From Litomosoides sigmodontis (taxonomy: Eukaryota > Nematoda > Chromadorea > Rhabditida > Onchocercidae), in assembly GCA_963070105.1 (NCBI GenBank), contig OY718805.1:5328001-5392000 (forward strand): 64,000 nucleotides of DNA. Reading direction: 5' to 3'. Every line of letters begins with the position of its first letter. The stretch's first letter is position 1. Below the pieces are notes generated by a model. That model made no database searches. It saw nothing but the letters and a program-made list of their open reading frames with translations, and had not been told where the DNA came from. The position numbers were made by a program, and so were the translations under genes. Below are positions 1-64,000 of the stretch, piece by piece.

Positions 1-267
1 GTAACCTTACCGTGGACATCGATTACCTTAACTAATTCTGCTGCTTCAACGATCATATCAGCAAAAAAATCAGCATCCCTGTAAGAAATGAGACACCCAA
101 AACGAATGACAATGAATCGACCTAGAGGAATGGATGTAACAAACTTCTACATAAGCATAAAAGAAAATGAACTGCAACACAGCACTCATTCAAATAATAA
201 GCTCTTATTCAAGAGTAAGCAAAGAGATATGGAAAAGATGTTTAGTAACAACACTAGCCTAAACTCA

Positions 268-318
<51 letters not shown>

Positions 319-1720
319 TATAGCAAATATTAAGGAGGAATCGACTAAACGTTTCATATGCACACTTGAAATAGACCGCGCTACTTCGTGTTTCTGAGTC
401 GATCTTTACCTAACCCTCCCTGACTGCTTACAGCTTATAATCACAAAAAAAACATACGGTCCAATGACTTTCGAAGACATCGCTGTTTTCGCAGCTTCAG
501 TGATCGAACGTCTGCCCAACTCTTGAGATCCAAATGATAAATTGTCCTGTAAAAAGATTTAGAAGCATAGGATATTAACACTGATCAATTAACCTATCAC
601 TATTACGCGTTCTCACTCATCAGACGTACACATACTAAACATTCTACATGCATACCACTAATCTGGACGTCGGCATTTTTATTATTACGTGAGAGAGCAA
701 CAACAGCGCTGAAATATTTTTAACTCATGAAAATATAATGGTACTCTTCGACCTTTGAATTCAACATTTGATGCTTATATGAATACGGCCATTAAGCAGC
801 AGACAAATAAGAGCTAGACACCTACCTGCATATAACGTACAGACTCCTTACATGCTAACCGATAACCGTTGATAACAGTTGTGGGATGAACTTGTTGTTT
901 AACTAATTCATCAGCAGATTTAAGCAACTCGGCCGCCACAATAACTACTGATGTTGTCCCATCGCCAACCTAAAAAAAATAATTTTTTGCTGTACCTATC
1001 GTAAAATCTGCATAAAATCCAAACATTCTATAACTAATTTTGAATGGAAAAAACAGTAATGGTGATAGAATACCTCTTCATCTTGTAATTGTGCCAATTC
1101 GACAAGGACTTTCGCAGCCGGATGTTCAACTTCTATTTGTTTAAGGATTGTTGCACCATCGTTTGTCACTACAGCATCCTGAATTCAGAAATACGAGTTT
1201 TCCCAAAACCCTGCATGAATACTCTAAATGCGTTGCTTGGTCATAGCCTATATGATCACCCTCATTTACATTTAAGCGCTATAGAAATTAATCATATGAA
1301 AATGTGTACAATACACACTATCAACAGTGGTGTCGCAAAAAGGTTATGACAAAAAAGAAAGATGTTTTATATTCCATCACGTTTTACTCTATGTATAACC
1401 TACCCCGACATCATCCACAAGCATTTTGTCGAGCCCAACCGGTCCAAGTGAAGACTTGACAATGTTAGCTATAGCCGATGCTGCCATAACTAAAATCGAG
1501 ACAATAAGCCAAAAAGGAATCTACTTTTCTTAGCAGATTAAGCTGCAAATCTAAACCTAAGGAATGCGTAAAAACGTTAAGATTGCAATCAGAAATACAT
1601 GGATATAGCAGTATAAGTAAAGAAATATGTTATCAAAACAATACCATTCTGTGTTCGAACAGACTGACCCGAAGTACGTTTCCCCGTAACAGCGAGGAGT
1701 CTTTCACCACCAGACGCCAT
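1..1720 (-). CDS. cct-1: T-complex protein 1 subunit alpha (CCT1), 5' part
   Basis: One of eight paralogous subunits of the cytosolic chaperonin TRiC/CCT, which folds actin, tubulin and other proteins using ATP. Six exons are visible on the minus strand: 1645-1720, 1404-1489, 1074-1178, 826-969, 458-546 and 1-78. The joined frame stays open across all five introns. The start [19 protein letters not shown] is typical of CCT1. Group II chaperonin signatures follow in order: [23 protein letters not shown], then the ATP-site motif VGDGTTSVV, then [15 protein letters not shown]. About 190 residues are seen, roughly the first third of a protein of about 550; the rest (apical domain and C-terminal equatorial half) lies beyond position 1. 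The ATG at 1720 is the only sensible start. It shares a short promoter region with the divergent transporter gene at 2093. Identity is very secure. Confidence 0.95.
271..316. repeat. (AT)n microsatellite
   Basis: An uninterrupted run of AT dinucleotides, about 23 copies, inside the cct-1 intron between exons 458-546 and 1-78. The six-frame translation shows only an Ile-Tyr run, so it is not coding. Confidence 0.95.
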
Positions 1721-2092
1721 TTCTCAATAAATAATCACGCCTGTAATACTTAAATAATGAATTTTAACGGGAAGAAACACTACCGCAACTCACACCTACA
1801 ATTTCCCTCGTTGCACCGGCGCTTAAACATCCTTAACTACCGAGAAGCCCCTAATCGAACCATCCGTATCTTCTGCGACACAGCGATCAAGTTGACGACT
1901 CGCTATGAAAAGGTCATCCTTCATCCAAATACTGCGGCCGTTGTTACTGTGCCTGTGAGGTCTGCTGGATGAGTGACAATCAGTTGTCTCATTTTTTCCC
2001 CAGCAAATGCTATCAGTAATTGTTAATTGCTTCATTCCTTTCTCTTTCAGTTTGCTCATTTTTGTGTTGTCGAAAATTCTGGAATGTGACAT
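1721..2092. promoter_or_regulatory. Divergent intergenic region, likely bidirectional promoter
   Basis: The 372 bp between the start codons of cct-1 (-) and the PQ-loop transporter (+). Nothing else coding is supported here; the open frames on both strands overlap each other and match nothing known. Head-to-head spacing this short suggests shared promoter elements. I see no clear TATA box. The assignment is inferred from position only. Confidence 0.5.
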
Positions 2093-4692
2093 ATGACGTC
2101 GTTATTGTTTCGTTCGATACCGAAACGTGATGGATATTTGTACGACAAATCAAATTCAGTATTGTTCAGTGATGACAAATTCGACAAGCCACTGAATTGT
2201 ACTGATGGAATCAGCTGGATTCTGGATGTATTTCTTTTACTTTCCTTTAAATTCATTTTAGCAATTTATGGCTTAAAAGGCTCATTTTTGGGCAACATTT
2301 TCGAAATGGAGAACACCAAAAAAGATCTTCGGTATTTTGAAATAATCAAACAAATGAGGTGAACTGTTGGAGCAGTTTTTGAGATTGACATGTGTAGAAT
2401 ACGTTACATATTTTGAATATTAATGTTTAAATTGAGAATCAGACACATTCACAAGTCTCATGAGAGACGAAAAAGAAGATTGTAGTACTAACTTGTGTTT
2501 ACAGAATTGAGTACGAATTTCAGGTTTTTGGAGATTGTGTGGACACGAACTTGAAATTAATTGGCTTTATCATTGGCTTCATATCATTGTTTTTGTGGCT
2601 TCTGCCACTGATTCCACAACTTTTACATAATTATCGTAGTAAGCGCTGCGATGGACTTTCCATTTATTTTATCCTTTTTTGGTAAGTTGTAATATTGTTG
2701 GAAAAAAAATTTGCTGCTTTGATTGAGTATTAATTTCGATTACATGAGTTATTAAAGGGTTTTAGCAGTTGCTGAGGACAGCAATTGTTTGTTACAAAAT
2801 ACACTTCTACTGGTCTTCATTATTATATGAATACGGTGTTTTTGTCGAGTTCATTTGTGCGTTTAAAATTGAATGAAGTAGGACGAAAAGCTAAAAAAAA
2901 TCTGTCTCTTAGGTGACTGTTTGGTGTACCTAATTTCATTCTTTAATTTTAAGGATTATTGGTGATTCATGTAATACAGCTGGAGCAGTACTTACAGATC
3001 AACAACCTCTTCAGAAAATTATTGGTGTTTATTACATCGTACAGGTATGAGACTCCAAAGAATTAAGATCCTACTATCCAAAGTGATTTTAATTTTACGT
3101 GTGTTTTTAGGATATGGTGCTTCTAAGTCAGTATTTTTATTACAGTCGGGTCTATCCGCACCGATTGCGAGGTATAACTTCAAGCTAGGTTTCATTTTTC
3201 CTTTTTTGAAATATGATCCAGCGAACGGGAAAGTGTTGCATAAAAAAGCTGTTTATAATCGCTTTTAGAATTTTGAGAAAAAAAAATTTCACTAAGTTCT
3301 TTATGGGCAATGGAAATTTTGTTAGTTTTTGCTGGATCTGGTTAAGTAAAGGCTTTCAAAAAAATTTTTTTTTGTTTTTTTGTGTTGTTCTCATTAAAGT
3401 TACTCTTTCATATGAACTGATTATCAGTTTCGGTACGAAATAATCCAGCAACAAGTCCAACAGCAATAGTACCTGGCATTTTTGTTGGATTATTAATGGG
3501 TGGAATATTGCTTTCAAGTGAGCATGCATCGAATAAATTCGATTATGAGGTTTATGAAATGGAAATCGGGAGAAGAAAGTTACTTTCTACTGGACCACTC
3601 GGTGGACCACCTTTTTTTTACGACTACTACGATTTGGTTAGCATGATTTTATTACCTACATCTTTTATTTTTAAAAAATTTAAAATAAAAATTAAAGATT
3701 TATACACTTCAGGGAAGAGATTTTGCAACTGCGTCAATAAATTCCCTGTTTTCCAGCTCGGTTATATAATTGGTTCAGTAGCTGCAACATGTTACTTTGC
3801 GGGTCGAATTCCGCAGCTATTAAAGAATTATTACCGTCAGTCTTGTGAAGGTATTATATCATGAAATAACATTAATTTATCTTACTGATATGATCGCGAG
3901 TTGAAATAACATATGATTAAAGAGTCCATACGGTATTTTGAATAGAAGATTCATTGAACAGGGCATTTAAATGGGTAGTAACCTTTTATGTGGTGTAGGC
4001 ATTATTTCACATTTCATTTCTTGCTGTTGCCTAATGGAAAATTATGTAATTGATAGAGCATTTAAGAGAGAAATCGAAAAAGCTGAACATCTATTACATA
4101 AAACTGTTACTATTTTTGTGCTTAGAAATTTATTTCCAAATAAAAATTTCTCACACCGCTTTTTTAGGTTTATCGCTAATTATGTTCTACATAATTATAC
4201 TAGCAAATGCTGCATATGGATTGTCTGTAAGTTTTTAACAATAAAACTGACGCAGTCCAGTTTGAAACACTGAATGTTGTCATAGTAATAGTATGCTCAT
4301 GTAAAGTAATATCCAAAAAATTAAACGGGAAAATTCATTTTTCTGTAAATACCGAGGACAGGCTCTCCCATAGATCTAGTGATCTAGTTTTCTGGTGCTT
4401 TCCTTTCTAGGTGCAAGATAACTCTCCTTGAAAATGAGGAGGAATGGGCGGTACAGTGGAAGAAGACAGCTTTTAATGCCTTGTTATCTTAATCTTGATT
4501 TTCCATGAGTTTTAGGTCTTGCTCGAAGCAACTAATTGGCATTATATTTTGCGTCATTTACCGTGGCTGGCAGGTAGTTTCGGTTGTTGCATATTCGATG
4601 TCATAATGGTTATGCAGTACTTTTATTATGATCGGTTGAACCACCAGAAAGATGCAGTAGAGAGCGAGGCATTACTGGAAGATGCAGATTGA
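2093..4692 (+). CDS. Lysosomal cationic amino-acid transporter, PQ-loop family (SLC66A1/LAAT-1 type)
   Basis: Eight exons: 2093-2227, 2524-2681, 2954-3044, 3111-3171, 3428-3636, 3757-3850, 4168-4226 and 4516-4692, giving 327 residues. The two PQ-loop motifs that define the family are visible: IPQLLHNY with Pro76-Gln77, and RIPQLLKNYY with Pro237-Gln238. Around them lie about seven hydrophobic segments. GDSCNTAGAVLTDQQPLQ and ANAAYGLS match the PQLC2/LAAT-1 subgroup, and NCTDG near residue 36 gives the usual luminal N-terminal glycosylation site. Family members export lysine and arginine from lysosomes (known for human PQLC2 and C. elegans LAAT-1; inferred here). All intron phases agree. The lysosomal sorting signal, usually a C-terminal dileucine, could be EALLEDAD at the end. 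LAAT-1 orthology rather than another PQ-loop paralogue is likely but not proven. Confidence 0.9.
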
Positions 4693-5163
4693 TTTCATAT
4701 TAATCTCAAATGCATATGTTCCTATAATTGACAACCTCAAGATCTTGGATTGATATTTGTTCAGAGCATTGACTTTTGGTAGAATTTTAGACACTTGTTT
4801 TGTTAGGTGAGTGTTGTTCAAAATATTTCACGCAGAATTTAATTACAATAGGAATAGTGTCTCAATTTCTTTTCGCTGTTGTCTACAGTGTCAGAAGACG
4901 CGTTTATACTGCTAATCCCAGTAGTAATCTTCGTTACCATTCCTGTTTTTTACTTTTTATTTTCTTGAAAATAGTCTTGAAACTATCTATTGGTTTTCTT
5001 CACCATCCATTTCACTTTCTCTTTTTGGTATAATTCTTCACATCCCAAATTGGGTACTCTTTTAAATCGTTTCTCTGTACGTTGAACGAAATCTGCTTGG
5101 TCTAAAGTTTTGGTTTTTAGTAAGTTTAATATTGTTGTTGTAAACTTCGACTTATTTAAATCA

Positions 5164-5349
5164 ATGTCGTATCTGCAACTGTATCCTTTCTACATTATTT
5201 TATGTGTATAATGCCTTGTGATATTTATGTGATTTTTTCGATTCAGTGTTTTTGAAAGACCGGAGGTAACAAAGGATCGCAGGATGTTTCTCAGATTTTT
5301 CTTTGAAGCCAAGGATTTGTCCAGAAGAAGTAATTTCGAACTTGTGTGA
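5164..5349 (+). CDS. Candidate two-exon micro-gene, unknown
   Basis: ATG at 5164 begins a 17-nt exon (MSYLQ), followed by an intron 5181-5246 with a GT donor and a good T-rich acceptor ending GATTCAG. A second exon 5247-5349 encodes VFERPEVTKDRRMFLRFFFE and then a short basic tail before TGA. The phases match, giving 39 residues. I do not recognise the product. It has no membrane segment and is rich in Arg, Phe and Glu. Such short models can arise by chance, so this is offered only because splice sites and frame agree. Confidence 0.2.
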
Positions 5350-5474
5350 TAACATCTCATATCAGAACACGTCCTAAATAAATCAGCAAATCATTGGAGA
5401 TATCATATTTAAATCTTTTTTATACAAAGGAAGACAAAGTTATTAAACGGTCGGTTATAGCCCCTTCAAAACTA

Positions 5475-5572
5475 TATTTCAAACTATATGTAAGAATGTC
5501 TCATCATATACAGCTTTTTGCACCATTAGTAAACATGTTCACCATCTTCTTAAGCACATATAGTTTGAAATA
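5475..5572. repeat. 17-bp perfect inverted repeat pair
   Basis: The segment TATTTCAAACTATATGT at 5475-5491 recurs as its exact reverse complement at 5556-5572, with a 64-bp spacer. Beyond the core the arms diverge. It could be a decayed miniature inverted-repeat element or a hairpin-forming site. Confidence 0.7.
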
Positions 5573-6295
5573 GGAAACCTGTAAGAATGTACTTTCCAGA
5601 AGTCTGTAATCAGTCTGATACTTGTGGGCATTAATGGAGTGAAATAATTCGGGAAGCGGCAAGACTGAACGGGCTGAATTGCTCTCCTTGCATTTCTGTT
5701 AGTTCATTGGCAACAAATCCTCAAGTTTTGAGGACCGATTGTTCAGTGAGGGATTGAGCGATAGTGTGTTGACATTACTCAACGTAGAAACTGTGAAAGA
5801 ATAAAATACAAAAGGAAGACACTATCATGTACAAGTGACAGTAATGAACCCTTCGGTAAACCATTCTACCTAGTTTAGGGATGCTAGATCTTTATAGGCA
5901 AAAGCCTTTAAATCAATTTCCTTTACCATCAACCAGAGAACATCTGGTGAGTAGGAAGGTGTTGTTGCATAGTGACCAGGCTTAACAGTAGGTGTGATTG
6001 GTTGGTAGGTTGGGGTCACGATTCTTATGGAGGGGAAGGAAACTTGCGTTTACTGAGCAATACTGGAGATGTTGAATTTAGGTGGGGAGAGGAACATTTC
6101 TTACATGCGGCGTAGTGCGCTGGAGCAGAAGCGAGCCAAAGGGCTGGTGCTTTTTAGACTTCATTCCTCCTTTTCCATTCCACTTCTATATCCATTTAAA
6201 ATTGGATTAGAGTGCGAGCTAGAGAGTGTCAAGCTAAACGATTTCGTGTATTAAGTAATGTATAAATGAATACAACTATTTTTATTTTAGCTTTT

Positions 6296-6315
6296 ATCCA
6301 TTGCTTAATTCTCAG
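6296..6315 (+). other. Probable spliced-leader trans-splice acceptor of nol-56
   Basis: A T-rich run ends in TTCTCAG at 6309-6315, nine bases before the nol-56 ATG at 6325. There is no matching upstream donor or exon, which is the usual look of a nematode spliced-leader site. A second acceptor-like TTTTAG lies at about 6287-6292. Inference from position and sequence. Confidence 0.5.
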
Positions 6316-6324
6316 CTTTGAAAT

Positions 6325-9300
6325 ATGGGAGATGTTCCGCACTGTGTATTGTTTGAACACGCAGTCGGATATGTTTTGTTCCGCGTTACGGAATTCGAAG
6401 ATATTGGAATGAGTATTCCCCAGGTCCTTTTTTCAATTTCTAAGAGGAAAAATATTGTGGTTTTCTATTTTTTTAAGTTTCTTTGTTCAAAGTGAACAAA
6501 TTCTGTTTTCGTCCGTTTCAAGATTTTTTCATCGTGGTGCTGATGTGCATAACTTTTTAGGTAGAGGACTCTATTTCTGATGTACAGCGATTTTGCTCAA
6601 TTGTTAAAGTAGAAGCTTTCGAGCCTTTTAAAAATATTGAATCTGCACTGGAAAATTGCAACAGCATATCAGAAGGTAACTTATCTTTCTTTTCTAAAAC
6701 TCATGTAATGCATGAATTTACGAACTTTATGAAACGGTTGGTGGCAAGTTCTGATCTTCGTAGTTTTAATTTCTAATTTGTTTCCCAAATTAATTATTCA
6801 TTTAGCTAACTTTTAACTGAATGGCAATTTTAAAATGCTGTAAAAATCACGAATAGGAAAGCATCTTTTTAGGCCAACTTCATCCGGACTTACTTAATTT
6901 TCTGGAAGCAAATTTGCCAAGAAGGAAAAAGAAAGTGGTTACACTTGCTGTTGGTGATTCGAGATTGGCTAGCACTATAAGTGAACAAATTACTGGTGTA
7001 AAATGTCAGATTTCTGGAGTTGTACCAGAGCTTATACGTGGTATACGCATACATTTTGAACATCTTGTCAAAGGCTTACCGCATCATTCACTTTCAAAAG
7101 CTCAGCTTTCACTTGGTCATGGCTACTCGCGGAAAAAGGCATACATTAACATAATTCATCTTTGAGTTATGGGAAGGGTTCTACATTTAATTGGCATTTG
7201 ATTTTCTATTTCAACCATATATTATGGCTATAATGAATTATGGGTTTTGAAGGTTAAATTCGATGTTCATCGCGTAGACAATATGGTTATCCAATCAATT
7301 GCACTTTTGGATCAACTTGATAAAGATATTAATCTCTTTGGGATGAGGATTCGGGAATGGTAAGTCTAGTAAAAGAATTCCTTAACTTGATGTTGTAAAG
7401 CTAAGCTATTGGAAATAAGAGGATTTTTTTCCTTGAAATAATGATGTTTCCAGGTATTCATATCATTTTCCTGAGCTTTTCAAATTGGTTCCTGACCAGC
7501 TTAATTATATAAAGTGTGCATCTACTATAATGGATCGAAAAAATCTTGATGATGAGGTCGTCGGAAAATTGAATGGTTGGTGTTAGTGGTTTATTTTCTA
7601 TTTGTTAAATTGAGAACAGTAATCATTGTGCAAGTGCTACGTTGCGAATATTTTATGGGGATTGCTAGCTTTTAGATAAACCTATATTTCCAAATTGGAA
7701 TCTTCTTACTTTTTGACAAGAAAATAAAAAGGTATATACTTCGAGAATGAAAATGCTGAATATCTTCAGAAATTTTGGAAGATAATGATAAAGTAGCTGA
7801 AATAGTGGAAGCTGCACGAACATCAATGGGAATGGATATATCTGACCTTGATTTATTCAATATTGATCGTTTTGCAAGGCGTGTTCATGAATTAACAGGT
7901 TATCGCCAGAAGCTTCATTCATATGTCAAAGAACGTATGCATTCATGTGCACCTTCACTTTCGGCATTAATTGGCGAACAGGTAATGAAATTTGTAGTTA
8001 AGTGAAGTTCAGTTTAGGTTTGGTAAATTTTTAATGCATTAATAGTTATTTCTCAGGTTGGTGCTCGTCTTATTTCACACGCAGGAAGCTTAACAAATCT
8101 AGCGAAATATCCGGCATCAACAGTACAGATACTTGGAGCTGAAAAAGCGCTTTTCCGTGCACTAAAAACTAGATGTAAGTTTTCCTTTTGTTCACCTATG
8201 TATGTCGTGGTGAGCAGCTGTTTCGTAGATTAGAAAACTATTAAATCCTTACACTATTAAAATCATTTTGTTTATGATTTGTCATTACCAGCAATTGCTT
8301 GGATTTGTTTCTATTTGATTTTTTCTTAAAAATTAGAGTATCTATGTAATTTATAGCGAATACACCAAAATATGGTCTGCTGTTCCATTCTTCATTTATT
8401 GGTCGTGCATCAACCAAAAATAAAGGTCGTATATCACGTTTTCTTGCAAATAAATGCACAGTGGCTTCTCGTATTGACTGTTTCTCAGATATACCAGTTT
8501 CTACATTTGGTGAACATCTTAAACAACAGGTTTGCAATGATAACTGGAAGATTTCAAAATTCAAACAATCCACATTCTGGAGATTTTTTTGATGAAATAT
8601 TTGAAACCAAACATGATGTTTATAATTTGTCCATTAAATGTGATAGGTTTGTTGCATGTTGTCTGTTTAATAAAAACAAAGATTTTAGGTATAATATCTA
8701 ACAATTTTTTTACAATTTCCTTATCCAGTTTCTTAAAACGTTTAGTGTCTTAGGTAGAGGACCGTTTGAAATTTCTGGAAAGTGGTGTAATTCCGAAAAA
8801 GAATTTAGAAGTAATGAAGGAAGCGATTGAAGAAGCAGCTACTACAAAAATAAAGGTTAGGTTGTGCTGTTCACTTGTAGAAAGTTGTTTAAAAATTATT
8901 CGAATGTATTTTCGGGTTATTTTTACAGTAATTTATATGAATTTTACTCATAGATCTTGAAAAGGAGGAAAAAAGAAGCAAAGAGAGCTAAAAGAGCAGC
9001 TGGACAGCAAACAAATGACGATTTTGATGTAACTCAAGAGTCGCAACCGGATACTAATGTAATGGAAGTAGATGAAGGAACTCCTAAAGAGGTACCGATA
9101 CATTGCTGTTGCATTAGTAGTTTTAAGTTTCGATGTTTTTCAGTTCTTTAAAGCATAATTATAAGTTATAGATTTTCATCGACTTTGAGGTGCTTTTGTA
9201 TGGAGTATCCCAAATTTTAATCTTTTTTTTTGAAAATATCCAGCTTGAAATCAGTTACTTGGCATATGGGAGACGATACTATTCTATTTTCCTGTCAAAT

Positions 9301-9815
9301 TATACAGTTGCAAAGTATCTATAAGTACTTTTTAGAAAGTCAAGAGGCCGAAACTGATGTTGCATGAAGATGTGAACGGTGAACAAGAGGCACATAATGA
9401 TGAGGACATCGGAGAAGTTAGCCATAAGAAGAAAAAGAAAAAAGAAGGTTCGAAGTCCGTAGTGGATGAGTCTATTTGCATGGAGGAGAATGACGGTTAA
9501 TTTTATCGATTAATTTTATCGATGTGCGTATTTTTTAAAATATGGTTTGTGTCTCTTAATGAATTGCGTGGATATTTTTTTCTCTATATCATTATATTAT
9601 GGCGTGAACTTCGGGAGTCTGTGTCGTATGTATTGATTTCAGGAGCAGTGAGTCGAGAGGGAAGTTCAAAGAAGAAAAAGAAGTTAATGAAGAAAAATGA
9701 TCTGGAAATAACAGAAAACGGTAATGATTTACTCGAGCGTCACCATGGTGCACTTTCAGCTTCAAATGAAGGAGAGATTCACAAGAATAAGAAAAAGAAG
9801 CATTTAGTGGAGTAA
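6325..9815 (+). CDS. nol-56: Nucleolar protein 56 (box C/D snoRNP core)
   Basis: NOP56 pairs with NOP58 on fibrillarin to form the box C/D snoRNP that 2'-O-methylates and processes rRNA in the nucleolus. Twelve exons: 6325-6423, 6561-6675, 6873-7138, 7253-7359, 7454-7575, 7770-7981, 8057-8174, 8357-8529, 8754-8855, 8954-9091, 9336-9495 and 9643-9815. They encode 594 residues, the same length as human NOP56. Domains in order are an N-terminal NOP5NT domain ([11 protein letters not shown]), the NOSIC/coiled-coil middle ([19 protein letters not shown]), the Nop RNA-binding core ([20 protein letters not shown] and [14 protein letters not shown]) and a lysine-rich KKKKKK tail. All phases agree. 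Intron 3 has a GC donor (AAAAAG then GCATAC at 7139), with no GT alternative before an in-frame stop. It is the best-supported long gene here. Confidence 0.97.
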
Positions 9816-12700
9816 ATGGAATTATATTTTTGAATGTGGTTTCTCTTTGTGTGTTACTTGTTATTTTTTCGGCGTTAAAATTTTCGTATTTGAAGCTGTT
9901 TTCCTCGAAGCACAGACTTGACAACAAGTTAGGTTTTCATTTCACTCTGAGTGTCCGAACTATTTGAAAGAATATTCTTTACCGATATCCAAAAATTTGC
10001 TCGAGGTTTAAAAGTACAATGTTTTATTCAAAAGGAGTGTATTTTTCAAGGTCGTATGTTTTCATTTTATGATAAAATGAATTTGTTGAGGGTTAGCTGT
10101 TGACATTGTATTCACATTCGTATTTGTCAGAAAAATGGGATAATATCATTTAGTACAAACCTCATAAGATAATTTCTGATTCGTGCAGAAAGGTTTTATT
10201 ATTTAGCCGATTGGGTTTTTTCCAGTGAAAATTTAGTGAAAATAACATAAGGGTGGAGTCCAAATACATTTACAACTTTCTATTATGTGCCTTTTTATTA
10301 TTTATGTAACAATAATTAATAATATTATGATAGTATAACATTATAATACAATAATAATGTTAAAGCTTAACCAAAACTGAAGCTATTGAACAAACAGTGG
10401 CAAGGTAGAATTGAGCAAAACTCCAATTATAAACTGTCCATGAAATGTGAAATGGGCACGTTATGACCGGGAAATATTTTGCCAGGATGATAAGTGGGAA
10501 ATTAGATCAATGTATCTTTAAAACCGGTGGGAATATTAATTGTTTTAAAGTATTCAGGACATGTATGTTAGATTTAGGGGGAGAAAAGTTGTAGTTACAT
10601 TGGAAGTAGTAGCATATTCAAGATATTGATTGTTTCTGGCTGGATGTGAGCTTTGCCAAATTGCGAGATAATCTTAACAGAAACCGCTAAAAAGTTCCAG
10701 AATGTTTTTATTTGCTAAGATTCGTTGGTCATTGTTGAGAAGCGGTGTAAGATGCCATGATTTAGGGCTTTACTACTATGCCGTCCTTGTTTGATGTACA
10801 TGAAAGTTTTAAACGCCTCTCTTGGCTGTGATGGCTTAGAAGTTTATGGCTGATAGAACTTTCTATGCGGGCATTTCTTGGGCTCATGTGCTAAGAAGGA
10901 TCGATACTGCAGTAGCTTCTGACATGAAGCAGAACGCACGCACGCACATGTAAACATCGATGAATGAACAATCTGCATCTGCAACCGACGGACAAACAAG
11001 TAAGTACACTTTAATGACCAGCTTCTTGACTGTGTTTACTACAGTTGTATGTCTAGTAAATGTTGCCTCTTACCAAATTTGCAAATATTCAGATTCACAG
11101 TAACTTAGACTAGTAAGTTACTTAATTTTGGTTCGTTTTCTTTCTGGAGATGGAGATGCAACTGTTTGTAGGTGGCGGCATATTTGAGGTGGCGGCGTTA
11201 AGTCCACTCTCCTTTTGTTCTTACGTAAATGAATACCATTTGTACTTGACAATCCTGCAGATATTTTGATTTTGCTTTCTTTCTCAGTGTTCTGCTTTGC
11301 CCAATTACTTATTTTATTTAAAATTTATTTCTGAAATATATTTTCAGAAAAATTCAAAAAATTCCAATCGTAGGAAAGTTTTTTAGAGGATGAAAACTTA
11401 AGAGGACAGAGATGTGGTCTTGTGAACACTCTCGCCATAAGTACCATTAATGCTTTACACATCCCTTGATACTACAATGAGATCGATTTATCTAGCCTCA
11501 ATAAGCTTTTGCTTCATCACATGTAGTGGTGAACTTGCTAGTGGTAAAGCAGACTAGTCACAGCGAAACAAATTGTCACAGTTCAAGTTTGCTGGAATTG
11601 AGGAGACGTGTGATGAGCTTTGCTTTAAGCATTAATTTAATTACTTGCTCATAGCTGACATATGTAACTGTCAGGATTGAGCGCTTTCATCTGGGTGAGA
11701 GAAGAAATAATTATGATATTGTCGGTCAGCTAGACTTTGGCGATGCAAGCTACACAAGAATTTTGTGGAACGTTGAGTGCCAAACAATACTGAATAATCC
11801 GAGGAAATTACCTACATATGTAGCAAAAAGTGCTTATTTGAACTTCGTGTAATTATTTGGGGAGGAGGGGGGGAGGACACGGGAACGTACGCTTACCAGT
11901 TTTTTCCGCCTTTCTAAAGCGCTGTTTTTCCATGTCGCTCAAACAGTTAGCTTGTAATATTTTCGCTGTAAATTTCCGCATTCATTTCCAGTTCGAGCTT
12001 TAAAATATTACTCCTAAGTGTATAGATTCTTATTCCTACTATTAAAGCTCAATTAAATATGGCTTGAAATTCATGAAACGTTCCATTTCAGCGGTCAACG
12101 TTGAGGCAATAGCAGAATTTCTCAGTGATTAAAATTACAAGTAAAACAAATAATCTGGCCCGATTTGGACGATATGGCTGCCCAATCGGTACATATATAT
12201 ATATACACATATATATATGTATATGTTGATTTCTTTGTCTTTTTAGAACTTAATCCAATGTTTGCTTGCAAGTTACTGATGAGAGGAACAGTTCTCGACG
12301 AACGCCTCTGGATCAAGTCTCACTTCTTTGTTGCAGCATTATTGAGTAATTCAAGCTATGTGGTAGCCTGTACAGTACAGTGATATTCCACGGGATTCGG
12401 GAAGGCTTTTGATAATAAAACTTCAAAAGGAATGCGCAAATTTTGTTAATTAAACAGATAGTACTGGATTCGATTGCAGAAGTTCTGTTTTTTTCAACCA
12501 CCAAAATCTGTCATTCAGTCTACCGATTGATTTTTTACGTTTTTAAATATCTCTGAATTGAAAATTCGTTTTTCAATATCTGAACGAAATGGAATATAGA
12601 AATCGATCCACAAAAATTTTTAAACACTGTGTTTTTTTGGAGTTAATCACAGAACGTGTTGTTGTAGAACAGTTGTTTACAGTCATATTTTTAAATTTGA
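9816..12700. other. Intergenic, no gene seen
   Basis: 2.9 kb between nol-56 and drn-1, AT-rich with many stops in all frames. It has a (GCAC)n-like patch near 10932-10946, a TA-rich stretch near 12190-12222 and poly-T runs. The last 300 bp should hold the drn-1 promoter. An acceptor-like TTGTTTACAG ends at 12682, 18 bases before the drn-1 ATG, and may be its trans-splice site. Confidence 0.6.
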
Positions 12701-14674
12701 ATGATTTTTGAGAGTGGCCGAATACCAGAACACACTTCCGATTATCGAATTGCCGTATTTGGTGCCGGTGGCGTTGGCAAATCGTCTATCGTGTTACGCT
12801 TTATCAAGGGAACATTTAATGAAAATTACATTCCTACTATCGAGGATACTTTCCGACAGGCTGGTTTTTTAACGGATAACAAATCACTTTTAATTTATTT
12901 AAGGAAAATTTTTACTGCTTCTGTAGTCAGCCGAAAGTTTAGATTTTTGGAGAAATTGTAAATACAGTAAGGGTAGAGACTACGTTTATTAAAAAAACTT
13001 GTAATCGAGGTACGAATTTTGATTTTCTGTATAAATATCGAGCGCAGTGAAATTATCTTCTAGAGCAAATTAGTTAGTTGCTCTAGATTTTATGATGCAT
13101 GGAAATATCACAGCTTGCTCGAAAATTATAGATCTAGGCTTAGACTTAACTCTACTACTTCAACTGCCCTTTTTTCATTTTCATTCATTTGCTCGACGAA
13201 TGCATAAACTAAACTTTAGAATGACAAACATTTAATGACAAATGATTACAAATGATTTATTTTGCCTGTTAAAAAAATTGTTTCCTAAATGGAACAGTGT
13301 TTTATACCGTTACAGGAACTTAGCCCAAGGATATAGGAAGGGAGTGGCTTTTAGCATCATGATTTAAATTAGGTGCTAGCATTTCGATTTTTTGCTTTTG
13401 TGGAGCAATATTTCAATTTCTTTGTGATTTGAAAAGTGTGCAAGCTTTTTAATCTTATTTTTTATATTCAATATTTCCTTTCTGCGAACAGTGTTCGTAA
13501 GAAATGGCTTTTAAAATTGCTACTCTGACAAATGCGTTATGATATAAACAGCAGAAGATGAACTTGTGTCCAATTTTTAAACAATATTTCTAAATTATTT
13601 CGGTTGGGAAGAAGATCAGTTCGAGATATTATTGTAGGTAATAAGCTGTAATCATAAGAATGTATGCACATTACAAATCACCGACACAACAGGAAGCCAC
13701 CAATTTCCTGCTATGCAACGACTTTCGATTAGCAAAGGAAATGCTTTCGTACTGGTGTATTCTATTACGAGGTTATTCTTTTTTTGATATAAATTCAACA
13801 TCTCTTCTTTGATTTGTGATCAGCTGCAAAAGTGCGCAGCGTTAATTGCGCAGGTCGTGTTTTAATCACCTCTAATTAAAATAAAGCATTATTGTTGTTA
13901 AATTGCGATTTTTGTGGTCGCTATTGCGATGTAAGGTTGCACTATATTTCAACACCTAAATTTTCAGCAAGCAAAGTTTAGAGGAGCTTGGACCCATAAT
14001 ACTGATGCTAAAGGAAGTGAAAGGTGAAAGCGTTACTGAAGTGCCTATTATGCTTGTTGGCAATAAAAAAGATGAAGACCAAGTAATATATTTTGCTGAT
14101 TTTCTGGTCAGGCAAATGCTTGCAAAAAATTTATTATATTCGCTGTTTGGTTATACTACGTATCCATGATTGAAGTGAAAGAGTTTTAAAAAATATTGCA
14201 CTTAGGTGTTGTCATGAGTCAAAAAGCGCCGAAAACTTTCAACCGCTATAATGCATTCAGAGTATAAATTAACTTGTTTATAAGAGGGCAAGCTAAAGTT
14301 GTCAATAACAGCATGAACTTCAACAACATTTCGTTACTGGGAGATAATCCACCACAATTTTTCATAGGCCATTTATAAACTTTATCAATCGGTAACTGGA
14401 CAATTTCTGTCAAAATTTAATCTATTTCACTTTAATTCTAAATGTTCTAATTTTTTAATTCGCATTTCAGCGACGTGAAGTGAGCTCCGAACTTGGACAA
14501 AAGTTGGCCACAAAGTGGGGAACGGGTTTTATTGAAACAAGTGCTAAAGACAATGAAAATATCACCGAATTATTTCAACGCTTGTTGGCGATGGAAAAGA
14601 AACGAACTTTGGCATTGACAATGGATGAAGAGAGCGGTAAAAGTAGCTCTAAAAGGAAGTGCTCTCTAATGTAA
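12701..14674 (+). CDS. drn-1: DIRAS-type Ras-like small GTPase
   Basis: Four exons: 12701-12859, 13638-13771, 13968-14082 and 14471-14674, giving 203 residues. The Ras G-boxes are all present: P-loop GAGGVGKSS, switch [18 protein letters not shown] at G3, NKKDE at G4 and ETSAK at G5. The G3 box reads [14 protein letters not shown] instead of the usual DTAGQ. This is the hallmark of DIRAS proteins and goes with weak intrinsic GTPase activity in that family. The tail has lysines followed by CSLM, a CAAX prenylation box; Met at the last position favours farnesyl. In C. elegans DRN-1 acts in cholinergic neurons, so a neuronal signalling role is inferred. The first intron starts with GC (CGACAG then GCTGGT). 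The junction lies inside the invariant FRQ/VISC, so the exon limits are secure. Confidence 0.95.
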
Positions 14675-16363
14675 CTATGTTATTCATCTTAAACATTGCC
14701 AACGTTTTGAATAATTTCAAATTAAAACTTCTTTAGAGGTCCTTTTGTTGAGGGAAATGTAATTGTATGTTGATATGTTGTATGTTGATAGTAACCGTTG
14801 TTCTATTAGTGCCAGGCAACGAGTCACTTTTTCTATATATCTTCAGTAACATGAAGCATATAGATTTTCTTTGGTGCTCGAAACTGAATTATTCTTCCAT
14901 TCCCACTTATAATGTTATTTTTGATTGACCTTACAAATACTCCTTTTTGCATTATAGTATTATATTATTTTTTTTCGTTAGTTCTTCCCATACGATTAGC
15001 TTTCCCTTTAGTTCCATGAAAATGAAACCACCGATAATACATTTGTAATATTCTATTTCCTCAACTTTTCAAGGCTGAACTTAATGTCTGATTTGATAAA
15101 TAAGGCCTGATTCAACCTAAATTGAATAAACCTGCCATAATGGTAGTCAATTTCCTGACACTGACTACTACTGATGTGAGTAGGACACAGGTTGTTTGCC
15201 TCGCTTATTGTTACTGTCAATACTTCAACTTGAGAAGGCCAACTATAAATGCCTTCAATAACATTAAACATTATAATGCTAGCAAATTCCGAAAATCGTC
15301 TCAACGTTAATTTACTAGATATATCAAACTTGAGACGTCCGGGAAGAAAGCCACCCTCCCTGTGTATTTATTGCCTCTTTTGCGTATCACAATTTTGACT
15401 ACTTTATCATTGGTCTTATTCAACAGCAGAATTCGCTAAATCTGAACCGGACCTTTGAGTCAAAATTTTGCAAAGCATTGCACAGTTTGCAATCAACATA
15501 ATACTTGAAAATGTGTAAGACTGCTCTGTAGATATATATACATTTATATACAAAACAGAAAACAGATGATAATGACAACGTATGAAAAGGAAAGATTAAT
15601 GGTAGACTGAATGGATAAAACAATCACTTAAACAATAATAGTAAGCATTAATGGCTGGATCCCATCGTAAGCAAAATATATGTGCAGTTCATAAGGTATT
15701 TTCAAATATCCCACACCTAGAACTTCAAAATTAATCCCAACTGGATTAAAAAAAATTACCGGCGAAAAGGAAAAAATGAACTGAGATCAATAGCTAAAGT
15801 TTTGCATAGTGGATTTGCAAAATTATGCCAGTCTTTCTTGAATAGTAATTTTGGACATAAAATCTGCAAAAAAGATAATTGCACAAATTACAAAAGACTG
15901 CAGATGTTTGTTTTCCAGGAATTTGCTATCAAGGAGGTTGTAACATAAGCAAAAATCCTACATGCACCTACTTTAAAAAACAACTTGCTCATGACTCCAC
16001 TACGTGAGAATCTTAACTAGTCGAACATTTTCTTTGTTTTAAACTGCTAGGCACGAGATATTGCATCTTTCATTGAATCTGGAAATTTTACTCCCTTAAG
16101 CCTTCAAAAGTCAGGGAACACGGCAATTAAAAAGCAGCTAAGTAGAGGAACAAACTACCAATTCTATGGATTGCAATCTCAATACTTGCTGATTTCTCTC
16201 GTATAGGACTGTTCTCGTCGAATTCAAATCCTAGGAGAATCAAAATAATTTAAACCTTGAGAATAGCTGGAATTTAGAGAAACCAAAAAAATGATGCAGA
16301 GCTATTAAAAAAACAAAGAAATGATAAATAGAGAGGTTAAGGAACACGCATTTTTTGCACGAA
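14675..16363. other. Convergent intergenic region (3' UTRs)
   Basis: 1.7 kb between the ends of drn-1 (+) and the RNF170-like gene (-). It should hold both 3' UTRs. I see no coding potential beyond short chance frames, and no RNA gene. Confidence 0.6.
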
Positions 16364-18467
16364 TTATTCATCTTGAACGTCTCTTTCTCTTTCCTGCTCA
16401 CCATTTCCACTACCAGCAACAGCGCCAAAACGTAGTCGCCCACCAGCTAACAGTTGTCGAAAAAGAATTGTAGCATACACCAAAACAACAAATGCGATAA
16501 AAATATCATCCACCATACCAAGTATGCCAAACGCTGCCTCAGGCAATATATCGAATGGACTTAAAATATAGACAGCCATGCCGAAAAGACATAGAAAGAC
16601 ACGAATCCGAAACATAAACATCAATCCATTGACTGAAACTACGGCACGGAACATATACGGAACTAGTACAGGCAAATCCCGAATATAATCGATAATCTGA
16701 AAAAATGGATAGTGATCCGATGAAAAAATTAGAAAGCAATAAGCAGAAAGTTATTGAAAATGAGGAAAGAAATTTTACTGTTCAATAGCAAAAGGAAGTT
16801 TGCCAAACCTTTAATTACACTGTAACTTCCTGATCTTTACTCTTTCCACTGAATAAGTGAATCAGAAAGTAATCTACATTTTGATAAAATAGGAGAAAAA
16901 TTGTTCAGATAGGACCAGTTACGGATTCTAGTGCCCATGTTCATATGTAAAATATGTACAAAAATAAAATCAACTTATGCAAAAATTTAAGCGTGATATC
17001 CTGGTGATATATACTTCAATAACTCCCAAAACACCTTTAATCCATTCAATTGCTGAAAATCATGTCCAGAAAAATAAACAAGAAGCTCACTGGTCTTCTT
17101 TCACTGGAAAATCTCCGATTATAGTCAGTTAGTCGTTCATTACATCGTAATGCTTCGTCAGCATTATTTTCTCTTTCGCCTTCTACTGGTAAAGGTATCA
17201 GCAAATTAACCTGTAATGTGAGTCAAATTTGATAAGTTATCAAAAAGTGATTAATTTCATAAAATTATTGTCTTGGAATACGAAAACTGTGTAAGTAAGT
17301 AAATTGACAAAACGTACAATTTCTCTGCACACTGCACATTTTACAGGCGTAATTAATGAAGCACTGTACTGCCAGTATCCATAAATACAACTACCTACAA
17401 AATTACATTTTTACCAATTCTCATATTTTCATAAATGAAAAATCAAAATCAAACCATATCTTCAATATAATTCACAATCATTGATCTAAAACTGTAAAAA
17501 AATGATATGGTAGAGGTCCAAGAACTTACAACAAAATATATGGCCACAGTTTGTAATGACAGCGAATGAAGCCTGACTAAAACATATTGGACAAGTACGA
17601 TCATCTCCAAATCGCCGTAGTGTTCCGAGCCTAATCTAAAACTCAGAAAATAAATCACACTGACGAAAGCTGCATAACTTTTTCGACACTAAACACTAAC
17701 ACGTAATCTAGCAGTAATTTTTTAATTTATATATATCAAAAAATGAAGGCACTTGGATGAGGAGCTATAAAAACTTACATCACTAGACACTGATTCTTCC
17801 GTTTGGGTACTACCCGAAAGTGCACGCCTGAATTCAGCTACAGCCGATTCTAGAGTAGGATGAATGTTCCTTTCCTGACGCCTAAAAGCGGAGAGAGTTG
17901 ATTGGTCATGAACTAACTTTATTCTCTTTAGAATGCAAGAATCCTTTTAAAAAACACTGCAAAAAGACGACGGATGATGGTTAGATTAACGGGAGATGAA
18001 AAAGAAGACGTTTAAAATTAATAAGGATAAAGACAATCTCACCGACAATATGCAAAACAGATTACGCCAAAAATAGCGCATAAGAATGTAAACATCATGA
18101 TAATTTCATTGTCAAAACCTGAAAAAGTATGTTACGTCAAGGTTTGATATGCACATTTCAAGTTTCAAGAAAATGGTTATTCTCTTTCAAACAATCCTTA
18201 ACAAACACAGTAAATATAAGTAATCTTTACTCTCATCCTTGTCTTGAGGAAAACGTCACAAAACGGAGGTGTTATAGAACACCATATACAGCCAACGTTT
18301 GGCATTTTTCTCAAGCACCACTCGAGAACTTCTACACCTCTTCTCAATATTTAACTACATGTTGAACAGAAGGTTTACTTACCCTCAATGAGCTGGAGCT
18401 CGGCAACACCAGCGTGCACCATCACTACTTTCATCAATTCCAACACGACAGCGTTTCGATTACACAT
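16364..18467 (-). CDS. RNF170: RNF170-type ER membrane RING E3 ubiquitin ligase
   Basis: Seven exons: 18383-18467, 18043-18118, 17779-17881, 17530-17635, 17318-17394, 17091-17210 and 16364-16696, giving 299 residues. The order is a hydrophobic segment near residues 35-52 ([18 protein letters not shown]), then [12 protein letters not shown], as in vertebrate RNF170. A C3HC4 RING follows (CPIC, NCGHIFC, then CAVCREI). The C-terminal DUF1232 membrane module has the typical [15 protein letters not shown] between hydrophobic helices. Vertebrate RNF170 sits in the ER membrane and marks activated IP3 receptors for degradation, so the same role is inferred. All zinc ligands are present. The C-terminal 20 residues are glycine- and charge-rich and not conserved. 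Phases agree at every junction. Confidence 0.92.
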
Positions 18468-20672
18468 TGTTGTTGGAATGGACAATTATCATGACGGACA
18501 TCGAATATTTTCACCTGAAAACACTTACCTATAAATAATATGCCAAAATTTTCACACATACGATATTCCATAATGTGATTATTTACGAATGAATGAATGT
18601 CATTCTTAACTTATGCTAACTTAGAACTAAATGAAAATAATAAAATGAATAATTGAAAGCGACTGACGCAACAGATTTCACACCTTCTAGCGACAGCAAT
18701 ATCTACTGCTGAAGACTTCTGCTTGGATAAATTTTCCAGCAAATATCATCTAAGGCAACTAACGCAATGTAAGTAAGTGCTCGTCCGAAACCACCAAGCA
18801 AGTCCAAACTAAACCACACGGTATTGAAGATGCGCTTGTCGCTACACACTATTTCCACCTCACTCTTACTCTCTTCGTAATCCTATCACTGTTTTCGTTC
18901 TCTTCACATGCCACGTATACTCACTCTCACGCTGATTAGCAGAAAAAACTTGACAGGTAAAAACTTGCGGCTTGTGCAAGGGGAGAGGGATGGAGGGAAG
19001 CTCCGGAATTCATTACGGTATTCTCATCATTTATGATTATTTCCACACCTGAGCATGATTATTTCCACACTGTTTTACATTCAGTCGGACCGAGAAGGCG
19101 TCATTGAAGTGGACAGTTAGTGCAATGATGAGAAGTTGAGAGATTTAAATTTAGCAACATTCGCTCTTGGGAAGTAAATGCTGAATGACTAGGTAGAAAA
19201 AATCTATTAAAATAGGCATTTACCTTACTTTATCCAGCGAAATGCTAATTATGATAATTTAATAATGAACAAATTACCTCACACATTTATGGCTTGAAGA
19301 CATTCCGGAGAAAACAAGTAAATACTTCTTAACTGTGCAGTGAACTGTTTCGAAAAATTTTCAATTTTCATTTTATTCTTTCAAATCTCGAAAGCCATCT
19401 TTGATGCTGTACTAATGAATTCAACCCTATAGGCCAATAAATAAATTCATTAATGATTGTGTTTGATTTTCAGGATAAACTTAATCACTTATATCCACAC
19501 CTTGTGTTTGTAGATGAGTTGTGACAAATTTTCCTTACTCTACCTGTGCCAAAAGGTAAGCGATCGATAGTAAAATATATCTATTTTCCTGCTTGTATAT
19601 ATACTTGTGCATAATTGCCTAACTCACTTTTCACTATCATTTTATTCCTCTCTTTTCATTCCATTTTACCTAGTCTTTTATTTCACGGGTCAGAAAAAGT
19701 GACAAATTTCCCGTTAAGCAAATCACTTAAGTAAAAATTTAGTAAATCAGATAAAATACCACAGTTCCCTCTCCCAATAAGCTTTTAAATGCATCATATT
19801 TGTTTCAAACTCAAAAACCTGAAGTGAAAATGAAATTTAATTTAGTCGTTATTAAAAACATTTTCATTTGAATATTCTAAGCAGCAACTCAGACCTATTT
19901 CGAGCAAATTATGTAAAAAATCACTAAATTCTCCACATATGCCCTCACACGATCTGAGCCCTTGCATGATCCCTTACATGATCTGAAGTGAGGAGATAAA
20001 CATATAAATTGGAACTTAATCAAAACGTCTTGATCCTACTCCTTATTTTAATTACACGACTATCCGGAGCGAACATTCGTCCATTGATCTTAATGTTTAT
20101 CAACAAACCCGTTTTCAAAAACACTGATGACAGCAAACGAGTGTAAAGAGATTGCTGCTAATGATGAATATTTTATTTCTGAATTATTATATCTGAATAA
20201 AAGGTACAGCATGGAAAAAAGACTTAAATGTAAAAAAGTTCAACACTATTCGGAATACAATAACAAAATACTTATAATGAAAATTGGAATCTATAGACAA
20301 TTCACAGAGCTTTCCTTGAGAAATGTTAGTCTAAAATTGATGGCACGTCAAAAACAACGATCGTAAATAAATTAACATGCTCGACCTTCACTTTGGACAG
20401 CTTCATACTCTTTTTATTCTTTCGAAGTGAAATTGTATCAAAAAAATATTGATGACCATTTTTAACCTTGACGACTGAAAAAAATGCATGCCCTCAAGTC
20501 CTAGTTACAGAAGACAGCAGACACACTGAACTAATTGTTAACAATTTTTCATCTGTTTCAATGCATAAATCTTTTTACAAACGCAAAATTTCATTATGCT
20601 CGCTTACCGCTCGATATTAGCATAAAAATTCATCCGCGCGAAACACAAATTACTCCTAATTCTAACCAAAAA
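18468..20672. other. Intergenic, no gene seen
   Basis: 2.2 kb upstream of the RNF170-like gene and downstream of dnj-21, both on the minus strand. An open frame at 20127-20366 (+) is low-complexity and Lys/Ile-rich with no recognisable motif. The RNF170 promoter should lie just above 18467, where a slightly CT-richer block occurs at about 18840-18960. Confidence 0.55.
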
Positions 20673-21011
20673 TTAGTCGTGTCTTGTTGATTCCAATTTA
20701 TCCTTGGCCTCATTAATTTTCGCAGCAAGATAAGGCGAACCACCACGATCAGGATGATTGGCAATCATTATACGTTTATGCGCTTCCTTCACTTTGGATG
20801 CTGGAGCACTGGGTGATACGCCAAGGACAAGCGCTGCTTCACGTCGTGTCATAATGGGCTCGAAACCGCCGCGATAGTATTTCGACATACCATTTCCAAC
20901 CGGCAGTGTTTTCGCCATTTTCAGGAACGCCGCGCGATTTCGTAGCATCGTACGTCCAACTAGTCCAATGGCTACCATGCCAACGCCACCAACGATGAGT
21001 GCAGATGACAT
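20673..21011 (-). CDS. dnj-21: Mitochondrial import J-protein TIM14/PAM18 (DNAJC19)
   Basis: A single-exon gene of 112 residues. It has one N-terminal hydrophobic segment (ALIVGGVGMVAIGLVGR), a short linker with YYRGGFEPIMTRREAALVLG, and a compact J-domain with the catalytic HPDRGG motif. The length and the absence of other domains are those of TIM14/PAM18/DNAJC19. This inner-membrane protein stimulates mitochondrial Hsp70 at the TIM23 channel to pull in preproteins. The ATG at 21011 directly precedes the membrane segment, and no intron is needed. It is the only clearly intronless gene in the window, but the sequence has no poly-A trace or decay, so it is not a retrocopy relic. Confidence 0.95.
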   Translation of the reverse strand: MSSALIVGGVGMVAIGLVGRTMLRNRAAFLKMAKTLPVGNGMSKYYRGGFEPIMTRREAALVLGVSPSAPASKVKEAHKRIMIANHPDRGGSPYLAAKINEAKDKLESTRHD

Positions 21012-22317
21012 CCTTAGATCCGTCCAAATTTTGAAATCATGTAATTATTTTCACTGAAAATATATCATATCCTTCTGAACTATTAAAATTGATCTAGTTT
21101 AAAATTAATAGTGGTTAAAACCATATACATATCGAAGAATGAAATTAAGATAGTAATCCGTAGTTATCCGTAGTTTTTCGTCAATTAAAAATACTACTGA
21201 ACTTTGGAGCTTTATCTCCTCCAACATGACTCCAGCAAAAAAGAATTTTCACGACAATTAATAACAAATAATTCTCCGATAAGAGAGAATGTTGTTTGCT
21301 ACTCCACAGTCGTCAAACACGGACTTAATTAAATAATACATCAAAGAACTCTTATTCGCACTCTTCTCACTGATAGTAATATAGCTTATGCAGACTTAAA
21401 CTGATGCTGTACAAAATTCGACGTTAGAATAAAGTAATTTATTTTTAAAGCTCATCACAAAGAACAAACCAAAGAAATAAAAGCATGAATAAATCACAAT
21501 AAATGGAAGAATCGATTTTTTTTAAAAAGAACAAATTTATATAAGAAACCAATGCATATCAAAAATTTAGCTAAAAGCAACTTCTCCAAGTTACTGTCGT
21601 CATGGATTATGCATTGACTTGACAGTAGATAAAATATTACTGCAACTGAAATTTTATGAAAATTACATGAAAAGCCGTAAATAAAAACTAATCTAAATTA
21701 GGGAATATTAGTTCAAATAAGGCACCTTCTTTCTATAACCAAAATGCTTTTAAATTATATTTCTCAGAATAATAAAAAACTAACTGACCCATCTTGCTAG
21801 GGTATCGTCCTCTTTCCTATCTTACCTCCTTTTTTCCTTTTTCAGAACACTATAAATTATTTGATTCTGCTTTTTTTATTTTTCGCCTTCAGTTGTCGAT
21901 TTTTTATGTCTTTAACAATTTTAGTATCATCTTACTCGTAAATTTCAGAGATTTCAAGCTTTTATTTCCGCCAATTTCGTAATGTGTTGGAGGACTCACT
22001 TTTTCAACGATTTTTTTTTTAGCAGTTTCGTGTCTTTTTCCTAAACAAACGTGCACTGCAAGCTAATATTTTCTTTTCAATAGACATATGCTTTTGTTTT
22101 TCAACTTAGTCTCCTAACAGCTCTATCTAAAAAAATAAAATTTCTTTGTTAGCTGCTTTCTTTACCCTATCTTCACATTTACCATTAATTGCTGGTCATT
22201 TAGTTGGATACAATAAGTTACTGTAAATATCAGATGACTCTTCATCTGACCTCACTTGCCTCTTTCATTGGGAACATACTGAGCATTTGCAGAACTCTTG
22301 AAATTGCTCGAGGAAGC
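21012..22317. other. Intergenic, no gene seen
   Basis: 1.3 kb between the dnj-21 start and the TMCO4 stop, both on the minus strand. It is AT-rich with poly-T tracts near 21516 and 22010. It should contain the dnj-21 promoter and the TMCO4 3' UTR. Confidence 0.55.
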
Positions 22318-25300
22318 TTATCCCTCCTCTGTTGTATCAAAATTCGTACTGTTAGTGTTCATTTCTCTTGTAACTTCATTCACATTTAGAATAGATTCAT
22401 TACAACGCGGTGTAACTCGAATCCCAACTGCTTGCAACACTTCAGTTAACTTTCGAGAGTAGTCCAGATGACCTTTTATCTTAAAAAAGAATAAATTTAT
22501 AGTTACAGAAAATCGCCACTTGCAACTTAACACAATGTGCTTTCAATCATGTCTTATGAAAAGAATACTGTATTAAATGATTCATATTTTTTAAAAAATA
22601 GAACGAACCAAGTGAGAAAGATTGAAATTGACAATTTTCTTCTCCATTTTGCACACCACAGGACCAGTTCCAGCAATCGTAAATTGTACACTCATTGTAC
22701 GATAAATAAACCTGAAAAGTTTACAATTATTCTAAATATACAATTTAGAGCCAAATATAAAATCTAAACCATTTTGGAAACTTAAACTGTCAAATCATAT
22801 CAAATCTACGCAATTTTATTGAAAAAAGTAATTACGATAATGTTTTTATTCTTGAACTAAAATAAAAAAAAATCAAAGTATTAAAACCTCGCCTCAGTAA
22901 CCAGTCGCTGTCACAATAACCATTTATGATTCTTCCTCCAACAACTTGACTTATCTGATGCCATTGAGTGGGTGAAGCTGTTACAGGTGCGCCAAGAAGT
23001 ACCACATCACTAACTATTCCTGGACGCTTTTTTAATTAAGCTTCAACACAAGTATAAACAAGAGAAAACGTCATTAGCGCGTGGAAAAAAGCTCTCCAGT
23101 CTACAGTTAATAATATCAGCGTTGTTTAGGATGCATCATTTCCCCAAATTTATAATTAACTTCATCCGTAAAAACTCACCGTAACATGTATTCCGTTTCG
23201 CCATGGCCATTAAACAATGGAAAATTACACGTGCTCCAAGTGAAAATCCTATCAAGGTAATAGGACGATTGCCATGAGCACGACTCAGGAGTACTTCAGC
23301 TAATTGCTCGCCGACCTAAAACTATACCAACTTTTGTTGACAAATTCGGGTGTACCAGAAATTTTTCCCTTCAGTGATTGCTATCAGAACTTTAAAACAA
23401 AATGTGGCCAATTAAAATGCGATCCTAAATAATGAATCAAAATAATTATCTTCCAAAAAATATAAACTCCATGAATTCATGCCTCAACAGCTCGTCTTAC
23501 ACACACATTCCATGGGTTATCGATCACACTAGATGCGGAAAGAAGAGCCACTGGCCAAGCAACTGCAGCTACTAGACCTTAAATAGTTCATTCCTAGGAC
23601 TTCAAAAAGAAAATCGAATGCCACCTAAAACCAGAACAAAACATTTTTTTCGACGAACTGAATGTTAAAAATAAGAGTGATGCAGAAAAAAATACCCGCA
23701 AAGGCAGTTTCCAAAAGAGTATGTTGAACAGCAAGTGATACTGCAAAAGACATCAAATAATTAATTGCTCGTCCTAGTTCAGCCAAATATTTACTTTCAT
23801 AGCGCAAGATGTACTGCTCGCGTGATAACCACAAATGTCTCCATTGCTGTTGAAAAACACGTTCCCCTTCCTAAAAAAAACGGATTCCTCAAAATTTTAC
23901 TAAAATGTAAATCGAAAGCGTTTAAACCATAATCTCAATTGTCTATTCCAACCAACAAAAGAAATTAACCGATGGGAAGTAAGTCAATCAACACTGATAG
24001 ATATCAGTGTAGAAATGAGAGTTTCGAGTACAAAGATGCTTATATGTCATGGAAATGTTAGAGAACGAAAAAAACATCAACCATCAATATCCTATTACAA
24101 AATCAATTATGAAAGTACTGAATACAGGACATGAAATCGAAAACACAACCACGAATTTGATTTCAAATATCAAGAAAAATTGTGACAATTTGAAAAAGGA
24201 AAGTTCAAACTTACATCTTCAATCCACCCACTGATTGCCAATACACAGTGCAAACTTCGTCCTTCAGAAATCGGCTGAATTACAAACTCTTCGATTGCAC
24301 CTACTCGTTTCCGCATTTTGTAACCTTAGAGATTAAACCATAATAAAATCTGCTAAATAAAATTTCTAATCTAACAAGTCAACATTGAAAAATTTGTTTC
24401 AGATTTTTTGCTCAAAAAAATATGAAACACTATATGTAAAGTTCCGACTTAAGCAAAATACAAATAAAGGAAAAAATTTCCGACTGATTATAATACTTTT
24501 TCTCAATAAATAAGTGCCTAATTTGTAAATACACTAAATTCCACTAGCACATCAATGATACAAAAAAAGCACAACCTGTAGATGAAACAGTATTTTATAT
24601 GCTATAGATCAAGGAACCCATAGTTTAAAACTATGGACCTCTTGTTCTGCTGATAATAAACACAATATGTAATATTTTTGCACCAAAAAAAATTAATTAT
24701 GGTTCACAGCTATCACCAATTCACTTTAGACAACTCACCCGTTATTCCGGCACCAGCTACTCCAAATAACGACCCAAGTGCAGTAGCACCCGCTACTGTA
24801 CTAATACCCGCTGCTGCTCCAGCACCAATTACGACCCCCGCGCCAGTTGCCACCAACGGTGCTGCTAGACCACCCGTTACTCCTAAAATCCAACAATTGA
24901 AAAATAATTGTGCATTACAACCATAATTTTTTAAAGTTAATGATGCAACAAATAAAGGCTAGAAAAACTTCGGATATGAATACAACTCAAATCCCACCTA
25001 TTAAGACGCCACCGACACCACTCGCTGCACCAATCATAGCATATCGTTTAATTTTTTTCACTTTCGTAGCTCTAGCTCTCACCATTCTTTGTTCTCTAAA
25101 AACAAAAACGAATTTCACGTACTTAATCCAAATAAAGCAGTATTACTCATCATGTATAATTCTACAAGTCCAACCTCAAACACAGTATGTCCCAGGATTT
25201 TCACCACTTCTTTTAAATGCCGTCATTATAAATGAATAAACATCGAATCTTAGGAATAAACTTCCTGACAAAATGACATCCATGCATCATAATCACCAAT

Positions 25301-26968
25301 TTCACAACTTATAGTGCCACAAATCATCAAACTACGAACATGATACACTAGTGGTAATATATAAGCAAAATTAATGTGCCGGAGAGAGACGGCTTAACTT
25401 ATTATTAAAGAACTGATGCATCAAAGAGGCCCAAAGTGCGTAATTTTTGCAACGCATGAATGAAATGTTTTGAACAAAGAAGCGTGAGTTTCTGAAGAGA
25501 TTAAGCATTCATAAATGTCATACGCAGAAAACAGTCAAAAACCTAACCCATTGATTTCATCCAAGCTAATAATCACTTCATAAAGCAAAGAATGATTAGC
25601 AAATATGTAATATAATTTATATAATTGAAAAAATTTCACAACACATAAAAAAAGTTCTTTCAGTAACACTTACTCACTTTCTTTGTAATGATATCCAGTG
25701 ATTCTGTCGACCAATGCATCTTCTATCTGAAATAGACTTTTAATGAGATTTTTTCTACCATTATCCAACACAAATGTTTGCAACAGTACAATTAAGAAAC
25801 GCACATCCTCAAAATCGTCCCATCCTAAAGCTAAAAGTGCACAAATATGACGCAGCAAAACATGACAACGGCTGTCGTAAATACCTGAAAATGTAGTACT
25901 TATTTGAAATCATACTTGAAAAGTACTTTTGCTTCTTCTCTCGAATTTCTGAGCATAAATTATCAAAACAGGACAAAATCGTGGCTCCTTCCACTTCATT
26001 TTTCCACCGAAACAATAATACTTCAAAGATAATTCTATCTTGCGGAATAAAAAGTAAACGAACCATACTCTGTGAAAATAGACAAAAGACAGGAAAGAAC
26101 AATTAAGGCTCCTTTCTCCTCTATGATAGGATCGTTCTTAATAACAGTAACAAACGTTGCTATATCGTCTGTTGCGCCTTCACCCTACAAAACTAATTAT
26201 GGTTAAAAATAAAAAGAAAATTGACTTCATAGTTGATGTTGAACATTTAATCGTGCATACTTCTTTTTCGGAGAAAAATCACGAGAAAGGGTCTAGTGTG
26301 TCTGGTACTGACAATGATGGTAAATCAAAACCAAAACACATTATAATATAAGACGCTTATCATTCATTTTTAAACTATAACATCCTATAACATCCTTTTC
26401 TGGCCTGAAATAAAAAAAAAGTCACCATAAGGTGCTGCCGCACAGTTGCGTTTGTCCGCTTTGGCAATGCGGTATACTTCAGTACTTTTTCCAAAACTTC
26501 TTTGCAAAACTCACTAAAACTAGAATAATTTATACAAAGTAGTTAAATTTAATCACGTTGATTTCTTACTTCACATAGTTATGGTTGTCGGCACGACTGT
26601 CTCTACGAAATACAAATGTACAATCCGAAATTTTAATTGTACTCCTTATATTTCCTCAAGTTGGGGAAAATCTGTACCCTATAGTGCATTGCACATGTGT
26701 GTGTCTAAAATTTAAGAATTTTTATACATTTTATACACAGTGCTGCGTACACAATAAAAACTCACATGTCATCCAAATGGTTGCTATTCTGCCAGAAATC
26801 GAGCCTCAGCACTGACGCAATCAAATCAACCAGAGAGAAAGAAGCAGCACTGCTTAATTGGTCACGTAAAATAACCTGTGGATTTACAAATATTGACGCA
26901 TTTGCACCATCACTGCTTTCGAAAGATGCATCTGAAAAGTTATGACTTGAAGTGTGCAAAGTTCTCAT
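22318..26968 (-). CDS. TMCO4: TMCO4-like DUF726 membrane alpha/beta-hydrolase-fold protein
   Basis: Fifteen exons: 26766-26968, 26570-26602, 26426-26513, 26101-26184, 25916-26069, 25678-25884, 24998-25093, 24739-24882, 24215-24324, 23696-23870, 23483-23577, 23180-23315, 22893-23019, 22609-22711 and 22318-22479. They give 638 residues, close to human TMCO4 (634). A glycine/alanine-rich double membrane hairpin (VTGGLAAPLVATGAGVVIG, then SLFGVAGAGITGYKMRKRVG) precedes the DUF726 domain. That domain carries LIGFSLGAR, a G-x-S-x-G nucleophile elbow, plus NGYCDSDW and GHLDYS, which could supply Asp and His of a catalytic triad. Substrate and location are unknown for the family, and hydrolase activity is inferred. 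Two introns (after 23483 and 22893) appear to use GC donors. Exon 25916-26069 adds about 51 residues that I cannot align to the human protein. The start at 26968 is the first in-frame ATG; a further upstream exon cannot be excluded. Confidence 0.88.
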
Positions 26969-28331
26969 ATGAATTATTAATCTCTTTTTCCAAGATCTTA
27001 AACCTGTCGTTAATCCTCACGCGTAACAATAGCATTCGACTAAGATATTTAACAAAATGATTTAACCTTCGAGAAATAATGCATGAATCCAATAAGTTCG
27101 TATTAGAATTATATACTATTTTCCTTTGTCACAAGACTTCCAATAAGTTCATAGTGGTAAAGAAAACTGTAAAGTAAAACTCACAAAAAAACTACGAATA
27201 GAAAGGGTGATTACGACAAATGATAAATCTGAATCTATAACTTGAATTTTTTTCGTCGTCATGTGATTCAGTTAACAAGCGTTTCATCAAAACCACATCA
27301 AACTGTTTTTATTGGTCATTATCATACGCAATGAACGAGTAGATGGTCAAAGCCAACAAATTTTACCTTGCTCAAAACAAAAATACAGATCAGTTCTATT
27401 TCAGTACAACGGTTATTCACATAATCCCCATCTATAGTACTTAATCCTTTAGCAGACCAATTTAATAACACAACAAACCCAAATCCACTCTTGGAAACAG
27501 TGAGCCGAATGTGCCTTCCTGTAAATCATCCTTTCCTGAATTGATCATCGTCAACAATGACAGTTGTATCGCAATATTATCTTAAATTGTATGTGATATC
27601 CTGAATATTGGAAAGATTGAGAATAATAATCAAAACTGTTCGTTGGAAAAGTTCAGCCGAAATGATTCAAACTCCGATTCCTTTTTGCATTCCATCTGAA
27701 CCAGTTCGACAAAATCAAACGAGATCCACCAAAAAGCAAGAGAACTCGTCAATTAAACTGTCACTCTACTTAAACCTTATAGAACATTTAATATTAAATG
27801 GATAAATGATGTGCAGGAATTACCGCATTACAAATGTCACTTATTATTAATCCACATACAAATAGAAAGTATTATAACCATTTATATCTACAGTGAAGAA
27901 ACAATGGCAACCGCGTCTTTTTCATCTTTACCTGAATAAACGATTCAAAATCTCCATATGCAACCATGAATAAACTATCAAAAAACACCGTGCAAAACAA
28001 TTCTTGTACAGTGAAATTTCAAAACAATAAACAACACACTAGTACAAAGTTACGAAAGAAAAAATGTAACTTTAAATTTCATAAAACGTCTTGAAACACA
28101 AGTAAGATTTTTCCATAAATAACCACAGTAAAATATGGATGCTAAATAAATGAATATGAAAGTGCAACAACTTCCTTTTCCACGATTACTACAGCAACTA
28201 ACAAACCAAAGGTTCGCCAATCACAACTTCCATATTTTCCAGCACGTTAAAATTAGCACTTGAATAAATGCAGACCGAACTGCTTACATAATTTTAAAGG
28301 TGCTTTAGTTGAAAAGACTAGGAACATTTTT
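26969..28331. other. Intergenic between TMCO4 and eif-3.F
   Basis: 1.4 kb separating two minus-strand genes, too wide for a compact Caenorhabditis-type operon (about 100 bp). No coding exon is supported. The frame at 27608-27805 (+) is antisense to the cluster and unrecognised. Confidence 0.55.
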
Positions 28332-30346
28332 TCAAAGGGCCACTAAGCGTTCTTGCAATGAAAGCTGTGTTTTCGTTAAGCTTGCCAAATATGAAATCAT
28401 CATGTAATCCTGCAAAGAAAGACTTGTACAATACAAAAACATAGCTTTAAATACAAAATACATTAACAGTCTCCAATCAAAGCTGCCGATGTAAAAATTC
28501 TATCAGGCATAAATCAGATGAGAAAAATTTTTTATGAATGATATTTTTGTGAAGAAACTGCAAAAGAAAATATTCACCCTTAAACTTGTTTTAACTAAAA
28601 TATCCAATTTGTCATCGGACATGTGAGTTGCAGCAGTACTGACAATATCCATCATGCGTCGCCCGAACGATGAATCGACGGGCAGTTCTGGTTTTTCAAG
28701 CATCTAAAACACAATATTTATAGTTGTCGCAAGTAAAAAACACCCAAGACAAATTCTTGCATTGAAAAAGAGGATACTGCCAAACTTGAGAACACTGTCT
28801 CTAACCTTCGTGAAATGTACCATTTGCAAAATGATTAAGTCAATATTATTTCTTTTGATATTGAAATACTTTCTCATGAAAAACATCAACATTTCCATAA
28901 AAACGTCATATACGCAAGACAAGTAGATCTGCTTTCTCTTTTTACATCTTAGTCAATTTAGTATAATGGAAAAGTAGTAATAATAATAACACTTGCTTCA
29001 TTCACATATTTTAGAAGCCTCTCCAACCAGATTACCATTTCACCCGTACTTTTCTCAAGCTGTTCTAAACCGCAAGCTAGAACGACCTCACGCTGTTTAT
29101 TATTGTAAGCTATACCACCTTGCACTAAACTTAGTGCAACACCTTCACCAGGAAAAGCATCGAATTCAACTTTTAATGGATTGAAAATAGCGCAGTGTGG
29201 ATCTCGAGTCCCAGGAATCCCAGCTTTAATCCTGGAAAGAAAAAATCTGAATTTATTTTGGGATAATGAACGGGCGTTTATGAACATCAATAAATTTATC
29301 ACAACCGATAAAAAAAATAAACCTTAAGTATGCTCGTACAGGCATCCGATAATTTTCATCTGGTGAGTTAAAAGTTGTGTCAATGGTAAGCAGGATCACT
29401 GGAGGCGGTTCCTTCTTGGCTGATGATTCACTTATCAGACGATTATAATAATCATGATATGGCAAACAGTGGATTGATAAATCGGCGTTGGTATAAAACC
29501 TACAAAAATGAATCCCTCCAAATGACACCGTCGATAATTTTTTTAACAGAGAACATCCATTCCATCTAATGAACTTCTCTATGTCTAGTGTAATTTGCCT
29601 TAATTTGGCTATCACTTAGAACATAGAAAAAATCTGTCATTAGATTTATCAAATCAATTTACTATTGCATTTCTAGCATTCGTATATAAAGTTTCCTTAA
29701 GTATTTGTCAATCTCGTTATCATCTCTATGAACAAATTATACACTACTACTAATTTATTTTCTAATAAAGCACCAGCTAATATTTAAGGTACTAAGAAAG
29801 TCTACGACTTGGAAAAGATGTTAAAATTGAATTAACTATACCATCCAACTGGCTGTTCCGAGGGCGTTGCCCGTTTCATCATCATCAGCATTGTCTGATT
29901 AAAGCCATCGTCTAATTCTGGCGTGTCTTCTTTTTGTTCTCGGAATGGTATAGCGTAACAATTAGTTACCTAAGGATATATCGAAAAAAGAGTGAATTAA
30001 TGAGCCTTTGTGATCTTCACATAAACAAATGAATTTCGATGGCAACATTAGTAAAACAAGAAAATAAATGACAGCAACTTCTCTTTATCAATCAGCGGGA
30101 CTTCTGAAAAGTATCCTAAAACCAACACGGTGCTAATTGTCGGTCAATTTTTTACAATTGGTTTTTAACTCTAAATTTATCTCAGTAAAATAACAATACT
30201 ACCTGAATAGCATTTTTTTCATAGAATCCCATCAGTGTTCCCAGTGCTTTGTCGTTAGCACCTGGCTTGTTTGAACGTCTTTCGAATGCATCAACGATAG
30301 TCAAGTACACTACTGGATGTACTTTAACTGTTAGCGTTGAAGCCAT
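28332..30346 (-). CDS. eif-3.F: Eukaryotic translation initiation factor 3 subunit F (MPN domain)
   Basis: Six exons: 30203-30346, 29842-29969, 29323-29499, 28997-29231, 28578-28703 and 28332-28409, giving 295 residues. It is a stoichiometric MPN-domain subunit of eIF3 in the 43S preinitiation complex. The N-terminal MPN domain reads LTVKVHPVVYLTIVDAFERR, LGTLMGFYEKNAIQVTNCYA, PVGWFYTN and LSIHCLPYHDYYNR. The metal-binding JAMM residues are incomplete, as is normal for eIF3F, so no peptidase activity is expected. The C-terminal helices end in DYMMISYLASLTKTQLSLQE. The ATG at 30346 starts the conserved sequence. The donor of intron 4 fits best as GAA followed by GCAAGT (a GC-AG intron). An in-frame GT donor nine bases upstream (TAT then GTGAAT) is also possible and would drop three residues in a variable loop. 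Confidence 0.94.
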
Positions 30347-33300
30347 CTTCCAATTTACGATCAGTTATGTTGAAGATGTTATTAAAGCTGCACATATAAA
30401 AGCTTTAACGTAAAACAAAAACGTATAATGCAAAATCCGACCGAAAATTTTTATTACTGCTAACGTTGGTACAAAATATAGAGATAGCCCTTCATCCTGT
30501 ATAACCCTGTATAACCCCTTCATCTTTCTATCTAGATAGTTATAGTGTACTTCATAAGTGATTACTGCATCCAGCAGCCTAACCTAGAATGTAAGCTCAC
30601 TCTAATAATGCGTTAATAATGCGTACAATTTCAGGAAAACGGCCTTCATATGCCACGAAATACCTAAATCTGGCGTGCTGCCAATGTAAATTGAAGTCTC
30701 GGCCTTTAGGCTGTAGGAGAATCGAAAGATAATGGCGGCGAGGTTTTTTTGGCTCTTCTGGATGAGCTGGTCGCGTTAGCCCGCAGTGACCGCGATCTGA
30801 TATCTTAATTCAGGTGTCACTTCGATGGATTCAATTTGGAAAGAGATGGGATGGGACTGTCCCCTGTTGTATGCTCAAACCGTCTTCTGTAACCTTCCTC
30901 CCCTGCGGAAAACATCGCACGAACACGGTACCTGTTGCAGATTGCCTAATTCCAGTTGAAAGTGTTCTTCAATCGCATAACATTCCATAGAAATGTCGCA
31001 TATTCATGATAATTTCTTTATTTTAAAGGACTGAAATAAAGCGCATTTCCTTTTCGGTCACTGCCTCTGATACATGCTTGTGGAATACGTTGAGAAATAA
31101 TATCTTGTAGTTTTCTCGAGGAACCTTCCTGGTTAAGCTGCTTTGAAGGGGCTACGGTAAGTGAGTCGAGAAGTGGTTTCTAGGAATTCAATAATGAAGG
31201 CATCCTGAGCATATTTAAAATTTGAGTTTAAACGTAACATAGAGGATGTCAATTAAATAAGTGATATTGCTAATGTCATTTGTTATTTACTGTATTTATT
31301 GTGTAGACTGTAGAGAAACACGTTATCGGTGTCATGTTAACTCGAATATGGCGAACACTAAGAACCCTTCGTGTGTTTTATGAAATTGTTCTGCAATCGA
31401 TACTAAAACAACATTAAGCATCTGTTTAAGAATGTGAGAGCTGAAGCGATGTGATTGGTCACAGAGTGCCTGCTCCGAAGAGGTGTTGTGTGAAAAAAAG
31501 ACTTATCAGGAGGTGCTGTGAATTTTGCACTTAGAACATTCTCATTCATTTTTCCTTCAGCACTTTTGCAGTGCACCTTGAAGGAGGGGATGATGCCGCG
31601 TTCGCGTTCCTGTGAGGAGTACTCGTTCGTACCATCGTTAAAAGTAAATGTGCGCCTTTGCATTTGTTCCTGTAATTTTGGTGTAAAATGCTGGAAGGTA
31701 GGGAGCTGAACGTGGCTTGCGCGACTTTTTTCGGCTTCACTGTGACGTTTCACTCCAATTAATTCAACTTCACAACAACGAAAATGTGGAACCATTTTTT
31801 ATGTGAAAAATCTGTGGAAACTAAACACTTGCTATTACAATGGCTTTCATGCAAGCGAATGAGGTGGAAATAGAATTTTATCATACGGATGAGCATTTGC
31901 CACTTTTCTTTTGTTGAAATCAATCTGTCTGGTAGGCAGGGAGTCGACTTTCTGAAGACGAAGGTCAGATCACAGGTTTACTTGTTAAGTCTGTGATGCC
32001 CTTAGATATCCAGGGCTGCACGCGCGCTACATTGGAGGAATCAGCGTGCTGCAACCATTGCCAAAGGGTACTGGTAACCCGTTGAAAATGCCCCGTAACC
32101 GGGATCGGGAATTGCAATTATTTCCCTTGAACGAGGAATTCCTAACTATTGATTTTGAGTAGAATTTCTAGAAACAATTTGTTTTTCTTCTTTATTTGGT
32201 AAGGGTCAGAGCTGCTCAACAGAAGACGGAAATTTAACTTTTTTGATTTTAAAGTCCTTTTTTTCAGATTGGTAAAAGAGAGCAACCAGCATGCCACAAA
32301 ACATATTGGTTGTATTAGTGAAATCTAAATAAATATTCTAAAATGGCATTTTTAAAAGCATTTCCAAGAAGTATTTGAATAAAATTTGCAAATCCGGTCC
32401 TTCGAGATCTTTTATAACTGGGGAAAATCGGCGAAAAAGTCATAACTTCGTCTGTGTACTCTTCTGGCAGCACGAATTCCAGCGTTCGGCTGCAATTTGG
32501 TTTTATTGCACAACATTTGAATGCAAGGGTCCGTGGGTGTTGGTAGCAAATTTGGGAGGAGGAATAATTACTAATTTCGCATTTAATTGATTGCTGCTTC
32601 GGTGGTCATCTAAGTAGGTTTAGATTCTAATGTATTTTACAGGTTTCTAAATCTGTATTGGAGGAAATAAGTTAAATTGAAAGTTATATTTTTTAAGTGA
32701 CTTTAGCAGTTATTCCTCCTTAAAATGCTTCTAACAATTCCGTCTAAGCTTTTTGCAATAATTTGAAGTTCACTCTTTAATTATGTCATTTACTCAAAAA
32801 AAATTGCTATCTGAATCTAATTCCAGAGAAATAATTTCTTTCGCATTAGTCTAAAGTCTAAATCATTTTAGGAGTGGGTGTGGGATGAACTGACCTGTAA
32901 TTTACTGCATTACAATTTGAAATCTTATTGTTCAGACAATTTTACCTTTAGAACTAAAGTGATATTTCGGATGCACTAAATCTTTCTTAATAACTACTAA
33001 TTAAACGAGCATTTCGGATTTCTTTCTTCCTTTTCAAATTTTACAAGGTTTTGAATGAAATACAAATACATTTGTACTGTATTAAATGAAGTTCCCTTAA
33101 TCAAAATCAAGTTGTCGAAAAGTAATTTCCAGGTGAATGTATGTATTCGGGGATTTTTACTTCAACTCTTTGAATTTTTGTGTGTTCAACTGATACTTCA
33201 TCCTAATCACAGTGAATTTAGCAGTTTTTTAGCTTAGAGATTTCAATATAATTTCAGTTAAATTTAATACTAACGATTGGAAAAGCGAATAACAAAAGAA

Positions 33301-36300
33301 AATGTCATCATTGTAAGTTGAAATTTTTTTTAATGCATATATTCATGATAAATTGACGAAGAACGAAGAAGCCACCACTGAATGGCATTCCCTTTTCATC
33401 CCATACCACTTAAAATACCAAGTCGAGGTAGGAACTCTCCTCCAATAAAATAATCAATCTTCAAAATCGCGGGAGTGCACAAATGCGATGAGAATTCTGT
33501 TGACAAAAATTTGAATTTAAAATATTAAAATTTACTGTTCACATTTCAATTTTATTGTAATCGAAATGTTCTTCCGAACAGTTTAAAATTCAACTTTTTT
33601 TCATTTCTAAATTCGAGAAGAACGGGGAATATTTTCCCTCTGTGAAGTTCAATTGAAATAAAATGAAAATTGAAATTAGAAGCGGAATAATTAAGATTAT
33701 GAAAGAAACTTTACTTTTCAATAAGAATTTAATTCTTGAAAATAAGGAATGTGGTCCTTAATAAGCGCTGGAATAGGTACTTGTAATTTTTTCAAGATAT
33801 ACTTCTCGAATATAATAGCTTTTAATAAGAAATTTAAGAATTACTTCGGAAAATGAACTTGATCGAAAACTTTCCCCCTCACTTTTTTCACCCATTGCCT
33901 CCCTCAAAAAACCTCGCATAGCAACCGCTTCTGTAATTTAATAATCTGTCAACGAGTTCTCATTACTTGGACCAATGTTTTCCACAGGTCATCTACCTAG
34001 GCGTTTTCTTCAACAACATAATTCTAAGGATCGATAATTTTTAGACATAAAAAAGGAGGTAAATATAAAAATTGGTTTTTCTATTTTCCGTTTTCAGTAA
34101 TTGGAATTTCTCTTTACATCGAAATCACTGAAAGCAATGAATATAATTAGTGGTTTACTTCCTCAGTAATTCTTTCTTTCATTCCTCTAAGAAGAGTTGC
34201 TGAGATGAACAATACATTACGGTTAGACTAAAATCGATAGCAAAATATGAATTGTGCCATCGGACGGTTTCTATCTGTTTTCATTTCGGTCTATGTCTGA
34301 TTCATCTTGCTTTCCTACTATTGCTTGACTTCTTAGGAACAAAATTTTTGCGGCGACAGAGTCCAATTCTCTGCATTACTTCAACTTCAAGTAGGAGTAG
34401 GAGTAGTGAAGACCTCACTGGTAGCAGCATTGATTTTTGACGTTGTAGCTTCCTTGCTTCATGTTAGTTTTCCCTCCTATTTCATTTTTTTGAAATCAAG
34501 AAGGAAGTCTTGACGAATTTTACTAACTCAATAGTTCAGCATCGGTCAATCCTTGTCCCTCCTGGTCAGTGCGGAAATCCCTTGAATGCAATGAAGCAAT
34601 ACTTTTGCGCTGCAGAGAAAGCAGTTAAGAAGCAACGTGGGAGCACGCACTCAGCGCTACACCGCTTTCATCATGCCTACCACCCACGTCTCCATCCGTA
34701 GAAGTCACTGTGCAGTTTCTCCGCAGCGGGCTCCTCCTACCGTGGGGGGCGGACATTCTGAAACTGTCGCCAAGCGACTCATTCGCGCGAGTGCACTTTT
34801 CATTTTTCAGAAAAATTTTGTTTGCAAGAGGTTAGGTTAGAGGTTGCACGTAATTACTCCTAAACTTTTGACATCTTAGCTTCCTTGCTCCGTGTTTTCT
34901 TCCCTTGCATTATCACGGCTTGTATTAAATGTCACTGAGGCACTTCGTGATACCGGCAAATGAACTGATGAAAGTTTGTATGAGAAGAGGAAATAGGAAT
35001 GCCAGACAAGTAAAGTAGTCTCTCTGGCGAGGACCTAAAACAAACGTGGAACGATGAAACTGTGCGCCTTGGCTTATCTGTTGAAGGCGTCTTTTTCAAC
35101 TCTGTGTTGTGCGCTCTCACGACTTTGCTCCTACTCCCCGTTGAAACTAAGGCCATCTAAGTTTGAAATTTCGAGTAGAACGCGATGAGCTCCTTAGTTT
35201 GGCCAAGGTTGTAACAGTTCATTGTGCAATCGTTACTTAAACATTCATAGTCAAATAAAGTTTAAAATTTTTGGAATTTTGTAGTCATAAATTGGGAAGA
35301 CACTCTTTGCCGAAAATCAATGATCAGTAATTTCAACTGAAACTATTAATTGGAAGGCTACTTGTTTGAATTGCCATTTAGCAAACGACTTTTTCTGGCA
35401 AAACCAAAGGTCAAACATGATATGAACCATAAAGTTTCAATGTGGGAAAGAACTGCAAAAGAATTTTTTGGATCTGAATATTTTAAAATTCAAACTTATT
35501 GCAACTTTCCTCTCATATTGTTTTCGTTACAAAAGTGGAAGAAATCTGTTGTGAATATGAATGTGAGAAAAGCACTGATTTTTTGCAAAGTCATGCAAAA
35601 TTCAAATCTTGCAAAAAGAATTGAATTTTCTCTGTGGGAACTGAAATTTCAAAAGATCCGTTCAATAAAGCTTTATATTGATCGTAGGGGTGGAATTCGA
35701 TTAACATAAATTAAAGGGAACCATAAGTGATCCCTACACCGCCTCTCTTGTAGTTGTTAGAAGAGAGATGGCCAAGTACCTCGCTGGAGTCCATCAACTG
35801 ATTTATAAAACTGAAAGTAATTTTTTTCAGCTGCTTTTGGTTGCAATTTCGTCGAATTTTTTCTAACACCAAAATATACAGTAGACCATTTGTGCCATCT
35901 AAAATACATTACAGATAAGTTTAAATAGAATTCAATTATTTCAACTGTTTTGTAGATTTTCATTGAGCTTTTTTTATGGTTATTTTGTACTTTTTTTTAG
36001 CACTGTATGTGCTGAAGTAAGAGAATTTGAAAAAAAAGCTGAGTTCTTTTCGAAAAACTGAAATCTAAATTTTCACGAAATTTTATCTGATGAAAACTCT
36101 GAAGCGTTACGCTGCCACTTTTCCACGAATTTCTTTTAAATCAATTCTTTAATGGGAATTAGAGAGTTGGAGATCGAAATTGAACGCTCTGCTTGTCAAG
36201 CATTTATCGGAAGACTTGTTCTGTTCACATCAAATTGGCATATTTTATCATTTTTTCATTATAACACTAGTAAGATGGGCCTCATCGAGCGCCTGAGAAT

Positions 36301-37930
36301 TGTCCAACGAGTTCGGTAGCACTTCCACTGTCAGCAACCCATTCTGTTCTGTTCGGTTGTGATATTGAAACTTCCGACGTTTTCACCCTCATTTTTCCTT
36401 TTGAAAATGCGCTACGGCTTCTCTTATGCTTGCTATTCTTCCGCTGAATCATTCCTGACTTCTTCTTTCTTCTTCATCGGACGGATACGATGCATGCGAA
36501 TAGATCAGAAGAGAAGTTCAATCGATTGTTTTCCGACTGATACAGTCTCGTGGGGATTCGCCCATCAGAAGAGCCTCTCGCACTGTGACTGTGACCGACC
36601 TCGTTGACCTTCCTTGTGAGGCACAGACGACCCACTCTCTTCAATCTCTCCATGGATAATCTTTGTTGCTCAATCTTCCCGCTCTCCGCTTGTACTGAGG
36701 ATTGAGTAGTGGTCAGAAGGTGGTGTTAGAGCAAGTGTGAACCGTATTTGTCTTGGTGGAGTGACTTGTGAGCCCTTTCTTCCGGTTCTCCCTCTATTCC
36801 GGTGCTCCCGGTACTCTCAGCACTCTCCTCGGCACTATCATCTTCCCACGCGTTTCCGCTAGTAGTGAATCTTCTCACCCTTTCAAAGACGGACTTCGTT
36901 AATTATGTAGACGGAATAAGCGTTAATACGTTTTTTCCGGAATGATAGTAAGATTTGTAGGTTTGTTATCTTCGAAATTCGGAATCCAACAGGACAATGA
37001 TGTTGTCTTTCCTAGGGAGAGCACGGTTGGTAAGACAGTTAACATTCGTAAGGTTAGTCTACATGTGCATGTTTCGAATGTGCGCCAAGTACTAAGAGAT
37101 CTGTTAAGTGACGGGAACAGTGCTTTCCAAGAAAGTTACACAGCTAGAATAAACTATTTAGAGCTTCATTCCAGTGCCACCGCAAGTCTTTAGAGGCCTT
37201 CCTTCATCACGTTTCTTCTTCTATTTATTTGCAAACTGTCGTTTGCATAGGTCCTCCACAGCAACGTACTTTCTTCTAAAATGATAAAATTTCCCGCAGT
37301 TTCCTAAACGAGCTAGAGAGAATGTGCACGTGCATCTTATTTTGAATGGATGTTATGCACGGGAGCACGCGCACGTACAATGGATGGATTTCCGATCTCC
37401 AACTTCATTGCTGGAAGGTGGCTCGCTTTCGTCAGCGATAACGAACAGAGAGGAGGGAAGAGGGAGAGTGAGAGGGGAAGCAGTGCACTAAATACTAGGC
37501 AACTTATTGGATCAGACATACGCACGCATCCAGCGTATAGGAGGATCGAGCGATGTTGACGGCTGACACAGCGAAGGGCTGTGTGGGAGGTGGCAAACGT
37601 CATGGTTGCTACTGATAGGCCGCTTTCAGTCTCCTTTCCGTGAATGCTAGCTAGGTAGTTGTTCCCCTTCGACAACCTCGTGTTCTTGAGCAATTAAGAG
37701 GCAGCTACGTGTTTCTTTACCATTCCAATTCCGCGTCCTCGGTATTTTTCATCTGGACGGGGTTCGCGAAGTGTGGAAAGGGAATGAAAATGTTTCTGAT
37801 GAAACTTTGGAATCGTTCCTTAACACTCAAACGGTTGAAGGGAAACACCTGAAACTTTATTATCACTTTAAATTGATGAGTCCGTTACTTGTGGTATTAG
37901 AAGCACACGAGTAATAGTCCTCCTCGTCCC

Positions 37931-37978
37931 TGTGTGTGTGTGTGTGTGTGTGTGATGAAATTCATATACACACACACT
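37931..37978. repeat. (TG)n tract facing a (CA)n tract
   Basis: Twelve TG units at 37931-37954, a 13-bp gap, then a run of AC/CA units to about 37977. The two tracts are reverse complementary, so single strands can fold into a hairpin and the duplex is a Z-DNA candidate. Confidence 0.8.
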
Positions 37979-38321
37979 ATGACCTTTCCTTCTTTGCATC
38001 TTTCACCCTACACTGCCTTTCGTGTGTTGGGCACAAAATTTTTAATTCACTCATTGAGTTTTGCATTTCGCAAGCGTGAATTGTTTAACTGTTCTGCGTG
38101 CACTAGAGGGAAGGATGTCCACTTGTGCACATCGGTTAAAAGCGGTTCGCTGCGACGGATTTCATTACTCATTCCTTCTGCAGTAGGCACGCTGTCCACA
38201 CCTGCTCGTTTATTTAGTTTAGGATAGTACAAAGTTATTTATATATTCAAAATATCAGGATAAAAATAAATGAATAAATCGAAACATAAGGTTGGGACAA
38301 ATTTAATACATTGTTGAGCAT

Positions 38322-38341
38322 AAACCTGGATTATATTTCAG
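38322..38341 (+). other. 3' splice acceptor directly before ldh-1 ATG
   Basis: TTATATTTCAG ends at 38341, a single base before the ldh-1 ATG at 38343. It is either a spliced-leader trans-splice site giving a one-base 5' UTR, or the acceptor of a leader exon hidden in the upstream 8 kb. No 5' exon could be identified. Confidence 0.5.
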
Positions 38342-38342
38342 A

Positions 38343-41245
<2,903 letters not shown>

Positions 41246-44200
41246 AGAAAAAAAGGATGACTATACATTATTTGATAATAGTCATATACTAATTTATATT
41301 ACTGATTAATACTATTATAATTTCCGTAGTGGACCTTGATAAACTGAAGTGAATGAATGAGAACAGCACCGACCAAATGATTTAATTCGAACTTATTTTA
41401 TTCTATGTCGTTCATTTATTTCGTGTCGACTAAATGTTTTTAGTGTTGTGAATCTAGTGTTGGAGGGATTTTGGTTTAGCGCAAATTTGGTCAGATCTTA
41501 TTTATTATAGCATTGGGTGGTTACCTTATAATCTATTCGAAATCATTTGTTTTAAAAGAGGTTAAATTACGATTGTAAACGTAGTAATCCCGTTTGCCCG
41601 AACGGATAAATGTTGGTTTGCCATAAAAAAGGAACTACTACCATCGAAACGCAGCTACGGTCCTGACTTCAGCAGTATGCACATGAAGCCTTTCCGTTTT
41701 CATTAAAATCTGAAAATTTCAAGATTGATAATACAAGTTGAAAGCAAATTATTCCAATTTTTTCAATTTTCCGTCTTATTGCCACTTTTATTGTTTGTAA
41801 AAAAGAAAGTTCATTGGAACATGTAAAAGATGAACTGATGTCCTCAGCTGACAGGATGTAAGGCGGGTGACGTGACCTGCTGGCAGTGAATGTCAGCTGG
41901 AAAGAAGTTAGCTAAATCCTTTAAATACATTTTAAACTTTTCAAAATTTAGTCGTTGCAGGTTGATTTTAAGTTAATGGCTTTTGATTCAACTTGTATTT
42001 CGGTTTTCGATCTAAACGTATTTTTTGGGTTAAAATAACATTTAATGAAAAATGCTCTGCAATGCAAAGAAGGGAAGAAAGAAATACCAGAAGATCGGTT
42101 CATAAGACGGATTAAAATGGCAATTGCCTTTTAATATGAACATTTTCAGAACGGAAACATTCCGGCTGATAAACTATGTAACTTTGAAGCAGGAAGAGGG
42201 TAGTTCCTTAAAATTTCCTAAAGTCTTACTTTTTCTGCTCTTGTAAATACTATTTCTTACAAAGTTTCTGTCAGAGTAATCAACAATGCAGTTAAACATT
42301 AAGCAGTATTCATTATTTATTATTTTCCTCAATCATTTGAAAGATAAAAGTGTCAATGTTGACGTTTTTATCTTTAAAATGATTGCTGACGTAACCAAGT
42401 CGATACTATTGGTGCTACTGATGTGGCGAAGTCAATAATTTCAAAAATATGGCTGCCTCTATCCGATTTACACGTAAATGTACGATTAGTTACATTTGAG
42501 TAGAGCTGTCGCTCCATTTATCACACTATATGATAAACACCGCCAAGAGCAAATAATCTGGCATTATAGGTTGCAAATAATTCCGGAACCGTACATTTTC
42601 GGATTTTTCCGCATTGAAGTCCTTACGACATGAAATAAACCCACTTCCACAATTTTCCAAATCTTAGAGAAATGTATAGCTCAAGGAAAACGAGAGTAGT
42701 TGATAGAAAGCTCTGCTCCTAAATCCTTTTATAGAAACGAAAAAGCATTTAGACCTCGAAATTTTACTTAAAAACTCTCAAACGATGAAAACAAGCTCTT
42801 TAGATCGAAACTCCGCCACTGCTCTATTCACCTTAAAGTGAAGGATGACTTTGTTAACAGACACGTAATGAAGTAGAGTTTCTATGCAATTTTTGCAAAG
42901 AAAGTTGGCAAAAAGATGAAATTCAGGTTCTGGAAAATCTTCATTAAAAAAGAAAAACCGATGGGAATGAAACTGAAAAAAACGTAATACTCCTTAACAT
43001 TTAGTTCACTTTTGCGTCCAATTTCATCACCTTAATCTTTAAGGAAACTTCTTGATTTTTATCACATCTACGAAAGGAATGAGAATCCTGTTAGTTTTGT
43101 TAGTATTGGCAAATGTACAAAAAACATTTCGCTTTTTTTTACAGTTCCTATTCCTCCCTTTTCTTTGCGTGCAATTTCTTGATTTTAAAACTGCCACAAA
43201 ACTTTATCTTACTGTGGTACACTACCGCAGTTGAAAATTTTCCGTTGAAATAGAAGAAACAGAAATACTTTGATAAGTTATGATCAGCTCGATTATTTTT
43301 TATTATTTAATTATTATTTAAAGATTATACGTAAAATAGATTTATTGTCTCTTCCTGGTGATTTATGAGGTAAATTTTTTGCACGTAATTGATGAACGTA
43401 ATTGCTCGGCTAGAAAATTGTGACCTACGATGCAGGTAAAAAATGACAATCTATCACCCCAACTCTTTTAGATATATTTAGGCTAAAAATCAGTCATTTT
43501 TTTGCAGAACGAAGTAGTTGCGAAGTGAACAACAAATTTAGTTCTTTTTTTTCAACCCAAATTTGTGTGAATAACAGTGAACTTCTCAAGAAGTGAGTGG
43601 TTGAATAGTTTGATCATTTTGGAACAATTCATTTCAATTTATCCATCCATTTGCCAATTTGGCGTGTTTGAAATTCCTTGGAACACTATTACTCCCCGTG
43701 GATTACTTTATTATACCTGTGATAGCATAAAATGCAAATTGGTATTGACGAAGAATGCAAACTTGACATGTCCAATCTGAACAAATTCCAAATAACGAAT
43801 CATCAAAATTTATTATTAAACAGAAGAATTAATAAATTTTGATTTAAAAAATGAAATTGGAACTGAGTTCAAACGGCGATAATTTCTTTAAAAAATTTTC
43901 AATTCTCCCGAAACTCCTTAAAACATTAATTATTTGAAAAGCTTTTCAAGGTAGTCCTTTTTTTGACCTTCGTTTTCGAGTTTATGCAAGCAAGAGGGAA
44001 ATAAGTTACTGTCAAGACTGATTTTCCTATCCGATCCGATGTTTTTAGTTTTATCTGTGACGCGCACAGATAAAGGCTACTACTTATCTATGTGGTAAGC
44101 ATCCTTGTTGCTTTAGATCAGAAATTCATTGCGACACTCATAGCTTCATATCTGCTAGAAGGAGACGAAAACAAAACTACTCGATTATTTTGCGCACGAC

Positions 44201-44542
44201 GTATATTTTTAAAGCTCAACTTTCTTGAGTATTTTCTTTTGGCAGAGATCAGATTTAAGAAGACAGAGATAAAAGCTAATTTAATTCGCAATAATTTAAG
44301 CAATTGAAATGATAAATCTGAAGACTATCGATTGTCACATAAAAAACACATTGAACGCGCCCTAAATCAGGTGATAGCAATTTCTGGTGAAATATTGATG
44401 AAAATAGGGGACGGTTAGCACAGCGACAATTCCGCCTGTCGACCGTTCCGCTTCTGAAAAATCCACAGTGAAAGATCACTTTGTCAAAACACCTAGCGTC
44501 GAGTGCATTCGGTCATTTGATAATTAGTTAGGTATTACCAGT
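41246..44542. other. Convergent intergenic region with a strong palindrome
   Basis: 3.3 kb between the ends of ldh-1 (+) and the NRF-6-like gene (-). It should hold both 3' UTRs. No gene is supported. It contains the 54-bp palindrome at 42331-42384 and a looser inverted repeat of about 17 bp at 43800-43848. Confidence 0.6.
42331..42384 (+). repeat. 54-bp near-perfect palindrome (hairpin)
   Basis: Two 26-nt arms (AATCATTTGAAAGATAAAAG... and its reverse complement) flank a TG centre. Only three positions fail to match. In plus-strand RNA two of the three become G-U wobbles and one is a G-A mismatch. It lies about 1.1 kb past the ldh-1 stop, outside any coding exon. It could be a MITE relic, a small-RNA hairpin or a cruciform-forming site. 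Confidence 0.75.
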
Positions 44543-47500
44543 TTAGTTTTCCATGGCTATTTGTGACTTCTTGTGAAAATATCTTCGTACAGAGCGCTCA
44601 ATGTTTAACAACGGAAATTCGGAAAGCATTGAAGCTTGAAAACCAAACAAATATGAACAAAATAAATTGATTATTGCAGTGTTCAAAAATTGATATTTGT
44701 TTTCGTACCGATAAGGAAATTTTATGAACAGATAAGATGCAAATATCACAGCCAAATGAATTAGGTAGACCTGAAATATTGCATATTCATTTAAGAGTGA
44801 AGAGATAGTTAATTCAATCTAATCAACAATTCAAGCAAACGTGTACTGCACAATTATACACGTGTAATATAGAATGATCTTACCGAGTAGCAAAGTATGG
44901 AGAGCGGTAGAAATAATTTAAAACTAAGAAATGTGTTAATGAAGCTGCCATATCCGTTGTGGCAAGCATAAATTAACCAGGCAACCGCGATTGCAAATGT
45001 TGTACGATGAAACGCTCCGTAAAAAAGGTAATAAAGCTTCCAGTTCAAATTCTACAAATACAATGTTTAAGTTTTGGAGTTTAAATTTTCCTTTGTATTT
45101 CTACGTTTCATTACTTGTAGTAAAGTGTTGGAGAACTTACGATCAGAATTGGATAGAGACCGTATATACTGATGAAAGCAAGAAAAACGGCGAAAATCCA
45201 GCCAAAGATGACAAAGGTGGTGGAGTGTCGATTGTAAACTTTCTTGGCCTGAGTTTTAGTCAAATGATGACCGAGCAATAGACCAATGATGTACGGTGCT
45301 ACGCGATACTGAGGTTTGATGTACACCACGGCAAAGTGCTTTAAATGACAGGAAATAAAATTTCAGGAAAAGTAAAAAGAAGCACAATGATAAATAATAG
45401 CCTTTAGTTCCGCAACCGAGTAGTGTGACGCGGTTGTTGCTAATTAAAGTTATAACATAATTTCTGCAGCATGACAGCACTCTTTGTCAACCTTATCACT
45501 TTTCATGACAACCCTTAGAGATGCCATGTATGCATAAGAAATATGTCCTGAAGCCATTGCCGATCACAACGATCGCAATAGCTTCAGGACAGACAGAGCA
45601 CCCCCCACCCTTAACTTTCGCTGACAGGGGAAAAAACAGAGCTCGTGCTCTAGGAGCTCAGAATACTTCTCTACTCATCATCCTTCAGGAAGCTACCTGA
45701 TGGGAGTCTTATGTCATCAGGGAAATTACGAGCAGTAAGTGCACAAACCTCCATAAAATTGGAATTGTAGATAGGAGGCCTGTTCCAGCCAAGTTGTGTG
45801 GGTGGCATGTTGTAAATAATCATTGCAAAAACTCTGCCCACATTTGATAAGGCTATGCAAAGAATAGATAACAGATAGCCATGTTTCTCGTTTTGACCGA
45901 GCGCCAGTAAGAATATGGGGGAAAAGAAGTAAAAAATAAATTCTGTACTTATATACCTAAAATTAATTAATAAAGTCAGTAGTGTTTGCATGTACGCATT
46001 TAAGACTAGTCAAATTGATGATGAGGCGAATTGAAAGAGGAATGAATTGAGAGAATTTTGCTTAAGCTATCAAAGCACTCCTCTGGTCACTCCTCTGGTC
46101 GAAATTCAATACAATGACCCTATCATTTTTAGTTAAGCATTAATACTATAGAACACTTACCATGCCCATCCCATGCAACGATGTTCAAATAGACTGCCTA
46201 TAAGTAACAAATTCTGCCACCAATATTTCGAGCATTGCGTGATATGATCAATTTCAGGCCATAATTCTTGATAATAAATACTGGTGAGAAAATAAATAAA
46301 TATCATTGTGTAACAGTAATTTGGCCATAAGCGAATAATTCGATGCACGTAGAAATCTAACCAAAACTTTGACGACCTCCATGTCGGCTTTGTCTCTGAA
46401 TTCAGATCAATCAATTAGAAAGACGATCAGTCAATTTACCCATTTTCATATTAAAGGATAACAGAAGTAGTTTGTTTCCATCTGTGTGTGTGTGTGTGTG
46501 TGTGAGTCAGAGTGTGTGTGTATGCGTGTGTGTGTGTGTGTGTGTGTGTAGGTGTGTGTGTGTGTGTGTGTGTGTTATATTAATTCTTTCGCAAAACTTA
46601 GAATTCCATAATATTTACTCATTTCCTTGTATCGTTGAAAAAACCCGTATGCGTTCACCGTTCCACCTAACACCAAAAATACGTCCACTGAAAGAAGGAA
46701 ATTCGCAATCGATTGATTGCCAAAATTGCTGGAGATGTCACGGTAATATTCGTCAACGTTATCGATGTATGGCTGAAATATATCGGAATTACGAACTGCA
46801 ATAAAACAACCAGAAATGAATAACGGAATTTAAAGAGGAAAGGGTGTACGGTGCTTAGAAGTGACGTGAAAAGTATGAAATAATGAAAGTAAGGGAATGA
46901 ATTTTGAATGACAAAATTTAATAAATGAATATAGGTAAATTCAAAAATATTAAGAGTTTCAATATTTCTTTAGAACAACGAACAGCAACAAAGGCAAACA
47001 TATGACCAATGATAATCCAAATCATCGTTAAGAATCGTATGCCAAACATACACGTTATGACTTTTGAACGATTTTTCGGCATTCTGAACAACATGCAGAC
47101 ATTACGCTTCAACGACAATGCAAGAACAATTTGCTCTTTCATACTTCTGAAAGTTTAAGTTAATTCGTTTAGAATGAGAAGGAAAAGAGGAAAAAGAAGG
47201 AAATCGATAATTTTCAAATTCTTATTGCTTCAATGATGGAATTGCGCGATCAGAAAAGCAAGCATACTTCGTTCCAGGACCCCTCGCTATGTGATAAATC
47301 GTCGAGAAGATAGCAATTAACCACAGAAATGTGTTGAAAAAAAGAATAGCCACAGGCAACGGCTTATCGTACCACTTCGATGGGCGACGAGAGTGGACAC
47401 ATGTTGAAGATGAGATAGGGTTTTCCGGTAATTCGACACCCGATACTTTCTCGTAGATACTCCAAAACTTCAAATTTATTGTCAAATTCCAAGGTAGCAG

Positions 47501-48622
47501 ATTTAATTTTTAAAATATTTTGCATCATAGACATCCGATTTGTCCTTTTTTTTCTCTCCACTCTTACTTACTGCTCGACATTACGTCACTTCTTAATCGC
47601 TTTACAAAATTTCTGCATGAAATTTTTTAAATTTGTTCAACAGTACCTGATACTGCTCATTTAAACAAGATTTTGGAATGCAAATAGTGTGTGCGATAGA
47701 TTTATACTGTTTCGGATCATAACGGTAACAGAACGTTGTTGGATATCGGGAAATTAAAAATAGTTCCTCTTTGGCTAGCTTGAAACAACTCAGCATTCGG
47801 AACATCTGTAAGCAATAAATCGTCTTTAAGGGAATGGAAGGAATGGTATTTTTTCCACTTCTGAATCTATGGAAATTTGCCATTCCATTCGAGCCATAGC
47901 TCTCTGATAAGCCTCAAGGTAGTGAAGCATGAACTGGAGGAACTGTCGGGATGCTAAACGGAAGGAAGGATTGGGAGTAAGAAGTTAGCACAAATGCTAA
48001 TAATTTTCAGAGACCCGCCACGCATATGAAAGAATTAAAGGATAGCACTAACAAATCTGCTATCTGTAATGAATTCATTGGATCTGCCATGTCCAAATGT
48101 AGGATAAAATGCGTTCAATGCAGTTAGTGCGGCGCGACTGGAATTCTGATTAGCGCCCGCCTGGAAATAATTTAATTAAAATATACAATTCGCAATAATT
48201 CATAAATACATTTGGGAACGCAACAATGCTGTTGAAAAAAGTTTATGATGAAAATGCTAGGTGTAAGGACTAATGCGAAGTTTTATCGCTTCACTGATCT
48301 GAGATCTGAGCTATTCTGAACATCGAAATTTGTTCGCATAAATTATTCATTTCAAAATTTTGTCTAAAAAGCAATTACGTAGTGGGAAAGTGACAAATGC
48401 ACGACGATGCACACTTACATCCAATAAATGTTGAAAACAGTGAGGTGACAGCGACTGAAGCATCTTTTGTTCCACGTCTCTTATGGCCAAGGAATCATCA
48501 GTTTGGCCAAGAACGATCATCACCTGTTCCGCTACGATACTTAAGATACAGAACTGAACTGAAAGTCGCATATTCACTGCAAGAATAAATGTAATTAATT
48601 TTATTGAAATTGATGTTTTCAA
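44543..48622 (-). CDS. NRF-6-like multi-pass acyltransferase (acyltransferase-3 family)
   Basis: Twelve exons: 48416-48622, 48049-48160, 47859-47953, 47647-47805, 47268-47467, 46984-47146, 46619-46772, 46161-46395, 45749-45956, 45141-45338, 44884-45051 and 44543-44770, giving about 708 residues. A signal-peptide-like N-terminus and a cysteine-containing luminal domain (LSPHCFQHLLD, then ICIPKSC) precede about ten membrane helices. Family landmarks of NRF-6/NDG-4 proteins are present: GIRFLTMIWIIIGHMF, SVDVFLVLGG, YVHRIIRLWPNYCYTM, IKPQYRVAPYIIGLLLGH and VYLIHLAV. C. elegans relatives act in gut lipid or drug uptake and yolk transport; no substrate is established. The luminal domain is divergent: the usual DASGKxPSG motif is not visible. 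The joins at 48049/47953 and 46984/46772 are the least certain. The gene hosts the intronic hairpin at 45544-45591. Confidence 0.85.
45544..45591 (-). other. Intronic stem-loop
   Basis: A stem of about 21 bp closes a five-base ACAAC loop (plus-strand reading), inside the intron between exons 45749-45956 and 45141-45338 of the NRF-6-like gene. Outer arms TGTCCTGAAG and CTTCAGGACA pair perfectly. The single outer-stem mismatch is C-A on the plus strand but G-U on the minus strand, the sense of the host gene. One bulged base sits near the loop. Confidence 0.7.
46484..46575. repeat. Interrupted (TG)n tract
   Basis: Three TG/GTGT runs broken by short interruptions (AGTCAGAG, TATGCG, AGG). It lies in the intron between exons 46619-46772 and 46161-46395 of the NRF-6-like gene. 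Confidence 0.9.
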
Positions 48623-49142
48623 TCGTTTCGTGTTACCATGAGTGATGACCGTGAACCGTTATCATCTCATTCCTGCCTTATCATGCTGCTACGCTTTTAA
48701 TTTCATGCCTACCGTTTATCAATGAATTATCTCATTCCCATCCTTATCATTAGATCTTTTTCTTATCAGCCACTTTATCCCTATCTACTAACACCAACAA
48801 AATCCTCCTTTATGAATTGCGAAAAAAAAAGAAAAGAAAGCGTCATAACCTCAATCTATTCAATGACAAACTGTGCAAGAGGAAAACCGACAGAAAGCTC
48901 CTAATTCAGTTAGCATAGCTATAAGTTCCGAAGCAATTACATCGCAGGTCCTTCCTGAAAGTCTACCGATTGCGGCATCGTCAGTTCCAAACATTTCTGC
49001 TTGCACTTTAACATCTCTGCGCATTTGCGCATTTCAATATTTCCATGTTCGAAGCTAAGCTACGAATTATGTATGACGAGTTCGCAACTGACGATAGATG
49101 CAAACATTGTGGGAAGTGATGGAGGCAACAACAAACGTACTC

Positions 49143-49708
49143 TTATTGTTTTGCAAAATATCTGAAGCCACAAGCGGCTGTTGCCGTGACACGCGCTTTA
49201 CTGCGTATATCCAAACAAGACATCACTCAGGTATTTTTGTGAATTATAATTTTAAAAGAATTCGTTTGTTTGGAAGGGTGCGGTGATTGACTGATAGGAG
49301 CGCAACGGAGCAACTGAAAATGGTTGTTACTGCGATAGGATTGCATTTTCTATCTTCGCAATGGGAGCGCTGTTAATTCCAGTTTTCCATGGGTTTTGTT
49401 CATGAAAACTAGAAATGATTGTCTCCTCTTCAACTGAGAATGCAGATGACTTGGTTTGGAAATATATTTATCCTTAATTATGTTCAATTTCGTAATTTTA
49501 ACCATTTTCAAGTAATTTTAAGTTTATAAAATTGTTGAAAGGAACACTTGACTTGCTCTAATTCAAACCATAATGCAAAGTTGAACGCTGGGTCATCGTG
49601 TTCAATAAATTCGAACAAGGAGAGTGGTCGCTGAGGCTGACAATTCTCATAATCGGCTGGCTGATCAACGTAGAATCCTCTTGCGGATCCTACAGGAAGG
49701 GTTAACAT
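49143..49708 (-). CDS. Doubtful small gene, unknown product
   Basis: Exon-like segment 49548-49708 (ATG at 49708) contains YENCQPQRPLSLFEFIEHDD followed by FALWFELEQV. It joins in frame to 49143-49200 (KARVTATAACGFRYFAKQ, stop), for 72 residues. Another exon-like segment follows at 48937-49054 (CAEMLKCKQKCLEL, stop at 48937), but I could not join it in frame. A strong acceptor at 49691-49692 suggests that the real first exon is further upstream. The amino-acid texture, cysteine spacing and splice sites look genuine, but no family is recognised. It lies between the neprilysin-like and NRF-6-like genes on the same strand. Confidence 0.3.
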
Positions 49709-51089
49709 TAAAAAAGGGTAAATCGGAAGGAAGATGTTTGAACAGTTACATATTAAGACAGCAAGTTCAGTGCAACAACACGACGATTGCTTCACTTAAC
49801 TGGTCGGTGGTAACTAAAACAGTAGCATAACATGAATCTGTGAGAAACAATTTCAGAAACCTGTCAAACTGCTTACGCTTTCACATAACGGAAGCGAAAC
49901 AACAGATTTTATTATTCATTCATCGAATGGTAGAAGTGAGAACACAGAGATTAAGGAAGAAAATAGTTACGCCTCAAAAAGCTGTTTTAACGTATATTTA
50001 CAAAGCAAAAGTCCGCCTGTCTCCTTTTGAACGTTAAAGCGCCGAAATAATAGCTTAAACCTTAAACATAGTGCTATCATGCGAATCCATAACTACAGCA
50101 GTCATTAACAAAATTAATCCAGCAACACACAAACATTCTGAGTGATTTGTTTTTACTCGAAAAAAAAGAAATATTTGGTGGGACGATTTACAGCAAGAAA
50201 TTCGACCCATTTTTTGCTAAATATATTAATAGCAACTACTACCGTTGCTCACGCAACGGATGACTGTAAATGCAATAATTTTTTTGAGCTCATATTGACG
50301 GGAAGATTGAAGGAATCTGAGTGATGAGTGATAATATTAACCTTGGAAATGATAAGAGTTGCATTATCAGACGGTCACATTGATATCCTCTGAATTGTTG
50401 CTTCTGCGATTTTTCGAACATAAGATATCTCACTCATACTATCAATGCTACTGCTCTGCTTGCAGTAATCAGCAAGGATACTGCTGCTAGCTTTTCTCAT
50501 TTTAAATAATAAATTCATGAAGTGTGTGAGTTTAACAGATTGTAAACACAAATCACAGAGTTAATTAAATTCACTGCGTCTTCGGTAATATGGAAGTTGA
50601 GGATTTATCAATGCGGAAGAGGCAGAATGAAAAGAGAGAGAAAGACGATGTTAAAACCGCACGACTTGACGTTGCATTTATTATTTTACAAACATTTCAG
50701 GGCACTACTAACATTCAGATGACCTTCACGAAGTTGAATGAATAAAAATAATTTTTAAGACAATGAATTTAAATTCCAAGTAGGAATGTAAATGAGCTTG
50801 ACACTTGAGTTAATATTTACACGTTGATCAGCAGACGCCGACCAGTTGATTAGTAGACCCGTACAGTTATTGCCACCACAAAAGTAACACAAACCTATAG
50901 CAACAAGCACAGGTTAAGAGTAGGCAGATGGGATACCATTCCTAAGAATGTTGAAGTTATCACGCACTTGAGCTTTATTAATTATAAATTCTGATGAAAT
51001 AAACTCTATAAAAATTTCATACCTAAAGTGAATTTTTTTTTTAAATTTTGATACCTAAAATATACAATATACAAAAGTCCGGGCACTAA
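49709..51089. other. Intergenic, downstream of the neprilysin-like gene
   Basis: 1.4 kb with no supported exon. If the small gene at 49.1-49.7 kb is real, its first exon should be here; nothing with the required phase was found. Confidence 0.45.
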
Positions 51090-54000
51090 CTACCACAGTG
51101 AACACTTCAGTGTTGGGTTCATTGGTGAATTTGGCGGACACTTGAAAGCTTCTGCGAAATCAGGCTGATTAGAGACCATACCATTAACACGAAATCGAAA
51201 TGGCGAGTGTTGATCGGTTAATACTTGTCTGATTAACGTAGCTGGCCGTGAATGTCCACACCATATCTGCAATATCTTTTATGAAGTCGAAGTTAAAAGC
51301 TAAAAAAGGCAGAGAAACAAAGTTTAATGCTTCTTCGTTCGCGCAGAAACTACATTACTTAATTTTAAATTAGTTTTTAATGCGTTCATTTTGCAACTGA
51401 CGGTGTTGAGAAGTTGTAAATTTAAAACTTTCAAGTCAATTTAACATTCCAATATTAAATATATCTTTTATAGAACTACACTGAAAAGCCATGAATTGAC
51501 TGGAACAGAGAAGCAAGCAAAATTCACCTGTGCACTGCTTAGAAAGAATATTTGGTTCATATCGAAATGCTCAAGTCCTGGCAGACGTTTCTCCTCTTGA
51601 CCAATTCTTTTAATGTAATTTCTATATGCCTAAAGTAATCTCATATTAAGAAAGAATTCTAACACATCAATTTTCTATCAGAGAATTTTTCAGATTATTT
51701 CAACCTAGAAAAAAAACAATGTGAACTTGGAGCAAGAAATCAGAATCTCCACACCGGATGAATAAATATTTGTTGACGATTTTCAGATCTTCTTTCTGTT
51801 AGGCATCAGTCGCTTGCAACCACCAAAGGCTTTGAAACTTTGCAAATTCAAAATAATTAGCACTTGGAAAAAACTTCAAAGGGATAGGCTAACTCGGAAG
51901 GCTTCTTTAATACCACCATTGTCAGCAATGTTTTCGCTTAATGTACGTAGTCCGCTGATGTGCAGATCTGTTCCCGGGACAACGTAATTGTCGTATTCTT
52001 TGATGAAGCAGTCGTTTCTTTTCTCGAAATTCTCCTTTGTCACACCGTCCCACCAGTCACGCAAGTTGCCTTGGTAGTCAAATTGGCTTCCTGCAAAAGA
52101 AGTCATTTCACTTTACATCCCTTGACATGCTAGGTCAATAAAAGTATTTCAATGAGGTAGACGCGTGGAAAGCGGAATTACTTCTCAATTTAAATGTTGA
52201 ATTTAAAATAGTCATCTGCACCGCATTTTTGAGAGAGTTTTGAAAAGTACCAATAGTGCAGAGATCGGTAGCGAACGCTTAACAATGATGGATTTTATTT
52301 GTATTAAAAATAAGGACATTGATTGTACTGTATCTGATAAGCGTCGAATATGTATTACGACAGAAAATACCACTACACAGATACCTCGGTCGTCGAATCC
52401 GTGGATCATTTCATGTGCAATAATCGATCCTATGCCACCAAAATTCATCGCCCTGAAATACGAAGTTGTGGTGCTGAAAGACGCAGACGCACAATTCATC
52501 TCAATAAATTAAAAATGAAACAAATGAGAAAAAATCTCACTTCGGGAAAGATCGATCAAAAAATGGCGCTTGGAGAATGGCTGCCGGAAATACTAAAATT
52601 GAGTAGGAATAAAATTATGATTTTTAGCTTACTTATTTTTGCTAACAGCGAACGAAGGCACCACCCGACCAAGCGAAGACTAGCACGTTCACTTTTAAAC
52701 GTCAAAAACAAGCAACGAATACGAACGAACCGATAGCATTTCTAAGCGATGAATAAAAAGCATTCACGGTGGACGCTGCGGCGCTAAACTCTACCCTTTT
52801 CGCAGGTTCCACCAGTTTTCGATATGACTGTTCCATTGACCAACGTGACACTTTTGTTATAATTTGGGCGAATGTATCATTGCGATAAATATGCAACTGT
52901 AAATTAGAAAATTCCAGCGAACCTATTGAGAAATGGGATTTTTGAGAGCGCAGTGTTCACGTTTGTTACATTCCTGCGACTCTGACCATTACGGGAGAAA
53001 ATTGTTTAGATGTTTAAATTGGATAGCTACGTACTAGCTTGTAATATTCATCGAGATTTCTCCTACTCCGGATGAATTCCGGATAGCCAATGAGACTTAA
53101 CATTTCGTTAATCTTCTTTATTGCTTTCTGTCGGGTGCTTTCATGCAGCCAATCACACTCCTCCACCATCTCTTTTAATGCATTCTTCAAAAGGTTCACC
53201 ATTTCGAGAACTCCTTGCTTGTCAGCCTGAAATACATTACATGTGATTTATCAAGAAGCACGAAGTCTGCAGCAGCAACAACGACAGTCAAGGTTGAGAG
53301 TTACTATTTCGAAATCATGCTTCATTAAAGAAGGAGTTGACATATAAAGCTCCTGAAGCATAATCCATTCGTTCTGTAGCTGTTTGGCTGCAAACCTTCC
53401 ACCGTGATGACTTCACTTCTTTGCCAGTGATAGTACGCAGGAACTTCTGAAGACTTTTTTTTTTTCACTTTCTTACGAACTTCGTGTTGCAGTAAAATTG
53501 TAATAAATAAACTACGGGTGCACTGTAGACTTACCATGTAGAGAGCTTGAAAGGGTTACGTGACACATACGGTTTCTAGAGGTAAAGTAAATGATGGTAC
53601 TTCCGTCGTTGTATTCGAAATTTGTTAAAATGAGGATTACGAGTATACAATGAATGTTCAGAGTGTTAGCATCGGATGCATTATGATAAATCCTACCGCT
53701 GAATTCATTAAACTTCTTTTGCTATAAAACTCCTCGGTAAAATTACTTGATAAATATCATCATATCGTTCATCCAATTGAAAGTTCCACGTTGATGTATA
53801 AAGCAGTATCATGTAGTTTGCTAACGTGCGTTTAGGCGTCATCTGAAATTTCTCACTTTTACGGTAGATTAATTTAGATATACCGTTGCTTACATAAGCA
53901 TAAAATCTGAAATTGAAATGGAAGAATCTCTTCTGGCGAACGACTACATTGTTACTTACTGTTTCTCCTTCCCGTCCCGCCACGTTTCTCAGGACCGTCC

Positions 54001-56696
54001 TATTGCAACCTAGTATTAACGGTTATACTGGTCGGTCCTTCGTCTTCCTCATTAAGTGTCACGCAATTCTTCCTTTCGAAAAAACAGCGGGTGTGCCTTA
54101 TTTTTCTATGAGAGAACAACATGCGTGCCTTTATTAATGCATCAAGTTGTATCAGGAATTCCACGGTGACAATATTGATCACAGGATCCTGATTCAGATA
54201 CCAGTGCAGATCAGTGGGAATCACACTTCGAAAGTACTTATTCCATTTCATCTAAGAAGAGGAACAAGTTTAGAATAATACGGTCAATCAGTCACACTAA
54301 TTCTTTTTATGTGCTGCACTTTTTATTCCTCTCTTCAACAACTAAAAAAATACGCTGATAAGAACAGCGAAATTTGTAATTATAGAAACGAAACGAATTA
54401 ATATCGTCAGTATTGGATATCATTTTCAGGCTAAAAATCTGAAAGGATCGTAATGTAATAAGGTTCTGACTTAAGATGATTGAAATAGACTACAATTCTA
54501 ACTACAATTCATGGATTTCTTTATTCTGACTCAAAGAACTTCCGCCAGCTCAAAATGATGGAAAATGTGCGATTCAGAACTAGCAACCTCCGACACAAAA
54601 ATGGGGAGATCGCTAAGATGATATTGATGGTACAGCAAACTGTAATTTCTTCGATTTTCCTCTGCAATCATAATCTGTAAAACATAAAGGTAAATTTTAC
54701 GTGACCTTTGCAGTACATTTCCCACGGAGAAAGATCTATCGTAATGGAAAGTAACAGAAAAATGGTCAGTATGATATGACCTTAGCAAGTTTCTTTTCAA
54801 AGTCAATGATATCATCCGCGTCTTCTTCAATTTCAGCTCGTTCCTTCCTCATTCCGACGTCATGCGAGACGAGCAATGCCTAAAGTTATTACTTTAGATG
54901 TGATAAGTAATAAGCAACATATGCATTCATTCCAACTAGCATTTGGAAGGGATACATTGCGTGTTCGCTAATAAAAAAAAATTAGCTTTTACCTTGTCAA
55001 CGATATACTCTCTGTAAGCTCTCAATTGCGACGAATAATTCTTTGCATTTAAATAGTACTCTCTACTACCAAAACCAAGTGCAAGTCTTCCTTGATCAAC
55101 CTGAAAAAGGGATGCTCAGACTTGTTTTGTTGCGGTTTCAGAGCCTCCTTAATTACTTACAGAGAGTTGTAGAAATTTTGAAATCAAAAATCACCATCAT
55201 GTTTTTCTTCTCATTTGTTTAAAAGTTTTTCAAACACTGCGATAAAAACACCCCCGTTTTTTATCGATGAGAAATTTCCCATCCATTATGTTGGCGGAAA
55301 TATTACACTGTCAAAATTATTAAAACAACTGTTTCACACTTCCACCTTCCTATTACTTGACGAAAGAGAAATCATCAGAAGCACCCAAACTTCGGCATTA
55401 TTCCGTACGTCATTTTGAGCTACTTTGATCCGTCGTTGATCTGTTGATCTGTACAAAAAAGATGGAAGAAAAGAAAATTCATTTACATGAATTAAGCGTC
55501 TTGAGACATTCTTCTTATCAATCGACACATAGATACTCATGAAAATGCTAGACGATCGCGTCTGTGCAATTCGGATCATCATTTCCGTAAAATCGAACTT
55601 CTCCTCGGACCACTTCTGTCCATAAACTATCGGCCAGGCACCAAGGTACTGAATGAACCTTCTTCACACTAATTCTTATCATGGATTGCGTCTTCACATA
55701 AATTAGTAACCCTTGCTGATTGATAAACCCCCAAGCTCTTGTTTATTGATAAACTGAATGCAACAACAAAACGAAAAAGTTTCCATTCAAGAACTCGTGA
55801 AAAAATCTCGTGACGGAATTTTATATTTCACCAAACACGCTATTCACTGTGACTCAACTTCACTTGAAAAATAAGATGGGAGAAAATTTGCTGAACCTCA
55901 ATTGCCTCAATAATTTCTTTCCCACGCATTTTGTGAAGTCGAGAAGTGTCCATGCAAGTTTGATATATCGTTTTCACAGCATCCATTGCATTTGAATTCG
56001 TCGATTGTTTTGAATCATAAAGTTCTGAAAACACAGACCAGCAGCAGTAAAGTGTGCTGAGTAAAATTCTAGCCACACTGTTCCAAGTTTATGGAAGCCT
56101 AATTTGTCAAATTATGGTCGCGCAGATTAGATAGAGTAAATAACATCACCGGACTAAGTTAATTCAAATTACCTTTCATTTTTCGCTCCACTTCTTCACG
56201 AACTGAAGTAAAAACTCCGTATGTAGCAAGGTCACTCGGGATCGGATTCGTCGATATCCAACGTCCACAAGTATATTCAAAAAAATCATCACATGGATTC
56301 ACAGTCTGATTCATTGAAGAAAGCAAGTAATAAGCTGCTTTTACATAACCTGGCAAAGTACCAACTTCGAAATTCTTCACTGTATCTGAAGGCATGATCA
56401 CCTGATATCACTCTACTCAAATGTTTATTTCCAAATTTTAACGTTGCTTGCTGCATTTTAACACTTTTTTTTAATACATGCAGTGGTTGAAGCACTTATT
56501 ACTACTTCACTCTTTCAAAGTACTGAAAATATTTCTATCAAAGCAGCACATCTCTTTCCAGAAGTGTAGGATTTTTTAATTCGACAGAAATTAGAAGTTC
56601 CAGAAAACACTTACCGTCTGCTGCCGGATACGGCAATGAGAAAGTGAAGAAAACGACTGTAAAACGTATTGCCAAAAAATGCTGGATGCCTAACAT
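51090..56696 (-). CDS. Neprilysin-like M13 zinc metallopeptidase
   Basis: Sixteen well-phased exons from 56401 down: 56173-56401, 55897-56024, 55487-55648, 54993-55100, 54781-54879, 54588-54674, 54129-54251, 53747-53842, 53321-53446, 53035-53226, 52731-52896, 52541-52592, 52385-52452, 51894-52090, 51528-51629 and 51090-51266 (703 residues), plus a first exon from ATG 56696. M13 hallmarks are complete: NPCDDFFEYTCGRW, substrate-site VNAFYSS, IVFPAAILQAPFF-like strand, zinc motif HEMIHGFDDRG at about residue 560, third ligand in SENIADNGG, IWCGHSRP and the terminal CSLW. The enzyme should cleave small extracellular peptides. Exon 1 encodes a hydrophobic signal peptide (HFLAIRFTVVFFTFSLPYP). Its obvious GT donor (GACG then GTAAGT) is out of phase with exon 2, while a GC donor eight bases earlier is in phase. 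Two later introns (after 53321 and 54129) use GC donors. Many nematode paralogues exist, so no specific nep symbol is given. Confidence 0.93.
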
Positions 56697-57197
56697 AGCT
56701 TGAAAAGCAAGTGTTTCTTGTTTACTTAGTTTTCCTAGAATCAAAAATTCAATTATTTATTTAAGCTTGAGTTCTAGGAAATGCCTCTAATGGTTCAGAT
56801 CCTCCGACACACACGACTAAACGAAAATAATTGTTAAAAAAAACGGAGAAATGAGCTGAAACAAAAAATTTTCCTTCAATAGATGGAGAAAGCTCAACTT
56901 ATTTGGCTTATCGTGAACTAATTAACAGCAATAAGTAATTAAGAGATTTTCTATCGTTAAGGTTAAGTAAGTTGCTGCAACAGAAATTGAGTTGACGTGA
57001 GAACGACCCACTAGACAATGGAGAGACAGGTGTTGTTGGCGATGGATGATATTGTCTCACCAATTAACAAATATTTTGTCCTTTAAAAAATTCCAATGAG
57101 GGAAGGAGGAGTGAAAGACACAAGAAGGAGTCGGTTGAAGTAAGAAAATAATTACTTAGTTAAAGTGAGCCTACAAAACTTCCTCGATGCATGCTGC
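56697..57197. other. Short spacer above the neprilysin-like gene
   Basis: 500 bp with a TTCTAG acceptor ending at 56735 (minus strand), a possible trans-splice site for the neprilysin mRNA. I see nothing else. Confidence 0.5.
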
Positions 57198-59213
57198 TTA
57201 TGAGGAACCACTACTCGTCATATTATTCTCACTGAAATACAATGAAATGTGATGTCATTAAATTAGGATGACAGCGATGTCAAGTCACAAGAAGCAATTC
57301 CAGTTTTTTTGCTCGGTTACGGTAAGTTATGTTTTAATTATAAACTAACTAACCATAGTGTTGCAACAGACGGGCATCGAAATTGCAAAAAGTTGAAACA
57401 ATGGTTCTAATGATGTTCAGCTAATCTGATACAATTCAATTTCCATTTTGACCCAAATAATAAGATGGTAAAATTCGTCAAATATGTCGGCAGCTTGTCG
57501 ATTAGATAGTCCGCGAATCATTGGTCTCAAATAGACGCAAAAAGTGAGCTGCATTCAACTATGTATGTGCACGTAAAATAAAATTTATGAACGCTAAGGT
57601 TGTGAATTAGAGTAATTTTGGAAAAAACGAAAGAAGATTTCTTTAAGGAAGTTAAAAGAGAAATTGAAAGAAGCAAAGAGATAGAAATACAACAGCATAA
57701 AACATTCAAGAGAGAAGGAAAAAGGCTTTTAGTTTCCGTCCCTTCAGATTCTACCGCCTAATAAAATTCACTTAAATGAATGGTACTGGATTAGGAAAAC
57801 TGGTTGAATTCCGCTTTTCCACATGCCGATCTTCAATTATGCTCTATCATATCGACAAACGAGCATGTCTGATGAGATCGAGCAAATTTATTATTATCCA
57901 TTCTTTTTATCTCACCTGCAGGCGCTTCATTTTATTGACTCTGCCTCTCAAGAGAGCTTCTATTTCAAAAATGGATAATTTTTTTATTACAAGTGAACGA
58001 TCATGGCATAGTTAATCGGTGCTTGATAAGAGAAATTCTGAAATCCTATCAATAATCCTCCGCTCATTTAATTCCACTTGTTTAGCTTCTTAAAGTAACT
58101 TCATCATTCAAAGCATGTAGTTAGTGCAGAAAAATAGATCATACAGAATAAGCTCAACTACGCTTAGTTGCTTAATTAGCTTCTTTAAGGATGATTCATA
58201 TTCCATTTTGGTGTCTGAAAAAGTTGCAAACCTTTTGAAATGCATTTCAAATTTGCTTGTATTTTGCTTCCTCCTTTAGTTCTAATTTCTCATTTTAAAT
58301 CTCTTCAACGAACGGGAAGGTGCCGTGCAGTGAGGGCAAGAAACCGTAACGCGACGTCGTTCATCAATTTGACAACGTCAAACTATTTTTGTCAGACAAC
58401 CATTGCATAATTGCAGTGGATTTCTAATGTTTTGTGGCATTTGAAATAAAAAAATTGGGCACAAAGCAATGCATGGCACACTTTCAATTAATAAGTCTTG
58501 AAATGAAAAATGGTAAACTTTCAAAAAAAGCGAATTCATTAGTTAGTGATTAGCTTTTCAAAAAAATTCTATGGTGTGGAATAACTACGAGCACATACGA
58601 TGTAGTAGCAATTTCAATAATTGCTTATTAGCTTAACTCAGTTGCTAGCTTGACGAGGAATGCGCGGTAGAGAGGAGAGGAATTCCAAAAAAAGCTGATT
58701 ATATCTTTGATTCAATGATGAGCATTTCATATTTATTGAAGCGGAATGAACGGAAAAACGACCTTTACGTTCGAGTACGATCGTTCTTTTCTTTAATTTG
58801 GATCACTTTTTTTAATGCTAATAATTGCTGATAAGGAAGATGAATATTACTTTAAGAATGTGTGCATATCATTTGCTACCACTTCATACTCATTATATTT
58901 AAATCGGTCAATTGCAATTCGAATTATACATCAAAACTGAATTACTACAGTAGCGAATGTACCATTACAAGCACTATCAGTTAGTGAAATACGAAATGTG
59001 ATGAGACTGAAAGGCAGGAATATTTAATGAAGAGGAAAGGAACCTGCTGCGCTCCTTGCAATTCTCAATTTCAGGAAAGATTTTTATGAAAATTGCTTAC
59101 CTCAGAGGTATGTAATTAAATTCAAGATGAATATTTAAATACATATTTTGGGAAATTCTCACGAGATTGTCGTTGTCTTCCTTTATCCTCCTCATCTCCT
59201 CCCTGTGTATCAT
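57198..59213 (-). CDS. Candidate small three-exon gene, unknown 79-residue protein
   Basis: Exons 59101-59213, 57433-57525 and 57198-57231 join in a single frame: 113 + 93 + 34 nt, 79 codons plus stop. The first exon is preceded by AAATTTAACAG, a plausible trans-splice acceptor 19 bases before ATG 59213. The first part is charged and helical (MIHREEMRRIKEDNDNLVRI). The second contains MIRGLSNRQAADIFDEFYHL. The tail ends MTSSGSS. I do not recognise it. Weak points are the long first intron (about 1.6 kb) and its acceptor, which reads TTTGAG rather than TTTCAG. Three independent phase matches argue against chance. The frame also opens upstream of the ATG in the same exon. Confidence 0.35.
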
Positions 59214-59581
59214 CGACGCTTGCGGCTGTTCACTTTCCTGTTAAATTTACGAGATGTAAATAGTTGGATTAGCAGCACGATAAATTCAGACAGACCTTGT
59301 TGAAAAAAAGAGAGAGTGAGAGCGAGAGGGACAGAGTGGTGGTTGAATTGAAAATGGTTGGAGGGTCATTCCTCCAGGTGTGGGAGTTGGACAGTAACGT
59401 GAATTTGCACCTTCTTATTGCGTTGGTTCATAACGCGTTAGAGCAAACTTTAGCGTGACGTCTGACATTAACAGTTTTGGAATGAAATGTTGCATAAAGC
59501 GCTTATCTATTCAGTTTACGATAATTGACGGTTTGGGGAATTATTATCACCTGGAATTGGAAATTTGTTGAAGGATTCTGG
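59214..59581. promoter_or_regulatory. Upstream region of dymeclin, divergent from the small candidate gene
   Basis: About 370 bp, with a CT/GA-rich patch (AGAGAGTGAGAGCGAGAGGG) at about 59311-59330. An acceptor-like TATTCAG ends at 59514, 67 bases before the dymeclin ATG, and may be its trans-splice site. Promoter function is inferred from position. Confidence 0.4.
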
Positions 59582-61719
59582 ATGGGGGCGAAAATTAGCA
59601 GTGAAACATCGATCGAAGAAAATGCTTATCTACGACGTTTCGTTGGTTTGCAACCGATCAGTGATAATGATCCATTCTGGAATCACTTCCTTTCCTTCAA
59701 TTTCTTCATCGACTCCAATGACAGGTTACGCTTTACTTCGTTATAAGCGCTAAGATTAATTAGTTAGTGCGAATTTCAAGGTGCTAAAAGTTCGAGAAGG
59801 CTGCTCTCTGCTACTACTCCCACTGAAGAAATCCATACTTCGTATTTAATTCAAACACGTAATCCTTCCAAACTATCTCATCCGACTGACGTTTTTGAAC
59901 GTGAAGTTTAAATCAACATATGTTTAGTGCGGAAGGGTTTTAGTTTTTTGCGTTCCTTTATGTTTTTTTATTATTAACGTTTTTAATAGAAAATATTTTT
60001 GATTTGAAGAAAGGAAATCGAGCAATTTGATGCTTCGTTATCGGATAGTCTCCAATCGCTGATGTATAATACGCCGACAACTGGCAATTTTGCGTCATTT
60101 ATTCAAGTCTTCCTCAGACGGACAGCAGAACTAAAGGCTTCGGAAATTTGCAACAAGTAGAGAAAATTATTATCATTTTTTGGGGCGACTTTATTGAGAA
60201 ATTATTTCTACTGAAATTTCTGAGTTTGCGTTATAGAACAGTTTGTCAATTTACTTTTTCATTACTACTTGTGGAGGTATCGGTTTAAAATTAGTGAAAT
60301 CTTTTAGGAAGTCGAGATACTTTTTAATTATCAGTGCATTACATGGGGTTTTCCAGCACAATTTTTCTGTGGCAAACAGGAAATGCATTAATCATTCTTC
60401 GATATATTTGCAAGTTTTTGGTTCAAAGACTTAGTGAGGCTGAATTCATTAAGGTTTTCCAGGCGGATAAAACGTATTTGGAGAAAAAAGAAGGTTAGCA
60501 ATCTTATTACCCGCCCGTCTTTCCGTTTTTAAAATGCATAAGACAGTATAAAAAGAGATTTGGTTGTTTTTTGCTGAAGTTTCTGTCGTGATTTTTTTTT
60601 CAAATTATTTAACTCCAGCAATTTAGGAATAAGTATTAGTCTCTTCAGCCTCGGATTCTGATTTTGAAGAAGAATTTGATGGATGTTGTGAGAACAAGGT
60701 GGAAGAGTTTCTGGACACTTTGGTGGACATTTTAGTTGATTTACCTTCCAAGTAAGTTACATTGCTTTTAGAGATCAGTGTTGCGATTTGAAATTAAAAA
60801 AATTTCACGCACTATACAATTATCATATATTTTTTAGTGATTCCACGGAAACGATTCATGTCGAAGCTGTAAAATGCTTAATGGCTTTGCTTAGTTCTCA
60901 GCTTTATGATGACGACGTCATGAAGTCGAATATGTTTTACGGATATCTAATACAAGGCAAATGGTAGCCTTGCAATATTTTCACTGTAATTAAAGCTGAA
61001 TTTTTAGCCATGTTCATTCAGTAGAGCTTATGAACATTATAGTATTTTTTTAGTTCCACAAGGTCGTTGGACCTTACTCGAGCCTTAATATCAAATTATC
61101 TACTACGAAACACTCCATTCGTCATTAAGCATGAGAAAGAACCGGAAAGTATTGTTTTGGGTCTTGCAGGTTTGTCTTATTCGAAATTCTTTTTTTTAAA
61201 GGCGAACAATGTGCACACTTCTTTTTACATCTGTCATTACTGGATAGTAGCTCTAGAAAAATTTAGCAATTGGGAGTCACTTCGACAAATATTCATGTTA
61301 TTCACGAGTGGCACCAATTTTGTAAGCGTCAAGTAAATCAAAAGGTAGCTCAAGTAAATCAAAAGCAAAAAGAAGCACAAAAAATAATTTCTGTCCATTC
61401 AAGCGTCAGTTTGGTCGGCAGTACAAATTGTCACGGGTATGGATGATTCAAATTCGCTTAACAATAATAGCAATACTACACCACCAGTTTCCCTTGGATC
61501 GTTGTCTGTGCTTCTTCTACTTAACCTAGCGTGCCACCAAGGTCCAGGATCAAAACTAAACCCTTATAAGGAGTCACTTTCGAAATTTCAAAATTCTCAA
61601 GGTAATTTGATAATGTTTGAAACTTGGCATAAGTGTCACATTAATTTTAAATTCTATGAAGCCTAAATGGAGTTGCTGTTAACCAAAGTTCGGTTTTGGT
61701 AGTATTGTTTTAGGCTCTA

Positions 61720-61757
<38 letters not shown>

Positions 61758-63940
61758 ATATATAATATATAATATATAATATATAATATATAATATATAA
61801 TATATAATATATAATATATAATATATTAGGTTTTTTCGAGTATTCATAACCATCTTCTGTTGAAAACTAATTGTTAAAGTTAAGTCAGATCTTGTTCTCA
61901 TAGATTAATGTGAGCTTGACATCTCTTATTTACAGAAGTTTCATCGCTGAACAGCACTGAAGGTAATACATTCAAGCTAGATTACAGTGTTTTATATGAA
62001 CGCTTATGTGCTACAGTAAATCAGCAGTCTCCTATGTTATTTCTGTATATGCTGTTGCACAGAAACGTCGGTTTTCGAAATTATGTTCTTTCAAGAATCA
62101 ATTTGGAAAAACTGGTAAGTTTTTGATGGGTAATTGCTTTAGATGTATTAAGGTCAGCGTTCCATTTTTTACTTGAACGGATTTTGAGATTTCAAGTTTT
62201 ATTTACAATGCTGCGATACAGATTCTTATCGCCATAACTGCTTCAATAAAAAATTTGTTTATTTCAGGTACTTCCAGTTCTTATTGTCCTTAATAATGGA
62301 GCCCGGAGCAGTGGTATGATTAATTCATATAATGCACATCATGTATATTTAGCACTTATTGTTATTCTGATTCTTAGCGAAGACGACTTTTTCTGTAAAG
62401 TTGCTCATGAAACGGTAAGAATTTTTTTTTTTTGCAACGACTTTACTCATGGCTTTCGTCTTGCTTTAGTTTATCGATCTTTTCTTTGCTTATTTTTCAA
62501 AAAGATTTGTAGATGATAAAGGATACGACATGGTTCAATAGTGAACGTCCATTAGGGGAGATTTCATTGGGCGGTTTAATTATCTTGGTTTTCGTCCGCA
62601 TTATACAACTCAACACATTGAAAACAAAGGTTTGAATTTGAAGTAATTAAAAACACATTAATCTTGTCATAATTCTTGATGCTCAGGAAATTTTGTGCAC
62701 ATTTTTTATAGCATTCCGCTACTAGATGTTCTCTTCTCCGTTGTGCAGTGAACAAAGTACATCATTCCACAAAATTAAGATTTCCTTATTTAACTGTTTA
62801 TTTAAAGTCGAGCAAGAAAGCATTAAAAGTAATACTGTGGAATAATACTTCGTTTTTTCAACATTCCAAGTTTCGATTATCTTAATTACTGCATCTATCT
62901 TTGCAGGATCGTTACCTACATACAAACTGTCTTGCAGCTTTAGCTAATATGTCGTCCTATTTCAAAAATCTGACATCCATTGTTTGTCAGAAATTGATTG
63001 GACTACTTGAGGTGCGAAGTTTTTGGGTGAAATTTTACATTAAGTTATCTTTTGGAGCATCCATAGATTTTCCTGCTAAATATTCATGCTTCATTTAGTG
63101 TAAATTATCACGGTTAGCACTGTTGACAATTCTACTATCTCTATTGCTGATTTTCTGTTGCCCTGTGAATTGATAGTAGTTAGTTTACTATAGTAAAGTC
63201 ATCTGTTTTGTTCTCATGGTTTTGCAGTTCGATTGCACTTGAATTAGGCTCTTTTTTAGTTTCTGTACATATTTTACGACGAATTAGCATAAATTCTTGT
63301 TTTTTAGGTTTTTACTCGACGACATGCTAAACTAATTGAAAATATGCGAGTCAGAGCTGAATATGACATTGTTCAAGAGAAGGAATCGCACAATTATGTA
63401 AATTTCCGGCATAATTTTTACCTAATTTTGCACGCAAATGTTAGTGGAAAATTGTTCTTTTAACCGAAATATCTTTCAGCATAAGGATATAACGGCTCTG
63501 GAAGAAGGTATCCTCACCTTACTGGAAATTTGCAACAGTTGCCTTACGTCAAATCTTCGCTCAAACCCGCATTTCATTTATACTATACTTTACAAACGTA
63601 ATCTGTTTGATACTTTCCAAAATCATCCAATGTTCCAGGATCTGATTTGGAATATTTGCACGGTAAGAAAACATCTTTATATTGATTGTAGGCCTGAGTA
63701 GCGCGTGGATATAGGCTGAAAAATGCTGCTACATTTTAGGTAGTCTAGTTTATCTCGGCGGTATTTACAACATTTTAATTTTGGCTTCTAATGTTTCTGT
63801 ATTTTTCAATCTTTTTTGATCTATTAGTTTTAGGTTATAAATCATTTTTCATCGCGAGTACAACTTCTCGAAAGGGGATCGTCAGTGAGCGCCGTTCTTG
63901 ATGCAATTGAGAAAGGAGCACTCCACTGGCCTACTGATAG
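59582..63940 (+). CDS. DYM: Dymeclin, C-terminus beyond the window
   Basis: A peripheral Golgi protein needed for Golgi organisation and secretion; human mutations cause Dyggve-Melchior-Clausen dysplasia. Fourteen exons: 59582-59724, 60010-60156, 60357-60493, 60649-60751, 60838-60963, 61054-61169, 61404-61601, 61936-62114, 62268-62414, 62513-62629, 62907-63011, 63308-63397, 63480-63662 and 63834-63940. They give 632 residues, against 669 in the human protein, so only the last 40 or so are missing; a GT donor follows 63940. The start MGAKISS carries an N-myristoylation signal, as in human dymeclin. Diagnostic stretches include PISDNDPFWNHFLSFNF, FLWQTGNALIIL, HHVYLALIVILILSEDD, DRYLHTNCLAALANMS and ILYKRNLFDTFQNHPMFQD. 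All phases agree, and all donors in this gene are GT. A short extra exon at 60237-60276 was considered and rejected. Confidence 0.96.
61716..61827. repeat. TA microsatellite followed by AATATAT minisatellite
   Basis: A TA run at about 61728-61750 passes into about eleven tandem copies of the 7-bp unit AATATAT, ending at about 61827. It lies wholly inside the dymeclin intron between exons 61404-61601 and 61936-62114. Confidence 0.9.
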
Positions 63941-64000
63941 GTTCGTTTCTTGAGTGGTAAATATCTTTTTCTCCAAAATTTCTTACTCTTTTTAAAGTAT

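What the first reader, a model, noticed from the sequence alone, without database searches (positions are those of the whole stretch)
7139..54128. Unusually high use of GC-AG introns across unrelated genes
I modelled 97 introns at both ends using reading frame and protein conservation. Eight begin with GC: one each in nol-56, drn-1, eif-3.F and ldh-1, and two each in the TMCO4-like and neprilysin-like genes. Five are forced by phase and/or conserved residues (7139, 12860, 40379, and minus-strand 53320 and 54128). Three are favoured but have an in-frame GT alternative. Even five of 97 is far above the under-1% typical of most animals. The sites are not the strict AG|GCAAGT consensus: +3 to +6 read ATAC, TGGT, AAGT, ATGA, GAGG, ACGT, ATGA and ACGC. 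This suggests relaxed 5' splice-site recognition in the lineage, rather than chance retention of a few perfect GC sites.
Basis: partly seen in the sequence, partly recalled or inferred. Interest (0 to 1): 0.85.

Follow-up and report, generated by a model that had tools for sequence, protein, structure and literature searches.

The report
GC-starting introns in filarial worms
Eight introns in this stretch of a filarial worm genome start with GC instead of the near-universal GT, at least three of them also do so in related worms, and public gene models for those worms often go wrong at exactly these places.

Summary
All eight GC-AG introns are supported by protein evidence. The genome matches Litomosoides sigmodontis proteins. 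A spliced aligner giving GT and GC equal cost, Pfam scores and the solved ECE-1 chain place GC donors at 7139, 12860, 22892, 23482, 28996, 40379, 53320 and 54128: 8 of 88 re-modelled introns (9%, CI 5-17%). Fourteen control dinucleotides gave one comparable call in 199 introns. In DNA sampled outside the window the count is 3 of 132 (1 of 80 in genes not picked for a suspected GC site), so the window overstates the genome. About 2-3.5% genome-wide fits all counts, near the 3.46% of Globodera and above 0.6% in C. elegans. The GC sites match the U1 consensus no better than GT sites (4.0 vs 3.8 of 7; only 11 sites). At three of four testable junctions other filarial genera also show C at +2, revealed by gene models that run on into the intron. 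No compensating change was found: U1 A7 and the U6 ACAGAGA box are intact, and the U1-C zinc finger matches 27 of 31 residues of a solved one. Relaxed tolerance at +2 is the best reading; rate and mechanism need RNA data.

The parts
7139..7252 (+). nol-56 intron 3, donor AAG|GCATAC, acceptor TTGAAG
   Evidence: 100% identity of the GC model (484 residues) to the public L. sigmodontis protein P0001; score loss 48 if masked; no insert at the junction in 28 of the 29 proteins printed, own included; the 29th, P0027, was not matched there by my search pattern
12860..13637 (+). drn-1 (Di-Ras-like) intron 1, donor CAG|GCTGGT
   Evidence: score loss 32 against W. bancrofti P0197; the three other models retrieved (P0184, P0203, P0204) all continue DTFRQ with Ala = GCN
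22712..22892 (-). TMCO4-like intron, donor GAG|GCGAGG
   Evidence: public L. sigmodontis model P0260 uses this junction, score loss 28; DUF726 427.6 vs 412.9 bits for the GT alternative
23316..23482 (-). TMCO4-like intron, donor GAG|GCATGA
   Evidence: DUF726 427.6 bits against 402.4 bits with GT at 23506, the site used by P0260, which lacks VCVRRAVE
28704..28996 (-). eif-3.F intron 4, donor GAA|GCAAGT
   Evidence: score loss 13 with P0132; MitMem_reg 53.5 bits vs 49.5 (GT 28990) and 37.8 (GT 29035); no insert in Toxocara, Thelazia, Gongylonema and Cercopithifilaria models; AS insert in Elaeophora, O. flexuosa, B. pahangi models
40379..40538 (+). ldh-1 intron, donor AGC|GCACGT
   Evidence: public L. 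sigmodontis P0139 uses it, score loss 29; Ldh_1_C 114.8 vs 102.8 bits; VVSAH read-through in W. bancrofti, B. timori, B. pahangi, D. immitis models = C at +2
53227..53320 (-). neprilysin-like (M13) intron, donor GAA|GCATGA
   Evidence: ECE-1 chain 3dwb: alignment gap-free across the junction, score loss 24
53843..54128 (-). neprilysin-like (M13) intron, donor AAG|GCACGC
   Evidence: ECE-1 chain 3dwb: alignment gap-free across the junction, score loss 18

Best explanation
These are ordinary major-spliceosome introns whose donor carries C at +2. In this filarial nematode C at +2 is tolerated at donors that are no stronger than its average GT donor, so GC-AG introns persist at a few per cent of all introns, and some stay fixed across filarial genera. 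U1 is expected to pair with them through the remaining donor positions, with an A-C mismatch at +2. Shown: the GC donors and their junctions by protein homology, no extra consensus in 11 sites, C at +2 in other genera at three junctions, intact U1 A7 and U6 ACAGAGA. Inferred: removal as introns in mRNA, the genome-wide rate (about 2-3.5%), use of the major spliceosome, and that the tolerance arises after U1 pairing (for example at the hand-over to U6 and Prp8) or from weak selection on the site.
For:: eight window donors set by protein homology with GT and GC at equal cost; 14 control dinucleotides give 1 comparable call in 199 introns; 11 GC sites average 4.0 of 7 consensus matches, 203 GT sites 3.77; models of other genera imply C at +2 in ldh, drn-1 and eif-3.F; the DDX41 insert, in the same phase as ldh, reads Tyr (T at +2), so the reading can tell T from C; no compensating change seen; 8 of 88, even as the best of about 1029 windows, needs a genome rate near 2% or more.
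Against: Outside the window only 3 of 132 introns are GC, and 1 of 80 in genes not chosen for a suspected GC site; this alone does not differ from 1%. No RNA read was examined. The consensus comparison rests on 11 GC sites. The gene-finder estimate (GC 14.3 of 365) is noisy: the same run gives AA 9.0, GA 8.9, TT 4.0, TA 3.7 and TG 3.4, and three of its GC calls outside the window were refuted by protein alignment. At the GTF3C1-like junction O. flexuosa shows T, not C, at +2.
Confidence: 0.72

Rival explanations
1. Ordinary background GC-AG usage of about 1%, with a chance cluster in a window that was picked because it looked unusual.
For: 1 of 80 introns in genes outside the window that were not chosen for a GC call; 3 of 132 overall outside; window differs from outside at p = 0.03.
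Against: At 1% the expected number of windows with 8 of 88, out of about 1029, is 0.003; at 1.25% it is 0.016 (assumes equal intron numbers and independence). The GC sites lack the closer adherence to consensus described for mammalian GC donors (PMC2490688 passages).
Confidence: 0.2
2. Variant U1 snRNAs recognise the GC donors.
For: Two of five U1 copies are divergent in the donor-pairing end: AAACTAACCTTGC (L004) and AAACTTACTTGG (L005).
Against: None of the five changes A7, the base that faces +2 (numbering recalled). The sites these variants would favour are rare among the 11 GC donors: +3 T in 1, -1 A in 2. Only 41 of 806 first-look candidates were scored, so a further variant may have been missed.
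Confidence: 0.05
3. The GC donors are kept as weak regulatory sites for alternative splicing, as reported for let-2 in C. elegans.
For: GC donors are enriched in alternatively spliced genes in human, C. elegans and Arabidopsis (PMC2490688 passages). Sharing across filarial genera.
Against: Sites in nol-56, eif-3.F, ldh-1 and TMCO4 lie inside conserved domains, and the GT alternatives tried lower the domain scores by 4 to 25 bits (nol-56 by alignment score).
Confidence: 0.1
4. Base errors in the assembly, or wrong gene models.
For: No reads were inspected here.
Against: C at +2 is also implied by public models of Wuchereria, Brugia and Dirofilaria (ldh), Wuchereria and Brugia (drn-1), Elaeophora, Onchocerca and Brugia (eif-3.F); other dinucleotides are near zero.
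Confidence: 0.03

Closest known systems
GC-AG introns of cyst nematodes (Globodera rostochiensis, G. pallida; PMC4901422, passages seen)
   Same: Elevated GC-AG fraction in a nematode lineage (3.46% there), found because gene models could not be fitted with GT; partly conserved between species.
   Different: Their donors conform to CAGG[T|C]AAGT; here no GC site of 11 exceeds 5 of 7 matches. Different nematode clade; the authors wrote that the elevation appears restricted to Heteroderidae.
Rare GC-AG introns of C. elegans and mammals (PMC5906903 and PMC2490688, passages seen)
   Same: Introns with C at +2 and AG at the 3' end.
   Different: Under 1% of introns; in mammals the other donor positions adhere more closely to consensus; 5 of 26 C. 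elegans GC introns had a GC counterpart in C. briggsae, whereas here 3 of 4 testable junctions imply C at +2 in other genera (a test that only sees species whose models run into the intron).
Filarial Iso-Seq junctions (Brugia malayi, Dirofilaria immitis; PMC7704054, passages seen)
   Same: Same group of worms; long reads corrected gene models at junctions missed by predictors.
   Different: In the passages seen GU-AG and GC-AG are pooled as canonical, so no GC-AG fraction is given there.
GA-AG rich animals (Eurytemora affinis, Oikopleura dioica; PMC7072748, passages seen)
   Same: Animal lineages with many non-GT donors.
   Different: There the dinucleotide is GA; here GA gave no call with score loss >=9 in 199 introns.

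Membership tests
GC-AG introns of the major spliceosome | Intron starts GC and ends AG, exons join in frame | tested here: met
   eight window introns
GC-AG introns of the major spliceosome | Intron is removed in mRNA | not testable with these tools
   no RNA data; protein conservation only
GC-AG introns of the major spliceosome | Not a U12-type intron | not tested
   a passage of PMC10639083 lists nematodes among lineages that lost the minor spliceosome; no search for its RNAs was run
GC-AG introns as described in mammals | Other donor positions closer to consensus than at GT sites | tested here: not met
   4.0 vs 3.77 of 7, p = 0.45, n = 11 GC and 203 GT; no single position differs; small sample
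GC-AG rich nematode lineage (Globodera kind) | Genome-wide GC-AG fraction of about 2-3.5% | tested here: inconclusive
   11 of 220 overall, 3 of 132 outside the window, 1 of 80 in genes not picked for a GC call
GC-AG rich nematode lineage (Globodera kind) | Donors follow CAGG[T|C]AAGT | tested here: not met
   the best GC sites match 5 of the 7 other positions
GC-AG rich nematode lineage (Globodera kind) | GC donors partly conserved between related species | tested here: met
   C at +2 implied in other genera at 3 of 4 testable junctions; T in O. flexuosa at the fourth
Donor change compensated by U1 | U1 with G at position 7, pairing C at +2 | tested here: not met
   the five U1 copies found keep A7

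The most novel reading that the evidence does not exclude
Filarial nematodes have a spliceosome that accepts C at +2 without needing a strengthened donor, so that a few per cent of introns are GC-AG, many of them old and shared across genera; because prediction pipelines prefer GT, filarial proteomes carry systematic errors at these sites.
Probability: 0.55. Interest if true: 0.65.

Novelty: new variant of a known kind. Interest (0 to 1): 0.5.

Why it matters
If the genome-wide rate holds, filarial worms join cyst nematodes as GC-AG-rich lineages, but with donors of ordinary strength, which makes them a natural test of how the spliceosome reads +2. It also has a practical side: four of the ten filarial LDH models compared, three of the four drn-1 models, five of the six filarial eif-3.F models P0130-P0135 (three with an insert, two with a deletion) and the species' own TMCO4 model appear wrong at these donors, and such models are used for cloning and drug-target work.

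Tried and rejected
A first self-trained gene finder seeded with long ORFs learned a wrong coding model; its introns matched none of the window genes later confirmed, and known exons scored negative. Reseeded with window exons it worked (8 GC of 310 introns on the best path) but its GC calls were unreliable: window 4684, C1-block 162221, C1-block 183449 and C5-block 33397 were not borne out by protein alignments; C1-block 139805 remains untested. Its expectation-maximisation estimate (GC 14.3 of 365, with AA 9.0 and GA 8.9 beside it; GC 3.2 after the 11 supported GC donors were set to GT in the script, and 20.6 after 15 sites were then planted) is soft support only.

Running control dinucleotides with GT alone gave gains for many of them, mostly at the same genes, because with GC barred these introns have no good GT solution; the fair control allows GT, GC and one other together.

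The phenylalanyl-tRNA ligase part of the Dirofilaria fusion model P0125 gave no sound alignment upstream of the calponin gene and was dropped. P0125 also gave extra GC calls in the calponin region (107566, 107698, 109347; losses 2, 2, 19) that P0121 does not support; I used P0121. The acyltransferase-like gene at about 44.5-48.6 kb was not counted for want of a homologue. My composite neprilysin query placed a GC at 55891 (loss 9) where ECE-1 places GT at 55896; ECE-1 placed a GC at 54960 (loss 1) where the composite has GT at 54992; neither is counted.

Genes outside the window were partly chosen because the gene finder had a GC call in them (calponin, RSPRY1, NCBP1, a GTF3C1 piece: 52 introns); I therefore give the count without them (1 of 80) beside the full count (3 of 132). 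LDHD, kept among the 80, also had a weak gene-finder GC signal (0.38), which its proteins do not support. BDP1 of O. flexuosa (P0194) differs at the GC junction by SKV for R; I could not read this as either GC or GT. Literature: PMC137088 (C. elegans GC-AG introns) is not held and is cited only through other papers; PMC3488318 was seen in listings only.
Full report
What the DNA is. The window lies on a 10.9 Mb contig of a 65.9 Mb genome in 7 contigs. The nol-56 model is 100% identical over the 484-residue query to a protein of Litomosoides sigmodontis, and the ldh, PQ-loop (ctns-like), TMCO4 and CCT-alpha genes of the window find L. sigmodontis proteins whose longest contig has the same length as that of nol-56, 276,910 bases. 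The species is thus inferred to be this filarial nematode of rodents.

How donors were tested. I wrote a protein-to-genome aligner in which an intron may start with GT or GC at equal cost and must end with AG. Proteins came from three database searches: the species' own public models where found (nol-56, ldh, ctns-like, CCT-alpha, RNF170, TMCO4, BDP1, NCBP1, POLE2), otherwise other filarial species. For each GC call the score loss on masking that one donor was recorded (BLOSUM62 units).

Result for the window. Nine genes gave 73 introns. GC was chosen at nol-56 7139 (loss 48), drn-1 12860 (32), ldh 40379 (29), TMCO4-like 22892 (28) and eif-3.F 28996 (13). For eif-3.F this depends on the species used: of five filarial proteins aligned, one (Cercopithifilaria) gives GC, two give GT at 28990 and two GT at 29035. 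The neprilysin-like gene, aligned to the solved ECE-1 chain 3dwb, has 15 introns with GC at 53320 (24) and 54128 (18); the database alignment runs across both junctions without a gap. For TMCO4-like 23482, the public L. sigmodontis model uses GT at 23506 and so lacks VCVRRAVE; with the GC donor the Pfam DUF726 score rises from 402.4 to 427.6 bits. Pfam also favours GC over GT at 22892 (427.6 vs 412.9), at the ldh site (Ldh_1_C 114.8 vs 102.8) and at eif-3.F (53.5 vs 49.5 and 37.8).

Controls. With GT, GC and one further dinucleotide all allowed, the 14 others produced one call with loss of 9 or more in 199 introns (AC in a GTF3C1 piece, where four dinucleotides compete within ten bases), against eight for GC.

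Outside the window. A 200-kb block of contig C1, 60 kb of C5 and 5.5 kb upstream of the window were read. Eleven gene pieces gave 132 introns and three GC donors: calponin-like AAG|GCAACT (loss 35), BDP1 AAG|GCAGTT (15), GTF3C1-like GTG|GCATGT (9; a second, partial protein for that gene, P0149, gives GT at 172950). Four of these pieces (52 introns) had been included partly because a gene finder had called GC there; the other seven give 1 of 80 (BDP1). So the window is richer than the rest (p = 0.03-0.04). With about 1029 windows of this size in the genome, a rate of 1% would yield 0.003 windows with 8 of 88, 2% 0.4, 3% 5. A genome rate of about 2-3.5% fits all counts; 1% does not fit the window, and 5% fits the outside less well (P = 0.09-0.10). 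Models made with a preference for GT, as at TMCO4 23506, can hide further GC donors, so the outside count may be low.

Strength of the sites. Leaving out +1 and +2, the 11 GC sites match CAG|..AAGT at 4.0 of 7 positions on average, the 203 GT sites at 3.77 (p = 0.45); no single position differs, and no GC site exceeds 5 of 7. In mammals the rest of the donor adheres more closely to consensus at GC sites (PMC2490688, passages), and in Globodera GC sites conform to CAGG[T|C]AAGT (PMC4901422, passages). With 11 sites a modest difference cannot be excluded, but sites such as AGC|GCACGT and GAA|GCATGA (3 of 7 each) are far from that.

Conservation. Some public filarial models run on into the intron, which reveals its first bases. 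In ldh, models of W. bancrofti, B. timori and B. pahangi continue VVSAHV and of D. immitis VVSAHY: the His codon (CAY) puts C at +2, where T would give Tyr (four of ten LDH models compared, the other six are clean). In drn-1, three Wuchereria or Brugia models continue DTFRQ with Ala (GCN) and one is clean; the rest of their inserts differ, so only the Ala is shared evidence. In eif-3.F, Elaeophora, O. flexuosa and B. pahangi continue YVNE with Ala-Ser, A. viteae and O. ochengi lack 13 residues, and Toxocara, Thelazia, Gongylonema and Cercopithifilaria are clean. At the GTF3C1-like site O. flexuosa reads Val, so T there. Across 86 proteins compared (not all filarial), 9 of the 22 inserts of three or more residues at introns of this genome fall on its GC donors. 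The DDX41 inserts, in the same phase as ldh, read Tyr at that place, as a GT donor should. The test is one-sided: a clean model says nothing about its donor.

Machinery. Rfam finds five U1 copies over the cut-off; three start AAACTTACCTGG, two are divergent (AAACTAACCTTGC, AAACTTACTTGG), and none alters the base facing +2. The one U6 hit has ACAGAGA intact. The U1-C zinc finger agrees with the solved chain 2vrd at 27 of its first 31 residues (the joined model may hold one residue too many at its intron). No compensating change was recognised; Prp8, U5 and other factors were not examined.

Known background. C. elegans 0.6% and H. bacteriophora 0.8% GC-AG (PMC5906903, passages); G. rostochiensis 3.46%, called the highest for any nematode in 2016, the elevation said to be restricted to Heteroderidae (PMC4901422, passages); M. 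graminicola 0.45% (PMC7593179, passages). The filarial Iso-Seq paper pools G[UC]-AG as canonical and notes predictors erring where reads support a nearby non-canonical junction (PMC7704054, passages). Searches of the held library for GC-AG with filarial and introns, with Brugia malayi, with Onchocerca, and for 'GC splice' with donor, filaria and introns gave 0, 2, 0 and 0 papers; of the two, one was checked in passages and gives no filarial GC-AG rate, the other was not opened. So no filarial GC-AG fraction was found in what I could search; subscription papers are not covered.

Verdict.

Noticed in passing
L004 1501-1664 and L005 1501-1669 (C2:4054041-4054204 and C4:8608674-8608842, minus strand): Two U1 snRNA copies with changed donor-pairing ends (AAACTAACCTTGC and AAACTTACTTGG) that still score over 107 bits; possible variant U1 or decaying copies.
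   Followed up: partly
window 23482-23506, minus strand: The species' own public TMCO4 model (P0260) lacks VCVRRAVE because a GT donor was used instead of the GC donor.
   Followed up: yes
public LDH models P0158, P0159, P0161, P0174: Four of ten filarial LDH models compared carry residues from the intron that follows the GC donor.
   Followed up: yes
C1 block 69860 (L014 9860, C1:5069860), minus strand, DDX41-like gene: Models of O. flexuosa, W. bancrofti and B. malayi carry a similar in-frame insert of 23-26 residues at a GT donor (TGC|GTATGT here): a retained intron or an isoform.
   Followed up: no
C1 block 184204-184444, NCBP1-like gene: The public model includes an 8-base and a 25-base exon around a 41-base intron; skipping both keeps the frame. 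Possibly an annotation artefact or alternative micro-exons.
   Followed up: no
window 44500-48600, minus strand: Multi-exon membrane protein resembling the nrf-6 acyltransferase family (name recalled), not counted here for want of a homologue.
   Followed up: no
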